A stretch of 56,890 nucleotides of DNA from Neolewinella lacunae (GTDB taxonomy: Bacteria; Bacteroidota; Bacteroidia; Chitinophagales; Saprospiraceae): assembly GCF_014349155.1 (NCBI RefSeq), contig NZ_JACSIT010000092.1, forward strand, positions 1 through 56,890. The letters are read 5' to 3'. Shown piece by piece: positions 1 to 56,890 of this stretch (position 1 is the stretch's first letter; the number at the start of each line of letters is the position of its first letter). Under the pieces are notes generated by a model. The model saw only the letters and a program-made list of their open reading frames with translations. It made no database searches and was not told where the DNA came from. The translations under genes and the position numbers were made by a program.

Positions 1-18
1 GGGGCCGTCTAAAAAGTC
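1..18 (+). repeat. IS1182 terminal inverted repeat, copy 1
   Basis: GGGGCCGTCTAAAAAGTC, an exact reverse complement of 1883-1900. The match breaks at the 19th base, so the repeat is 18 bp. Confidence 0.93.
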
Positions 19-138
19 AGCCCCAAAGCTGTGGGGTGCGCCACGGTGGCTGTGCTGGTTGCGTTCTGACACATTTAAGAAAAAATATGTGTTCCTTTTT
101 TGGGCCTCCCCACATGCTGGGTGGGCCTTCAGGGAGTT

Positions 139-163
139 AAAAATGCCGTCTAGACGGATTTTT
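139..163 (-). terminator. Hairpin terminator after the IS1182 transposase
   Basis: The self-complementary CCGTCTAGACGG (146-157) is flanked by an A-run (139-143) and an ATTTTT run. Read on the minus strand it is a short stem followed by a U-run, 9 bp after the transposase stop codon. The symmetry means it could also block transcription entering from the other side. Confidence 0.6.
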
Positions 164-171
164 GGGCCGTT

Positions 172-1812
172 TTAGGTCATTTGGGCCCTTTGTACGACCG
201 GAGTAAGCAGACTACGCCCTTGCTCAATCGATAATTTATGTAATCGACGAAGATTTGTGGCTATCGAAAGGAGGCCCATCTCAATGTTAACCCCCGTAAG
301 TCCCTTTAGTGTAAACCGACGTCTTCCCAGATTGGCCTTCAAGTTGCCAAAGAAGCCCTCGACTTCTGCGTTACGGCGCAGGCACTTTGCTCTACCCTCT
401 TTCGTGCTCAGACGAGCTCGGGCTTGCTGGCGATAGCTTTGACCTTTGTGGCTAATGGTTACCACTCGGTTGCCGTCTTGTTTATGACACATCCCGCGCA
501 AGGGGCAGCCTATGCAATTGACGGCTTTGTACTTACTTGTTTCACGGATATACCCACTTGCTGTTTTCTCCTCTCCCTCTCCACAATACGTCATATGCTG
601 ACCCATGGGGCATATCAGCACATTTTGCTCTTCGTTATAGTATAACTGGCTTGGCGCAAATGGCGCTTTAAGTACTCCTTGCTCTTCCTTGTAATAGCCC
701 GGGTATTTGAGGTAGGCTTCTATCTCCTTGCCCTCACAATAGCGATAGGCCTCTTCGTTGCCATACCCCGCATCGGCTGTAATGGCCTTGGGCAAGTTCA
801 ATCCGATTTGGCTTAAGATCGATTCGGTGTCTTCAAGATGAGGAATGAGGCAGGCCGCATCAGAAGGCGTCTGGTGCATTGTCCAGTTTACAACAAAGTG
901 GTTTTCCGTTCCCACTTGAGCATTGTAGCCGGGTTTTAGCTCCCCGTTGCCCAAGTGGTCGTCTTTGGGCCTCATGAACGTAGCACCATGATCCGTTTTA
1001 GAGTAAGACGACCGATCTCCCAGTAATTCTTGCTGGCGCTCATATTCCTGGAGTTTGGGCAAGGACTTGCTCTCCAGGTTTTTCAGTTTTGTCTTTGCCT
1101 TTTTGACCTCTTTGGCTTCCTCCTTGGTGCTGGGGGACTGACTTTCTAAGGCTTTGTTGAGTCGATCAATCGTTTCTTGGACTGCTGCACTGTCGCTGAG
1201 TTTGTCCCCTTGATCATCCCCATCGGCAGCTTGCTCATCCTCTTTATCCGCTTTTTCACATAAAGCGTCAATCTGAGAAACGATCATCCCTATCTGGTCT
1301 AGCACCGACTTCTTGTAACGCTCAACGTTTGACTTCCAAACGAAGGTGTACCGGCCAGCTACTGACTCCAGTATAGTGCCATCTAAAAAGTAATCATCCA
1401 GCTTGACATAGCCTTGTTCATGTAAAGTCAACAAAACGTGGGCAAACACTTCCTTTACCCGGCCACCCATGCGGTGCTTGCGAAAGTTATTGATCGTATT
1501 GTGATCGGGAGTGGACATCCCACTTAGCCACATGTAGCACACGTTCTCATAGCAAGCCTTCTCAATCGAACGAGATGAGTACACCCGATCAGAATAGGCA
1601 TAAACCAACACCTTAAGCAGCATCCGAGGAGAGTACGCGCTACTGCCACCTCCTAAATAGGTGCTTAGGATCGAATCAATGTTCATCCCATCTATAATCT
1701 GGCTGATCAGCCGCGCCTTATGATGAGGCGGTACCATGTCGGCAAGATGTGGAGGGAATAGCAAGCCTTGGTTCTGGAGGTCAGGCTTGAAAACTGCTCT
1801 TTTTGTGCTCAT
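172..1812 (-). CDS. IS1182-family DDE transposase
   Basis: A 546-residue transposase of the IS1182 family, full length for the family. It opens with the N-terminal transposase domain (DUF772-like) around residues 15-125, including the segment YSPRMLLKVLVYAYS. The DDE acidic residues are visible as D144 in YFLDGTILES, an Asp in TADAGYGNEE near residue 348, and a Glu in RRNAEVEGFFGNLK near residue 485. Between the first two lies a Lys/Asp/Glu-rich linker (about residues 185-250), as in relatives. It catalyses cut-and-paste or copy transposition of the surrounding element. No frameshift or stop is seen, so it may be active. ATG at 1812 is the natural start, 70 bp inside the right terminal repeat. 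Confidence 0.93.
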   Translation of the reverse strand: MSTKRAVFKPDLQNQGLLFPPHLADMVPPHHKARLISQIIDGMNIDSILSTYLGGGSSAYSPRMLLKVLVYAYSDRVYSSRSIEKACYENVCYMWLSGMSTPDHNTINNFRKHRMGGRVKEVFAHVLLTLHEQGYVKLDDYFLDGTILESVAGRYTFVWKSNVERYKKSVLDQIGMIVSQIDALCEKADKEDEQAADGDDQGDKLSDSAAVQETIDRLNKALESQSPSTKEEAKEVKKAKTKLKNLESKSLPKLQEYERQQELLGDRSSYSKTDHGATFMRPKDDHLGNGELKPGYNAQVGTENHFVVNWTMHQTPSDAACLIPHLEDTESILSQIGLNLPKAITADAGYGNEEAYRYCEGKEIEAYLKYPGYYKEEQGVLKAPFAPSQLYYNEEQNVLICPMGQHMTYCGEGEEKTASGYIRETSKYKAVNCIGCPLRGMCHKQDGNRVVTISHKGQSYRQQARARLSTKEGRAKCLRRNAEVEGFFGNLKANLGRRRFTLKGLTGVNIEMGLLSIATNLRRLHKLSIEQGRSLLTPVVQRAQMT

Positions 1813-1882
1813 CGGCTACGGGGATGGGAACAGCCTCAAAATACTACTTTTTCGTATTTTGTACCAGAATGCCCCCCTAGTA

Positions 1883-1900
1883 GACTTTTTAGACGGCCCC
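1883..1900 (-). repeat. IS1182 terminal inverted repeat, copy 2
   Basis: GACTTTTTAGACGGCCCC, an exact reverse complement of 1-18. It lies 70 bp upstream of the transposase start codon. Confidence 0.93.
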
Positions 1901-1935
1901 AGGGATGGTAGGTCAGGAGTGAGGTTGGTTATTAT

Positions 1936-2874
1936 TTACCTTTTTGGCCCTTTTCTCCCTTTTTCCTTTACTCCCTTAATCCGGTCCGGATAATCAGTAA
2001 TGATGCCCGCTACGCCCAGTTCGAGCAGCTCCCGCATGCGGGTGGTATCGTTGACCGTCCAGGGCACCACGCGCATGCCCAGGGCGTGGGCTTCGGCCAT
2101 GAGGGCGGCATCGACGTGGATTTCGTAGGGACTGTAAATCGGCGGCGTGAAGCCAATGGCAGCCATCTTTTCAGACAGTCCGCCGGGGAATTCATCCAGG
2201 TAAGCCAGTTGTAAGTCGGGGCGCTTGGCGTGAATGATGGCCAAAGTGGGCGGATCAAAACACTGCAAGGTGACCAACTCGGGGTGGTTCCAGGCGTCGA
2301 TATCGGCTAAGACGAGGTCCACAAAAGTATCGCGGGAGGGGACGAAATGGGGCTCTAAATCCGCTTCGTACTTCAGTTCGATGTTGTAGCGGGGCGAAGG
2401 GCGTTGGTTTTGCACGCAGTAGCGGTCAACGGCGGCGAAAACGGCGGCCAGGGTGGGTTTGTGGGCGGGGCGCTGGGCCTGCTCCGGGAAGCGAGGGTGG
2501 GGGAGTTGTCCGCAGTCGTAAGTCGCAATTTCCTCGGCCGTCAGGCTGCGCAGGCTGATGCGGTCTTCTTCGGCGGCAGAGAGTTTTTCGCCGTTGGGCC
2601 CCAAACAGATTTCGGCGCTCATCCAGGGTTCGTGGCTGACGATGACGCGGTAGTCGGCGGAGATCACCACGTCGAGCTCCAGCGTCTGAACTGCGGGGTA
2701 GCTCAGCGCCCGGAGGAAGGCGGGGATGGTATTTTCGGGCAGGAGGCCACGGCAGCCGCGGTGGCCTTGCCAGTCGATGGCCGTGCTGGTTTCGGGCATG
2801 GAGTCGTTTTTTTGGGGCGCCGGAGCGCAGGTGCAAAGTAAGAAGACCAGGAGCAGGGGGAGGGAAGGCTTCAT
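1936..2874 (-). CDS. Glycerophosphodiester phosphodiesterase lipoprotein
   Basis: A GDPD-family protein that would hydrolyse glycerophosphodiesters to glycerol-3-phosphate and an alcohol. The open frame runs back to 2970, but the first 27 codons there are an araA remnant, so I place the start at the ATG at 2874. This gives a clean lipoprotein signal, MKPSLPLLLVFLLCTC, with Cys after LLCT or LCT. Mature-domain motifs are GHRG..PENT (His-Arg-Gly and Glu of the active site), LELDVV (metal-binding Glu and Asp), VSHEPWM (second His), NIELKYE, and the C-terminal PWTVND...ITDYPD. Length of about 312 residues is normal. It is the last gene of the arabinose operon by position, but has no obvious role in arabinose use. 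Translation from 2970 would make an AraA-GDPD hybrid. Confidence 0.85.
   Translation of the reverse strand: MKPSLPLLLVFLLCTCAPAPQKNDSMPETSTAIDWQGHRGCRGLLPENTIPAFLRALSYPAVQTLELDVVISADYRVIVSHEPWMSAEICLGPNGEKLSAAEEDRISLRSLTAEEIATYDCGQLPHPRFPEQAQRPAHKPTLAAVFAAVDRYCVQNQRPSPRYNIELKYEADLEPHFVPSRDTFVDLVLADIDAWNHPELVTLQCFDPPTLAIIHAKRPDLQLAYLDEFPGGLSEKMAAIGFTPPIYSPYEIHVDAALMAEAHALGMRVVPWTVNDTTRMRELLELGVAGIITDYPDRIKGVKEKGRKGPKR
2814..2837 (-). repeat. Dispersed GC-rich repeat, diverged copy in the GDPD signal region
   Basis: The minus strand reads TTTGCACCTGCG followed by CTCCGGCGCCCC, a slightly diverged copy of the repeat TTGCACCTGCGKCCGCGCC. It lies over the lipobox codons of the glycerophosphodiesterase. 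Confidence 0.5.
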
Positions 2875-2889
2875 GGCGCTAAGGTAAGG

Positions 2890-2970
2890 CTGAAGGGTCT
2901 CGGGTCCGTAAAGATGTTGGCTTCCGGTGATGAACCAGAGTTGTTTACCGTTAATTGAATGCTCGTTCAT
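2890..2970 (-). pseudogene. araA: L-arabinose isomerase remnant (first 27 codons)
   Basis: The 27 codons from ATG 2970 encode MNEHSINGKQLWFITGSQHL and then YGPETLQ. This matches the highly conserved N-terminus of L-arabinose isomerase, where WF(I/V)xGSQHLYGPETL is diagnostic. Similarity stops abruptly and the frame runs through PYLSA into the glycerophosphodiesterase lipoprotein. The remaining 470 or so codons of a normal AraA are absent from the window. The start codon lies only 5 bp after the araD stop, the expected spacing for an araB-araD-araA operon, so the remnant is in its native place. Either the rest was deleted or the assembly has joined two sites. Isomerase activity is impossible from this fragment. 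Confidence 0.85.
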
Positions 2971-2975
2971 GTTGG

Positions 2976-3674
2976 TTATTGGCCGTAATAGGCGTTTTTT
3001 CCGTGTTTGCGCTCGTAGTGCTTGCGAATAAGGGCGTCACTAAGTCTGGGAGCGTTGGGGTTAATCTGGAGGGTAAGTTGTGCCATGCGTGCTACCTCCT
3101 CCAATACTTTGCTATGGTAAACGGCTTTTGCTGCGCTTCCTCCCCAGGTGAAAGGGCCGTGATTGCCCAGCAAAACCATCGGCACTTCCCGGTAGTCAAG
3201 TTCCCGCGAGGCAAAACAATCGGTGATTTGTCGTCCCGTATTGTGTTCGTAGTTGCCCGCAATGAGTGCTTCATCCATGGGCGGGGCGCAGGGGATGTCT
3301 ACCGTAAGGTGATCAGCGTGGGTGGTGCCGAGGATGGGAATATCGCGCTGTGCTTGAGCCCAAGCCACCGAGTAGGTCGCGTGGGTGTGCGCGATGCCGC
3401 CAATCTCTTCCCAATTTTTGTACAACCACGCGTGGGTGCGGGTGTCTGACGACGGACGTAGTTTACCTTCGACCACATTGTTGTCGAAATCGAGGATGAC
3501 CATATCCTCTGGCGCAAGCTGTTCGTAAGGTACACCGCTGGGTTTGATGGCAAATGTGCCTCGTGCACGGTCAACCGCACTTACGTTGCCAAAAGTATAA
3601 ATGACGAGGCTCAACGCCTGGAGTTCCATATTGGCCTCGTAGCACGTTTGCTTCAGTTCTTGATAGTTGGACAT
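2976..3674 (-). CDS. araD: L-ribulose-5-phosphate 4-epimerase
   Basis: A 232-residue class II aldolase/epimerase that converts L-ribulose-5-phosphate to D-xylulose-5-phosphate, the last step of the bacterial L-arabinose pathway, in the cytoplasm. The length is the same as the enterobacterial enzyme. Visible landmarks are GNVSAVDR (30-36), KPSGV (44-48), SSDT (75-78, with D77), the zinc ligands H96 and H98 in HTHAT and H172 in GNHGPF, the catalytic Asp D121 in TTHAD, and the C-terminal KHGKNAYYGQ with Tyr230. All known active-site residues are present. It sits between an araB remnant (stop 2 bp upstream) and an araA remnant (start 5 bp downstream), so it is the only intact gene of the araBDA trio here. 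Confidence 0.95.
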   Translation of the reverse strand: MSNYQELKQTCYEANMELQALSLVIYTFGNVSAVDRARGTFAIKPSGVPYEQLAPEDMVILDFDNNVVEGKLRPSSDTRTHAWLYKNWEEIGGIAHTHATYSVAWAQAQRDIPILGTTHADHLTVDIPCAPPMDEALIAGNYEHNTGRQITDCFASRELDYREVPMVLLGNHGPFTWGGSAAKAVYHSKVLEEVARMAQLTLQINPNAPRLSDALIRKHYERKHGKNAYYGQ

Positions 3675-3676
3675 AA

Positions 3677-3832
3677 TTAGTGTTCTATGGTTGAGGGATT
3701 TGATTTGACGGTTTGTGCCTCGACAAATGCGCCAATGGCTTCGTACTTCCGCAACAAGGGGTGGAATTGCTTTACTCTTTTTGGTTCGGAGCCGTAGTCG
3801 AGTCCGATCACGTAATCTTTCGTCTCTTGCAT
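3677..3832 (-). pseudogene. araB: L-ribulokinase remnant with large internal deletion
   Basis: A 51-codon frame starting at 3832. Its first 15 residues, MQETKDYVIGLDYGS, match the N-terminus and phosphate-binding motif of FGGY-family ribulokinase. The following part, around KQFHPLLRKYEAIGAFVEAQ, resembles the extreme C-terminus of Bacteroidota AraB (tyrosine-rich helix ending in LGxFxE). About 500 residues between are missing, and the join is in frame around residues 15-20. The C-terminal assignment is from memory of the family and is less certain than the N-terminal one. Native context is kept: 6 bp after the GH51 gene and 2 bp before araD. The product cannot be a kinase. Confidence 0.75.
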
Positions 3833-3838
3833 GGGAAA

Positions 3839-5839
3839 TTATTGCAGTTTAACGGTGTAGAGCACGAACGCATAGCCCGGGAGGCTCGTGTTTAGCATGC
3901 CTTTGCTTACTTCCGCTTGGCCAGCGACCGGGCTGATTTTCGTCGGCTCCTCGAAAGAATTTACCGCGTCCAATGCATCAGAAACCATAGTGAGGGTCTT
4001 AACCGTTCCATTCGCCTTCGCACCTTTGATGTTGATGGAAAGTTCCTGGGCTTTTGCTCCGGTGTTGACCAGCTTGATGATCAGTTCGTTGGTCGCTGCG
4101 TTGCGTACCGCCGAAGCGTAAAGGTCATTTTGCCCCGTTAAAGCCTTTCCTGCTTCGGTAATGCTCAGCAAATCAGTGCCAGGGTGGTTGGCGTACATTT
4201 TTTGCACGTAGTAGTTGGCCGTACCGTAGGCCGAAAGGTTGTTGAACCAAATCATATCCGGCGTCCATTGCCAACCCTCAGCGTGGGCCATCAGCGGGGC
4301 GTAGGAAGTCATTACCACAATGTCGGCATTGCGTTCCATTCCGGTCATGTAAGCCGCTTCCGAAAGTGCACACTCCCAATTGTTTTTATTGTCGGGGCTG
4401 GCAATGGCTACACTCTGCGCGGCGTACTCCCCGGCAAAGATCTTTGGGCCATTGCGGTCGTAATCATCGTAGCGCGTAGCATTCTGCCGGAACCACTCCG
4501 GGGAACGGTAGTAATGTTCGTCTACCAACTCTGCGTTGAGCTTGGTAAGCTCCTCCATGCCGTATTCAAACATTTCTCCGTCGGGGAACGGACCACTGCC
4601 CGATACCACCGTGATATCGGGATACTTGCTTTTGATGGCAGCATCGAAAACTTTGTAGCGCTCGATATAGTCTTCACCCCACTGCTCATTCCCTACACCG
4701 ATGTACTTTAGGTTAAAAGGCTCAGGATGCCCCATATCACTACGCAGTTTGCCCCATTCGGTATTTACCGCACCGTTGGCGAATTCGATTAAGTCGAGTG
4801 CATCGTCAATGTAAGGGCCCAGTTCATCCATCGGGACGAGTTCCCCGGTATTGAATTGGCAGGCCATTCCACAGCTCAGGATGGGCAGGGGCTCCGCGCC
4901 CATGTCTTCAGAAAGCTGGAAGTACTCAAAGAAACCTAAACCAAAACTCTGGTAGTAATCTGGCGTTGGGCGGTGGTCAAACTCCGTATTCCAACGATTG
5001 ATCAGGAACTCCCGGTCCTCCACGGGGCCGACCGTCTTTTTCCACTGGTAGCGCCGGTCCAAGGTCCGGCCTTCAACGATACAGCCTCCGGGGAAGCGGA
5101 GGAAGCCCGGCTGAAGGTCGTCCAAAAGTTGCACGAGGTCCTTGCGCATGCCTTTCTTGCGGCCCTTCCACGTGTCCTGGGGGAAGAGACTGATCATGTC
5201 CAGGTCAATCTCCCCCTTGCCGGTGAAGGTCAGCTTCAACTGCGCTTTCTCCACGGTCTCTGCTACGGAAATAACGGCCTCGTATGTCTTCCAGGCACTT
5301 CCGGAAACGCTTAGCGTAGCTTGCCCGACAACTTTGCCAGCCCCATCCACAATTTGGGCAGTAATTCCGGAGATGTTTCCCGCCTGCACCGCCGCCTGTA
5401 GGGTTAAGTCGTACTGCTGGCCAGCAACTACCCCCATGCCCCGAAATCCTTCGTTGAGCAACTGGTATTTATCCCCTTTGACGATCACTTTCAGGTAATT
5501 GGCTTTTTTCCCACTGCGGTCCTCCTTAACCACCGCGCCAATTCCCGATCCTTCGTTCATCGACCAGCGGTCGGAGTTGGGCTCCAGCCAACCTGTCTTG
5601 GGAAGCGTAAATTCAAAACTGCGGTTTTTGACCATCTCCGCGTAAAGGCCACCGTCCGCAGCAAAATTGATGTCCTCAAAAAAGATGCCGTACATCGTTG
5701 GCTGGATCGCCGCCCGGGATGTTTCCGCATCCACCGTCAAGGTCCGCGCATTGCTGCTGGCCTGGCTTTGCAGTTTATTTACGCTACACGCTGTAAATAG
5801 CAAAAGGATGCCCGGCAAAAGTGCAAAAATTGATTTCAT
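3839..5839 (-). CDS. GH51 alpha-L-arabinofuranosidase lipoprotein
   Basis: A 666-residue GH51 enzyme that removes terminal alpha-L-arabinofuranose from arabinan, arabinoxylan or arabinogalactan side chains. The start gives a lipoprotein signal with lipobox LLFTAC. After a short linker, residues about 30-60 carry the GH51 signature PTMYGIFFEDINFAADGGLY. A carbohydrate-binding CBM4/9-like beta domain follows (about 75-225), then the barrel with RFPGGCIVEG, the acid/base E385 in VGNEQWGEDY and the nucleophile E471 in FAGEYAAQS. The C-terminal beta domain ends at FVLYTVKLQ. Both catalytic Glu are present. It is the second gene of the arabinose operon, 33 bp after GH127. Confidence 0.93.
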   Translation of the reverse strand: MKSIFALLPGILLLFTACSVNKLQSQASSNARTLTVDAETSRAAIQPTMYGIFFEDINFAADGGLYAEMVKNRSFEFTLPKTGWLEPNSDRWSMNEGSGIGAVVKEDRSGKKANYLKVIVKGDKYQLLNEGFRGMGVVAGQQYDLTLQAAVQAGNISGITAQIVDGAGKVVGQATLSVSGSAWKTYEAVISVAETVEKAQLKLTFTGKGEIDLDMISLFPQDTWKGRKKGMRKDLVQLLDDLQPGFLRFPGGCIVEGRTLDRRYQWKKTVGPVEDREFLINRWNTEFDHRPTPDYYQSFGLGFFEYFQLSEDMGAEPLPILSCGMACQFNTGELVPMDELGPYIDDALDLIEFANGAVNTEWGKLRSDMGHPEPFNLKYIGVGNEQWGEDYIERYKVFDAAIKSKYPDITVVSGSGPFPDGEMFEYGMEELTKLNAELVDEHYYRSPEWFRQNATRYDDYDRNGPKIFAGEYAAQSVAIASPDNKNNWECALSEAAYMTGMERNADIVVMTSYAPLMAHAEGWQWTPDMIWFNNLSAYGTANYYVQKMYANHPGTDLLSITEAGKALTGQNDLYASAVRNAATNELIIKLVNTGAKAQELSINIKGAKANGTVKTLTMVSDALDAVNSFEEPTKISPVAGQAEVSKGMLNTSLPGYAFVLYTVKLQ

Positions 5840-5872
5840 GCTTTTTTTTTTAATTTCAAATTAGTCATTAGC

Positions 5873-7867
5873 TCAGGGTGTGGCTCGTTTCAGCCATACT
5901 TTCATTTTTCCGACGCCCCGGTTAGACCAGGCATAGTAAGGGACGGCCGTGAGTTGCGCGTTGCGCACCACTTGGATACCGCCCAGAATGTCCTGTGCCT
6001 CCACCGCAAAGGCATCATCGACCGAGACCTCGATGTTTTCGAAACTGCTAGGATTGTCAATCGATTCGACGGCGTAAACCAGGGGGCCCCGTTCCAGTGC
6101 CAGGTGTTCCCGGTTTTCCTCCACTTGTTCGGCGGCCACTACCTTGCGCACGGGCATGGGAAAGGACAGCTCCACACGGTCGCCGGCTTGCCAGTTGCGC
6201 GTTACCGTGAAGTAGCCGTTTTCTACCCGAAGGTCCAGCACCTCGCCGTTGAGGGAGATGGTGGGAGATTGTTCGGCTTGCCCCAGGTAGGCGTACAATT
6301 CCCCCGGCATCGGTACGTTCCTGGCCCACGAAGGCACCCGGAATTTGAGGGTGGCAGAGCTTGGGGCCGCCGGATTTACCTCAATACTTACTTGGCCATC
6401 CCAGGGATAATCCGTGCGTTGCCGAAGACTAAACATCGTGTTTCCCAGCGCAATCTCGGCCGTACTGGCGGCGTACAGATTGGTGAAGATGCTTTGTTCC
6501 CCCGTAGCGTACAGTAAACCGGGGACCGCGGGGAGGAAGCGGATGAGGTTGGTGGGGCAACAGGAACAGTCAAACCAGTTTTGCCGCGTACACGAGCCGA
6601 AGTTGGATAGGTAGACGCCGTCAGAAGCCAGCGCGTTGGGATAGAAAAATTTGGTGCCGTCCAACGAAAGCCCCGCAATCAAGCCATTGTATAAGGTGCG
6701 TTCCATGACGTCCAGATACTCCACTTTTCCCGTCTTACGGTGCAAGCGCTGCGCCCAGTAGACGCTGCCAATCGCGGCACAAGTCTCCGCGTAGGCGGTC
6801 AGGTTGGGCAGCTCGTAGTTCTCTCCAAAAGACTCCCCTTCGTGGCGGGCCCCAATCCCTCCGGTCAGGTAGGTTTTCTTACCCACCATATTTTCCCACA
6901 AACGGTCTACCGCACTGGCGTAGGCTTCGTCGTTCATCAACACCGCAACGTCGGTCATTGCCGCGTACATGTAGACCGCCCTTACGGCGTGACCGACTAC
7001 TTCCGTCTGCTGCGTTACCGGAAGGTGATCCTGGGAATAAGGGCCGTACAGTTTGTGGTTGTCGGCATTACCACGGTTGTCCAGAAAGTAGCGCGCCAAC
7101 TCCAAATAGGCTTGTTTGCCCGTAAGCTGATAGAGCTTAATGAGGCCGGTTTCAATAATTTGGTGGCCCGGGACGTCCTGGATTTTTCCCGCTCCCTCCC
7201 CGAAAGTAGCCACCATCAAATCTGCGTTTTTGAGCGCGATGTCCAAGAAATTTCGCTTGTTGGTAGCCAGGTGATGAACCACCGCAGCCTCGTACAGGTG
7301 GCCGGCGTTGTAGAGTTCGTGGCTCGCGCCCAACGATTCCCAGCGTACGCCCTGGTCTACGGCCACCCACTTTGCCGGGGGCGCAGCGGGATTGATCGTC
7401 CGCCAGGTCGTTAAATACCCGTCTTCCTCCTGGCCCACCGCAATGATCGCGATCAGCGTATCGAGCAAATGGCTCAATTCATCATTCGGAGAGCTGATCA
7501 GGGAATTGGAAGCGCCCTCGATGATTTTGTAGAGGTCCGTATCGTCAAAAGGCATCGCCCCTTTTACCGTCCCGGGCAGCTGGCCACCGGCAATCAGGAA
7601 ATTATCCATCCGGCCTTCCTCTTCGCATTTTTGCAGCGCGTACGCAATGGTCTTTTCCTGGACCCGCCGGATGATGGGGAGCCAGAAGTTGTCCTCCATC
7701 TTCACGTTCTGGATGTCTACCGGCGCCAGTGCGTAAGCAGGCGCAACGTTTTCGGGCGCGGCCGCAGGTGCCGTGGGCTGACAGGCAGCAAGCCACAAAC
7801 AGCAGCTGAAGCAAACTACTGCACAGCATCCCCGTGCCGTAAGCGCAAAATGGATAAAAGTGGTCAT
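5873..7867 (-). CDS. GH127 family glycoside hydrolase (DUF1680) lipoprotein
   Basis: A 664-residue GH127 protein. Characterised members are cysteine-dependent beta-L-arabinofuranosidases; some marine Bacteroidota members instead act on 3,6-anhydro-D-galactose in carrageenan. The zinc/thiolate site is intact: E361 and C363 in YAETCAA, and the pair C436-C437 in DCSCCPTN, the first being the likely nucleophile. The signal peptide has an unusual run of cysteines before the lipobox LWLAAC, followed by an Ala/Pro linker that is itself a copy of the dispersed repeat. First gene of the arabinose operon. The GH51 and ara-gene neighbours favour an arabinose substrate; the sulfatases in the wider locus keep the galactan option open. 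Confidence 0.92.
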   Translation of the reverse strand: MTTFIHFALTARGCCAVVCFSCCLWLAACQPTAPAAAPENVAPAYALAPVDIQNVKMEDNFWLPIIRRVQEKTIAYALQKCEEEGRMDNFLIAGGQLPGTVKGAMPFDDTDLYKIIEGASNSLISSPNDELSHLLDTLIAIIAVGQEEDGYLTTWRTINPAAPPAKWVAVDQGVRWESLGASHELYNAGHLYEAAVVHHLATNKRNFLDIALKNADLMVATFGEGAGKIQDVPGHQIIETGLIKLYQLTGKQAYLELARYFLDNRGNADNHKLYGPYSQDHLPVTQQTEVVGHAVRAVYMYAAMTDVAVLMNDEAYASAVDRLWENMVGKKTYLTGGIGARHEGESFGENYELPNLTAYAETCAAIGSVYWAQRLHRKTGKVEYLDVMERTLYNGLIAGLSLDGTKFFYPNALASDGVYLSNFGSCTRQNWFDCSCCPTNLIRFLPAVPGLLYATGEQSIFTNLYAASTAEIALGNTMFSLRQRTDYPWDGQVSIEVNPAAPSSATLKFRVPSWARNVPMPGELYAYLGQAEQSPTISLNGEVLDLRVENGYFTVTRNWQAGDRVELSFPMPVRKVVAAEQVEENREHLALERGPLVYAVESIDNPSSFENIEVSVDDAFAVEAQDILGGIQVVRNAQLTAVPYYAWSNRGVGKMKVWLKRATP
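7754..7772 (-). repeat. Dispersed GC-rich repeat inside the GH127 linker
   Basis: The minus strand reads GGCACCTGCGGCCGCGCCC and codes APAAAP just after the lipobox. The same six codons occur in the sulfatase at 24417. Confidence 0.75.
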
Positions 7868-8127
7868 GTTCTCAATATTTATCGTTTAACCGTGGCTTTC
7901 GTAGCAGCTGCCTGGCCTTGCTATTGGCTCCGCCTTACTTTCCCTGCACCTGCGTCCGCGCCCTCCTTAATTGTTGTCCTCCGGGAAGGCACCAATTCTG
8001 GTAAAAAATGGAAAAGTTAACAAATTTTCGCAAAAGTCAAACTTAGCTTAAAGCCTCCGCAAAATTTGCGCACCTGCTGCTGATACCGCGTACTTTGGGA
8101 CATAATAAACGCATAAACGTTCCCGCC
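7868..8127. promoter_or_regulatory. Divergent promoter region of GH127 operon and Thr-rich gene
   Basis: A 260-bp intergenic region between divergent genes. On the minus strand TAAGTTTG (8045-8038) fits the Bacteroidota -7 element TAnnTTTG and would give a leader of about 165 nt for the GH127 operon; I see no well-spaced -33 element for it. On the plus strand TACTTTGG (8091-8098) is a one-mismatch -7 element, 22 bp after TTTG (8065-8068). The small palindrome GCAAAATTTGC (8059-8069) lies between them and could be an operator. A copy of the dispersed repeat lies at 7942-7962. Confidence 0.4.
7942..7962 (+). repeat. Dispersed GC-rich repeat, intergenic
   Basis: CCTGCACCTGCGTCCGCGCCC, in inverted orientation to the copy at 7754 and about 170 bp from it, upstream of GH127. 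Confidence 0.72.
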
Positions 8128-8682
8128 ATGAAACAGCAAACATCATTCTTCTCCCTTCTCCTCTTCTTTGCGCTGTGCCTGCTGGCATTGCCCGCCAACG
8201 CCCAGCGGCCCACCAACCCCCGCGGCAGTACCACGCCGACGACCACGACGGCCGGCACCCGCAGCGGCGAAACGCGGCAGCCCTCCGCAGTACGTACCGG
8301 ACCTTCCACCACCCGCAGCGCCACCCGCCCGAATAACACCGGCACGACGAGCACCAACTCCAACCCCCGCCGGCAAACGTCCTCCACGAGCACGCCGCTG
8401 CCCCGCAATACGAACACGAATACCGACCCCAACTACTGCCCCCCCGGCGGCAACAACCGGGCCGCGACCAACAACAATAACAACAACCGGAACCGTGGCA
8501 ACGCCAGCGGCTGGGGAAGCACCCGCCCGGCCACCAGCTACGGGACTTCCCCCGGCGCCAACACGACGGTACGGACTTACCCCACCAGCGGCGGCGTGAA
8601 CGACACGTCATCCACCCGCGGCAAGAAAGGCAAAAAGAAAGACCGCTTCGGTGGATTCGACGATGTCTACCGCCAGGACTAA
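8128..8682 (+). CDS. Thr/Asn/Arg-rich secreted protein of unknown function
   Basis: I do not recognise a family. From ATG 8128 the 184-residue product has a clear signal peptide (MKQQTSFFSLLLFFALCLLA, cleavage after ALPANA). The rest is low-complexity: Thr, Pro, Ser and Arg up to about residue 105, then a poly-Asn stretch with Arg, then Gly/Ser/Thr. The end is a basic GKKGKKK patch followed by DRFGGFDDVYRQD, which looks like a short conserved tail. An upstream ATG at 8095 is in frame but would put 11 polar residues before the signal, so 8128 is preferred. Possibly a disordered cell-envelope or extracellular protein. It is followed by a strong terminator, so it is transcribed alone. Confidence 0.7.
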   Translation: MKQQTSFFSLLLFFALCLLALPANAQRPTNPRGSTTPTTTTAGTRSGETRQPSAVRTGPSTTRSATRPNNTGTTSTNSNPRRQTSSTSTPLPRNTNTNTDPNYCPPGGNNRAATNNNNNNRNRGNASGWGSTRPATSYGTSPGANTTVRTYPTSGGVNDTSSTRGKKGKKKDRFGGFDDVYRQD

Positions 8683-8730
8683 ACCCCTCACAGATTAATC
8701 CCCTCTGAACAAAGTCATTCCCCATTTTCC

Positions 8731-8773
8731 CGATCCCGTTCGCCATCCCGGTGTACGGGATCGCTTTTTTTTT
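8731..8773 (+). terminator. Rho-independent terminator after the Thr-rich gene
   Basis: A 9-bp perfect stem CGATCCCGT (8731-8739) / ACGGGATCG (8755-8763) followed by C and nine T (8765-8773). Confidence 0.88.
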
Positions 8774-8807
8774 GGGGGAGGGTGGTGTGCGGGGCGCAGC
8801 TGCTTTC

Positions 8808-8838
8808 TTGTGGGATGCTCTTTGGCAACTTACCTTTG
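8808..8838 (+). promoter_or_regulatory. Bacteroidota promoter of the TolB-like/TPR gene
   Basis: TTG at 8808-8810, 20 bp, then TACCTTTG at 8831-8838, a full match to the -33/-7 promoter of Bacteroidota. The expected transcription start falls at about 8843-8845, on the ATG at 8844, so the mRNA may be leaderless. Confidence 0.6.
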
Positions 8839-8843
8839 GTGCT

Positions 8844-11156
8844 ATGCACGAGTCTTCCCCACCTTCTCCCACCCTTGTTGAAAAAATCTGGGACCAAAAA
8901 GTCCCCCAACTCCTGGGCACCTACCTGGCCGTAGGATTTGGTGTTTTGCAATTTGTGGAGTTTGTCATCAACCGCTACCAGTTTAACTCCGCCTGGATCG
9001 ATCGCTACCTCTTGCTGTGGCTCGGCTTGATTCCTGCCGTTAGTCTGTTGCTGTACTACCGGGGCTTACCGCCCGGTGGCCGGGGGAGCGCGGGAATCTG
9101 GAAACGGGGGGTGTTCTTCCTCAATCTGCTGATTGTCGGCCTCGTGGTCATTGCCGTTCCGGGCAGCGCTGGCGGGCCGGCGCTGGAAAAAGTGTCGGTG
9201 GCGAACGTCGCCGGTGACCTGGTGGAACGCCTCGTGCCCAGCAGTTCCGCTGTGCAACGCGTGGCCATCTTTGAATTCGAGAACGAAAACCCGGCGACCG
9301 ACGAAGGGTGGTGGGGAATGGCCTACGCCCTGCTGCTGAACGATTACCTACGGCAGCGTCCGGAGGTGCTGACAACCAGTCCGGTAGCCCTCAACAGCTA
9401 CTACGACCGCGTCGAGGAGAAAAAGTACAATGCCCTCAACACCGCTACCCAGCGGAAAATCGCCCAGCGGGCCAGGACGGACTATTTCGTACGGGCCACC
9501 TACAAGCTGAACGAGCTCACCCACGAAGTCAACGGAGCCCTGTACCGCACCAAAGACGGAAAGGCCGTGCAGACCCTTTCCACCAACGCAGGCAGCATCT
9601 ACGAAGCGGTCGAGAACATCGCCGCCCAGATCAACGACTTCCTGCCCCTGTTGCGGGAGTTGGACGGAATAAGCACCCAGCTGCCCGCCGCGTCCTTACT
9701 GACGGACCAACCCGAGGCCCTCGAAGCCTACACCAAAGGCGTCATTGCCTTTGACCTGCAGCCCAACCAGCTTGAAGTGGCGATGGGCCATTACCGCACC
9801 TCGCTGCGCCTGGACCCCAACTGCGCCATCTGTGCCTACGAGATGGGGGATAAATTTTATGGCATGGGCAAAAAGGACAGCTCCCTGGTCATGCTCCGCA
9901 AAGCCACGCGCCTGGCCGAAGTGTTGCCGGAACGCGAACAGTACGGCTACAAAATGATGCTCCTCAACGTCTCAGGGGAGTACGAAAGCCTGGCCAAATT
10001 GATGGAGTCGTACCGGCGGACTTACCCCTACGAATACTACCCCTACCAGGTGTTGGAAAGTTATTATACTTTCACCTACGGGCTGGATTCCACCATTCAT
10101 TTGATGGAGCAGGCGGCCGCCGTTTCCGATCGGGAAAAAGCCCTCAACAGTCTCTACAAACTGTACCTGAAGGCTGAGCGCTATACGGACGCCGAAAACA
10201 CCGTCAAAGACCTCGAACAGGAATTCCCTGACCCGGAAATTACCCAGCGCCGATTTGCGGAAGTATACCGCAGCGCCGGAGACATCACCAAGGCCAGAGG
10301 CATCCTCCAGGAGATGATCGCCGTCGATCCACTAAACATTGAATTGCAAAACCAGCTCCTGCAGTTGGAGCTTTCCTCCGGCAATTTCTTCGGTGCGGAG
10401 GACCTCGCCCGAAAGGTCCTCCAGCAAGCGACTACGCTGACCGACAGTGTCACTGCCTGGACCGTCCTGATCCAGGCCTTCGCCAACCGCGGAGAAACCA
10501 CCCGGGCCCTGGAGGAACTTACCGGGTATGAACAGCGCATTGCCGCAATCACCCCGCGTAGTGTGCTGGTCCTCCAAAATGCCTCTTTCCGTACCGTCAT
10601 CGTTACCCAAACCGAGCAGTGGGCCAAGGCTAAAGCGTACATTGAACAAGTGGCGGAATACGATGCGGAGCGGGCCGAGCTTCTCGCCTGTTATCTGCCT
10701 ATTCAGATGCTGGCCCTCGGTCAGGAAATCCCCGAAGCCATCGAAAAGCTGCGTTCCTGCGAAGCCCTCTTGGCGGCCACCGGCCCGGCCTACGCCAAAA
10801 GTCGGGAAATTTTCCTGCTGGTAGCAGATAAGGAATACGCTGCCGCTGCCGACCGCATAGACAAAGAACTAGCCGCCAAAGTAGACGTGGCCGAAACGAG
10901 CACCTACGCCATGGTTAATCGCCGCGCGGGCCGCTACGATCGGGCCATCGAGCTGATCCGGACCAAAACGGACAAGGGCTATACCCACCCACTGTACTTC
11001 CTGGAACTGGCCAAGACCCTGGTGGCCAAAGGGGAAACCGAAGCGGCGCGCGAACCCCTCCAAAAGGCCCTCGATACTTACCGCAACGCCGACCCCGATC
11101 ACCTTTTCGCTAAGGAAGCCTTGGCGTTGGCAGCGCAGGTGGGGTTGAATCAGTAA
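8844..11156 (+). CDS. Membrane-anchored TolB-like / TPR-repeat protein
   Basis: A 770-residue protein from ATG 8844. An in-frame ATG at 8751 exists, but it overlaps the upstream terminator and precedes the promoter, so it is rejected. A short cytoplasmic N-terminus (EKIWDQKVPQLLGTYLAVGF) leads into about three hydrophobic segments within the first 110 residues. A TolB N-domain/FlgO-like module follows (about 135-270; RVAIFEFENENPATDEGWWG), then a long array of helical TPR-like repeats (from about PEALEAYTKGVIAF to the C-terminus). This architecture is common in Bacteroidota, where N-terminal DNA-binding or kinase domains are sometimes fused; none is present here. Role unknown, perhaps an envelope scaffold or sensor. 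Flanking terminators isolate it from both enzyme operons. Confidence 0.8.
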   Translation: MHESSPPSPTLVEKIWDQKVPQLLGTYLAVGFGVLQFVEFVINRYQFNSAWIDRYLLLWLGLIPAVSLLLYYRGLPPGGRGSAGIWKRGVFFLNLLIVGLVVIAVPGSAGGPALEKVSVANVAGDLVERLVPSSSAVQRVAIFEFENENPATDEGWWGMAYALLLNDYLRQRPEVLTTSPVALNSYYDRVEEKKYNALNTATQRKIAQRARTDYFVRATYKLNELTHEVNGALYRTKDGKAVQTLSTNAGSIYEAVENIAAQINDFLPLLRELDGISTQLPAASLLTDQPEALEAYTKGVIAFDLQPNQLEVAMGHYRTSLRLDPNCAICAYEMGDKFYGMGKKDSSLVMLRKATRLAEVLPEREQYGYKMMLLNVSGEYESLAKLMESYRRTYPYEYYPYQVLESYYTFTYGLDSTIHLMEQAAAVSDREKALNSLYKLYLKAERYTDAENTVKDLEQEFPDPEITQRRFAEVYRSAGDITKARGILQEMIAVDPLNIELQNQLLQLELSSGNFFGAEDLARKVLQQATTLTDSVTAWTVLIQAFANRGETTRALEELTGYEQRIAAITPRSVLVLQNASFRTVIVTQTEQWAKAKAYIEQVAEYDAERAELLACYLPIQMLALGQEIPEAIEKLRSCEALLAATGPAYAKSREIFLLVADKEYAAAADRIDKELAAKVDVAETSTYAMVNRRAGRYDRAIELIRTKTDKGYTHPLYFLELAKTLVAKGETEAAREPLQKALDTYRNADPDHLFAKEALALAAQVGLNQ

Positions 11157-11235
11157 CTGCTTCCCGAAGCCATTGCAGCAAGCGGTTGGGGGTCCGGGAT
11201 AGCAAGGTGGAGCCTCGGGCGAAGGAAATTGTAAA

Positions 11236-11276
11236 CCCTACGGCGAAGCAAGATCCTGTCTCGCTTCGCCGTAGGG
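11236..11276. terminator. Strong hairpin between convergent genes
   Basis: A perfect 14-bp stem, CCCTACGGCGAAGC (11236-11249) pairing with GCTTCGCCGTAGGG (11263-11276), with a 13-nt loop. It lies between the convergent TPR gene and the beta-helix gene and probably acts as a bidirectional terminator. A long T-run is lacking on both sides, so an alternative role such as mRNA 3'-end protection is possible. Confidence 0.65.
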
Positions 11277-11310
11277 GTAAACCGCTGCGTCTTTTCAGGG
11301 TTTTCGCCCG

Positions 11311-12741
11311 TTATTGTTTGAGGTAGCGCAGGGGAGCTTGCTCGTCAATGCGGATAATGTACACGCCGGAAGCCAGGTTCGTCAGGTCTACGGCGCGGGT
11401 ATTGGCAGCCATTAAAACCCGCTGACCGGTGAGGTTATATACTTCGATGCGGAGGGGGATATCCTTTCCTCCCGCTATGTTGAGGTGCCCATTGCCGGGA
11501 TTGGGGTAAATGCTGAGGGGCGTACTTTCCAGGTCGGCGGCAGTTGTTACCTCCCGTTCTTCCTCCCAGCTTGGACGGGAACTACCACAAGAATTAACCT
11601 GTCCGTTCAAGCAGGCATTGTTGGAAACGTATGAAAGGCCTAGATTTGAGTTGCAGTTGGTCAGCCTTACGACGGGTTTGTTACTGCTGTTACTGTTCAG
11701 ATTGAAAACCCAAGCTTTTTCGCTGCATTTGTTAGCTATGTTGAGCCCCACGACTTCAATTGTAGCGTTTTGTACCCGGCTGATGTTCCCCACGTTACAA
11801 TTGTTGTAATTGCCGCCGAACTGAAAAAAGTTTGGAATTTTCGTTTTACCAGCAGGAACCTGATAAGCAAAATTGACAAATTCCAGCTTCATCTTGCGGA
11901 ACTCGCAGGCATCCTTCCGCTGCCAACTGACGACCCCAGAATTGTAATCGGTGCCGTTATAGTCCGCAATCACTTTGGTGTCCACAATTTTACAGAACTG
12001 TCCGTTAGGGAAGTCAGATCCCCAACCCACCTGAAAGGGGGAACCATTTTTGCGGTGGTAAATAGTGCAGTTCTTTACCAAGGAAACTTCCTGGACGTAG
12101 AGCGCATCGTCGTCGACGGCAATGCGACTATTGCGTACCTCAGATTTGCTGTTGGTTTGTCCGTGTACTCCATCAGTAGTCAACCCAGTACTGATCAGGT
12201 CGCAATAATCAACGATCACCTTTTTGGCCGCCCAGATATGGAATTTACGGGGATTTCTGGACTTGATTCGGTTCACCTTCAGGGTGCCTGTGCCTTCGTA
12301 GCGGATGGCGGACTCTCTGCGACATTCTTTTAGGGCGTTCTGGAAGGCTGCATCAGTCGCATAATCTTCGCGCTGGGCATAACATACGCCACCTTTCCCC
12401 TTAATCTCGGTAGTGATTTTAGCCCATTCGTTCTTTGACCACTGGGTCGTGGTCGAATGGCCAGCGACGATGAACTCGGAATGGGTATTCGAATTGGGGA
12501 TCAGGAACGAACCCGTGATCGTTACGTCCTTCTGGAGTTGAATTTTTTTCCAGCAACTAGGTACTAGAAACTTTGTGCCAATGTCCACACTCTGGTAGAA
12601 AGTCGCTACACCATTGCTGTAGGTGTATTTGAAGTTGGAGTCGCTGGAGCACTTACCGGATGCGGCAGTGGCTTGCCCGAGGGCAAAGAGAACAATAGCG
12701 CTGAGCAATACTGCGCGCTGGAAGATAGATAACAATTGCAT
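11311..12741 (-). CDS. Beta-helix polysaccharide-degrading enzyme with T9SS domain
   Basis: A 476-residue secreted protein. The signal peptide ends near ALGQATA. The central part has the short repeated strands of a right-handed parallel beta-helix, with TTDGVHGQ and NSRIAVDDDALYVQ, the Asp...Asp-Asp pattern seen in GH28/GH49-type inverting hydrolases. It is rich in Cys for a secreted protein. The C-terminus (from about SIYPNPGNGHLNIAG to VYIIRID) is a type A T9SS sorting domain, so the product is exported and anchored or released at the surface. A family-level call is not safe: GH28, GH49 or an unassigned beta-helix lyase/hydrolase are all possible. It is last of the minus-strand degradative genes, separated by 480 bp from the DUF1080 gene. 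Confidence 0.75.
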   Translation of the reverse strand: MQLLSIFQRAVLLSAIVLFALGQATAASGKCSSDSNFKYTYSNGVATFYQSVDIGTKFLVPSCWKKIQLQKDVTITGSFLIPNSNTHSEFIVAGHSTTTQWSKNEWAKITTEIKGKGGVCYAQREDYATDAAFQNALKECRRESAIRYEGTGTLKVNRIKSRNPRKFHIWAAKKVIVDYCDLISTGLTTDGVHGQTNSKSEVRNSRIAVDDDALYVQEVSLVKNCTIYHRKNGSPFQVGWGSDFPNGQFCKIVDTKVIADYNGTDYNSGVVSWQRKDACEFRKMKLEFVNFAYQVPAGKTKIPNFFQFGGNYNNCNVGNISRVQNATIEVVGLNIANKCSEKAWVFNLNSNSSNKPVVRLTNCNSNLGLSYVSNNACLNGQVNSCGSSRPSWEEEREVTTAADLESTPLSIYPNPGNGHLNIAGGKDIPLRIEVYNLTGQRVLMAANTRAVDLTNLASGVYIIRIDEQAPLRYLKQ

Positions 12742-13221
12742 GATGTATGATTTTGCGTAGGTACGGGAGCAGGTCTTGCCTTAAGTCAGATGTTTATGAC
12801 GCAGCGCATAATAAGGAGTTGCAAAATTTTGATTAGCTCATTTCCTACTGTAAAAAAAAGTATTGGTTTGTTTTTTGGGCTCACCGAAAGTGTAGCCGGA
12901 ATTGCTGAGGTATTCGATCGTTATCCCCTTACTGGGCGAGCACGTAGCCAAGGCCGTGAGGAGTATGTCCAAAGCCTACTGCTTTAATGTCCTGCGGTGG
13001 TATTACAGGTATGGGGCTCTACCCCCCCCAGTGTGCTGCGGGGAATCGCTCCAATATATGGGGTAATGGAGCCGGTGCAACCAGCAGGTTTAAGTTTGGA
13101 ACGATTTCGCTATAGACTGGGACGAAATTGACGGGGGTTGTTTCTTGCGGATTGGTAATACGGAAATCCAGAGTTATTTGCCTAACGCAGTACCCGAAGT
13201 ATATTTTATAAATGCCTCTTT
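12742..13221. other. 480-bp gap without a convincing gene
   Basis: Open frames here are short and unlike known proteins. On the minus strand about 66 codons (13221 to 13022) stay open and read like ordinary protein (for example LDFRITNPQETTPVNFVP), but there is no start codon and the frame ends in a G-run. It could be a decayed gene fragment. The part next to 12741 should hold a promoter for the beta-helix gene, but I see no clean TAnnTTTG element. Confidence 0.35.
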
Positions 13222-14046
13222 TTACCTTTTCGACAATCCTGGAACAAAAGCCGAAGCCGGCACAAATTCCTTAAACTCCTTGATTTGAATATTGCGGTAA
13301 TAGATCTCCGCCGTCTCACATTGTAAGCCGATGATGCCTTTGCCGAGGCTGAGCTCGGTGGCGTAATTGACCAGTTGGCCATTGAGTTTGTGGATGGAAT
13401 AGGTGCTGTCCATCACAATCACTTCGCAGGTGTTCCAACCGCCATCCAAAGCGTGGTATTTGGCGTTGGCGGCGCGGTGTTCGCCCTGGCGCTTGGCGGT
13501 GGGCTGGCCGCCGTTTTGGGGCAGAGCAAATTTATCGTCAGCACCCTTCGTCCATTGAAACAAGGTATTGGAAGCCCAGTAATCTCCGGTATGGTTTTCT
13601 TCGGTCAAGTGGTTATACCGGACCTGGTATTCGATGCCGAAGGGCCAGATTTTATCGTCGTAAACGTGGTAATAACAGCCAGCGTCGTACTGGAATTGGT
13701 CGAAATTATTGAAAATCTTTTTGCCCCATTTATATTCGAAGCGAAAAATGTAGCGATCGTAGGCTTTTTTGGTATACATCAGCCCGTGCAGCGCGCCCTT
13801 GTTTTGGGTCAGGTTCAGGCTGTCGGGGTGGTCCTTGAATACGTGCACCATACCGTCGCTGACGGCGAAAATGCGCTTGGCTTCTGCGGCGTCTCCGTTG
13901 CGGATTTTCAGGTTCCAGTTGTCCAGATCTTTTCCATTAAATAGGTCGACGAAACCGCTTTCGGAGGTGGTGGACAGCTTTGCGCTGTTCTTGTTACAGC
14001 TGAAAAGGAGCAGCGGAAGTGCAAATAAGAGGAGTAGCTTTTGCAT
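13222..14046 (-). CDS. DUF1080 (3-keto-disaccharide hydrolase-like) lipoprotein
   Basis: A 274-residue lipoprotein from ATG 14046 (MQKLLLLFALPLLLFSC). A longer in-frame ORF reaches 14352 but would overlap the preceding gene by more than 200 bp in another frame and bury the signal peptide, so it is rejected. The mature part is a concanavalin-like beta-sandwich of the DUF1080 family: FVDLFNGKDLDNWNLK near the start, FRFEYKWG, CYYHVYDD, GEHRAANAKYHALDGGWNTCEV, and IQIKEF at the end. Family members are linked to hydrolysis of 3-keto-glycosides or to sugar binding; the exact substrate is open. It is the last gene of the six-gene minus-strand run, 71 bp after the DUF5060 gene. Confidence 0.85.
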   Translation of the reverse strand: MQKLLLLFALPLLLFSCNKNSAKLSTTSESGFVDLFNGKDLDNWNLKIRNGDAAEAKRIFAVSDGMVHVFKDHPDSLNLTQNKGALHGLMYTKKAYDRYIFRFEYKWGKKIFNNFDQFQYDAGCYYHVYDDKIWPFGIEYQVRYNHLTEENHTGDYWASNTLFQWTKGADDKFALPQNGGQPTAKRQGEHRAANAKYHALDGGWNTCEVIVMDSTYSIHKLNGQLVNYATELSLGKGIIGLQCETAEIYYRNIQIKEFKEFVPASAFVPGLSKR

Positions 14047-14065
14047 GGATAAAGTGCTTGAAATT

Positions 14066-14088
14066 GGGCGCGGACGCAGGTGCAAAGG
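14066..14088 (-). repeat. Dispersed GC-rich repeat upstream of the DUF1080 gene
   Basis: Minus strand CCTTTGCACCTGCGTCCGCGCCC, with similarity to the GH2 copy extending over about 40 bp (GCTCTTTT upstream, CAA downstream). Here it is untranslated, 20 bp before the ATG. Confidence 0.78.
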
Positions 14089-14117
14089 AGGAGATAAAAG
14101 AGCGGGGTAAGACCAAT

Positions 14118-15944
14118 TCACTGCCGTACTACCCAAACTACCCAGTCCATTTCTACTTCTGCGGGTGGGACGGGCACGGCTATTGCACCGTTCACTGCAT
14201 CCTGCGTCCGCGCCCGAATCGCATACTGCCCCGTGCGTGGGTTGAAGAGGGAAACGGCGTAGCGGCCCGCTGGCACCTTTAGGGTATTGGCGGGTTTTTC
14301 GCCCATTTTCAGGAGGATGAGGTAAGCCTTGCCCGGCTGGGCCAGTACCCAATCCTGCTCGCTGCTGGTCAATTCATTATTGGGCAGCATGGCGGGCAGC
14401 GGCGGGCGGTTGTCCGCCAGAAACGCAAGTTGGTATCGGCACTGGTCCCAGAATTTGTCGCGGCTGCGAAAGTCCTCGCACGTGAGGTCGGAGTGATCGT
14501 GCTGGTAGCCGAAGTACCATTCCGCTCCCCAGCCACCGGCCAGCAAGTTGCCCCACAGCGCATTCTGGCGGGCCAGATTGTGGGCATTGGCGTGCTTACC
14601 GTTCACGTCAGCATCGGGGACGAGGCTGTGCTGGGCATCGCCGGGTTCGTCGATGGCGATGGCCCAGCCGACCTTTTCCTCGGCGGCTAATTGGTGCCAG
14701 CTGCGGATGTTGGGATACACGAGGCGAAAATCCGCGTGGTGGGTCTGCAAGGATAAGCCGCTGTATTTGCTCTCGGGGCCCAGCAGATCGTAAAACTCCT
14801 GTCCGTTGTGAATGACGACGTGGTGGCGGTAGGGGTCGTTTTCGTAAAAAAAGCGGGCCATGGCCAGTCGCTGGGTAGTGGTCTGCCACGGGGTGGGGTG
14901 GTTCTCAACCCAGCGGCCGTTTTCTTCCCCCATGTTCCAGTTCAGCGCCAGGTGGTGGCCGAAGCGGGCAATCAACTCACGGTAGTAGAGTTTACGCTGT
15001 GGCCCCAGGTCTCCGCCATCCAGCAGGCCCTGATTTTCCATCTCAGCGGTCTTGAAGTGCAAAAACATCCCCCTGCTTTCGCCGTGCTGGAAGATGATTT
15101 CCCACTGGGCGAGCTTACTCACGTCCATGCGCTCGTAGTCATCGTACCTCAGGTAGGGGAACACGTTGCGGTCGTCGCCAGCGATGTTGAGGGTCAGAAA
15201 GCTGAATACATTGAGCCCCTTTTCGGCGAGGTAATTGATCGCTCCGATCAAGGCTTTCCCCTTGCCGTCTTTCCAGGTGGGGTCCCCGGGCCGCCAGTCG
15301 GGGAGGTGCGGAGCCCAGCTTTTTACCAATTGGTCTTTATGGCCATCGTCGTGAAAGGTTCCGTCAAAGTCGGCGTAGGACAGCAAGTTTTCCGGTGCGT
15401 CCGTACCGACTTTGTAGAAGTACTCCCCGGTTTCGGCCCAGACGGGGTATTTACGCCCGTGAAAGAGGAGGCGCCCCCGGGAGCGGAAGTGATCAGGGGC
15501 TTTGTCGTTGGCCGCGACCTCAAAACTCCCCCGCTTCCCGTCGAAAGGGGGCATTGGGTCGCCGGCCCGCGGGTGGTCGGCTACCGCTACGTTGTTGCCC
15601 CGGCGAAAGCTGACCTCGTAGGTCCAACGGCCAATGCGGTCGGGCACAAAATGCACCCTCCAGCGGTCTCCGGCACTGGCACCGGTATTGGCCGCATCGC
15701 CGTCGGCGGCAAAATATCCAGGGACTACGTAGGTTACGGAGTCGTGGCGGAAGGTGACGTCCATCCGGTAGTGCAAAAAGGGATTATGCTGGTGGTTTTC
15801 CGACGTTTTAGGGCCGGTCTGCTCCAGGGTGATGACGTGCCATTTTTTGCGTTCACCCTCGATCTGGACCTGGGCGGACAAGGCCGCTGTAGCCCAAGTG
15901 CAGAGAACAAACAAAGGAAGCATTCGGCAAAGGAGAGGGAGCAT
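14118..15944 (-). CDS. DUF5060-containing putative glycoside hydrolase
   Basis: A 608-residue secreted protein. The signal peptide is MLPLLCRMLPLFVLCTWATA. An N-terminal Ig-like DUF5060 domain (about residues 25-140; KWHVITLEQTGP, YVVPGYFAADGDA, GRWTYEVSF) precedes a probable TIM barrel. The barrel carries candidate catalytic Glu residues in LNWNMGEENGRW and AIAIDEPGDA, spaced as in clan GH-A retaining enzymes. A short C-terminal beta domain ends in DWVVWVVRQ. The ATG at 15944 shares one base with the stop of the upstream sulfatase (TAATG), so the two are probably translationally coupled. Substrate unknown. Confidence 0.8.
   Translation of the reverse strand: MLPLLCRMLPLFVLCTWATAALSAQVQIEGERKKWHVITLEQTGPKTSENHQHNPFLHYRMDVTFRHDSVTYVVPGYFAADGDAANTGASAGDRWRVHFVPDRIGRWTYEVSFRRGNNVAVADHPRAGDPMPPFDGKRGSFEVAANDKAPDHFRSRGRLLFHGRKYPVWAETGEYFYKVGTDAPENLLSYADFDGTFHDDGHKDQLVKSWAPHLPDWRPGDPTWKDGKGKALIGAINYLAEKGLNVFSFLTLNIAGDDRNVFPYLRYDDYERMDVSKLAQWEIIFQHGESRGMFLHFKTAEMENQGLLDGGDLGPQRKLYYRELIARFGHHLALNWNMGEENGRWVENHPTPWQTTTQRLAMARFFYENDPYRHHVVIHNGQEFYDLLGPESKYSGLSLQTHHADFRLVYPNIRSWHQLAAEEKVGWAIAIDEPGDAQHSLVPDADVNGKHANAHNLARQNALWGNLLAGGWGAEWYFGYQHDHSDLTCEDFRSRDKFWDQCRYQLAFLADNRPPLPAMLPNNELTSSEQDWVLAQPGKAYLILLKMGEKPANTLKVPAGRYAVSLFNPRTGQYAIRARTQDAVNGAIAVPVPPAEVEMDWVVWVVRQ
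14197..14213 (+). repeat. Possible diverged copy of the dispersed repeat
   Basis: TGCATCCTGCGTCCGCGCCC matches the repeat except for one inserted or changed base. It lies inside the 3' end of the DUF5060 gene, inverted relative to the copy at 14066, about 110 bp away. Confidence 0.4.
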
Positions 15945-17557
15945 TACTTACGGGAAGATTTGCGGGTGAGTAATTCATCGAGCTGCCGGGCCAGAGTGGC
16001 CTGTAATTCCGTTACTTTTGCTTGGCCCGCCAGGTTGCTTTCTTCCAGGGGGTCTTCTTGCAAGTCGTAGAGTTCCTCGCCACCGTCGCGGTAGCGGATG
16101 TAGCGGTAGCGGTCGGTCCGTACGGCGTGGTTACCTTCTAAGAAAGTGTTGAGTATAGGGCGCTCCCACTGTAGAGCAGGATTTTCGAGGAGGGGAGTGA
16201 GATCATCGCCGTGAACGTGGTCGGGGCGGGGCAATCCAGCCAGGGAAACGACGGTGGGGTAGAGGTCCTGGAGGCTGGCTAAGATCTCCGTAGCTTGGCC
16301 AGAGGAGGCTCCTTTGCGGCTTGGGTCGAAGATCATCAGGTTGCAGTGGTTGGCCGCGTCCCAGAGGGTGATCTTGCCTTCGCGCGCTTTATCGCCGATG
16401 TGGTAGCCATGGTCACTCCAGAGGATGATGATGGTATTGTTGGCTCGGGGACTTTGCGCCGCCAAGTCGAGCAAATGCCCGATGTTTTCGTCGGAATAGG
16501 CGATGGTAGCCAGGTAGGAGCGAAAAAATTCCCGCCACGCAGCCAGGTCGCCGTCGGGCCCCACCTGCTCGATGCCGTAGGCGAGCATTTCGCGGAAAAT
16601 ATTGTCAGGGCCAGTGCGGTTCCTACTCCAGTTGGGGAGGTCCTTGAGGTCTTCGAGCACCCATTCGAGTAATTCCCGGTCAATATCCATCTCACTTTCG
16701 GGGAAAAGATCGAAGTATTTCTGGTTGGCCACCCAGGGCAGATGGGGCGCAAAAAAGCCGCAGGCGAGGAAGAAGGGCTGCTCCGCTGGCAATTGTAAAG
16801 TCCGTTTTTTGCCGTGCATATCGACGATGGAGGCCTTGCCCTCGATCAGCAATTTGCCGGTAAAGTCGGCATTGACGTAATCATTCGATAATTCCCGGGG
16901 CAACTCCGTGACCCCAAAACGGGAGTAGTGAAATTCGGAGCGGCCCTGGGGTTCCCAGAACTTGGAGATCTTTTGCTTCTCGCGTACGTTGGCGGCTTTG
17001 GTCGCTCCGGTCCCCGCGTGAACTTCTACCCAGTCACTCCAGGAGAACAGGCGGTCGGGCCAGTCGGAAAAAACCTCCCGGTCCAGGTGGCTGTGCCCCT
17101 TGTGGAAGATTTTGCCCAGGCCAGCCGTGTAGTACCCCTGCTCCTTGAGGTACTCGGGTAGGGTCGTCGTCTGGGCCAACGATGCGGAGTGCCGAAAATG
17201 CTTGCGGTGGTCGTAATAGCCGGATACGTGAGGCGGTACCCCCGTCAGCAGTGCCGTACGCGACGGTCCGCACAAGGGATAGGGCGTATAGGCGTTGCGG
17301 AAGGTCAGGGCCCGGCCAGCAAAACGCTTGAGGTTGGGCGTCAGTCGTTCCACGACCTTTTGGCGTACTGCGGGGTCTTTGTAGACCATGCGCAGGAAAT
17401 TATTGGGGTGGTCGCCGAGGACGGAATTGTAGGCATTAAGGTCGTCCACCGCAATGAAAAGGAAGTTGGGCGGTGCAGGCTCCTGTGCCGGCAACAGCGG
17501 AGCACTCAACACGATCGCCAGAAGAACGATAAAACCGACGGAAGAATGACTGAGCAT
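15944..17557 (-). CDS. S1-family (formylglycine) sulfatase, secreted
   Basis: A 537-residue type I sulfatase that removes sulfate esters from a carbohydrate. A signal peptide ends near PLLPAQ. The N-terminal metal site is NFLFIAVDDLNAY (Asp-Asp). The maturation motif C96-G-P-S-R in YPLCGPSRTALLTG fits the CxPSR signature that is converted to formylglycine by a separate enzyme or anaerobic maturase. Later are KIFHKGH, FFLACGFFAPHLPW and SDHGYHIGDK, the last giving further metal ligands. Overall similarity is to iduronate-2-sulfatase-like members. It is third after GH2 and GH43 in the operon and overlaps the DUF5060 gene. Confidence 0.92.
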   Translation of the reverse strand: MLSHSSVGFIVLLAIVLSAPLLPAQEPAPPNFLFIAVDDLNAYNSVLGDHPNNFLRMVYKDPAVRQKVVERLTPNLKRFAGRALTFRNAYTPYPLCGPSRTALLTGVPPHVSGYYDHRKHFRHSASLAQTTTLPEYLKEQGYYTAGLGKIFHKGHSHLDREVFSDWPDRLFSWSDWVEVHAGTGATKAANVREKQKISKFWEPQGRSEFHYSRFGVTELPRELSNDYVNADFTGKLLIEGKASIVDMHGKKRTLQLPAEQPFFLACGFFAPHLPWVANQKYFDLFPESEMDIDRELLEWVLEDLKDLPNWSRNRTGPDNIFREMLAYGIEQVGPDGDLAAWREFFRSYLATIAYSDENIGHLLDLAAQSPRANNTIIILWSDHGYHIGDKAREGKITLWDAANHCNLMIFDPSRKGASSGQATEILASLQDLYPTVVSLAGLPRPDHVHGDDLTPLLENPALQWERPILNTFLEGNHAVRTDRYRYIRYRDGGEELYDLQEDPLEESNLAGQAKVTELQATLARQLDELLTRKSSRK

Positions 17558-17590
17558 AAGAAACTAGAATTATAAGTGATGGAGTAGTGA

Positions 17591-18763
17591 CTACCACTTG
17601 ACGGTTTGCGGGGTATAGGTAGGGCCTTGCGCCGTGACCTTGCCGTCCTGGATGGTGAGCGGGTCTATGACCAATAGCGGGGCTTCTTCTCCCTCCGCTT
17701 TCAGAATGCCGTGGCAGGAAAGCCAGTAACGACCGTCGGGGCCAAGGAAGATTTCGTTGTGGCCCACCTGGTTGAAGGGAGAATCCGCGTCGCCCGTGTA
17801 CGCAAAGCCGTTCTTAGCCGTCGCGGCTTCACTTTGCGCTCCGTAAAAGGGATTGTTCTCCGCCTTCGTCCAGGGGCCGGTGATTGCGGGGGCACTGGCG
17901 TAGCCGATTTCGTAGCCCCGCGTCCAGCTGGAATAGAAAAGGTAGTAAGTATCCTTCTCCTTGATTACGTAAGCTCCCTCGATCCCGATAGCGTCCCAAT
18001 CGTGGTACTTGGCCACCTTGGGTTTCATGCTGGTGCCGTCGTAATTGGGCTCCAGCACCGGCTGGCCACTTGCGTCGTAGGCAAAGTCTACCGCTGCAGG
18101 TTGAATTGCCGTGGTCGGTTCCGTTTTTAAGGTAGCGGTAGCCAGGTCAATTTCGGCAAAGCCGATGCCAAACTCCCGTCCCCGGTTCCAGAAAGCCCAG
18201 ACTTTTCCGTCGTCGTCTTCAAAAAAGGTGAGGTCGTTGCCGTTGGTCAGCGGCTGGTCTTCGGTCACTACCGTGTAGGGTCCTTCGACCTGGTCCGCCA
18301 CTGCGTAGCCCGTAAACTGACTCGCGTAGCCCAGGCTGTCGTTGCGTGCGTTGAACAGGGCGTAGTATTTACCACCAATCCTGTGAATCTCCGGAGCCCA
18401 GAAGCGCCGGTGGTACCACTTGTCTGCCCCTCCCGCTTTGACCACGTAGCCCCGGTCTTCCCAGGTGAGTAAGTCCGTAGAACGGTACAGCACCACGCCT
18501 TTATTGTAGCTTTCCGGGCCACTTTCCTGCCGGCTCCAATGGGGGTAGGAGGTACCGGTTAGGTACCAGTATCCACCGTCCCAGAAGACCTGGCAATCCC
18601 GTAGTCCCTGGGGGTTGATCCCCTGCCGAATGGGGTTTTGGTAGGTAAAGCTGTTACTTGTTTGCGTTGCACTGCGCTCCGCAGGGGAAGAAGCACAGCC
18701 TGCAAATAGCAGGAGAAGCAAGGCAATTAACGGCGGTGTGCGAAGGAAGTCTGGATCAATCAT
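17591..18763 (-). CDS. GH43-family glycosidase lipoprotein
   Basis: A 390-residue GH43/GH117-fold five-bladed propeller. The start is placed at ATG 18763 because it gives the lipoprotein signal ALLLLLFAGC; the open frame extends to 18919 into the GH2 gene without signal character. Blade motifs include LRDCQVFWDGGYWYLTGTSY (likely catalytic base Asp), KWYHRRFWAPEIH, NDLTFFEDDDGKVWAFW, EGAYVIKEKDTYYLFYS (likely acid Glu) and GHNEIFLGPDGRYWL. GH43 enzymes are mostly alpha-L-arabinofuranosidases, endo-arabinanases, beta-xylosidases or exo-beta-1,3-galactanases. The subfamily cannot be set by eye. Spacing to GH2 is 43 bp and to the sulfatase 33 bp, consistent with one operon. Confidence 0.88.
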   Translation of the reverse strand: MIDPDFLRTPPLIALLLLLFAGCASSPAERSATQTSNSFTYQNPIRQGINPQGLRDCQVFWDGGYWYLTGTSYPHWSRQESGPESYNKGVVLYRSTDLLTWEDRGYVVKAGGADKWYHRRFWAPEIHRIGGKYYALFNARNDSLGYASQFTGYAVADQVEGPYTVVTEDQPLTNGNDLTFFEDDDGKVWAFWNRGREFGIGFAEIDLATATLKTEPTTAIQPAAVDFAYDASGQPVLEPNYDGTSMKPKVAKYHDWDAIGIEGAYVIKEKDTYYLFYSSWTRGYEIGYASAPAITGPWTKAENNPFYGAQSEAATAKNGFAYTGDADSPFNQVGHNEIFLGPDGRYWLSCHGILKAEGEEAPLLVIDPLTIQDGKVTAQGPTYTPQTVKW

Positions 18764-18806
18764 AGCGAAAAGGGGGCAGAAAAGGAAGTGGTTATGGAAG
18801 GCGTAT

Positions 18807-20672
18807 TCATCGCGGGCCTTCGTACGCAGCGGGCGCACCAAAGATGGCCCGTAAGCGTTGGGGATTGAATTTTGGCTTTCGGTCGAAGGTGAAAATGCCG
18901 TTGACCTCTTGGTGAACATCCGTCAGCTGGGTGTAGGTAAAGCCCGCAATCAAGGGGTGGTCGGTCAGCACTTTGGTCAGTTCGGCAATCTTGTCTTCTA
19001 CGGCACTGGCGGTTTTACCGTAGCCCCACTTCGCACGCCCACCACCCCGGATGGCGGAAGATGCGTATTCCGGGAGCCAGAAGGTGCCGCCGTACTCGTC
19101 CATCACGTAGGGTAGGGTACCGTCATATTTGGTCTGGTAGCCCGCCAGCGTATCCCCTTGGTTGTACCAGTCCCAATTGACGTAGTAGGCCGAGTCGGGC
19201 AGCTGTGCGTAGTTTTCCCGGAAGGTCTTGGCGTTCTGGGAGTAGTCGTGGACGGTCCAAATGTCGGTCTTGATGTGCAGGAAACCACTGGTGGTATTGA
19301 TGGGCCGCGTTGGGTCTAAGGCCCGGGTGAGGTCATAGATTTCCCGCACGGCGCGGTCATAATTTTCCAGACCTTGCTTAGGACTGTGCACTTCGTTGAG
19401 CGGGGTCCAGGCGATGATGCTGGGGTGGTTCCAATCGCGTTGGATGGTTTCTCGCCATTCCCGTTGCACATTCAGCAGGGCTTCGGGGGCGTTGTAACTG
19501 CGGTCGATGCCCCAGTCAGGAAACTCCGCCCAGGTGAGGTAGCCCAGTTTATCGGCCCAGTAGTGGAAGCGCTCCTCAAAGACTTTTTCGTGCAGGCGGG
19601 CACCGTTGAAGCCCACCGAAAGGGCCAGTTCGATGTCTTTTTTCAGGGCGGCGTCGCTCGGGGCGGTCCAGACGCCATCGGGATAATAGCCTTGGTCCAG
19701 TACAAAGCGCAAAAAGATGGGTTCGTTATTGAGGAAGATCCTATTCCCCACCTGGTGGATTTTGCGCATGCCTGCGTAACTTTTTACTTCGTCGACGACC
19801 CGGCCGCTGGGGTCAAGCAAGGCAAAGCGCAGGTCGTAGAGGTAGGGATCTGCAGGAGACCAGGTACGGGGCTGCACGAGGGGCAGTTGCTGGACGAGGT
19901 GGCTGTTTGCCTGGTCCGTTTGCCGCAGCACTTCCCGGCCGGCGGCGTCGAAGACGGTGGTCTGAAAACGAAAACCAGCGGGGAGTTGCCGGAAGACCGG
20001 GCGCACGGTAAAGCGCTCGTTATCCAGGTCTGGGACAACGCGGGCGCTTTCCAGGTAAGACGCAGGTCGTGCCTCCAGCCAGACGGTCTGCCAGATGCCC
20101 GTCGTGCGGGTGTATTTGCAGCACCCCGTGTTGCCGAAATTCAGGCTTTGCTTGCCAGCGGGCTGAACGCGGCTGCGAACATCGTCTTCCGCTTTCACGA
20201 CCAGGTCGTTGACCCCATCCCGGAGCTGGTCCGTTACGTCCAATTCAAACGATGCACTACCGCCGTAATGGTTGCCGATATGCTGGCCATTAACCCAAAC
20301 TTTGGCCAGGTAGTCCACGGCCCCGAAATGGAGGATAACGCGGTCTTGCCGCCAGCCAGCTGGTACAGAAAACTGCCGGCGGTACCAAACGGCGTCCATA
20401 AAGTCCAGATGCTCTACCCCGGAAAGCCGGCTCTCGGGCGGGAAGGGGACCGTAATGCGGCGATCGTAGGCTGCGGCGTCCCCGACGAAATTTCGTTCCT
20501 CGCCCGTATTGCTGTAGTCGATCCGGAAATCCCAGGCGCCGTTCAAATTGAGCCATTTGGCCCGTTCAAACTGGGGCTTGGGATGCTCCGGGCGGGGCAT
20601 TGCGGGCGTTCCGGTTTGGGCGCGGACGCAGGTGCAAAGGAGCAAACAAAAGAGCAATGGGAGGTAGTGCAT
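18807..20672 (-). CDS. GH2-family glycosidase, secreted
   Basis: A 621-residue GH2 enzyme with the usual sugar-binding jelly roll (NLNGAWDFRIDY), Ig-like domain and TIM barrel. The acid/base is E427 in WTPLNEVHS and the nucleophile E526 in YVMDEYGGTF. It lacks the long C-terminal domains of LacZ. I start at ATG 20672, which opens directly on a signal peptide (MHYLPLLFCLLLCTCVRAQ); the in-frame ATG at 20711 adds 13 polar residues. GH2 activities include beta-galactosidase, beta-glucuronidase, beta-mannosidase and alpha-L-arabinopyranosidase. Context suits galactose or arabinopyranose. The signal-peptide codons CTCVRA are a copy of the dispersed repeat. Confidence 0.9.
   Translation of the reverse strand: MHYLPLLFCLLLCTCVRAQTGTPAMPRPEHPKPQFERAKWLNLNGAWDFRIDYSNTGEERNFVGDAAAYDRRITVPFPPESRLSGVEHLDFMDAVWYRRQFSVPAGWRQDRVILHFGAVDYLAKVWVNGQHIGNHYGGSASFELDVTDQLRDGVNDLVVKAEDDVRSRVQPAGKQSLNFGNTGCCKYTRTTGIWQTVWLEARPASYLESARVVPDLDNERFTVRPVFRQLPAGFRFQTTVFDAAGREVLRQTDQANSHLVQQLPLVQPRTWSPADPYLYDLRFALLDPSGRVVDEVKSYAGMRKIHQVGNRIFLNNEPIFLRFVLDQGYYPDGVWTAPSDAALKKDIELALSVGFNGARLHEKVFEERFHYWADKLGYLTWAEFPDWGIDRSYNAPEALLNVQREWRETIQRDWNHPSIIAWTPLNEVHSPKQGLENYDRAVREIYDLTRALDPTRPINTTSGFLHIKTDIWTVHDYSQNAKTFRENYAQLPDSAYYVNWDWYNQGDTLAGYQTKYDGTLPYVMDEYGGTFWLPEYASSAIRGGGRAKWGYGKTASAVEDKIAELTKVLTDHPLIAGFTYTQLTDVHQEVNGIFTFDRKPKFNPQRLRAIFGAPAAYEGPR
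20618..20640 (-). repeat. Dispersed GC-rich repeat in the GH2 signal peptide
   Basis: Minus strand CCTTTGCACCTGCGTCCGCGCCC, identical over 23 bp to the untranslated copy at 14066. Here it is read in the frame TGC-ACC-TGC-GTC-CGC-GCC. Confidence 0.8.
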
Positions 20673-20723
20673 GTCGAGAAAGCGCGAGTTGGTAGATAGG
20701 AGGATTCGCAAAGGGAATGCGGC

Positions 20724-22628
20724 TTAAAGGCGCAACACCCGCCGGGTAAGGCTCCCGGACTGCCCGCTCAGGCGGAGGAAATAAACGCCCGCCGGAAGGT
20801 GGCCCAGGTCGAAGGTGCCGCTACTGGGCGCGTCGAAGACCGGGTTGCCAATGCGCTGCCCCGTGGCCGAAAACAAAGTCAGCGTCAGCCGTTCTCCCCC
20901 CGGCAAACCGGAGTAATGGACGGTACCCCAGGTTGGCGTTGGCGAAACCTGAAAACCAGCGTACTGGAGGGGAACAGAGGTGGTGGGGTTGGTGGCACAA
21001 AAGCGGATGGCGTCGGCGGTGGCGGGGTCCCGGTCAACGAATTCATCCACGTTGTCTTCGTCAATGGTTTCCCCCGCTACGCTTACGTTGCAGAAAGTGA
21101 CGTTTTGCACGCGGAAGATTTGTCCGTTGGTCAGCACCGCTCCCCGCAGGTCGCTCTGGGAAGCGAACGGGGTTTGGTTAAAACCATTGCCACTGAAACT
21201 CACCTGCTCGCCCGTAATGGTGACGTCCCGGAGGATCAGTCCATCGATGAAGCCCAGGCTTCCCCCGGGCGGAAGTTGAAAGTCATTGTTATCGGCCTTC
21301 CCACTGTTGGTGTGCAGGTTCATGATGGCGGGTACATTACCGTCTACGTGGAGGCCGGAAATGATGATGTTGGTTCCCCGCATGTCGTAATCGAGCTGAG
21401 AGGCAACTAAGCCGTTGTTGTTTCCACGGCCGCGCCACTGGGGGTAAATGATGTAGTTGTTGCGCAATACGGAGTTTTCTGTGTTGTACGCTCCGTCCCA
21501 GCCGTACGTGATGATCGCCCCGTTGAAGCCCTGCCAGATGACGGTTTCCGTTACCAGCAGCCCTTTGTTGTAAAAGACGTCGTCGCAGACGTGCAAAAAG
21601 CAATGGTTGACCCGGTTGTTTTCACCCCAGGGGCGGAAGCCGTCGTTGTTGGGGTGCCAGGCCCAGGTTTTTACGCGTTCGTAGCGGGCGTTGCCGTTGC
21701 CCATATTGACGCCGTGGAAGGCTCCGTCGCAGACGATGATGCCCTCTGCGGTATTGTTGCTGCCGTTGATGCCGACGTGGGCTTCGATGGGGTCAAAAGA
21801 ATCGACTCCGAGGACGCCGCCGTTGTTGCCCAGGTTTTTTGACCACTTGTAATCCCGCCCGGTCAATACCCCCCGGCCGAAGATGCGTAAGTTGCGGACT
21901 TGCCCTTGCTGCATATACATTCGGCCGTGGACGTAGGCACCGGGGGCGAAGTAGATGTTTTTGTTGTCCCGGTTGGCAAAAGAGGCCAGGTTCCCGCCGT
22001 TGGGGTAGGAGGTACGGGTGTCGTGGTAGCCGGGCGGGAAGTACAGGGTCTGGGCTTGGTTCAAGACGGCGGGGTCGCTGTCGTCGGAGTACACCACAAC
22101 GCCGGGGTCGCCGGGGTTAGGAGCGTTGGCTTCGGGTGGCTCGGCGAAGACCATCAGCATGTGCTTCACGACCCCGTCGGAGGTATGGCGGTTGTCGCTG
22201 GATTTGAAGTTGACCGCCACGTAGTCCGCCGCTTCCAGGGTAAAGGTAGCCGTACGGCCATCGGTGCTCAGCGTAGGCACAATGCCAAAAGGAGAAGGAA
22301 CAACTTCCACCTCCGGTGCGCCGCTACCGAACAACTTGGTAACCGAGACGGTGACGGGCTGGCTGAAGTTGGCGGCAAACATCGTCCAGTTCATGGTCCG
22401 GCCACCTTTGAATTCCTCGGCAAAATTGGGGATCTCAATGTCCTTGGACTCTGACATGATGACCTGGGAGACCAGGGTTGCTCCACCCTGACTTACGGTG
22501 ATGGCGTATTTATCCGATAGCAGTGCCTCTCCCTCGGCGGTCGGCCAGTCATAGGTTAGCAGGGATTGCCCCTCCACAGGGGCCACCAGAAGGAAAAGAC
22601 AGAGAAGACCAATAATGGATTTTTGCAT
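20724..22628 (-). CDS. GH49-like beta-helix enzyme with T9SS domain
   Basis: A 634-residue secreted protein; ATG 22628 opens on the signal peptide MQKSIIGLLCLFLLVAPVEG. A beta-sandwich N-terminal domain (about 20-190) precedes a right-handed beta-helix, starting near KNIYFAPGAYVHGRMY. The helix includes IFGRGVLTGRDYKW, WHPNNDGFRPWGENN and HCFLHVCDDVFYNK, the Asp and Asp-Asp of the GH49/GH28 clan. Order and length fit GH49 and related inverting endo-hydrolases. The last 70 residues (LTLFSATGQRIG ... GVYFLRLSG) are a T9SS sorting domain. It heads the six-gene minus-strand operon. As a surface-exported endo-enzyme it is a good candidate for the first cut on the polysaccharide. Substrate unknown. 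Confidence 0.8.
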   Translation of the reverse strand: MQKSIIGLLCLFLLVAPVEGQSLLTYDWPTAEGEALLSDKYAITVSQGGATLVSQVIMSESKDIEIPNFAEEFKGGRTMNWTMFAANFSQPVTVSVTKLFGSGAPEVEVVPSPFGIVPTLSTDGRTATFTLEAADYVAVNFKSSDNRHTSDGVVKHMLMVFAEPPEANAPNPGDPGVVVYSDDSDPAVLNQAQTLYFPPGYHDTRTSYPNGGNLASFANRDNKNIYFAPGAYVHGRMYMQQGQVRNLRIFGRGVLTGRDYKWSKNLGNNGGVLGVDSFDPIEAHVGINGSNNTAEGIIVCDGAFHGVNMGNGNARYERVKTWAWHPNNDGFRPWGENNRVNHCFLHVCDDVFYNKGLLVTETVIWQGFNGAIITYGWDGAYNTENSVLRNNYIIYPQWRGRGNNNGLVASQLDYDMRGTNIIISGLHVDGNVPAIMNLHTNSGKADNNDFQLPPGGSLGFIDGLILRDVTITGEQVSFSGNGFNQTPFASQSDLRGAVLTNGQIFRVQNVTFCNVSVAGETIDEDNVDEFVDRDPATADAIRFCATNPTTSVPLQYAGFQVSPTPTWGTVHYSGLPGGERLTLTLFSATGQRIGNPVFDAPSSGTFDLGHLPAGVYFLRLSGQSGSLTRRVLRL

Positions 22629-23136
22629 GATTTGCTTATAGATCGGCTGATAAATGTGCAACACTAAAATCGCCTCACAATCTATTACTATACTGGGCGA
22701 TGGTGCCGTGAAATGCGTTCAGGATTTTAGCGAATTTGTTTTAGACCCGTGTAAAAACGATTGTGGCTTCGGCAGGTCGGGGAAGGCTTACTGTTCTTGT
22801 TGCGGAGGGCGAGTATTGTGCCTGGGTACCCGTGATCAGCAGGCTTCCCGGCGTTGCACCCTTTGAATCATTGGGTTTTCGTGGGCATGAGTCCTATGGG
22901 AAGCTCCTCCGGTGAAGGAAGCTGGGCAGTGGCTTTTTTCCTTTATCGGTATTCCTTTGGCGATTTTATGCCAAAGGAGGTTTTTCGTTGCTGGCTCGCT
23001 GGCAATGGGCGAAGTTAGCGGTGTTAAAGAAATGAGAAAATGGTGTCCGCCCGCTCGAAATGGCGGCCCAGCTAACTTTTCCGGCGCTGGCCTTGGCCTG
23101 GTCTTCGGGAACGTGTTTATCCATGAAGCCACCGTT
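22629..23136. promoter_or_regulatory. Divergent regulatory region of the two degradative operons
   Basis: A 508-bp region separates the two divergent operons and must hold both promoters. I see no perfect TAnnTTTG element on either strand. An ORF of 75 codons precedes and is in frame with the plus-strand beta-helix gene (from 22912), but it lacks a signal peptide at its start and is probably untranslated leader. The main visible element is the hairpin at 22953-22985. Confidence 0.45.
22953..22985 (+). terminator. Terminator-like hairpin in the leader of the plus-strand operon
   Basis: A perfect 9-bp stem TCCTTTGGC (22953-22961) / GCCAAAGGA (22970-22978), 8-nt loop, then GG and a five-T run (22981-22985). 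It lies about 150 bp before the first plus-strand gene and points toward it. It may be an attenuator or may end transcription from upstream. Confidence 0.55.
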
Positions 23137-24318
23137 ATGTTGTTACCCAGAGTTCCACGACTTCCAGTTATTATGCTGTTGTTTTTGATGGTCGCCGAAG
23201 GCCTCCGGGCGGAAAGCGTTGACGAATTTCAGCGTCATTATTCGGGGGAGACGGAATGGGATAGTGGGCTGGCGACCCTCACGATCACGGCAAGTGGTTT
23301 TCTCTGTTTTCCGGGTAAGAACAACCCCAACCGAAGTAAGAACACTGGCGAAGGGGCTGGGTACTTCATCTGGAACGTGCCGCCCGAAGTGCGCTCCATC
23401 ATCATTGATTCCTGCGTTACGGTCAATGCGGCTTTTCATACGCAGGCGGCTGTACGGATCATTGGCCGGGATCGTCGGACGTCCATTATCTACGGTACTT
23501 CGATCCGGGACTGGGAGGACAACAATGGCACGGGGCGAATAAATGATGTGTATAACTATTCGGCCATCCAGGCCTTTGGCGGGCGACTGGTGGTGCGCAA
23601 CTTATCGATTGTGGACCCGAAGGCCTTTTGTATTCGGGCTTTTCGGCAGCCAGCGGAGGTTACGGGGGTGAACTTCATTGACACGCGTGGCGGCTCGCAA
23701 AACCACAGCGACGGTGTTTCCGCTGGCCAAGGGAGCCTCATTGAGGATTGTTACTTTGAAACTGGTGATGACAACGTGAAGGTGTACGCTCCGGAAATGG
23801 TGGTGGCCAACTGTACCTTTAATATGGTAGAGAATGCTGTCCCCATTCAGCTGGGGTGGGGGGGCTACAGCGATGGGGCCAGCGCCACGATGTTGAATAT
23901 CCTGGTGAAGGGCAACTCCGGTCGGCATTCGGCGGGCAATGCCGTCATCGGTGGCGGGCAAAAGGGAAAGGGGACCGTGACTTTACGCCTGCGGCACATG
24001 CGGGTAGACAATCCTAATGCCAGCCTGATCAACTTCAGGTCGCCGGGCCAGTACCTGGCGGGTGCGATTACGCAGTCCGCGATCCGGGTGAAGCGGCTCT
24101 ACGGTCCCATGCCGGAAGGGGGAGACCTGGCCCACAGCACCCTGGACATAGAAGACAGCGAGGTACAATTCCTGGAAGCGGGGGAATGGATCGAGGATAA
24201 GGCCCCTGTACTCCGCCCCATTACGGGGAGTCTGGTAGGGGAATACGCCTTGCCGTCCTGCTTTCGCCCGACGGCGGCCGGATCGGTACAAGCCAGCAGC
24301 GAAGCGGGTAGGCGGTAG
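23137..24318 (+). CDS. Beta-helix protein, GH28/GH49-like, secreted
   Basis: A 393-residue protein. ATG 23137 gives a signal peptide (MLLPRVPRLPVIMLLFLMVA, cleavage near GLRA); the longer frame from 22912 is rejected as leader. The mature part is a single right-handed beta-helix with regular turns such as VVRNLSIVDPKAF, EVTGVNFIDTRGG and VANCTFNMVE. The pattern NHSDGVSAG...CYFETGDDNVKVY provides the Asp and Asp-Asp expected of GH28/GH49-type active sites, and QLGWGG follows. No T9SS domain is seen, so it is probably periplasmic. It begins the plus-strand operon, 27 bp before a sulfatase. The exact family is not certain. Confidence 0.75.
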   Translation: MLLPRVPRLPVIMLLFLMVAEGLRAESVDEFQRHYSGETEWDSGLATLTITASGFLCFPGKNNPNRSKNTGEGAGYFIWNVPPEVRSIIIDSCVTVNAAFHTQAAVRIIGRDRRTSIIYGTSIRDWEDNNGTGRINDVYNYSAIQAFGGRLVVRNLSIVDPKAFCIRAFRQPAEVTGVNFIDTRGGSQNHSDGVSAGQGSLIEDCYFETGDDNVKVYAPEMVVANCTFNMVENAVPIQLGWGGYSDGASATMLNILVKGNSGRHSAGNAVIGGGQKGKGTVTLRLRHMRVDNPNASLINFRSPGQYLAGAITQSAIRVKRLYGPMPEGGDLAHSTLDIEDSEVQFLEAGEWIEDKAPVLRPITGSLVGEYALPSCFRPTAAGSVQASSEAGRR

Positions 24319-24345
24319 GGTTATTGGTCAACAAAAAAAATCAGG

Positions 24346-25947
24346 ATGAAATCAACTTACTTGGCCTTACCCTTTTGCTGGGGGGCGATATTACTTTCCT
24401 TGCTTACAACTTGCACTGCACCTGCGGCCGCGCCCTCCGTTGTTGCTCGCGACATTTCGGTGCCCCAACCCAATATACTCTTCATTTTTTCCGATGATTT
24501 GAGCTTTCGGGACTTGAGCGCCTACGGCCAGCGCAATTACGCGACGCCCCACCTGGATGCCTTGGTACGGCGATCGACGCGCTTCACGCAGGCCTACACC
24601 GCTGCGCCGGAGTGTGCGCCCTCCCGGGGTTGCCTGCTTACGGGCAAACACGTGGGGCGGGGCCCCATCCGGATCAATTCCAGCGCGCGGGGCTTTGAAC
24701 CCCTGCCGGCGGGAAGTAACACCTTTGCCGAAAAATTACAGCAAGCCGGCTACCGCACCGGGGTGGTGGGCAAATGGGGCGTTGGCTACCGGGGCAGCAC
24801 CGGGGAACCGCTGCGGCAGGGTTTCGATTACCACTTTGGTTACTTAAGTCACTACGAGGCGCATTCTTATTTCCCGTTGGAATTATTTGAAAACGAAGAA
24901 ACCTTGCCTTTGCGCGGAAACGATGCTTTCCCCCTGGAGACCCTCTACGCGAAAAAGGGTACGGAAAACAAGGCTTCGTTTGCGGAGATGTACAACGCCA
25001 GTGGAAAGCTGGAATACCTCGAACGCCCGGGCGCGACCTACGCACCGGATTTGATGGACCAAAAGGCGGCGGCGTTCATTGAAGAGAATAAGGACCGGCC
25101 CTTTTTCCTGTTTTTTACGACCAATTTACCCCACGGCCCGTCGATTGTTGACGACCTAAGGGCATTTAGTACGCGGGAAGAGATGGACATTAATTCGCGG
25201 GAATGGGGGGCGATGGTGCAGCGCCTGGACGAGAGCGTTGGGCGTCTCATAGCGCAACTCAAAGCAACGGGGACTTACGATAATACGGTGATTGTATTTG
25301 CCAGTGACAACGGGTACTCGATGCACAACCCGAAGCAGGATGTGGCGGGGGAGCAGTATTGGCCGGATGACCCCTGGTTGCTGAATAAGGGGCCGTTTCT
25401 GGGTGGTAAGTTTTCGGTTCGCGAGGGCGGCATGCGGGTGCCCTTCTTCGTCAGTATGCCCGGGCAGTTAGAAAGCCGGGTGGTGAGTACGCCGGTTTGG
25501 CTGGTGGATTTGTACCCCACTTTCGTCCGGTTGGCAGGTGGGGAAGTGCCCGCTGATTTGGATGGAGTGGCCTTGCAGCCCTTGCTCGGTGGGGGGGCGG
25601 GGACTTTTCCGGAGGAGCGTCCTTTTTATTTCTACAAGAACAACGAGCAGTCGGTGCGCAAAGGCGCGTGGTTTGGGTGGCGGGCCCACCCTGCGGCGGC
25701 GCTGGAGGTGTACCTGCCGGAAGAAGACCAAGCGTGTGCTTTTGATTTGGCTGGCGTTTACCCGGCGGTGGCGGCCGAACTAAGCCAATACCTGGATACC
25801 GTCCACCAAGACCACCCTTGGTACTGGAACCCTGGGGAGCGGGCCGAAGACTACCAGGCTAAAATTGCGCTGGCGGAAAAAACCGGGCAAATAATTCCCC
25901 GGTACCGCCCCAATCGTATGGCGCGAATGCCCTGGGAACGAAAATGA
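24346..25947 (+). CDS. S1-family sulfatase lipoprotein
   Basis: A 533-residue type I sulfatase. The signal peptide ends in LLSLLTTC (lipobox), followed by an APAAAP linker that is a copy of the dispersed repeat. The metal motif is NILFIFSDDLSFRDL. The formylglycine site is C90 in PECAPSRGCLLTGKH, a full CxPSR match. Also visible are VGKWGVGYRG (conserved Lys), FFTTNLPHGPS and FASDNGYSMHNPKQD (Asp-Asn metal ligands). All expected active-site residues are present, so it should remove a sugar sulfate in the periplasm or on a membrane once matured. Similarity is to arylsulfatase A-like enzymes. The sulfatase-maturing enzyme is not encoded in this window. Confidence 0.92.
   Translation: MKSTYLALPFCWGAILLSLLTTCTAPAAAPSVVARDISVPQPNILFIFSDDLSFRDLSAYGQRNYATPHLDALVRRSTRFTQAYTAAPECAPSRGCLLTGKHVGRGPIRINSSARGFEPLPAGSNTFAEKLQQAGYRTGVVGKWGVGYRGSTGEPLRQGFDYHFGYLSHYEAHSYFPLELFENEETLPLRGNDAFPLETLYAKKGTENKASFAEMYNASGKLEYLERPGATYAPDLMDQKAAAFIEENKDRPFFLFFTTNLPHGPSIVDDLRAFSTREEMDINSREWGAMVQRLDESVGRLIAQLKATGTYDNTVIVFASDNGYSMHNPKQDVAGEQYWPDDPWLLNKGPFLGGKFSVREGGMRVPFFVSMPGQLESRVVSTPVWLVDLYPTFVRLAGGEVPADLDGVALQPLLGGGAGTFPEERPFYFYKNNEQSVRKGAWFGWRAHPAAALEVYLPEEDQACAFDLAGVYPAVAAELSQYLDTVHQDHPWYWNPGERAEDYQAKIALAEKTGQIIPRYRPNRMARMPWERK
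24417..24435 (+). repeat. Dispersed GC-rich repeat in the sulfatase linker
   Basis: TGCACCTGCGGCCGCGCCC, codons GCA-CCT-GCG-GCC-GCG-CCC (APAAAP), the same six codons as in GH127 at 7754. Confidence 0.75.
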
Positions 25948-26030
25948 GGGCGCGTGAACGAATTAGCTAAACCGACGGGTAAAATCGCTAAATCCGGGAC
26001 GCCTGCCCCAGCTATGTTTGAGCAACTCAG

Positions 26031-27266
26031 ATGATCATGCATAGAAACCTCAAATTTTTTTCTTGGCTAGGCTTGTTGCTTTCCCTCTTCACGACCTGTT
26101 CAAGTAGTGGACCCGCTGAAATGGCGCCTGGGGCCAGTGCGGTACAGGCCGAAGAAGCTCCTTTACGTGATTTTCCTAGCGTGTTTCAAGCCTGGTACGG
26201 CATCGACATGCCGGAGAAATATCCGCAGCGGACGCTTGAAGAACGCCTGGCCTTAGCGGCGAAGCACGACTTGTTATGGGAGGAACCCCTGAGCCAGCTG
26301 GGCGAAAAAGTAGACTTGGTGATCGGCCTGGAGTGGGCGGGGGAATACGCTGGCCTGGCCAGAACTTTTGATCCCGCGAGCCTGGAGAAGGCTAAGAAAA
26401 ACCGGGCCAAGCTTTTGGCCCTAAACCCCAACATGAAAATTCTCTTCGAGATCCGGTGGCGGGATGCGCCGAGCAGCTTTTTGCCAGAGGACAGCCCCTT
26501 TTGGCTGCGGGAAGATGGTGAGATCAAGAAAGGCTGGCTGGGAGGCTGGGTGCCTTTTTACCTCTTGGATTACATGCACCCTGACTTCATCAAAAACGTA
26601 GGGGAGCAAGCCCGGGTAGCCCTGGAAAGCGGCATTTACGATGGGGTGATGCTGGATTGGAGTGGTGACCTGGAGGTGGTAAAATCCGTGCGAGAGCACA
26701 TCGGAGAAGACGGCATCATCATTGTCAATATCCACGATGATATTGAGGACGGGGAAAAATACAAGGACTATATCAACGGATCCTTCATGGAGTTAAACCC
26801 CGTTGATGATACCAGCATCAGCAAGAGCAATGGCCGAAACTGGGAGCGCACCCGGCAGGCTTTGCTTTGGTTTGAGGAGCATTTGCGCAAGCCCACCTAC
26901 AACTGCCTGGAAGTTTGGGGAGACCGTGATGACCTGAGCAGAATGCGTGCGACCACTACGTTGGGCCTGACCCACTCTGATGGCTACGTCCTTTTCGGAG
27001 ACCCTAACCCATTAAAAACGCCGGATCACTTACACGACTGGTATGACTTCTGGGATGCTGACCTGGGGCTGCCGACTGGCCCCCGGGTAGATCGGGAGGA
27101 TGGTGCTTTTAGCCGGGAGTTCAGCCATGGCACGGTGGTGTATAACCCTTACGAAAATGAGCCAGTGAGCGTCCAATTTCCGGAGCCGCGGCGAAGCGTT
27201 GCTACCGGCAGCACGGCGAAAACCTTTACGGTAGCTCCACGCGATGGAGACATATTTCTGCAATAA
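26031..27266 (+). CDS. Putative glycoside hydrolase (GHL15-like) lipoprotein
   Basis: A 411-residue lipoprotein, signal ending LLSLFTTC; ATG 26031 or 26037 are both possible starts. The body resembles the hypothetical glycosyl hydrolase families built on a TIM barrel: KVDLVIGLEWAGEYA, NPNMKILFEIRWRDA, FYLLDYMHPDF, GIYDGVMLDWSGD (candidate catalytic Asp), GIIIVNIHDD, NGSFMELNP. The C-terminus, FSREFSHGTVVYNPYEN to APRDGDIFLQ, resembles the GHL15 tail where a beta domain ends in PRDGxIL. No biochemical function is known to me. It lies 83 bp after one sulfatase and 6 bp before another, so it is in the operon and likely acts on the same glycan. Confidence 0.65.
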   Translation: MIMHRNLKFFSWLGLLLSLFTTCSSSGPAEMAPGASAVQAEEAPLRDFPSVFQAWYGIDMPEKYPQRTLEERLALAAKHDLLWEEPLSQLGEKVDLVIGLEWAGEYAGLARTFDPASLEKAKKNRAKLLALNPNMKILFEIRWRDAPSSFLPEDSPFWLREDGEIKKGWLGGWVPFYLLDYMHPDFIKNVGEQARVALESGIYDGVMLDWSGDLEVVKSVREHIGEDGIIIVNIHDDIEDGEKYKDYINGSFMELNPVDDTSISKSNGRNWERTRQALLWFEEHLRKPTYNCLEVWGDRDDLSRMRATTTLGLTHSDGYVLFGDPNPLKTPDHLHDWYDFWDADLGLPTGPRVDREDGAFSREFSHGTVVYNPYENEPVSVQFPEPRRSVATGSTAKTFTVAPRDGDIFLQ

Positions 27267-27272
27267 AAAATT

Positions 27273-28796
27273 ATGATCGACTTTAATTTTTTTCGAATTG
27301 CCTTCCTCTGTATGCTGTTTGTGGGATGCGGGGAAGGTAGTTCCTTTTCCTCCCAAGGGAAACAGGCGGCCGGTGCGCAGCCTCCCAACATCGTACTGAT
27401 CGTAGTGGACGACCTTGGTTACGGAGACTTGGGTTGCTTCGGGCAGCAGATTTTGCAAACGCACCACATTGACCGATTGGCCCAAGGGGGGATGCGGTTT
27501 ACGCAGCACTATGCGGGCAGTACCGTCTGTGCGCCATCCCGGGCCAGTTTGCTGACGGGAAAACATCCGGGTCACGTTTCGGTGCGGGGCAACCAGCCCG
27601 CGCCGCAATTGCTTAAGGATGAAGAAGTAACGATTGCCGAAGCGCTCGGTAAGGCGGGCTACACTTCCGCCGTAGTGGGTAAATGGGGGGTGGGGCACCC
27701 GCCGGCACCAGACGACCCGGCGCGCAATGGTTTCGACCATGCTTACGGTTACATCAATATGTGGCACGCTCATAATTTCTACCCGGAATTTCTCTACGAG
27801 AATGCGGAGAAAGTAGCGCTGGCGGGTAACGTTAATGACGACGGTTATGACTTTAGCAAGCAACACCCGCAAGGGCTCCCCGAGGGAACGGGCGTGGCCC
27901 GCGAGAAAGGGACCTACGTACTGGGAGAGTTTGAAAAACAGGCGCTGGGCTTTATCGAAGACAATAAAGACAAGCCCTTTTTCCTCTACCTGGCATTAAA
28001 TATGCCGCACACGAACAACGAAGCGGGTTACGTATTGGGGGACGGGCAGGAGGTACCGATGGTACAGATGGACGGCAAGTTGGTAGCGGATTACGGCACC
28101 TACGGAGAGCACGATTGGCCCAACCCCGAAAAAGGCTTCGCCACCATGATTACGCTCCTCGACCAGACCGTGGGCTTAGTGGAACAAAGACTGGCGGAAC
28201 TCGGGCTAACGGAAAACACGATGGTGGTATTCGTCAGCGATAACGGGCCCCACCAAGAAGGGGGGCATCGGGTAGACTTTTTTGATAGCAACGGTCCTTT
28301 ACGGGGGAGTAAGCGTGATCTTTACGAAGGAGGCATCCGGGTTCCCATGATTGTCAAGTACCCGGGAAAAGTGGCAGCTGGTTCCACCAGTGATATGCCT
28401 TGCGCGTCTTGGGACTTCTTACCCACGTTCTGTGAACTGGCCGGGACGGAAGTACCGGCTGGAGTGGATGGTATTTCGTTTCTGCCCACCCTAACCGGAA
28501 AGGCAGATGAACAACGCAAACACCGTTGGCTGTACTGGGAGTTTTACGAACAAGGAGGGAAGCAAGCCCTCCGGGAAGGCGACTGGAAATACGTAAAGCT
28601 CAATGTGCGGGACCCCGAGCAGCCCATCACCCAGGAACTGTATGACCTCAGCAAAGACCTCGGCGAAACGCAAAATCTCATTATGGATTACCCTGGCGTA
28701 GCAGCGCGGATGGACAGCATCCTGGGCACCGAGCACGTACCCATTGAGGGGGTCTCTCTTTTCGCAATGGAGCGCGATGCGGAAACGGCCTTTTAA
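27273..28796 (+). CDS. S1-family arylsulfatase-like lipoprotein
   Basis: A 507-residue type I sulfatase. Signal peptide with lipobox MLFVGC, then NIVLIVVDDLGYGDLGCFGQ as the metal motif. The maturation site is C86 in STVCAPSRASLLTGKHPGH. Other landmarks are VVGKWGVGHP, FLYLALNMPHTNN and VFVSDNGPHQEGGH, and a C-terminal WKYVKLN...LYDLSKDLGETQN typical of arylsulfatases. Start ATG lies 6 bp after the GHL15-like stop, so the pair is cotranscribed and probably coupled. It is the third sulfatase of the locus, and differs enough from the other two to suggest a different sulfate position or residue as target (inference). Confidence 0.92.
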   Translation: MIDFNFFRIAFLCMLFVGCGEGSSFSSQGKQAAGAQPPNIVLIVVDDLGYGDLGCFGQQILQTHHIDRLAQGGMRFTQHYAGSTVCAPSRASLLTGKHPGHVSVRGNQPAPQLLKDEEVTIAEALGKAGYTSAVVGKWGVGHPPAPDDPARNGFDHAYGYINMWHAHNFYPEFLYENAEKVALAGNVNDDGYDFSKQHPQGLPEGTGVAREKGTYVLGEFEKQALGFIEDNKDKPFFLYLALNMPHTNNEAGYVLGDGQEVPMVQMDGKLVADYGTYGEHDWPNPEKGFATMITLLDQTVGLVEQRLAELGLTENTMVVFVSDNGPHQEGGHRVDFFDSNGPLRGSKRDLYEGGIRVPMIVKYPGKVAAGSTSDMPCASWDFLPTFCELAGTEVPAGVDGISFLPTLTGKADEQRKHRWLYWEFYEQGGKQALREGDWKYVKLNVRDPEQPITQELYDLSKDLGETQNLIMDYPGVAARMDSILGTEHVPIEGVSLFAMERDAETAF

Positions 28797-28898
28797 GTGC
28801 TTGTCTCTGGTGGTCAGCGATCAAATTCCCACCAGGCAGCAGTTTGGTCTTCCGCCTGCCAGGAGGCGAGTATTAATTTTTGAATAAATATGTAGTTA

Positions 28899-30398
28899 AT
28901 GAATATCATCAAAACAATAGGGGCCATACTGCTCCTAACTTATTTGCTGTGTGGGTGTGCGCATACTACGGATGCTAACAAGTTGAGCAATGAAATCCCT
29001 CAGGGGGCGAAAGCAGACTTCACGAGTTATGCCCCTACGCCTCCGATGGGTTGGAACAGTTTCGATGCCTATGACTGCCGCATTAATGAGGAAGAATTCT
29101 TGGCGCATGCGGACTTCATGGCGGAACACCTGAAAGAATTCGGGTGGGAATACGTTGTGATGGACTACGTATGGTGGCACCCTGAGCCCGGGAACTGGGA
29201 TACTCCCCGTCGTAAGGGGCACCCCAATATCCGGTACGAAGCGCCAGGTCTCCCGCTGCACCCGGAATACATTCATATGGATGCCTACGGGCGCTTGATG
29301 CCCCACCCAGACCGCTTTCCATCGGCTGCCAATGGTGTTGGATTCAAGGCAATTGGGGATTATATCCACAGTAAAGGCCTGAAATTTGGTCTCCACATCA
29401 TGCGGGGCGTCCCGCGCTACGCAGCCTTTCAGCAACTGCCCATTAAAGGAACGACTTATACTGCGGCCGATATAGCGGAGCCCTTTGACACATGCAACTG
29501 GATGAACCACATGTGGGGAGTAGATGCGTCAAAGCCCGGTAGCCAGGCTTATTACAATAGCCTTTTTGAGCTCTATGCAGAATGGGGGGTAGACTACATC
29601 AAGGCTGATGATATGATGTACCCTCCTTACCACGCGGGGGAGATCGAAATGATCCGTAAGGCCATTGACCAGTGCGGTCGGCCCATGGTCCTAAGTTTGA
29701 GTTGTGGGGAGGCCCCGCTTTCCAGGGCTAAGCACTTGATGGAGAACGCTAACCTTTGGAGAATCTCGGCGGACTTTTGGGACGACTGGGATAAATTAGA
29801 GCACAATTTTGAGCTCTTTAACGCCTGGTCCCCCTTCATCGGGCAGGGCACGTGGCCAGACGGCGATATGTTGACACTGGGACGGCTTAGTTTGGACGAT
29901 CGACCGCACGGGCCGGAGCGGAACACGAATTTCACGGAGGCTGAGCAAAAAACAATGATGACCCTGTGGTCTATTGCCCGCTCCCCCTTGATGATGGGAG
30001 GCGATTTACTATCCTCCCCAAAGGAAGCCATTGCACTATTGCAAAACCCTGAAATCTTGGCGGTCAACCAACATTCCAGTGATAACCGTCAGCTCATAAA
30101 GCATAAAGAACAGGCGATTTGGGTGGCCAGTGACCCAGAAACGGGGGATCGCTACGTGGCCTTGTTCAACTTGGACGAGCAAGAGCGGGAAATTAGCCTT
30201 AACCTAGAAATGGAAGGTATCCGTGGGCAACATCTGGCCCGCGACCTATGGGCCCGCCAAGACCGTGGAACGATCGAGGGCGTATTAACGGAGCGCATCC
30301 CTTCCCACGGTGCGGCCATTTTTCGCCTTCAGCAGCAAAAGGGGGGCTACACGGCCGCGCCCAAGACTGGCCAAGAAATGGAAGGGAAGAAAAAGTGA
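28899..30398 (+). CDS. GH27-family glycosidase lipoprotein
   Basis: A 499-residue GH27 enzyme. The signal peptide ends LLTYLLCGC. The barrel opens with PTPPMGWNSFDAYDC, the hallmark of the family, and has VMDYVWWHPEPGN, KGLKFGLHIMRG, the nucleophile D237 in DYIKADDM, LSLSCGEAPL, and RISADFWDDW with the likely acid/base Asp. LWSIARSPLMMGGDL and a C-terminal beta domain complete it. Known activities are alpha-galactosidase, beta-L-arabinopyranosidase and isomalto-dextranase. The arabinose context makes beta-L-arabinopyranosidase worth testing. It is the last enzyme of the plus-strand run before the SusCD genes and follows the sulfatase by 102 bp, which include a 7-bp inverted repeat (28807-28835). 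Confidence 0.9.
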   Translation: MNIIKTIGAILLLTYLLCGCAHTTDANKLSNEIPQGAKADFTSYAPTPPMGWNSFDAYDCRINEEEFLAHADFMAEHLKEFGWEYVVMDYVWWHPEPGNWDTPRRKGHPNIRYEAPGLPLHPEYIHMDAYGRLMPHPDRFPSAANGVGFKAIGDYIHSKGLKFGLHIMRGVPRYAAFQQLPIKGTTYTAADIAEPFDTCNWMNHMWGVDASKPGSQAYYNSLFELYAEWGVDYIKADDMMYPPYHAGEIEMIRKAIDQCGRPMVLSLSCGEAPLSRAKHLMENANLWRISADFWDDWDKLEHNFELFNAWSPFIGQGTWPDGDMLTLGRLSLDDRPHGPERNTNFTEAEQKTMMTLWSIARSPLMMGGDLLSSPKEAIALLQNPEILAVNQHSSDNRQLIKHKEQAIWVASDPETGDRYVALFNLDEQEREISLNLEMEGIRGQHLARDLWARQDRGTIEGVLTERIPSHGAAIFRLQQQKGGYTAAPKTGQEMEGKKK

Positions 30399-31056
30399 TG
30401 CCCCGGTGGGCCAATGCCGGGCGGCTTAACCGCAAAACTTGGCGCCCAGAGGGTTTGAAACCGACACTAAGAGGCTACTACTTAACGGGGCGGAAGGAAA
30501 CTTGGCTAAACCAGAGTTTCATCCGCCCCCATTAGTTGCGCTGATCGGTAAGTCAAGGGCCACGATTGATCGGAATGGGGTGACGCTCACGGTATAAGTC
30601 ACACGCTGAGGCGGGTAAGCACCCCAAATCCACGGAATAGCGCTACTAGCTTTGGCTGAGACAATCTTTGCCCCCCAGCGATAGGGATGACGATCAAAAT
30701 GCGCTGTGCTTGGTACCGATTTGGCACAAACGAGCAACGAATCGGGACAAAAGAGCCAAAAACTGGTAGTTCCTTACAGCAGATTTGCACAGTAACCAGG
30801 GAGGACATCTTCAGTTTCGGGCTGTTGGTTCTATCCTTGGAAGACTTGACACCTAAGCTTACGTTTTCTTAAATCGATCCATGCAATTCACAACAGATCA
30901 TCTCACATTTCCGTAGTCGGACTTCCCGGTGGCCCAGGTTTGGCAAGGTCTTCCTGAAGGATCGCTTACCTGTCTTGGGCCTGGGATTTGCCCCTTGGTT
31001 GTTGAAAGAGGCCGTATTGCTGGATAGCTGTTTTTAAAATACAAAATCACTAGTTT
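30399..31056. other. 658-bp gap before the SusC gene
   Basis: No convincing gene. Minus-strand frames at 30519-30737 and 30599-30808 overlap each other and show no recognisable domain. TAGCTTTG at 30647-30654 fits the Bacteroidota -7 element but has no well-placed -33 partner and would leave a leader of about 400 nt. The gap suggests that the SusCD block has its own promoter. Confidence 0.35.
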
Positions 31057-34000
31057 ATGAAACAATTGCTGACTTGTTGTCTGCTATTCCTGAGTGTGGG
31101 CATTGCTTGTGGCCAGATTACCGTGGAAGGTCAGGTAAGCTCCGAGAGTGAAGGGGGTGGCCTCATTGGCGTTACCGTTCTGCTGAAGCGTACGGGCACT
31201 GGTACGGTAACTGATTTTGCCGGCAACTTCACCCTAACAGCCCAGGCAGGTGACACCCTCCGGTTCTCTTACACGGGACACCGGACTTTAGACCAAGCGG
31301 TTCCCCTATCGGGCCGAATGGATGTTCTCTTAGTGGAAGAAGCTGAGCTATTAACCGAAGTGGTGGTAGTGGGCTACGGTGAGCAAAAGGCCGAAAGCGT
31401 TGTAGGCTCCATTGTGCAGACCGACGGGGAGGAGTTGCAGCAAAAGACAGGGGGCTCTGACCTGCGAAATGCCCTGACGGGATTGTTGCCGGGGGTGGTT
31501 ACCTTGCAAGGTTCTGGCATCCCTGGCGGTGGGGGATTTAGCGACGAAGGTGACGACAGTGGAACCCAGATCCTGATCCGGGGCCTTTCCAGCTGGAACG
31601 GCAACGGTGGGCCGCTTATTCTGGTAGACGGCGTAGAACGAAGCATGGCCGACATCGACCCCAAGCAGGTGGAATCGATGTCCGTCCTGAAAGATGCCTC
31701 CGCAACTGCGGTATTTGGGGTGAAGGGGGCCAATGGCGTTATCCTCATCACCACCAAACGGGGGGCCAAAGGAAAATCGGTACTGTCGTTCGAAACCACG
31801 CAGTCCTTTAGCTCCATTTCCCGTATTCACCGTGCATTGGGTTCTCCTCAGGCTCTGCGCCTGCAAAACCAGGCGGTGTTGCATGAGGTTGCAATTAATC
31901 CATCGAGTTGGAGCTTTTATACCCCGGAACCCATCATCGGGCTTTACGAAAGCCAGCGTTTTCCGAACATCTTTCCGGATGTCGATTGGTACGATGAAAT
32001 GACGAATGATTTCGCCCACAACCAAAAGTATAATCTTGACGTAACGGGTGGTACAGATTTTGTCCGCTACTACGGTTCTCTTGCCTACCTGCGGGAGGGG
32101 GATATACTGAGAACGGAAGACTTGGGCCAGGGCTACGATCCTAGTTTTCAGTACGATCGTTTTAATTTCCGCTCCAACCTAGACTTTACCATTACCCCTT
32201 CTACTACATTTAAAGTAAACCTGGCGGGGTATTATGGGCAGCAGCAACGTCCTGACGGCAATAAATTTGAGTTCTGGAGCGGTGTTTATGGACTGCCCCC
32301 TACGGCACCTCTACAGTTTGAGGATGGCACTTATTCTATTTTGGAAGAGTTTGATCGTTTTGACAACTCGGTCTTTTTAATCAACTTTGGGGGAGTGGAT
32401 CGCGAGGATCGGGTAGAAGTCAATACCGACTTTATCCTGGAGCAAAAACTGGATGCGTTAGTTCCAGGTTTGAAATTTGGGGCCCGCGTTGCTTTTGACA
32501 ACCTTTTCCGGAACCGGGGACGGCGCATTACGGATTCGGAGCCCATTCGAAAATATATTTCTCCCCAGTTTATTAATGACCCCCGGTTTAATGTAAACGT
32601 TACCGAAGATCAGCTCCGGGAAATCGTCGCGGACTACGAAAATTTGGTTATTCCGGCGGAGAGCAATACGGGGTATGAGTACGTGGAGGAACCGTTTATC
32701 GTTTTCCCTGAGCAGATCAACGATGCGGCTAAGAATCGCCTGAGCCGTTCCTTGTTTTACCAATTCTCGTTGAACTGGGCGGGATCTTTTGGGGCTCACG
32801 ATATTTCGGCCCTGGGCTTGGTGAATCGGCAGGAGAACACTCTTGGCTCCGAATTTACGAGTTACCGGGAAGACTGGGTCAGCCGGATCACTTACGCCTA
32901 CGACAACCGTTACTTGTTTGAGGCAAACGGAGCTTACAACGGTTCGGACAAATTTGCCCGCGATTTCCGGTTTGGCTTTTTCCCCTCGGTAGCTGCGGGT
33001 TGGGTGGTTTCTCAGGAGAAATTCTTCCAACCGTTGACCAAGGTAGTCAACAAACTAAAGTTCCGTTATTCTTACGGCCTAGTTGGTGATGATGGGGGGC
33101 GCGACGTAATTGCCCGGGAGTTGTACTTGGGTGGTTTTGACATTACCAATATCAATTGGCAATTTGGCTCTCCTTTTCTTGTCCCCAGTCCTTACCCCTG
33201 GCGGTACGAGGGCATCATCCCGAACCCCATCATTCAGTGGGAAGAAGCGGTTAAGCAAAATTTCGGGGTGGAAGTTGGTTTGTTTAACTCTAACCTCCAA
33301 TTCATCGCGGATGTATTCCGTGAAGACCGAACGAATATTTTTCTCGAAGCCAGCGATCGCAATGTACCCATTGTATTTGGTGCGGAGCCCGTGGGAGTCA
33401 ACTTGGGGCGCGTCCGAAGCCAAGGCTACGAGATGCAACTCAAGTATAGTAAAGCCAGCCTGAAAGGTATTGGTTACCAAATTTCTGCCAACATCGGGTA
33501 TGCACGGGACGAAGTACTGTTCCGGGAAGACCCGGAATTGACTCCTGCTTACCAGCAATTGGCCGGTTATCAGATTGGGCAGACCCGTAGCTTCCTCAAC
33601 CAACCAGGTATTGTCACCAGCTGGGATGAGCTGTACACCGGAGTAATGGGCCGGGACAATGTGCAGCGCCTGCCCGGAGACCGGAGGCTGATTGACTATA
33701 ACGCCGATGGGTTTATTGACCAGAACGACGTGGTTCCTTTCGGCTATCCTTCACGGCCGCAGTACACTTACGGGCTGGTACTTGGTGCCACGTGGAAAGG
33801 TTTTTCCGCTCAAGTGCAATTCTATGGTGCCTTTAACGTCAACTACAACCTCAACTACTTTGAATTTTTTGGTAATAACCCACTGATTTACGGCATCCAC
33901 GAGACCGATACCTGGTCTCCGGAGCGCGGTATTAGCGAGGCCGAAGCTACCCTTCCTCACTTAAGGTTTAACTCGAATGGCTCTGGATCGGGGGAGCGTT

Positions 34001-34227
34001 GGGTAGACGATAAGTCTTATTTAAAGCTGCAGAACGTAGAGCTGGGGTACACCCTGAGCCCAGCTTTTCTGGATCGGCTAGGTGTTTCCGCGACGCGTAT
34101 TTTCCTTTCCGGGAACAACCTGTACATGTGGTCCAATATCCTGGAGGATCGTGACGTGCCCCGTCTCACTAATCGGGATTATCCGCTGATGCGTCGGGTC
34201 AATACGGGCATTAACATAACCTTTTAA
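31057..34227 (+). CDS. SusC-like TonB-dependent outer-membrane transporter 1
   Basis: A 1056-residue SusC/RagA-type receptor that, with its SusD partner, imports oligosaccharides across the outer membrane using TonB energy. Signal peptide MKQLLTCCLLFLSVGIACGQ; an N-terminal carboxypeptidase-regulatory-like domain (about 22-98, VTDFAGNFTLTA); the Bacteroidota connector EVVVVGYGEQKAESVVGSI at about 100-118; the plug with QILIRGLSSWNGNGGPLILV and GANGVILITTKRG; then the beta-barrel ending MRRVNTGINITF with a terminal Phe. Length is normal. It is 7 bp before its SusD gene. Confidence 0.96.
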   Translation: MKQLLTCCLLFLSVGIACGQITVEGQVSSESEGGGLIGVTVLLKRTGTGTVTDFAGNFTLTAQAGDTLRFSYTGHRTLDQAVPLSGRMDVLLVEEAELLTEVVVVGYGEQKAESVVGSIVQTDGEELQQKTGGSDLRNALTGLLPGVVTLQGSGIPGGGGFSDEGDDSGTQILIRGLSSWNGNGGPLILVDGVERSMADIDPKQVESMSVLKDASATAVFGVKGANGVILITTKRGAKGKSVLSFETTQSFSSISRIHRALGSPQALRLQNQAVLHEVAINPSSWSFYTPEPIIGLYESQRFPNIFPDVDWYDEMTNDFAHNQKYNLDVTGGTDFVRYYGSLAYLREGDILRTEDLGQGYDPSFQYDRFNFRSNLDFTITPSTTFKVNLAGYYGQQQRPDGNKFEFWSGVYGLPPTAPLQFEDGTYSILEEFDRFDNSVFLINFGGVDREDRVEVNTDFILEQKLDALVPGLKFGARVAFDNLFRNRGRRITDSEPIRKYISPQFINDPRFNVNVTEDQLREIVADYENLVIPAESNTGYEYVEEPFIVFPEQINDAAKNRLSRSLFYQFSLNWAGSFGAHDISALGLVNRQENTLGSEFTSYREDWVSRITYAYDNRYLFEANGAYNGSDKFARDFRFGFFPSVAAGWVVSQEKFFQPLTKVVNKLKFRYSYGLVGDDGGRDVIARELYLGGFDITNINWQFGSPFLVPSPYPWRYEGIIPNPIIQWEEAVKQNFGVEVGLFNSNLQFIADVFREDRTNIFLEASDRNVPIVFGAEPVGVNLGRVRSQGYEMQLKYSKASLKGIGYQISANIGYARDEVLFREDPELTPAYQQLAGYQIGQTRSFLNQPGIVTSWDELYTGVMGRDNVQRLPGDRRLIDYNADGFIDQNDVVPFGYPSRPQYTYGLVLGATWKGFSAQVQFYGAFNVNYNLNYFEFFGNNPLIYGIHETDTWSPERGISEAEATLPHLRFNSNGSGSGERWVDDKSYLKLQNVELGYTLSPAFLDRLGVSATRIFLSGNNLYMWSNILEDRDVPRLTNRDYPLMRRVNTGINITF

Positions 34228-34234
34228 ACGGCAA

Positions 34235-36010
34235 ATGATGAAAAGTAAAATTCTACTGACCAGCTGTATTTTGGGGGTCTTTTTATTGCTGCATTCCTGC
34301 AAAGATTATCTTGACCGCACCTCTGGCCAGGTCGTCTCGGAAGAGGATGTTTTTGGCACCTTTGAAAACTTCCAAGGCTTTATCGAGCCCATGTACAGCT
34401 TGATCATTGATTACAACAGCCACGCGTTGACCACCAGTATGAATATTGGCGGGGAAATAATTGCGGCGCAAGGGTGGAGTTCCGGAGACCGGGCCCGGCT
34501 GGGCGGTTACGAAGGGTGGATAGGTGGGGGTAATACCCCCATTCTTCAATCCAATTTCTGGAGTACGGAAAAAAACAAAATTGGGAATAATGATAGTGGC
34601 ATTTGGGTAGATTCTTGGCGAGGCATTCGCATTGCGAACCTGGCCTTAGCCCGCCTGGACCAATTGACGGACGCCACGCAGGAAGAAAAGGACCTGATTG
34701 CCGGGCAGGCCCACTTTTTCCGTGGCTGGTTTCATTTTGAATTAGGCCGTTACTACGGAGGCATGCCCTACGTAGACCAGTACTTGCTTCCCGCCGATGA
34801 TCTCCAGTTGCCCCGTTTAACGTGGCACGAGATGGCCGAGCGCATTGTGGCCGATTTAGACATGGCCGCTGACTTATTACCTGAAGATTGGAACCAAACT
34901 GCCGTCGGTGCCCAATTCGGCGGGGGTAACGCCGGGCGTATTACCCGGGGGGCAGCCTTGGGCTTTAAGGCAAAGACCCTTTTGTACGCGGGGAGCCCAC
35001 TGATGAACCGCTTTTCCAATGGGCCGACCGACTTTGACCAGCAGTACATGGAAAGGGCGGCCGAAGCTGCTTGGGAAGTGATCCAAATCGCGAACCGTGG
35101 GGTGTACAGTTTAACGCCGTTTAATGAGTACAACCTCATGTTTGCCCGCAATGACGGTCTTATCCCTTGGTCTAAAGAAACCATTTTTCAAAAGGTAAGA
35201 CCGGAGAAGGGGGAAGGGGAACACCTCAATAAGCATGGCCGCCTGATGACTCCCGGCCGCTTGGGTGGGAACAACATTTGCGAAACGGTAAATCAACTCT
35301 ACGTTGATCGTTTTGAAATGCGTGACGGCAGTATTTACCGCACGGAATACGACCAAGACAATGCGCGCCGGTGGGACGACCGCGACCCTCGCTTCCGCAA
35401 TGCAATTTATGTGGACCGGGATGTAGCGGGCATCCTCCCAATTACCACCCTCGAATTTTTTACGGGGGGAATGGATGACAACTCCTCCATCATTACCCCC
35501 TACGTCTGCCATAAATTCTGGCCCGTGGGGGTCAACAACCGCGACCAGGCCTGGAGCGAATACCGCTACGTAACCCCTCACTTGCGCTTAGCGGAAATCT
35601 ATTTGATTTACGCCGAAGCCGTAAATGAGGCAAGTGGAGCCACGGGCAGAGCTGAAGGAGCAAATCTCACGGCCGTTGATGCGGTAAACATCGTTCGGGC
35701 CCGAGCTGGAATGCCCCCCGTTACTGCGGCGGCGACCGGATACGAGAGCTTCCGAGAACTGATTCGAAATGAACGCTGGGTAGAACTATGCTTTGAAGGC
35801 CAGTGGTTTAGTGACATTCGCCGTTGGAACGTGGCTCATCTGCCAGAATACAAGCCTTACGTCGACCTGGTCTTTGATCGCAACTGGACCTCCTTTACCC
35901 GTCAGGTAGTGGCCGAGCGCGTTTTTGAAAATCCCAGGCATTACTGGATGCCCATCCCTCGCTCGCAGACGCAACTTTATCTCGAATTTGGACAAAACCC
36001 GGGCTGGTAA
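34235..36010 (+). CDS. SusD-like surface glycan-binding lipoprotein 1
   Basis: A 591-residue SusD/RagB protein that caps the adjacent SusC barrel and binds incoming glycan. Lipobox LLLHSCKDYLD (start ATG 34235 or the next codon). N-terminal SusD domain has the TPR helices (GQAHFFRGWFHFELGRYYGGMPYV), and the C-terminal part has the family signature RLAEIYLIYAEAVNEASG, followed by VNIVRARAGMPPV and RNERWVELCFEGQWFSDIRRW. It ends HYWMPIPRSQTQL...NPGW, as usual. Length is standard and no extra domain is inserted. Confidence 0.95.
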   Translation: MMKSKILLTSCILGVFLLLHSCKDYLDRTSGQVVSEEDVFGTFENFQGFIEPMYSLIIDYNSHALTTSMNIGGEIIAAQGWSSGDRARLGGYEGWIGGGNTPILQSNFWSTEKNKIGNNDSGIWVDSWRGIRIANLALARLDQLTDATQEEKDLIAGQAHFFRGWFHFELGRYYGGMPYVDQYLLPADDLQLPRLTWHEMAERIVADLDMAADLLPEDWNQTAVGAQFGGGNAGRITRGAALGFKAKTLLYAGSPLMNRFSNGPTDFDQQYMERAAEAAWEVIQIANRGVYSLTPFNEYNLMFARNDGLIPWSKETIFQKVRPEKGEGEHLNKHGRLMTPGRLGGNNICETVNQLYVDRFEMRDGSIYRTEYDQDNARRWDDRDPRFRNAIYVDRDVAGILPITTLEFFTGGMDDNSSIITPYVCHKFWPVGVNNRDQAWSEYRYVTPHLRLAEIYLIYAEAVNEASGATGRAEGANLTAVDAVNIVRARAGMPPVTAAATGYESFRELIRNERWVELCFEGQWFSDIRRWNVAHLPEYKPYVDLVFDRNWTSFTRQVVAERVFENPRHYWMPIPRSQTQLYLEFGQNPGW

Positions 36011-36039
36011 CCGCTACTCACCTGATCAAACTTAATTTC

Positions 36040-39000
36040 ATGCTTTTCAATATTAAATGGCTTAAGTTAGCAGTAGCATTATTGTTGCTACCCAGCCTGA
36101 CTTTTGCCCAGAAAAACCTCACGACCGTTACCGCTCGCGTATTATCCATTAATGCCGAGCCAGTAGCCGGGGCTTCTGTTTCCACCGCAGAAGGTTCCAT
36201 TGTGGTCACTACTGATGATTCCGGTAACTTTACGATCAAAGCCAAGCCTACGGATATTTTACGCGTTGCCTCCAGTGGATTTGCGAGCCAACAAATCCAG
36301 GTATCCGACGTAGCCGCCAGCCCAGTCATTTCGCTGGAAAGACTCCCTTTTCAGCTCAGTGAGGAAGATAAAGTTAAACTCCCCTTTGGTAGTTTTAAAA
36401 AACGGCACATCGTGGGTGGAGTTACAACGCTGAACATTGAGGACATTTTGGCCTACGACAACGAACAAAATTTTAATGGTATCCTGACTGCCCGCGTCCC
36501 TGGTCTATTCGGTGGAGGAAATATTCGGGGCCTCGGAGAGGGCGTGGTCATTGTCGACGGTATTCCCCGCCCCGCCAGTTCGCTTAATCTTCAGGAAATT
36601 GACCAAATCTCCGTCTTGCGGGGAATTACCGCGCGGGCGCTTTACGGTTCCCAAGCCGAACGAGGATTGATCTACGTTACAACCAAGCGTGGCCAGCCCT
36701 TTGAGCGCCGGATGAACATCACAGCAGAGACGGGCTTTCTAAGTGCCATCAGCTTCCCGGATTACCTGGGCTCAGCGGATTACATGTCCCTTTTTAACGA
36801 GGCCCTGGCCAACGACGGAGAAGCCCCCCGCTATACCCAGGCCCAGATCGATGCAACCCGCGCAGGCACCAACCCGGTACTCAATCCAGACCAGGATTAC
36901 TTCAACAGCACCTTTTTGAGTGATATGAACCCCTTCCATAAAATCATTATGGAAGCTTCCGGAGGAAACAATAATGCGCGTTACTACCTTAATCTCGGCT
37001 GGAACCGCATTGGCAGTTTCCTGAACATCGGCGAAGGAATAAACGAAAAATCCAACCGATTTAACGTCCGTGGAAATGTAGATTACAAGTTGAACGACTG
37101 GCTTAGTTTTGGCTTGGATGGTGTTGCCGTAATCCAGTTTGATCGCAATCCGCGCTACAGCGGAGGAGACTTCTGGAGCCTGGCCAGTACCGTCCGTCCA
37201 GACGCATTCCCCTTACTCATTCCCGCTGACCAAATTGGGGAAAACCTGTTGCCTTCAGCCACCCTAGTGAACGGGAATTTTGTGCTCGGCGGTACCAACG
37301 AGTTTCCTGACCAGAATGTCTACGGAGAGTTGGTCCTGAATGGTTTTCGCGAAACTACCGACCGGGTGGTTCAGATCAACTCTGGCCTCGACTTTGATCT
37401 TTCGGGAATTACACCCGGCCTGACGGCCAAGGCTTATCTTTCTTTTGACTTCATTAATTCGTTTGTGGTAAACCAGACGAATGATTACGCCGTGTACCAG
37501 TCCTTCCAAGGGACCGATTCTTTGGGGAATCCCGTCACTAATTACCAGCGCTTGGGCAATGATGTGCGCAGTGATGACCAAATTATTAACAACAACGATA
37601 TCGGCTTCTCCCGTCGCCTCGGAACCTACGGAGTGATTGATTACGAACACCGACTCAATGGAGGCCCCAACCGCCTGAAACTGACGGCGCTGGCCTACCG
37701 CGATGAATTCAGCACCAGAGATGAACTTCAGTTTCAGAAGAACCTCCATTTTGGTCTGCGCGCCAACTATGCGATAGCCGATAAGTACATCTTCGAGGCC
37801 GTGGGCACCTACGCTGGCTCACCCCGCTTCATCGAAGAAAACCGCTGGGCATTTTCTCCTAGCCTCGGCGCATCCTGGGTGTTATCGGAAGAAAAGTTCC
37901 TCGCGGAGAGTAAAGTATTTGACTACCTGAAATTAAACGCTAGCTGGGGCATCATCAATACCGACCAGGGCGTGGAGGATTTTTACCTGTACCGGACCTC
38001 GTTCACGCAAGGAGGGAACTTTTTCTACAACGACGGCGTATTTTTTAACAATATCCTCAACCTGACCTCCGGAAACGAAGGCCTGGGCTGGATTAAGCGC
38101 AAGGAGCTGAACATCGGTTTTGAGGCCAAACTGGGCAAGTCCCTGTGGCTGGAAACCAACTATTTCCGGTCTCAATCAAGTGACCAGATTACCCGCCTGA
38201 CCCAGACCTACCCAGGCCTCTTGGGAGGTGATGACTTTACTCCTCTGGAGAACTTTGAAAGTTACCTGGATAGTGGCCTGGAACTGGGCGCTAACTGGGA
38301 GAATAAGGTTGGGAAGTTCACGTACAGCCTGGGGGTCAACCTCGTTTATGCTACGCCCAAAGCTTTGATTGTGAACGAATCGGACGGACTGCCTGATTAC
38401 CGCCGCCGGCAAGGCCAGCCCACTGACGCCATTTTTGGCTACGTCTCCGAAGGCTTTTTTGCCAACCAGGAAGATATTGACAACCACGCCGTGCAAACCT
38501 TCGGCGAAGTACAACCCGGTGACATCAAGTACCGGGACCTGAACAACGACGGCATCATTAATCAGGACGATCAGGAAATCATCGGCAATGCCAGCGCGCG
38601 CTTCCAGTATGGATTGAACCTGCGTTTGGGATACGGAGGCTTTACCCTCTTCGTACAAGGGTTGGGACAAACGGGCGGTGATCGTTACTTCAACAACCCT
38701 TATTACTGGGTATTTGGTGACCGCAAATATTCCACCGAAGTGCTGGATCGCTGGACGCCAGAAACGGCTGCTACGGCCACCTACCCTCGGCTGTCTTCAC
38801 GCAATAACCCCAACAACTTCCGCAACTCTACCCAGTGGCTGTACGATAACGGCTTTTTCAATCTTCGGCGGGTGCAACTGAGTTATAGCCTTCCCCAACT
38901 TTTCAACGGTATGCAGACGGCGACCATTTACCTGCGGGCGGCCAATCTATTCACCATCGCTGATGCGCTGGAAGAAAGGGAACTGAACATAGGTACCGCA

Positions 39001-39045
39001 CCCCAGACGCGAACCTATGCCGCGGGAATTATCGCCTCGTTCTAA
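36040..39045 (+). CDS. SusC-like TonB-dependent outer-membrane transporter 2
   Basis: A second SusC-like receptor, 1001 residues. Signal peptide ends LPSLTFAQ. A carboxypeptidase-regulatory-like domain (about 30-105; GNFTIKAKPTDILRV) is followed by an atypical connector, with no VVVVGYG motif: instead KLPFGSFKKRHIVGGVTTL. The plug (GNIRGLGEGVVIVDGIPRP, ALYGSQAERGLIYVTTKRGQ) and barrel are normal, ending RTYAAGIIASF. It is diverged from SusC 1, so the two pairs are not a recent duplication. Likely a different oligosaccharide or a different size class (inference). 29 bp after SusD 1. Confidence 0.95.
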   Translation: MLFNIKWLKLAVALLLLPSLTFAQKNLTTVTARVLSINAEPVAGASVSTAEGSIVVTTDDSGNFTIKAKPTDILRVASSGFASQQIQVSDVAASPVISLERLPFQLSEEDKVKLPFGSFKKRHIVGGVTTLNIEDILAYDNEQNFNGILTARVPGLFGGGNIRGLGEGVVIVDGIPRPASSLNLQEIDQISVLRGITARALYGSQAERGLIYVTTKRGQPFERRMNITAETGFLSAISFPDYLGSADYMSLFNEALANDGEAPRYTQAQIDATRAGTNPVLNPDQDYFNSTFLSDMNPFHKIIMEASGGNNNARYYLNLGWNRIGSFLNIGEGINEKSNRFNVRGNVDYKLNDWLSFGLDGVAVIQFDRNPRYSGGDFWSLASTVRPDAFPLLIPADQIGENLLPSATLVNGNFVLGGTNEFPDQNVYGELVLNGFRETTDRVVQINSGLDFDLSGITPGLTAKAYLSFDFINSFVVNQTNDYAVYQSFQGTDSLGNPVTNYQRLGNDVRSDDQIINNNDIGFSRRLGTYGVIDYEHRLNGGPNRLKLTALAYRDEFSTRDELQFQKNLHFGLRANYAIADKYIFEAVGTYAGSPRFIEENRWAFSPSLGASWVLSEEKFLAESKVFDYLKLNASWGIINTDQGVEDFYLYRTSFTQGGNFFYNDGVFFNNILNLTSGNEGLGWIKRKELNIGFEAKLGKSLWLETNYFRSQSSDQITRLTQTYPGLLGGDDFTPLENFESYLDSGLELGANWENKVGKFTYSLGVNLVYATPKALIVNESDGLPDYRRRQGQPTDAIFGYVSEGFFANQEDIDNHAVQTFGEVQPGDIKYRDLNNDGIINQDDQEIIGNASARFQYGLNLRLGYGGFTLFVQGLGQTGGDRYFNNPYYWVFGDRKYSTEVLDRWTPETAATATYPRLSSRNNPNNFRNSTQWLYDNGFFNLRRVQLSYSLPQLFNGMQTATIYLRAANLFTIADALEERELNIGTAPQTRTYAAGIIASF

Positions 39046-39054
39046 CCACTCCTT

Positions 39055-39090
39055 CCCGGAGGCGGGGAAATCAAACGCTCCGCCTCCGGG
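39055..39090 (+). promoter_or_regulatory. Intercistronic hairpin between SusC 2 and SusD 2
   Basis: Perfect 11-bp stem CCCGGAGGCGG (39055-39065) / CCGCCTCCGGG (39080-39090), 14-nt loop. No T-run follows, so it is not a classic terminator. It could stabilise the mRNA or set the SusC:SusD ratio. Confidence 0.55.
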
Positions 39091-39106
39091 AGACAAAGAA
39101 CAAAAA

Positions 39107-41341
39107 ATGAAAAATCTAACAACATACTTTGCATTGTTCCTGCTGGGTGGGGTCTTGTTCTCCTGCCAGGAATTTCTGGCTCCAGAGGAAGACAATGCCC
39201 TTACGCGGGAAGACATCATTGCTAACCCCTCGCTAGCGGAAGGGATTTTGCTCAAAGCTTATCAGGAGCTTCCCAATGACATCTTCGGCAATCTTGACCT
39301 GGCTATTGCCAGCGATGAAGCAACGGGAAACCTGATCACCTCCAACATCGTTGCCATCGCCACCGGAGGCTGGCAAGCGGCCAACGACCCACTCGCTAAG
39401 TGGGATTATGCGTACAAAAACATTCAGTACGTAAATCGCTTTCTGGAAATCGCGGACGAGGTACGCTGGTCTACCCAGGATCCTAGCCTGGACCAACTCT
39501 TCCGGCAACGGCTCGTTGGGGAAGCCCACGGCTTACGCGCTTACTACCAAATGTTACTCCTGCAACATCACGCTGGCGTAACCACCGACGGCCAGCTATT
39601 AGGCTTCCCCATTGTACTCGAGCCCTTGACCATTGATGACAACCTTTTTCTCCCCAGAAATACCTACCAAGAGTGCCTGGCGCAAATTATGTCCGATTGT
39701 GATGTGGCCATCCAAAACATTGCCGCCTCCTACGCCAATGCAGACCCCAACGGTGGCAATTTCCTCAATGGCCGGGTCGAAGCCGAAGACTATGACGAAG
39801 GCGGACAAGGCGTCGGGTATAACGACGCCGACCCCGAAAATAATATTGGCGGACAGTACCGCAGCGATGGGGTCGATATTGAAAGGGTTACCGGCGAAAG
39901 TGGTTTTAACGTTGGCTGGACCAACGACGGCGAATGGCTCAATTATACCCAAGAGCGCATCTTCGCCGGCCGCTACAACATCACCGCACGAATGGCCTCG
40001 AACAGTGGAGCACCCGGGCAGCTGCGTATCCTGATCGGGGACAATTCCGCCTCCCTGGAGGAAGTGGCCATCATTCAGGCGGGAAATACCGGAGGATGGC
40101 AAACGTGGCAGGAATTTACCGTCGAAGGTATACAACTCGAAGGCGGAACAAACCAAGTTATCCGGTTTGAAATCGTGAACGGTGGATTTAACCTTGATTA
40201 CGTAAGCTTTGATAAAACGGATCCATTTCCCTCCCCCAGTGTAGCGTTCAACGGGCAAGAATACAGCGTGCTGACCTATGATCGGGCGATGGGGGCCCGG
40301 TGGCGCAACCGCTTTACCGGAAGTGCGGGCCACGCCCTGAAAGCCCGGGCTGCCCTCTACGGTGCCAGCCCCGCTTACCAGGCCGGTAGTGGCGTCAATT
40401 GGGAAAATGCGGCAGCCATCGCAGGGGCTTTCCTCGCCGGAAGTGGTGGCCTGGATGTCGTCACTCCCAATGGCATTACCTACTACCAAAATAGCCTCAA
40501 CGAAGACATCATCTGGAACAATAGCCAGGTTTTTGCCAATAACAGCAACCGCTCTAACTGGGAACAGCAAAATTTCCCACCCTCTTTGTTTGGACTCGGC
40601 AGAACCAACCCCAGCCATAACCTGGCAGCGTCCTTCCCCATGGATAACGGATTTCCCATCGATAATCCAAACAGTGGATACGATGATTTTCTGCCTTACA
40701 TTGGCCGGGATGCACGCTTTTATGCCTACCTCATCAGTAACGGCAGTTTCTTCAAGGGCAGAACCATCGGCACCAGCGTAAACAACGAAATAGACGGCAT
40801 TAATGCTCTGGATAATTCTACCCGCACGGGATATTACCTGCGGAAGTTTATGGACGAAACCGTAAACCTCGAAGCCGGTAGGCAGGTTGCTACCCTTCAT
40901 CATTATACCCACCTCCGCTTCACCGAAGTACTGCTCAATTACGCCGAGGCCGCTAACGAAGCCTGGGGCCCCGACGGCGATCCCAATGGCTACGGCTTTA
41001 CCGCCCGCCAGGTCATTTCCGCCCTCCGAGGCCGGGCCGGCATCAGCCAACCCGATGCTTACCTCATCAGCCGGAGCGGAAAAGAGGCGATGCGAACTTT
41101 AATTCGCAATGAGCGAAAACTAGAACTCTGCTTCGAGGGACATCGCTTCTGGGATCTTCGCCGCTGGAATGATTTACCCGCCATCACGCAGCCCATTCAA
41201 GGGGTTTTCATCGACGCTAATACTTTCCAGTTTGACGTCAGAAATATTGAAAATCGTCCTTATCAGGATTATATGATTTATGGACCAATTCCACTTGACG
41301 AGGTTCTCAAGTACGATATTCAACAAAACCGCGGCTGGTAA
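39107..41341 (+). CDS. SusD-like lipoprotein 2 with inserted CBM6 domain
   Basis: A 744-residue SusD homologue, about 150 residues longer than usual. ATG 39107 opens on a lipoprotein signal (FLLGGVLFSC); the in-frame ATG at 39017 overlaps SusC 2 and is rejected. The N-terminal SusD part includes GEAHGLRAYYQMLLLQHHAG. At about residues 221-375 a CBM6-like beta-sandwich is inserted: VEAEDYDEGGQGVGYNDAD, GWTNDGEWLNYT and GGFNLDYVSFDKT are its typical strands. SusD then resumes (YSVLTYDRAMGARWRNRF) to the signature FTEVLLNYAEAANEA and RNERKLELCFEGHRFWDLRRW. The frame is continuous across both joins. The insertion would give this SusD an extra glycan-binding site. Confidence 0.92.
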   Translation: MKNLTTYFALFLLGGVLFSCQEFLAPEEDNALTREDIIANPSLAEGILLKAYQELPNDIFGNLDLAIASDEATGNLITSNIVAIATGGWQAANDPLAKWDYAYKNIQYVNRFLEIADEVRWSTQDPSLDQLFRQRLVGEAHGLRAYYQMLLLQHHAGVTTDGQLLGFPIVLEPLTIDDNLFLPRNTYQECLAQIMSDCDVAIQNIAASYANADPNGGNFLNGRVEAEDYDEGGQGVGYNDADPENNIGGQYRSDGVDIERVTGESGFNVGWTNDGEWLNYTQERIFAGRYNITARMASNSGAPGQLRILIGDNSASLEEVAIIQAGNTGGWQTWQEFTVEGIQLEGGTNQVIRFEIVNGGFNLDYVSFDKTDPFPSPSVAFNGQEYSVLTYDRAMGARWRNRFTGSAGHALKARAALYGASPAYQAGSGVNWENAAAIAGAFLAGSGGLDVVTPNGITYYQNSLNEDIIWNNSQVFANNSNRSNWEQQNFPPSLFGLGRTNPSHNLAASFPMDNGFPIDNPNSGYDDFLPYIGRDARFYAYLISNGSFFKGRTIGTSVNNEIDGINALDNSTRTGYYLRKFMDETVNLEAGRQVATLHHYTHLRFTEVLLNYAEAANEAWGPDGDPNGYGFTARQVISALRGRAGISQPDAYLISRSGKEAMRTLIRNERKLELCFEGHRFWDLRRWNDLPAITQPIQGVFIDANTFQFDVRNIENRPYQDYMIYGPIPLDEVLKYDIQQNRGW

Positions 41342-41364
41342 GCCTCTTCAGAATCGCTTCTACT

Positions 41365-42405
41365 ATGAAAGTAATTAATAAAGCACCCCTCTTTTTGCTG
41401 TTGGCTTCCCTGCTGTACACTGGCTGTGAAAACCAGGAAATCACTTTTGATGATTTTGATTATACGGCGGTCTATTTCCCCCTGCAATCCCCGCTGCGTA
41501 CCCTGGTTTTAGGGAGCGACCGCATCGATAATTCATTGGATAATGAATTGAAATTCAACGTTGGCGTCAGCATCGGCGGACTCTACACGAATGACCAGGA
41601 ATGGACGGTAGGTGTTGATTTTGCTCCTGAACTCGCCCAAGGCTTGAAAAATGTCGCGGGAGATTCGCTGTACCTCCTGCCAAATGCCTACATCCGGCAG
41701 GTAAGCCCGGCGGTCCCGGGGCAGGCCATTATTCCCGCCGGGGAATACAACGCGCTTTTCGAATTCCAACTCGAAGATGCTTTCCTGGACGATCCTTTAG
41801 CCTGGACGGGCCAGTACGTATTACCCTTGCGCCTCGTAGAAACCAGCGCGGATTCAATTCTCATCGGCCGTTCCAACCTCCCCAACCCCGACCCCCGCGT
41901 AGCCAGTGACTGGGCCGTAGATGCCTCACCCAAAGATTTCACCCTTTTTGGCATTAAATTCGTTAATCAGTTTCACGGCAATTATTTACAGCGCGGCCGG
42001 GTAATCCAAACCAATGCCCAAGGACAAACAATTGGTACGACGCGCTACCGGGCCAATTTCCTTACGCAAAATACCATTTGGACTTTAAGTACCCGCGGAC
42101 GCAATACCGTGGTAACCAACGGAGTAGCCAATGAAGTGGGGACCGGATTTGGGATGCAACTCAATATCAGTGGCAATCAAATTACTATTTCTCCAGCACC
42201 GGGCACGCAGTACGCAGTTTCCGGCACTGGCACCTTTATTCCCGCTTCCGAAAGCCCTGAATTATGGGGCGGAACTACCCACAATACCCTGCATTTAAAT
42301 TATGCCTATACGGTAGGGGAAAACGTATTTATGGCTACTGATACCTTGGTTATTCGGGACCGAAACATTACTTTCGAGGAAATTGATCTGGTCGTTGTAG
42401 AGTGA
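41365..42405 (+). CDS. DUF1735 surface glycan-binding lipoprotein (SusE-position)
   Basis: A 346-residue lipoprotein, signal ending LLYTGCENQ. The N-terminal half fits the DUF1735/BT_3987-like domain (DYTAVYFPLQSPLRTLVLG, NELKFNVGVSIGG, IPAGEYNALFEFQL, YVLPLRLVETS). The C-terminal half (about 205-346; FHGNYLQRGRVIQT, TIWTLSTRGRNTVVTNG, MATDTLVIRDRN) looks like the DUF5627/DUF4361 type. Such proteins follow SusD genes and bind glycan on the cell surface in SusE/SusF fashion. It is 23 bp after SusD 2 and last in the operon, directly before a strong terminator. Confidence 0.85.
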   Translation: MKVINKAPLFLLLASLLYTGCENQEITFDDFDYTAVYFPLQSPLRTLVLGSDRIDNSLDNELKFNVGVSIGGLYTNDQEWTVGVDFAPELAQGLKNVAGDSLYLLPNAYIRQVSPAVPGQAIIPAGEYNALFEFQLEDAFLDDPLAWTGQYVLPLRLVETSADSILIGRSNLPNPDPRVASDWAVDASPKDFTLFGIKFVNQFHGNYLQRGRVIQTNAQGQTIGTTRYRANFLTQNTIWTLSTRGRNTVVTNGVANEVGTGFGMQLNISGNQITISPAPGTQYAVSGTGTFIPASESPELWGGTTHNTLHLNYAYTVGENVFMATDTLVIRDRNITFEEIDLVVVE

Positions 42406-42439
42406 TTTCGCTCTGCGCCGTAAAGCGGATCTGGCTTTT

Positions 42440-42472
42440 AACGCACCTCTCTCCCGGGGTGCGTTTTTTTTT
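42440..42472 (+). terminator. Rho-independent terminator closing the SusCD operon
   Basis: Stem AACGCACC (42440-42447) / GGTGCGTT (42458-42465), with a T-run to 42472, 35 bp after the DUF1735 stop. Confidence 0.9.
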
Positions 42473-42671
42473 GCGGCGGGCATGGCGGCGTAAGTCTTCA
42501 GTCCGCCCGGTAAGGATCAAGGAGTCAGCCGAGTTAATACTACCGAGCCCCCATCAGGCACTAGCGCTGTTGCTGGGCACGGGTAGGAGGTAAGTACCGA
42601 ACCATTTGAATGTAGAAATGAAATTATACACCAAAGAGTTGTAGTAGCCGGGGTAGCATCTCCTGACTTTG

Positions 42672-42690
42672 TGCGCGGCCGCAGGTGCAT
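42672..42690 (-). repeat. Dispersed GC-rich repeat, left arm of inverted pair
   Basis: TGCGCGGCCGCAGGTGCAT on the plus strand. Minus-strand reading matches TTGCACCTGCGGCCGCGCC except at the two end bases. Confidence 0.8.
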
Positions 42691-42770
42691 CCCTAGGGAC
42701 AAAAGCAAAGTATGGGACCAGTAAACGTCTTTTGCGCCTTACCTTACCCTGCGCTTCAAAGTGACTTACC

Positions 42771-42789
42771 TTGCACCTGCGGCCGCGCC
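42771..42789 (+). repeat. Dispersed GC-rich repeat, right arm of inverted pair
   Basis: TTGCACCTGCGGCCGCGCC, the consensus form, 21 bp beyond the 3' end of the LytTR regulator gene. Confidence 0.82.
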
Positions 42790-42810
42790 ATATTAAATGC
42801 AGAAGCACTT

Positions 42811-43572
42811 TTATTTCAGCATTTTCAGGGCGGCTAAGAACTCCTTGCGGTAGGTATTCCCGATGGGAAGGGTTTCTCCGTTGATGGTGATGGAGGATTC
42901 TCCCAGGTTGATCGTTTCGATGAGCTGGGTGTTGATGAGGTAGGACTTATGAATGCGCAAAAAGCCTAGTTCAGGTAACTCGCCTTCTAAGGTTTTTAAC
43001 TGGGTGCTGGTGGGGTAACTGCGGCTGCCCACTTTGGCAATGCTCATCTTTTGGTCGGCGTAAAAATAGGCCACTTGGTTGAGCGGGATGGTTTTAAAGA
43101 CATCGCCTACTTTGAAATATAGGCTGTGCTGCTGGGCGGTGGGGTGTGCAGCGTTTTCGCCGTCCCGGTTTTTATCGGGATCGAAGGTGGGCATAAGGGC
43201 AATATCGATGGCTTGGTAAACCTTTACGCGGGATAATTCCTTGCTCAGAAATCCCGCCGGGCGGGTGTGGCGTGCGTACGCGTAATACTCCTCCGTATGG
43301 TTGGAAGTGAGATAAATAATGGGGGTTTGAATGTGCCGCCGGCGGAGTTCTTCGGCCAGCATAATGCCATTCCTCCCTGGCCCGAGGTGGATGTCAATCA
43401 GTAAAAGATCGATGTCCTCTTCGTCCTCGATTGCCCGCAGCGCCTCTTCGTAAGTAACTGCGTAGTGCAGCTTATGGAAAGACATTTGGTTGAGCAGCAG
43501 GGTGAGCAAATTTACAAAGCGGTGGTCGTCTTCCACCACCAGAATAGTGGCGTCTTCGATTTTCTTTTTCAT
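42811..43572 (-). CDS. LytTR-family response regulator
   Basis: A 253-residue cytoplasmic regulator. N-terminal receiver domain (about 8-125) with the acidic pocket VVEDDH, phosphoacceptor D60 in LLLIDIHLG, the conserved Thr/Ser region IIYLTSN and Lys in FLSKE. After a charged linker, a C-terminal LytTR DNA-binding domain (about 150-253): VAYFYADQKMSIAKV, LGFLRIHKSYLIN, INGETLPIGNTYRKEF. The partner kinase is the gene immediately upstream, 90 bp away, so the two form one two-component operon. Position directly after the SusCD block makes control of this locus possible, but LytTR regulators are not the usual PUL regulators. Start ATG 43572. Confidence 0.94.
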   Translation of the reverse strand: MKKKIEDATILVVEDDHRFVNLLTLLLNQMSFHKLHYAVTYEEALRAIEDEEDIDLLLIDIHLGPGRNGIMLAEELRRRHIQTPIIYLTSNHTEEYYAYARHTRPAGFLSKELSRVKVYQAIDIALMPTFDPDKNRDGENAAHPTAQQHSLYFKVGDVFKTIPLNQVAYFYADQKMSIAKVGSRSYPTSTQLKTLEGELPELGFLRIHKSYLINTQLIETINLGESSITINGETLPIGNTYRKEFLAALKMLK

Positions 43573-43662
43573 AGTAGAGACAGTTGAGTGAATGGGAAAT
43601 GGATAGGAGATGGCTGGTGGGTGGCAGCCTAAAATTCAACTAGTGCAGGGTGGTGTTGTTCC

Positions 43663-45876
43663 TCAATTGGCATTACTGAAGGCTGGGGTGGGTTGCTGAA
43701 GTGGTGTGTTTTCTAAAAAGGTTACGATGAACCGAGTGCCACCTTCGGGGGGAGCTACGTGGTGGATGCTTGCGCCGTACTCGTATAGTGTGGTGCGCAG
43801 CAGATGGAGACCCAGGTGCTGCCCTTGGCTATGGTCTTGGCGCTCGGCGCTAAAAATAGTGTCTTCTAATGCTGGGGATATGCCGGGGCCATTGTCCTCC
43901 ACCACCCAGCAAGGGTGATTGAGGGGGTCCTTTTCTTCGGCAATGCGCAGGGTTGGTGCGGGCTGGTGGCCAGCGTAGCGGCAGGCGTTGGAGATGAGGT
44001 TTTGGAATACCTGCTCGATGATGGCAGGGGGTAAAGGGCAGGGGCTGAGGGGCTGGAGGGATACTTGAAAGTTGGCGTCGCGCAGGGCCGGGCCCAGGCG
44101 ATCCAATACTTTTTGGGCGATGGGGGTGGGGTCCGTCAGTGGCACTTTACGTTGGGCGGGCGTCCGCCGGGCCTCGGTGAGCAGGCCCAGACAGTAATTT
44201 TTCAATTGCCGGTGAATATCCCGGCTGATGTCATAATACTGGATGAGGTTGGGGGTTTTGGGAGATGAACCTACCAAGACGCTGCCCGTAGAAAGTAATA
44301 AATTTAAGTTGCTCAGAATATCGTGGGATACGACTCCCGTAAAGCGCATTAGTTTGTCGTTACTGCGGCGTAATTTTTCTTGCTCCACAAGCAGTTGCTG
44401 ATTGATTTCCTGAAGCTTATCGGCTGCGGATTGTTTTAAGCGGTAGTTGCGGTAGGAAACAAAAGCCAGTCCGCCTACTAAAAGCAGCCCGAGGGCCGCA
44501 CCCGTTAGCAAGGTGCGCTGCCGTTTTATCTGGGCAAGACTGGCAAACTGTTTTTGGGCTTGTTGGAGCTCGAGGATTTCTTTTTCCTTGGCAAACGCAT
44601 TGTTCAGGTGGGTGCGCATAAACTCTTTGGAGTCGCTTGCCTGCTGCATGGAGGTTTTCAACAGGAATGCTTTTTCCAGGTGCGCGTAAGCACTATCCAG
44701 TTGTTGGGTGGCAAAAAAAGCATTGCTTAAGTACTGGTGGATTTGGGAAAGCATCGAAGGATCATTCATCCGCTGTGCTGCTGCGAAAGCCTCCTGGCCA
44801 CGGCTTATGGCCTCGGGATAATCCTTCTGAATAATGGCAATTTCGGCCAGGTAAATTTGCGACCAAATAATGGAGAAACGGTTGACTTTAAACTTCCCGG
44901 CACTCGCGTCCAATACTTTTTGAAAGTAAGGAGCGGCAGTTTCAGGTTGATTACAAGGCCCTAACATCGCTAGGGCGTAACTGTACCATACATCGGGAAG
45001 TGTGGGGTGCTCTGGCTCGGAAAACGTAATTTGGGTGGCTTGTGCCAGGTATTGATTGGCTTCTTCCACATTACGAACTGTTAACAATCGTAATTCAATG
45101 GCTTTAAGTGGGTTATAAAACTCACCCGGGCTTTCGTAGATGCTATACATTTGTTGTGTGTAAGGCACTCCGTTTTCAATTTCACCGAATGCACGGTAGG
45201 TAAGCATTAGGGTTTCCAGTGCGCTGAGGATTTTTGAGGTATCGCGGAGATTTTCGGCCAGATTTAGCATTTTGAAGCCGTGGGTAAAGACCAGCGTATA
45301 CTGCGAGTGCTGCTCATGGCTGGAAATTTTTTGTTCATAAACGTTGCAAAGCAAAAGACTGTCTTTACGGCTCCGGCCACCGGTGGAAAGCAGTTGTTCG
45401 GCAGCGTCGAACAGGGCAATGGCCTCCTTTGATGCGTTGGTGCGGAGTGCTGCCCAGCCTGCATTATTAAGACCTTGGGCTTCGAGATGGATGATTTGCG
45501 CCCGGGCAAAGTGGGCGGCGGAACGCTCGTAGGTCTCCTTGGCAGCGGCGTAGCGCTGCCACAACAGGTGATTAAAGCCACGGCATTCTTCACAAGCTCC
45601 TTGCTGGATGGCACTGCTGCCGGAGAGGGTGCAGACACTATCCGTTAGGGCCGCAAGCCGCGCCGAATCCTTTGCTATGTAGTGTTCTCTCGCCCGGTAG
45701 TGGATGGACAATGCCGCTTCTTCGGACCAGTCGGCCTGGGCACCGAGCCCTCCCGGCAGGCAGGCTACGTAGGCCCAAAGGAGGCACCAACAAAGTAAAT
45801 TAGGCCACGCGATAAGGCTTGGACCAGAAAGCTTGGGAGGGGAGGCCTGGACGCTTGTTGCTTGGAGCAGGTGCAT
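43663..45876 (-). CDS. TPR-containing sensor histidine kinase
   Basis: A 737-residue kinase from ATG 45876 (an upstream in-frame ATG at 46050 gives a long Ser/Thr/Arg-rich tail before the signal segment and is less likely). The hydrophobic N-terminus NLLCWCLLWAYVACLPGG is followed by a large periplasmic TPR region (about 60-430; KETYERSAAHFARAQ, DSAYAHLEKAFLL), a coiled coil, one membrane segment (LLTGAALGLLLVGGLAFVSY, near 470) and a second coiled coil. The kinase core has H518 in GVVSHDILSN, the N box NLISNACRYAG and the G box VEDNGPGISP. Its cognate regulator is the LytTR gene 90 bp downstream. Confidence 0.9.
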   Translation of the reverse strand: MHLLQATSVQASPPKLSGPSLIAWPNLLCWCLLWAYVACLPGGLGAQADWSEEAALSIHYRAREHYIAKDSARLAALTDSVCTLSGSSAIQQGACEECRGFNHLLWQRYAAAKETYERSAAHFARAQIIHLEAQGLNNAGWAALRTNASKEAIALFDAAEQLLSTGGRSRKDSLLLCNVYEQKISSHEQHSQYTLVFTHGFKMLNLAENLRDTSKILSALETLMLTYRAFGEIENGVPYTQQMYSIYESPGEFYNPLKAIELRLLTVRNVEEANQYLAQATQITFSEPEHPTLPDVWYSYALAMLGPCNQPETAAPYFQKVLDASAGKFKVNRFSIIWSQIYLAEIAIIQKDYPEAISRGQEAFAAAQRMNDPSMLSQIHQYLSNAFFATQQLDSAYAHLEKAFLLKTSMQQASDSKEFMRTHLNNAFAKEKEILELQQAQKQFASLAQIKRQRTLLTGAALGLLLVGGLAFVSYRNYRLKQSAADKLQEINQQLLVEQEKLRRSNDKLMRFTGVVSHDILSNLNLLLSTGSVLVGSSPKTPNLIQYYDISRDIHRQLKNYCLGLLTEARRTPAQRKVPLTDPTPIAQKVLDRLGPALRDANFQVSLQPLSPCPLPPAIIEQVFQNLISNACRYAGHQPAPTLRIAEEKDPLNHPCWVVEDNGPGISPALEDTIFSAERQDHSQGQHLGLHLLRTTLYEYGASIHHVAPPEGGTRFIVTFLENTPLQQPTPAFSNAN

Positions 45877-46575
45877 ATTGGTTTTGGTTTTTGTTCTCGT
45901 TGTCGATTTGACTGGACCGGGAAGAATAGTTGAGTGTAAACCCCTGGCAAACCGAGTGCTCAGGATGGCGGTAAGAGAGAAAGTTAAGACAAAACACGGA
46001 TACGAACGAAGAGAGCAGCGCGCTGGGGGAGGGGAGGGGCTGGTCTTCACCCAGCTCCCTTGTCACAGCCCTTGCACCTGCGGCCGCGCCAAAACTACGA
46101 AGCGTGCGCTAAGCAATACGACGCGATGAGCGCAAGGTGGGTCACCCTCCGGAGCTGAACCTTCTTTTGATTTTCCGGATCACCAAGCGACGCAGCTTGA
46201 ATGGGCTTTATTGAGGAATAAAAGCAAGGATTGGGGCATGAACGATTAAAGAGGCCTCGTTTGGGGGCACTGGGAGCCCGAACGCGCTTTAAACTCACTT
46301 GGTTGGCCCTTTTGCTGTGATCATTCCTGTAGAAGGTCGTTAATGCCGTAAGGTGACTTTGCCGCTTCCGAAGGTTACAACTTTGGGTTTGAAAACAAGA
46401 AGAGTGGTAAGGCCTAACGCACCGAAATACGGAGTTTGAACAGTCCTTTACATAGGCTACGCCTAATGAGGAGGATCGGACCAAATACGAGCAATACTGC
46501 AGCACTGTTGACACGCTGGTTTTAGAATTTGTTTATACGCACTGCTGGCTACGGGCCCGCACTCAGTCTCATGTT
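45877..46575. other. Divergent gap upstream of kinase and giant surface protein
   Basis: About 700 bp without a supported gene. A 139-codon minus-strand frame (46095-46514) has no recognisable domain, no signal peptide and a Ser/Arg/Cys-rich composition, so it is not called. TTGACA (46508-46513), 18 bp, TTTATA (46532-46537) resembles a sigma-70 -35/-10 pair 40 bp before the giant gene; in Bacteroidota this could be chance. The dispersed repeat lies at 46072-46090. Confidence 0.35.
46072..46090 (+). repeat. Dispersed GC-rich repeat upstream of the kinase gene
   Basis: TTGCACCTGCGGCCGCGCC, identical to the copy at 42771. The two exact copies flank the two-component operon in the same orientation. 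Confidence 0.82.
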
Positions 46576-49500
46576 ATGAAAAAAAATGACCACACTCAAT
46601 TGTTCAACCTTGGTGTTGAGCTTACCAAAACCTATGCTGATGCCTGCCTGGGTATTCGTCGTAACGGACGGGTATTGCTCGGCGTTGTAGGTCTCGTACT
46701 GTTTTGGTCGGTTTTGGGGTCCGCTCAGGACTACGCTGCCCACCGTACTGCGGCCGATGTTGATGTGCCCCAGGCGCAATCGGCCTTGGCCCAAGCCAAT
46801 GCCTTTTTGCGCTTTGAGCAAAACGTCGGGCAATTCCCCGAGGGCAATCTGCTCTTTAAAGCCACGGATGCGCAGGCCACTTACTTTTTTACCCAAAACG
46901 AAATCCGCTCGGTCGTTGCGTCCGCAAAGGATTCGATGCAGACGGCGTATGCCCTGCAATTTGTCGGGGCGAATGAGGGCGTGGACATCCAAGGCATCGG
47001 CAGACCAAGATCTGAACATGGAGCGACCAATTACATGACTGCTGCCGGTTCCTTTGGCGATGTACCCATGCACAACCGACTGCACTATACCAACCTCTGG
47101 GACGGGGTAAACGCCCATTTCTACGAAAGCCGGGAAGGCAAAGGCTCCATGAAGTACGACTTCATCGTGCAGCCAAACGCCGACCCCTCCGTAGTCCGCC
47201 TGAAAATGGACGGCGTGACCGATTTGAAAATCAACGCCCAGGGCGAACTGGAATTCACCACGCCATTCGGTACTTTGCAAAAAGGCAAGCCCTACACCTA
47301 CCAAATGGTGGACGGCAAACAAGTGGAAGTCGCCTCCGAATATACCCTCAACGAACAGGGTGAAATCGGCTTCAAACTCGGCAACTACAATGCCTCCCTG
47401 CCCTTGGTCATTGACCCCATCGCTCTGAAATGGAGTACTTACCTGATGGCAGGTACACAACAGGTTTGGGATATTTATGTCCACCCTACTACCGGTAGGA
47501 TTTACCTGGTAGGTCAGACACAAAGTGCATCATTTCCAAATACCCTTGGAAGACCTTTTGGGGGGGGCATCACCGATGCCTTTGTCACTTGTATGGAAAA
47601 AGACGGGACTACCTTGGTATGGAGTACTTTTTTGGGTGGTTCAGGTACAGACATACCATATGCTGTTTCGGTTGATACCGCAGGCGATGTCTATGTCGCA
47701 GGGAGTACCTCTTCCACCAATTTTCCGGTCAATGGTACCACGACTGCCTATGACGCTTCCCATAATGGAAATAATGATATTTTCGTCGTCCGGCTCAACA
47801 GCACAGGGGCAACCCTCAAATACAGTAGTTATGTAGGGGGGGGAGGTAATGATGTTGGAAACTTTTTTCGCAAATTAGTGGTGTCTAACGGTAAGGTATA
47901 TGTTGGCTCAGCTTCACGCAGCACAGATTTTCCCACTACCACGGGTGCTTATCAGGCATCCAAGTTGGGAACTAATGATGCCGGCGTTTTATTTTGCCTC
48001 AATACCAATGTGGGAGGTGCGGCAGGATTGGAGATGTCCACATTTTTCAATGATGCGGCGGGTACTTCCTCTTCTAATTTCTCGGTCTTTAGCGAAATAG
48101 AAGAAGACAAAGACGGCAACTTATGGTTAGTGGGTTATGCAAGGTTTGCTCCCAATTTCCCTATCTCTGACAATGCCGTGCAGAAGTATGCCGATTTTGG
48201 CTATACGGGTACAACCGAGGCGAACTTCGTAGCCAAGTTCAGCAAGACGGGGCAATATTTATACTCTTCGTGGGTGCATCCGCTGTGGTCGCCGTCGAAC
48301 AGTAATTTTAGTTGGGGTACCCAATTAGTCCCCAGCCTTGATGTTGATGCCGCAGGCAATGTCTATATCGGTGCGGCTACTTATATCACGGGTGCTACCG
48401 CTACTACTGTCAAAAAAGCACCCAATATCCTTGCTTTTCATGAGTTGTCGCCATTGAGCAAGCTGGAATATTATAGTAATGATATGGCATTGGGCTATTT
48501 AGCCAAAATCCCTTACGACCTCAGCCCGCAATACGATTTTGTGAGCGTGTTCCCTTCGCAGGCGGCTGATAATCTTGCTGACCCTGAGGTGGCGGTGGAC
48601 AAAAAAGGCAATATCCACCTGCTCACCCACGGCGGTGACTATGACGGTGATTCTTATCATCCCCTCACGGCAGGGGCGGTGAATACTGTTATCCAGGATA
48701 ACGCATCACCTTCGGTGTATTATGTATTGCCACCTTCGGGCAACAGCGTGCTGTACGGGACGGTACTCAATTCTCGTTTTTCCTATACTTATAATGGTAT
48801 GTTTGTCAATGACGACTGCGAGGCATATCTTATATCAATATCATCAAACTCCGGAGCGGACGACAATTACCCTATCACCCCTTCTTATCGGGATTTTGAG
48901 ACCAATACACAGAAAACCGTCTATAATGGTACAACCAAAACCAATTGGGCATTGTCGGTGTTCCACGAGCCTGTGCCCAATGGCAATACCATCAACAACT
49001 TTGCGCCCGGTAATAACACCTTCTGCGTGGGCGGGCTGATTTACCAAAATCCGAATGACGGCCCTATTCTTGGCAGTCCATTGACGTACACCTCAGGTAA
49101 TGGCTCCTCGGCTTCGCACAACCTGCCGAACATCAGATATGACCTCGGTCCGGTGACGGCGCACCCTACCCCTGCCTCGCCGGCTATTCAGTACCAATGG
49201 CAAAAGAGCCTGAATGGCGGTGCCACCTGGGTGAACATTCCGGGCGGCAACCTTTCCGTGCTCAAGCCCGACCCGGAGTCGGCGGCAGGCACGGTGCAGT
49301 ATCGCCGTACCACAGTCGGTTTTTGCTGTGATGCCTTGGTTAGTAACGTAGCTACGGCCACCATTGCGGGGAACTTCGATTTACAAATCAACGGACCTAC
49401 CGACCCGGTTTATTATTGCCCGGGTACTGCTGAGGCATTGCCCATCACGATTACGGGCGCATCGGGGAATATTTCCTGGCAGTGGTACAACGGATTTTCT

Positions 49501-52500
49501 CCTGCCACCGCTTCGGAAATCAGCCCGGCCAGCGGGAGCGGCACTGCTGCATCTTTCGCGGCCAGTATCCCGGCGGCGCAAAGTATGGATGGCCAATACC
49601 GTTTGGTGGTAACCGATGCAGGCGGTTGTAAGCGGGAATACCTGTTAAACATTAACCGACTCACGATGCCGGCGTTCCCCGGCGGCCCTATTGCGGCGCT
49701 TTGTCCTGGCAGTACTGGCAATAGTATTGTCCTTGGGCCAACCCCTAACCCTTTGTTAGAATATTCCTGGACCGGCCCCGGCGGCTTTACCAGTTCTTTG
49801 CCCAATCCGGAAGTAACCGTAGCGGGCGATTACTTTCTTCGGGTACGTCAGGTGGGTGATCCGTCTTTCTGTGCTGCGGGCGAAACCATGGTCAATGTGC
49901 CTGCCCCAATGGCGCACGATGTTGCGCTGACCGCACTGCCGGATGTTACTTTCTGTCAGGATGACAACCCGACCCCCATCGGCTTATCCGGTGCGGCCCC
50001 GGCAGGTTATGTCTTCCAGTGGTCTCCGGGCATTAACTTAGACAATCAGCAAGCCTATAGCCCATCATTTGATCCGGGGTCATTGCCTTTCGGGCAATCG
50101 CCTATTGCTACCGTGGAATATACCTTCACGGCGTTGCGCTTAAGCGATGGCTGTATTTATGAGGATAAAATAACCGTAACGGATGTGGAACTGGCGCTAC
50201 CCCAGGCGGGCAGCGACCAGGCGCTCTGTGGGGGTACTACGACCACTTTGGGCCGCACGCAAACCACGGGTCAGTATTTCCAATGGGCGGCAGTGAGTAC
50301 CACCTTCCCTGGCGGATTGGCTGCCTTGGTGTCCGATCCGGACTTTTTAATTGACGGCGTAAATGCCAACAGCGGTACGGGTAAATTTGCAACCGTACAA
50401 CTACCGGCAGCCACGACCTCTTGTTATAATGTCTTTTACGTGTTGCGGTCATCTTTCCTGCCTTTTGCCAATACCTGCTTTGCAACAGATACTGTCCGCG
50501 TGACGGTTTGCCCGCCTAATGTATGTTCCCCCTGCCCGGAAGTAACGGCCAATGCAGAAGGTACCGACGGTGTGTGCAGTGGTGAAAACACCATCCTCAC
50601 CGCCAGCAGTTTCAGTGGCTTAAACATCGAATGGACGACCTACAGTGTCAATGGCGTGGTACAACCCGCCAACACGCCGCCTCAGGGATTGTTCACCGTC
50701 GTTGGCGGTACAAAAGGGGTGGCCATTGCTGCAATGGGCCCACACCCCAATCAGGTAGTACCTGACATCAACGATGGTGTCTGGGGCTGGGGCACCGCCA
50801 ATGTGGTCGTTTATCGCGTACGCTCTTATGGCTTTATTGGTAATACCGAGGCAGATTGTTCCATTTTTGTACAAGTCTTTTCCGATCAGGTCTCTACACC
50901 TGTCATTGGCGTATTGGATAAATCACTTTGTACCTTCCCTGCTCCCGGTGTGCCCTTGACCTCCGGCGGCATGACGGCTCCTTATACGGTTAGCGGAGTG
51001 GATTACACCCAGGCGCCTAACAGTAGCCTCAACTGGACTTGGGCAGAACAAGGCGGCGGCACGGGTTCCATTCAGTCAGGTGGTGACACGCCGTTCCCAA
51101 CTTTAAATCCATCCGTCCTTACGAATTACGTAGTGACTGCGGCCGATCCGGTGACCGGCTGCCAGGCTATGGATATCATGCAAGTAACAGTGGTAAGTAT
51201 CGTTGCCAATGCAGGTTCGGACATTTCAACTGCCTGCGAAGGGGCTTTGGTGCAGTTGGGTACAGCAGCTCAGCCCAACCACAGCTATTCCTGGAGCCCT
51301 ACTGTGGGGCTGAACTTCCCTATCGGTACGCCCAACAGCATGACGGCACAGCCGTTTTTGATTTTGCCAAGTGTGGCTACGACCTACACCGTCACGGTTA
51401 CTGAAAGTACGACGGGTTGCCAGGCAACAGATGAGGTATTGATAACCCCAAGCACCACACCGCCTGCGGCCATCACGCCCAATACCTATAGTGGCTGTCC
51501 GGATGGTAGTTTTAGGATTCGTCCTGCAAGCCCATCCTTTTATTCTACGGTAGGAAATACTTTCGCCTGGACGGCGGGTGCCGGAGCGGATATTGCCTGG
51601 TTGTCGGCTACCAATGTTTACAGCCCAACCGTCACCTTGCCTGCTGGGTTTACCGGCCCGGCCACGTTCAACCTGACGATAACAAAGGGTACTTGTGGTT
51701 CGGTGAGTACAACTGTAACTATCGATAATACAACGCCCAATTACATTATCCCGGCCACGGCTGCGGCCAACTGTACGGCGCCCCTTACCCAAATTGGCAT
51801 TACTGGAACAGCTACTTCGGGTTATACCTACGTTTGGAGCCCTGCCGCAGGTTTGTTTACCAATAGCACAGGTACTACACCTTATAATGGCACGAGTTCA
51901 GTGCCAAGACCCTACGTGTTGGTGGCTGAACCCACTACCTATACGCTGACCGTGCGCAATACAGCAACCGGATGCGTCTTTACAGATGAGATACTCGTCA
52001 GCCCCCCAGCGGGTGTATTGGCTGATGCAGGCCCTGATCAATTTTACTGCCCCTCCACCCCTATTACTATTGGCGGTTCAAGTACAGGCACCAGTTTTGC
52101 CTGGACGGCAGTAGGCTATAACAGTGATCCTATTGGTACACCTGCTACACCAACGGCAGGTCAGCAAGCGACGATGCTGGGCTATCTGAGTTCGACTACT
52201 GCGGCTAATCCCACCTTCAACCAAACGACGTATGCTCCTGGCAAGTACGTGTACCGCATCAGCGCCAGTATTGCCGGCTGTACCATCAGTGATGAGGTCA
52301 CGATTATTGTGCCGGTATTTCCAACTGACCCCGTGGGGCAAACCCAGTCGGTATGTTTAGGTGAAAGTGTGCAGATAGGCCCGCTTGCGCCCAATACGTT
52401 GAACTACGTATGGTCGGCACTCAGCCCGGCTACTGCTGGCAATACCATCAGTAACGGCTCTAGTTCAAACCCTACAGTTACGCCAACGACCAACACCATT

Positions 52501-55404
52501 TATCAGGCGTTTATAACCGACGGTGCATCAGGCTGTCAGATAATTGCAACGGTGTTGGTTACGGTAACGCCAAGTCCGGTTATTGATGTTGTAATGGTTC
52601 CGGTGGAATGCGCTCCCGCCACTGGTTTTGATTTGACCGCGCAAATACCCAACTACGCCACCTATTCATCACCCTCCTGGACACAGTTCAGCGTGCCGGG
52701 TGCAGCAGTAGCTACGCCTACTTCGGTTTCACCTACACAAACTATTAACTACTTCCTGGTAGCAGCCAATGAATTCGGCTGTACGGATACCGCACGGGTG
52801 ACGGTGAATGTGGCGAATCCGCAAACGCCGGTAATTGCCCCTTCGGCAGATGTTGACTGCCAAACCCTGACGGCCGATCTGACAGCGTTTGAAGGCAACG
52901 TCTCCCAAGCTGGCTATACGTTTGAATGGCATACTGCCAATAATACGCTGCCAGGCACCTTGGTAGCGGACCCGACTATGGTGGGTTCTGGTACCTACTA
53001 TCTGTTTGAAAAAGCCAACAGCCCGGCCAACTGTTACAGTGCGAGCGATGCAATTGTGATTAGTTCGGCAATTTGCGAACCTCAATGCAACTTCACCACC
53101 TCCTCTACTACGCCCGAATGCCACGCTAATGGCACGCCCGAGGATGGGGCTGATGACTACTTCACCTTCTCCATCAACGTGGCTAACAGCCTGCAAGGCT
53201 CGCTCACTTACACCGTGACGGCTACCCAGGGTGGGAACCCCATTGCGGTGACGCTGGCTAATGGCCTGCCCGCTACTGCGGTCAATTGCAACTTGGATAC
53301 TCCACTGCGCACGCCTGCTGGCACGGCGGGCGGCGGCGACATCGTGCTGACGATTACCGACAATGTACACGGCTGCACGACTACCATCAGCATCGTTGAC
53401 CCGGGAACTTGCGCGGTCACGTGCGTGCCCGGTACGCCTTCAATGGTGATGTACAGTTATGACACTCAGGTTAGCCTAACAGAGCTTAATAACCTTGCGA
53501 TTATTATACCCCAGTTCGATGATATGGGGGGCACGAGGACACTGACATCCGTAAATTTGGCGTATGGCGTAGGCCAAACGACTACTGCAACGATGGAAAA
53601 CTCTGCTGCTAACCCACAGGATGCTGAAATTGAATTCAGAGTTCGCTCTCTTTTATTTCTCGATGGCAATACAATCGCGAATAATGTAATAAACACTCCG
53701 GCTACACTTTACAGCTTCCCAACGGGCATACCCGTACCAGCAAGTGGGTCTTGGCCAGGCGATGTTGGTACCCATACCTCTAGCGCTGCTTCAATGCCAT
53801 GGTTGACTCCTGAGAAGTTGACGTTTTTTAAGGATCCACGTACAGACCCTAGGTGGGTAACCAATGCAACAGGAAATCCCTCTGATGATGATGATATAAT
53901 ATATTTTCCGCCGACGGAAGTCAATGCAACAGGCAACTTTACCTACAGCACTGTTGCCGAGTTGGCGCCATTCATCGGCAATGGTTTTGTACCGCTGAGC
54001 ACTTCAACCCTATCGGGATTGTCTACAATTGGCGGGGGAGGTAATATTGCAGTCAATCAGGCTACCCGCGCCTATGCTTCGGCCAAGGTTACCTATACTT
54101 ACGAGTGTGCAGCGGTTTGCGTCAACCCCACCGCCACCCTCACCCCCACCGCCGCCACCTGCACGGGCAGCACGGCGAATAACGACGGCACCATCACCCT
54201 TGCCGCCGCCACCAACGCTACCCACTACGGCGTGAGCCTGGGGGCTACCTACACGGGGCCTACGACCATTGCCGGTGCGACGGCCTTTGATGCGGGTGCG
54301 GATCTGCCATTGGACATCATTACCAATGCACCTAACGTTGGAGCTACCTACGTGGTACGCCTCTTCAACGGCGCGGATGATTGCTTTGTGGATGAGGTAG
54401 TGATGGTAGCGGCGAATAGTTGTGGACCTCCTCCCACCTGCGACTGCACCGACTACATCTACCTCAACGATGAGGACCTTGACGTGGTGCATAAATTCAG
54501 AATCAATGGGAATGGCTCTTTAACGGAAATAGGTAGCCCGTGGCTTTCGGGCATTCAAGATCCGCATGGTATTGCTTCTGACCTTAATGGGAATAACTAT
54601 ATTGCAGAATTCTCAGGTGGTCAGTTCATTTGGAAAGTTTCTCCGCTGGGTACGGTTATTGACGACACCTTCATTGACAAACAGCAGAATAGTACGCCTG
54701 GCTACCAAACTTTCAACATAGGCTCTAAGGATGGAATCTTGTATGCCTTCGATCCCAACGGTGGGCGAAACCAAGTAATTGCCTACGAATTGTGTACAGG
54801 GGAAGAAATCGGCAGGGTGAATGTCGGTAGCAATTCCACCGAGACCATACTGGCTTGGGGCTTTTACGTGGATGAAACAAGTTGGTACATTGCAACACGT
54901 AGGCCATTTGCTGAGGGATTCGGAGAGATATTCACGGGTAGCTTAGATACCGCCCTGTTTACGAGCCCGGCCACGAATGCTGGTGTACTGGCAATTCCTA
55001 CCGCAGTATCTCCCATGGGGGTTACACGTGATAACGATGGAAATTACTATGTGATAACTAATCAGTCCATCACAGGCAATGGAGGAAATCCAAGGATTAG
55101 AAAATATAGCCCTACTGGTGTTGAATTGGCCGTGGTGAATGACAACACGGATAATGGTGTGATGGGGCACGCAACGAACGGTGTCGCAGGCTGGTGGGGT
55201 GCTCGAGGCATCATATTTAGCCCTTCCAGTGGGTTGTTGTATGTGAGTTCCAAGGAAAATTGCGTGACCGTTTTCGACACGAATCTGAATGAGTTGACTA
55301 CCCTGAATATCGGAAATCCATTAAATGGCAGTCCTAAAGGAATTGGCATCGTGACGGAGTGCTGCCCCACACAGACTCCGGTAACTATAGAGCAGACGCT
55401 GTAA
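46576..55404 (+). CDS. Giant multidomain surface protein, C-terminally truncated
   Basis: A 2942-residue secreted protein. A long polar n-region precedes the signal hydrophobic segment VLLGVVGLVLFWSVLGSAQ (near 33-51). Domains in order: DUF7948-like N-terminal domain (about 75-290; FEQNVGQFP, YDFIVQPNADPS); SBBP-type propeller repeats (about 290-620; WSTFLGGSGTDIPYAVSVD); a series of Ig/PKD-like modules (about 860-2270) with recurring AGxDxxxC starts and YTVTVTxxxTGC ends; a region like the choice-of-anchor E domain (about 2290-2510); an NHL-like propeller (about 2620-2935; DPHGIASDLNGNNYIAEF). Such proteins normally end in a T9SS sorting domain; here the stop TAA lies in the first bases of an IS66 element, so the tail is lost. 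Probably an adhesin or matrix protein; function not known. Confidence 0.85.
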   Translation: MKKNDHTQLFNLGVELTKTYADACLGIRRNGRVLLGVVGLVLFWSVLGSAQDYAAHRTAADVDVPQAQSALAQANAFLRFEQNVGQFPEGNLLFKATDAQATYFFTQNEIRSVVASAKDSMQTAYALQFVGANEGVDIQGIGRPRSEHGATNYMTAAGSFGDVPMHNRLHYTNLWDGVNAHFYESREGKGSMKYDFIVQPNADPSVVRLKMDGVTDLKINAQGELEFTTPFGTLQKGKPYTYQMVDGKQVEVASEYTLNEQGEIGFKLGNYNASLPLVIDPIALKWSTYLMAGTQQVWDIYVHPTTGRIYLVGQTQSASFPNTLGRPFGGGITDAFVTCMEKDGTTLVWSTFLGGSGTDIPYAVSVDTAGDVYVAGSTSSTNFPVNGTTTAYDASHNGNNDIFVVRLNSTGATLKYSSYVGGGGNDVGNFFRKLVVSNGKVYVGSASRSTDFPTTTGAYQASKLGTNDAGVLFCLNTNVGGAAGLEMSTFFNDAAGTSSSNFSVFSEIEEDKDGNLWLVGYARFAPNFPISDNAVQKYADFGYTGTTEANFVAKFSKTGQYLYSSWVHPLWSPSNSNFSWGTQLVPSLDVDAAGNVYIGAATYITGATATTVKKAPNILAFHELSPLSKLEYYSNDMALGYLAKIPYDLSPQYDFVSVFPSQAADNLADPEVAVDKKGNIHLLTHGGDYDGDSYHPLTAGAVNTVIQDNASPSVYYVLPPSGNSVLYGTVLNSRFSYTYNGMFVNDDCEAYLISISSNSGADDNYPITPSYRDFETNTQKTVYNGTTKTNWALSVFHEPVPNGNTINNFAPGNNTFCVGGLIYQNPNDGPILGSPLTYTSGNGSSASHNLPNIRYDLGPVTAHPTPASPAIQYQWQKSLNGGATWVNIPGGNLSVLKPDPESAAGTVQYRRTTVGFCCDALVSNVATATIAGNFDLQINGPTDPVYYCPGTAEALPITITGASGNISWQWYNGFSPATASEISPASGSGTAASFAASIPAAQSMDGQYRLVVTDAGGCKREYLLNINRLTMPAFPGGPIAALCPGSTGNSIVLGPTPNPLLEYSWTGPGGFTSSLPNPEVTVAGDYFLRVRQVGDPSFCAAGETMVNVPAPMAHDVALTALPDVTFCQDDNPTPIGLSGAAPAGYVFQWSPGINLDNQQAYSPSFDPGSLPFGQSPIATVEYTFTALRLSDGCIYEDKITVTDVELALPQAGSDQALCGGTTTTLGRTQTTGQYFQWAAVSTTFPGGLAALVSDPDFLIDGVNANSGTGKFATVQLPAATTSCYNVFYVLRSSFLPFANTCFATDTVRVTVCPPNVCSPCPEVTANAEGTDGVCSGENTILTASSFSGLNIEWTTYSVNGVVQPANTPPQGLFTVVGGTKGVAIAAMGPHPNQVVPDINDGVWGWGTANVVVYRVRSYGFIGNTEADCSIFVQVFSDQVSTPVIGVLDKSLCTFPAPGVPLTSGGMTAPYTVSGVDYTQAPNSSLNWTWAEQGGGTGSIQSGGDTPFPTLNPSVLTNYVVTAADPVTGCQAMDIMQVTVVSIVANAGSDISTACEGALVQLGTAAQPNHSYSWSPTVGLNFPIGTPNSMTAQPFLILPSVATTYTVTVTESTTGCQATDEVLITPSTTPPAAITPNTYSGCPDGSFRIRPASPSFYSTVGNTFAWTAGAGADIAWLSATNVYSPTVTLPAGFTGPATFNLTITKGTCGSVSTTVTIDNTTPNYIIPATAAANCTAPLTQIGITGTATSGYTYVWSPAAGLFTNSTGTTPYNGTSSVPRPYVLVAEPTTYTLTVRNTATGCVFTDEILVSPPAGVLADAGPDQFYCPSTPITIGGSSTGTSFAWTAVGYNSDPIGTPATPTAGQQATMLGYLSSTTAANPTFNQTTYAPGKYVYRISASIAGCTISDEVTIIVPVFPTDPVGQTQSVCLGESVQIGPLAPNTLNYVWSALSPATAGNTISNGSSSNPTVTPTTNTIYQAFITDGASGCQIIATVLVTVTPSPVIDVVMVPVECAPATGFDLTAQIPNYATYSSPSWTQFSVPGAAVATPTSVSPTQTINYFLVAANEFGCTDTARVTVNVANPQTPVIAPSADVDCQTLTADLTAFEGNVSQAGYTFEWHTANNTLPGTLVADPTMVGSGTYYLFEKANSPANCYSASDAIVISSAICEPQCNFTTSSTTPECHANGTPEDGADDYFTFSINVANSLQGSLTYTVTATQGGNPIAVTLANGLPATAVNCNLDTPLRTPAGTAGGGDIVLTITDNVHGCTTTISIVDPGTCAVTCVPGTPSMVMYSYDTQVSLTELNNLAIIIPQFDDMGGTRTLTSVNLAYGVGQTTTATMENSAANPQDAEIEFRVRSLLFLDGNTIANNVINTPATLYSFPTGIPVPASGSWPGDVGTHTSSAASMPWLTPEKLTFFKDPRTDPRWVTNATGNPSDDDDIIYFPPTEVNATGNFTYSTVAELAPFIGNGFVPLSTSTLSGLSTIGGGGNIAVNQATRAYASAKVTYTYECAAVCVNPTATLTPTAATCTGSTANNDGTITLAAATNATHYGVSLGATYTGPTTIAGATAFDAGADLPLDIITNAPNVGATYVVRLFNGADDCFVDEVVMVAANSCGPPPTCDCTDYIYLNDEDLDVVHKFRINGNGSLTEIGSPWLSGIQDPHGIASDLNGNNYIAEFSGGQFIWKVSPLGTVIDDTFIDKQQNSTPGYQTFNIGSKDGILYAFDPNGGRNQVIAYELCTGEEIGRVNVGSNSTETILAWGFYVDETSWYIATRRPFAEGFGEIFTGSLDTALFTSPATNAGVLAIPTAVSPMGVTRDNDGNYYVITNQSITGNGGNPRIRKYSPTGVELAVVNDNTDNGVMGHATNGVAGWWGARGIIFSPSSGLLYVSSKENCVTVFDTNLNELTTLNIGNPLNGSPKGIGIVTECCPTQTPVTIEQTL

Positions 55405-56890
55405 CTATTCAGGGTACAAAACGCTAGAATTCCAGGATTAGTAGTACTTTTCGGCATGACTTTCGCAAAACTTAAGGCTGAAGTTGATAATCTCCGCCCG
55501 GCGCTTAGTGCTGAGGGCTTGATGCTTGTGGACTTATTCATGCCATTCTGCGAAGCTCAGCAAGCGACGATAAAGAAGCTTGAAGATAAGTTAGCGGTTA
55601 CTAGTGGCAATAGTTCCAAGCCGCCAAGCAAGGATGACTTCAAGCCTACTAAGGCAAGGTCTCTACGGGAAAAGTCGGGCAAAAATCCCGGCGGTCAATC
55701 GGGGCACAAAGGAAGCAAGAGCCGCCTGATCGACAATCCCGACGAGATTATCCCCTACACGATCACCGCGTGCCCGGGCTGCGGATCTAACTTATCAGGA
55801 GTATCTCCGGATGGTTTTATTCGCAAGCAGGTGGAAGATATTCCACCGCTAAAAACGATTGTTACCGAGCACAGGATTGAAATCAAGACCTGCCCATGCT
55901 GTGCCATCCAATGGCAGGCAGCTGGTTGCCCGGAAGATATCAAGCACGAATTCCAGTACGGCCCCAGAGTCAAAGCGATCAGTGTCTATCTATCAGCTTT
56001 TCAATTCATACCTGCTTTTCGGACCAAGCAGTTACTGAAGGTTTTTGGCGTAAACTTGAGTACCGGAACGCTGGACAACTTTCGCAAGAGTGCTGCACGC
56101 CAATTACCGGAGTTTCTGGAGACGTTACGCTTTTCCATAATAGCATCCCTGTGCGGCTTTTTTGACGAGACGGGTATGAAGGTCAAAGGTATCGGACACT
56201 GGGTACATGTGGCGGCAACGGAATTGTTCAGTTTGTTCATGATTCATCCCAAGAGAGGACGTGAAGCACATGATGAGATGGATGTGCTCACTTGGTTTGA
56301 AGGAATCCTGCACCGGGATGACTATCACTCTTATCATGCCTATCCCCAAGCCACTCACTCCTTATGTGTTGCCCATCTGCTACGTGACCTTATCTATGCT
56401 ATTGATCGGGATAAACAGGGAGAATGGGCCGATCCCTTCATCAAACTTTTGCTCCAAGTAAAGCGACAAAAAGTCGAATCCTCCACCAGTGTCGTTGATC
56501 GCCGATGGCAGGGCCGCCACCGAAAAAAATACCGCGAGCTCCTTGCGATCGGGCTGAAGCAAAATCCTCCGGCCGTTAAAGAGGACGGGAGTACGCGCGG
56601 GCGAACAGCTCAAACCAAAACGGTGAACCTACTGCTGCGACTAAGAGACAATGAAGACGAAGTGTTACGTTTTATGACGCATGCATTGGCTCAGTTTGAT
56701 AATAATCAGGCGGAAAGGGATCTGCGCATGAATAAGGTCCGTCAAAAAGTATCTGGAGGCTTCCGTTCGCTGGTCGCCGCCCAGGAATTTATGGACATTC
56801 GCTCCTTTGTTGCTACTGCAATAAAGCGGCAGGCGGACCCGGTAGAAGAACTCGTTAACCTCTTCACTCCGGGAAATTGTGACTATATGA
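55401..56890 (+). mobile_element. IS66-family element, partial (runs off the window)
   Basis: The left end is placed at GTAACTATTCAGGG (55401), since IS66 elements begin with GTAA. The octamer GTAACTAT also occurs at 55381-55388, so that position is an alternative end. The only gene seen is the TnpC-type transposase, 55 bp inside; tnpA and tnpB are absent, as in the ISBst12 subgroup. The right end and the 8-bp target duplication are outside the window. Confidence 0.85.
55456..56890 (+). CDS. IS66-family transposase (TnpC type), 3' end missing
   Basis: An uninterrupted frame of 478 codons from ATG 55456 to the window edge; family members are about 500-530 residues, so little is lost. N-terminal leucine-rich helix, then SGNSSKPPSKD and KNPGGQSGHKG, the zinc finger CPGCG...CPCC, and the DDE core: D237 in FFDETGMKVKG, an Asp near HRDDYHSYHAY, and E420 in DNNQAERDLRMNKVRQKVSG, the very conserved last motif of the family. 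It catalyses transposition of the element that has interrupted the giant surface-protein gene. No stop or frameshift is visible, so it may be functional. Confidence 0.93.
   Translation, partial: MTFAKLKAEVDNLRPALSAEGLMLVDLFMPFCEAQQATIKKLEDKLAVTSGNSSKPPSKDDFKPTKARSLREKSGKNPGGQSGHKGSKSRLIDNPDEIIPYTITACPGCGSNLSGVSPDGFIRKQVEDIPPLKTIVTEHRIEIKTCPCCAIQWQAAGCPEDIKHEFQYGPRVKAISVYLSAFQFIPAFRTKQLLKVFGVNLSTGTLDNFRKSAARQLPEFLETLRFSIIASLCGFFDETGMKVKGIGHWVHVAATELFSLFMIHPKRGREAHDEMDVLTWFEGILHRDDYHSYHAYPQATHSLCVAHLLRDLIYAIDRDKQGEWADPFIKLLLQVKRQKVESSTSVVDRRWQGRHRKKYRELLAIGLKQNPPAVKEDGSTRGRTAQTKTVNLLLRLRDNEDEVLRFMTHALAQFDNNQAERDLRMNKVRQKVSGGFRSLVAAQEFMDIRSFVATAIKRQADPVEELVNLFTPGNCDYM

Follow-up and report, generated by a model that had tools for sequence, protein, structure and literature searches.

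A genus-wide asymmetric DNA motif of Neolewinella with strand-specific spacing, possibly a self-DNA signal akin to uptake sequences

A dispersed repeat of Neolewinella lacunae is best explained as a whole, at a probability that we put at about 45%, as an asymmetric genus-wide DNA signal of about 30-45 bp, an orientation-sensitive mark of self-DNA that would work most like the DUS and USS uptake sequences, here in Bacteroidota. The repeat was noticed in a window of 56,890 nucleotides (the whole stretch analysed, on contig NZ_JACSIT010000092.1), where an earlier note had listed ten copies. Taken as 19-mer matches with at most three mismatches, it occurs eight times in the window, against a mean of 0.03 and a maximum of 1 in 100 dinucleotide shuffles. 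Eight of the ten listed copies are thus members, whereas those given at 2814 and 14197 are degenerate: the former retains just the initial nine core bases (GCACCTGCGCTCCGGCG), and the core of the latter carries a single-base insertion, GCA-T-CCTGCGTCCGCGCC. An Rfam search of the window yielded no match at the gathering score. The places are as follows.

2818..2836, minus strand: degenerate look-alike, not a member, where a GDPD-family protein begins with a signal-peptide-like segment (CTCAPAPQ)
7755..7773, minus strand: motif copy within the N-terminal part of a GH127 enzyme, coding APAAAP
7944..7962, plus strand: motif copy, called intergenic, in back-to-back arrangement with 7755 at a distance of 191 bp
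14067..14085, minus strand: motif copy between genes, the start codon about 20 nt further
14201..14219, plus strand: relic with one inserted base, not a member
20619..20637, minus strand: motif copy at the end of a GH2 signal peptide, where it codes CTCVRAQ
24416..24434, plus strand: motif copy within the N-terminal part of a sulfatase, coding TAPAAAP
42672..42690, minus strand: motif copy, terminal A variant, lying between two convergent genes and paired back to back with 42771
42771..42789, plus strand: motif copy facing a LytTR response regulator, 21 nt from its stop codon
46072..46090, plus strand: motif copy flanked by an ORF with a histidine-kinase-type ATPase domain (minus) and by a 2942-aa ORF (plus)

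As had been observed from the window, the same DNA is read in several frames, giving LAACQPTAPAAAP in the GH127 enzyme, TTCTAPAAAP in the sulfatase and LLLCTCVRAQ in the GH2 enzyme, and the likeness between the copies at 14066 and 20618 holds at 93% over 40 bases.

In the genome that contains the window (G000), patterns were counted over the whole genome, and 850 kb of the 5.8 Mb were read. The core, GCACC-n-GCG-nnnn-CGCC, spans 17 bp and is not a palindrome. It is found 1224 times in exact form, about equally on both strands (609 + 615), against 8 occurrences (4 + 4) of the reversed pattern, which is the strong over-representation on both strands expected of an uptake sequence. The genome-wide count that the earlier note had asked for gives the same picture, with 655 + 656 matches to TGCACCTGCGKCCGCGCC at up to two mismatches versus 2 + 2 for its reversed pattern, far from a chance-level frequency. 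In most of the stretches examined the two orientations are about equally frequent, as counted by stretch and not by mapped replication arms.

A pyrimidine-rich box, YTGCTCC, lies two helical turns upstream of the core in this genome; box A is in phase at -21, or at -43 where a C/G hairpin, present inside 38 of 182 copies, is inserted. Since the sites were picked by twelve fixed bases, the bit count of the core is largely set by that choice, while the figures for the flanks are independent. The core behaves in an all-or-none manner. Near-misses are few in the 850 kb: beside 185 exact cores, about 6 single-mismatch sites at the first 11 fixed positions are supported by their flanks and 16 more differ at the last core base, the single-mismatch matches totalling 55 versus a mean of 18 for permuted patterns.

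Copies are found in intergenic DNA as well as in the parts of genes that code signal peptides and protein bodies. Genes were called by a home-made codon-score caller, which missed some signal peptides (window positions 7755 and 20619), so that intergenic counts are slightly high. The coding sites fall in the sense frames 29, 29 and 7 times and in the antisense frames 38, 39 and 1 times (observed counts only). Four of the six frames thereby contain 135 of the 143 coding sites, and the two frames spelling LHLRPR or RRGRRC the other 8. Together with flanking bases that are common to intergenic and coding copies, this distribution bears out the proposal that the DNA, and not the protein, is what is kept. 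The suggestion that the repeat seeds lipoprotein linkers captures a consequence: signal peptides and linkers tolerate the motif, and a force at the DNA level writes such segments into proteins.

The description of the copies as lying at gene 5' ends is about half right: in the 850 kb, 77 of 135 exact intergenic sites point towards a gene start and the other 58 towards a gene end. A promoter, terminator or regulon site, to which we assign very little probability, could account for this position at gene ends and for the lean towards gene starts in nine low-copy genomes (31 vs 8 intergenic sites, those with a single mismatch counted in). However, tandem intergenic sites of G000 are divided 37 vs 31 by orientation, and many sites lie inside genes. 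Furthermore, the TAnnTTTG boxes on the motif strand number 28 near start-facing sites of G000; of these, 21 are located 20-180 nt downstream, 2 begin at most 20 nt before the core and none lies within 20 nt from the core start. With no fixed orientation to transcription, an intrinsic promoter or terminator was rejected.

Most of the compared coding sites arose in place, as 65 of 108 comparisons with orthologues that have no site show a gap-free alignment; a net gain of at least 5 residues is seen in 19, several of them at ambiguous starts. An orthologous signal peptide has the same length with and without the motif. Between genes, syntenic regions that have a site and those that do not differ in length by a median of 10 nt over 123 comparisons, the scatter being too wide to tell for or against insertion. 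Origin in place, in permissive locations and frames (8 of 143 in the two disfavoured ones), is what an uptake sequence would be expected to exhibit.

These comparisons also bear on the view that the motif is a REP-, REPIN- or MITE-like mobile repeat, which had been put forward for the window and which we now regard as very improbable. The high copy number, the hairpin and the back-to-back inverted arrangement of 19 out of 26 neighbouring pairs that are less than 300 bp apart in the own genome would all suit such an element. Spread by insertion is, however, not seen in most, though not all, of the comparisons, decayed copies are few, sites are shared at fixed places, and inspection by eye of 32 inverted pairs revealed no evident target duplication. 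The recommended check for a RAYT, carried out as a Y1_Tnp search with 20 neighbourhoods, gave no consistent link to the motif either. The nearest site to the two Y1 transposase genes of the own genome is about 2.3-2.4 kb away, and 9 of 20 Y1 loci in the genus have a site within 1 kb, without a fixed place and near the chance level estimated from site density. Numbers of Y1 genes and sites do not go together: G018 has no Y1 gene and 1126 sites, G001 four and 8. One Y1 gene of G001 is flanked, in true REP fashion, by eight copies of a quite different word. Lacking a palindrome and flanked RAYT genes, the REP/RAYT reading is largely refuted.

The copies are further spaced in a strand-specific manner. 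Those of the same orientation are mostly at least 3,000 bases apart, and among pairs closer than 3 kb in all genomes tested, whose counts are partly dependent, 13 have the same and 102 the opposite orientation (p = 3e-18). G000 has 10 same-orientation pairs against 66.5 expected and 51 opposite pairs against 70.2; the corresponding values are 3 against 33.8 and 38 against 36.1 in G002, G014, G005 and G019 together, and 0 against 7.4 and 13 against 8.4 in six low-copy genomes. Stretches with fewer than six exact sites (contig C12 of G000, C27 of G005 and all of G016) were left out, as were G012 and G004. The opposite pairs of G000 comprise 17 face-to-face (34.7 expected) and 34 back-to-back (35.5 expected) pairs. 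Mere selection against deletions between direct repeats might be invoked, same-orientation copies being direct repeats; other direct repeats of at least 16 bp are nevertheless frequent below 3 kb and outnumber inverted ones, which speaks against this account and leaves it hardly any probability. The exclusion, with its orientation and its range of about 3 kb, provides a quantitative handle by which the mechanism can be tested.

The motif is also present in two metagenomic tailed phages, at about host density: 8 sites were counted over the 34 kb covered of the one and 6 over the 22 kb covered of the other, in non-overlapping pieces. Accumulation in phages of the host is a feature of uptake sequences, and it is observed here in two phages whose host is inferred from the motif alone. 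According to passages of PMC6776037, temperate phages of Pasteurellaceae accumulate USS.

The phage copies and the spacing could also be expected from a polar genome-maintenance signal read inside the cell, such as Chi, a helicase/nuclease switch or a translocase cue, required once per few kb per orientation. The promoter boxes lying mostly downstream of start-facing sites would fit as well. This alternative is rather unlikely, given that a 17-bp core with a second box (own genome) is unlike Chi and that the orientations are about equal in most stretches examined. A somewhat less probable alternative is a site bound by an abundant protein that organises or insulates the chromosome, with each site under selection. 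The intergenic bias, the phasing of box A and an intergenic site located at the same place in five species would point to it, whereas the scarcity of near-miss sites, the sites in protein bodies, the phage presence and dialect shifts over many sites would not. The regulator or nucleoid-protein site proposed earlier likewise accounts less well for the strand-specific spacing and the phage copies.

The motif is distributed across the genus, 18 of 21 genomes carrying 208-1575 exact cores. The own-dialect 18-mer, at most two mismatches allowed, has 12 matches in 19 genomes from other genera, which fall in 5 of them, and samples of 17-67 kb from Phaeodactylibacter and other genera presented nothing clear. 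There are clade dialects, as in uptake sequences. All 10 sites of G013 have A at core position 12, and position 13 is C in 6 of 6 sites of G017 and 4 of 4 of G004 and G in 99% of 185 sites of G000; adherence to the dialect at shared sites is partial. The basal G010 has its own motif of similar layout (27 in 100 kb vs 1.7 expected), with too few close pairs for a test of the exclusion (1 same, 6 opposite, p = 0.125; 4 and 16 for the bare 9-mer). G001 and G006 are nearly devoid of sites. Since they are sisters nested among motif-rich species on a single-gene (gyrA) tree, the sites were probably lost in their clade. De novo word searches in 100-111 kb of these two genomes revealed no convincing replacement motif, and the leading word of G001 is a local array with 8 of 11 copies beside one Y1 gene.

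For the self-DNA signal, we propose that a trans-acting factor, presumably a protein, would recognise the motif on double-stranded DNA and act with polarity on the DNA beside it, over roughly 3 kb. Motif-bearing DNA would be preferentially taken in, or processed and recombined, and sites would accumulate in place where coding constraint is weak until every stretch is covered once per orientation. The drive would then be uptake plus recombination, each site serving one side. Possible, if rather doubtful, is the bolder claim of a new kind of strand-polar self-DNA mark. It would be long and asymmetric, read one-way over about 3 kb by a DNA-handling machine of Neolewinella, and would spread itself evenly along both strands of chromosome and phages; it would have species dialects and not depend on type IV pili.

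Uptake sequences have been described for Neisseriaceae and Pasteurellaceae, where, in the sources as far as consulted, uptake is linked to type IV pili. The single pilus/secretion ATPase family searched has no strong match in the genus (best 24.9 bits at a cut-off of 24.9; at most 25.5 with neighbours). The cut-off is just reached in 11 of 21 genomes (at most 25.5 vs 24.9 bits), the best matches spanning about 84 of 370 profile positions in ORFs of about 950 aa, so that this one family gives no convincing sign of a type IV pilus uptake machine. The Riemerella-type outer-membrane pair was also sought: DUF5689 is present in 0 of 20 motif-lineage genomes and the barrel in 0 of 16 examined, while the basal G010 has both. 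A neighbour of this pair, which we take to be TrmN6, was not found in the motif lineage either, and one stem deletion may therefore explain the missing pair. All 19 genus genomes examined have ComEC, and 20 of 21 have HHH_3 proteins, site-poor genomes included; both were thus rejected as markers of site loss, which does not follow loss of these genes. None of these searches yielded a receptor for the motif. Our literature search found no report of competence in Neolewinella.

If the proposal is true, sequence-based recognition of own DNA has evolved again in Bacteroidota, perhaps with another machine. A genus with rich, poor and dialect-switched species offers a natural experiment for finding the reader.

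Among known systems, Chi sites are words of 5-8 nt skewed with replication; their orientation matters and phages can carry them. The Neolewinella motif shares the latter two properties but is longer, has a second box and lacks strand skew, and a short Chi-type word skewed along replication arms was rejected on the near-equal strands of most stretches. REP/REPIN elements with a RAYT are alike in being intergenic, in many copies and in inverted pairs, and differ in that the Neolewinella core is non-palindromic, has no consistent RAYT neighbourhood and is mostly not inserted. HIP1 of cyanobacteria is, in passages of PMC4390886, likewise a highly iterated genomic word; it is a short palindrome (GCGATCGC), unlike the asymmetric core, and a HIP1-type word was discarded accordingly. 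In comparison with the USS of Pasteurellaceae, the motif belongs to Bacteroidota, is an unrelated GC-rich sequence and has a same-orientation exclusion of about 3 kb and no convincing pilus ATPase. Passages of PMC1939737 state that the orientation of the strongest site had no significant effect on uptake by H. influenzae and that USS spacing is less even than a compaction role would need; as far as these go, strand-specific exclusion is therefore no known property of uptake sequences. The DUS of Neisseriaceae are 10-12-mers, shorter than the 17-bp core, and, on the portions of PMC3630211 concerned, resemble the Neolewinella motif in species dialects that follow phylogeny, permissive locations and inverted pairs.

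The window contains 8 copies of the 19-bp repeat when up to three mismatches are allowed, where 0.03 would be expected. The earlier note listed ten places; eight of them are members at this threshold, while those at 2814 and 14197 are degenerate. The reading frames described there are borne out, with APAAAP coded in GH127 and a sulfatase and CTCVRAQ in GH2. Across the 5.8 Mb (154 contigs) of the N. lacunae genome, the 18-mer form yields 655 + 656 matches at up to two mismatches and its reversed pattern 2 + 2; the repeat is thus neither at background frequency nor confined to the window. Using an alignment of copies, we cut the motif down to twelve fixed bases, GCACC-n-GCG-nnnn-CGCC, which occur exactly 609 + 615 times (control, 4 + 4). 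Exact cores number 208 to 1575 in 18 of the 21 Neolewinella-genus genomes, and are few in G006 (41; control 4), G001 (8; control 5) and G010 (8; control 1). Outside the genus, a search with the own-dialect 18-mer alone gave 12 matches in total, in 5 of 19 genomes (4 of the same family and 15 of the same order). Two other words are also enriched, TGAACTATGAACTA strongly in the N. lacunae genome and AACCTGCAACCTGC in G002 (L110-L119, G002:C27:1-200000), where it is probably a tandem array. Close to the window start, inverted repeats around CCGTCTAGACGG / GCCGTCTAAAAAGTC (1-18, 140-163 and 1883-1900) are perhaps terminators.

Core information amounts to 20-28 bits, a figure largely set by requiring the twelve fixed bases when sites were picked; by arithmetic, about 13 bits are required to single out 1224 places in this genome. 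In the genome groups examined, coding and intergenic copies alike carry 3-8 bits in the 40 bases ahead of the core, and this upstream stretch includes a pyrimidine-rich box. Across 182 exact N. lacunae sites, the pattern [CTG][CTG]GC[TC][CT] was counted 77 times with its first base at -22 to -20, where the background is about 2.6 per position, and 21 times with its first base at -43; in the latter group a C/G hairpin roughly 22 nt long separates box and core. Such a hairpin (CCCCC..GGGGG, two helical turns) is found in 38 of the 182 copies (L060-L099). Near-miss copies are scarce: N. lacunae has 55 with a single mismatch, compared with a mean of 18 and a maximum of 49 in 25 permuted controls, and those supported by their flanks differ at the last base in 16 cases and at the other eleven positions in 6, beside 185 exact copies. 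In G019, 22 single-mismatch copies accompany 35 exact ones, the flank-supported ones deviating at the last base in 9 cases and elsewhere in 3.

The 185 exact sites in the 850 kb of N. lacunae examined comprise 50 inside called genes, 77 pointing towards a gene start and 58 pointing towards a gene end; pooled over 14 other site-bearing genomes, 93 of 179 are in genes. Coding sites use four frames 29, 29, 38 and 39 times (raw counts) and the other two, which spell LHLRPR or RRGRRC as read off the codons, 7 times and once. Around 75 start-facing N. lacunae sites, 28 TAnnTTTG promoter boxes occur on the motif strand; 21 lie 20-180 nt downstream, two begin within the 20 nt leading up to the core, and none of the 28 starts in the 20 nt counted from the core start.

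The orientation of neighbouring sites alternates (228 opposite, 112 same). Counting all pairs, with expectations summed over bins and stretches with fewer than 6 sites dropped, same-orientation pairs closer than 3 kb number 10 in N. lacunae (66.5 expected), 3 in G002, G014, G005 and G019 together (33.8 expected) and 0 in six low-copy genomes (7.4 expected), and recover at 3-4 kb. The corresponding opposite pairs number 51 (70.2 expected), 38 (36.1) and 13 (8.4). In N. lacunae, face-to-face opposite pairs are depleted (17 against 34.7), whereas back-to-back pairs are at expectation (34 against 35.5); neighbours less than 300 bp apart, single-mismatch sites included, are back to back in 19 cases, face to face in 4 and in the same orientation in 3. 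With positions held fixed, 13 same against 102 opposite pairs gives p = 2.7e-18, the pairs being not fully independent. Direct repeats of other kinds (16 bp or longer) are abundant within 3 kb, where they outnumber inverted ones, so the exclusion belongs to the motif. Such strand-specific exclusion suggests that each site would serve about 3 kb of DNA to one side of it; within that distance another site pointing the same way would be redundant, and one pointing the opposite way less so.

Orthologous positions in related genomes, a comparison proposed in the earlier note, differ in presence and absence of the site, in part with a change of length. When 46 coding sites were set against orthologues without the site (108 comparisons), the alignment around the site was gapless in 65. 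Net gains of at least 5 residues appeared in 19, several of them where the start is uncertain; a further 12 had smaller gains, and the last 12 had losses. Because 65 are gapless, most coding sites compared look, from these alignments, substitution-made. A porin-like orthologue near gyrA, named by its appearance, was read in ten genomes, some via two loci, with locus L120 assigned to G003 from coordinates. Its signal peptide contains the exact core in 6 of 10 genomes and a single mismatch in one; G001, G006 and G013 have other codons instead. The signal peptide has the same length in G001, G006 and G008, and is two residues shorter in G020. One intergenic site, upstream of what we take to be a polyphosphate kinase gene, recurs at the corresponding position across five species and is absent from G011. 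A shared site downstream of gyrA ends in CCCCGC in G011 and G004 and in CGCGCC in G016 and G008, the dialect of each; in the signal peptide, by contrast, both G011 and G004 retain CGCGCC, so dialect adherence is partial. A gyrA tree places G010 at the base and joins G001 and G006 as sisters (support 0.98) in a group with three motif-rich species (0.95), so this pair probably lost its sites; support at some of the deeper nodes is low, falling to 0.26. G001 also has eight ACGGGCCTGGAAGGCACG copies flanking a Y1 transposase gene (G001:C44, L392:2992-4176), several about 77 bp apart; this array is likely a true REP/RAYT, unrelated to the motif.

The main motif is lacking in G010, which carries TTGCTACTTTGnnAGCC with an A-rich stretch behind it. 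The nine-mer occurs 27 times in 100 kb (1.7 expected; L323-L327, G010:C1:247389-347388), and GCTACTTTGNNAGNC gives 15 exact and 6 single-mismatch copies (reversed control, 0 and 3). Copies lie on both strands, inside and between genes. The order of its parts, a nine-base word, then a gap, GCC and an A-rich tail, resembles the layout of the main motif, so it is probably a distant dialect.

The strict core was found in 83 IMG/VR stretches; the matches listed (80 of 83) fall on 74 contigs, 14 with two or more cores, and most single matches may be chance. On phage contig 3300009467_000002, the 34 kb examined carry 8 exact sites along with terminase, head protease and antirepressor genes; on 3300012037_000001, 22 kb carry 6 sites and encode a tape-measure protein. 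These densities lean high because pieces were chosen for containing sites. The examined pieces do not overlap. Taken over the full length of contig 3300009467_000002, the 8 sites still make 18 per 100 kb, against 21 in the host genome. The signal peptides encoded at some phage sites read CTCVRAQ. The motif itself suggests Neolewinella-genus hosts for these metagenomic tailed phages (L208, L223, L236, L273; L233, L235), and motif content could be used for phage host assignment.

Taken together, near-miss scarcity, in-place origin in weakly constrained coding sequence, dialects, clade loss and phage accumulation point to molecular drive, in which a sequence-reading step followed by recombination would build up sites. 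The proposed drive and one-sided service over about 3 kb lead us to favour an uptake-like self-DNA signal, at slightly below even odds (about 0.45). Rival explanations for the same oriented sites are a signal of the Chi or translocase type and a site for chromosome organisation. Within incomplete literature coverage, we found no published mention of the motif words, no relevant publication on uptake signal or DNA uptake sequences in Bacteroidetes/Bacteroidota or on overrepresented sequences in Neolewinella, and nothing relevant on repeats in Lewinella among the best 10 of 63 matches.

For the uptake-like reading, the known uptake machines looked for do not fit the motif lineage neatly. All 19 genus genomes examined for ComEC have it, and 20 of 21 have HHH_3 proteins (the missing genome is 55% complete), site-poor ones included; the type II/IV secretion ATPase family gave partial matches around the cut-off and nothing beyond. 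In Riemerella, a transformable member of the Bacteroidota, the essential genes include those for a DUF5689 surface protein and for a barrel resembling TonB receptors (PMC8459023). A candidate pair of this type occurs in basal G010 (L430:673-5601), and DUF5689 also in 15 of 19 other-genus genomes. In the motif lineage, DUF5689 was found in 0 of 20 genomes, the Riemerella-type barrel in 0 of 16, and a methylase-like gene neighbouring the pair in 0 of 20. Either the outer-membrane step has been replaced in the motif lineage, or the motif serves another machine.

Molecular drive has been argued for uptake sequences (PMC1939737, PMC3630211). The motif-bearing tailed phages resemble the temperate Pasteurellaceae phages that accumulate USS (PMC6776037).
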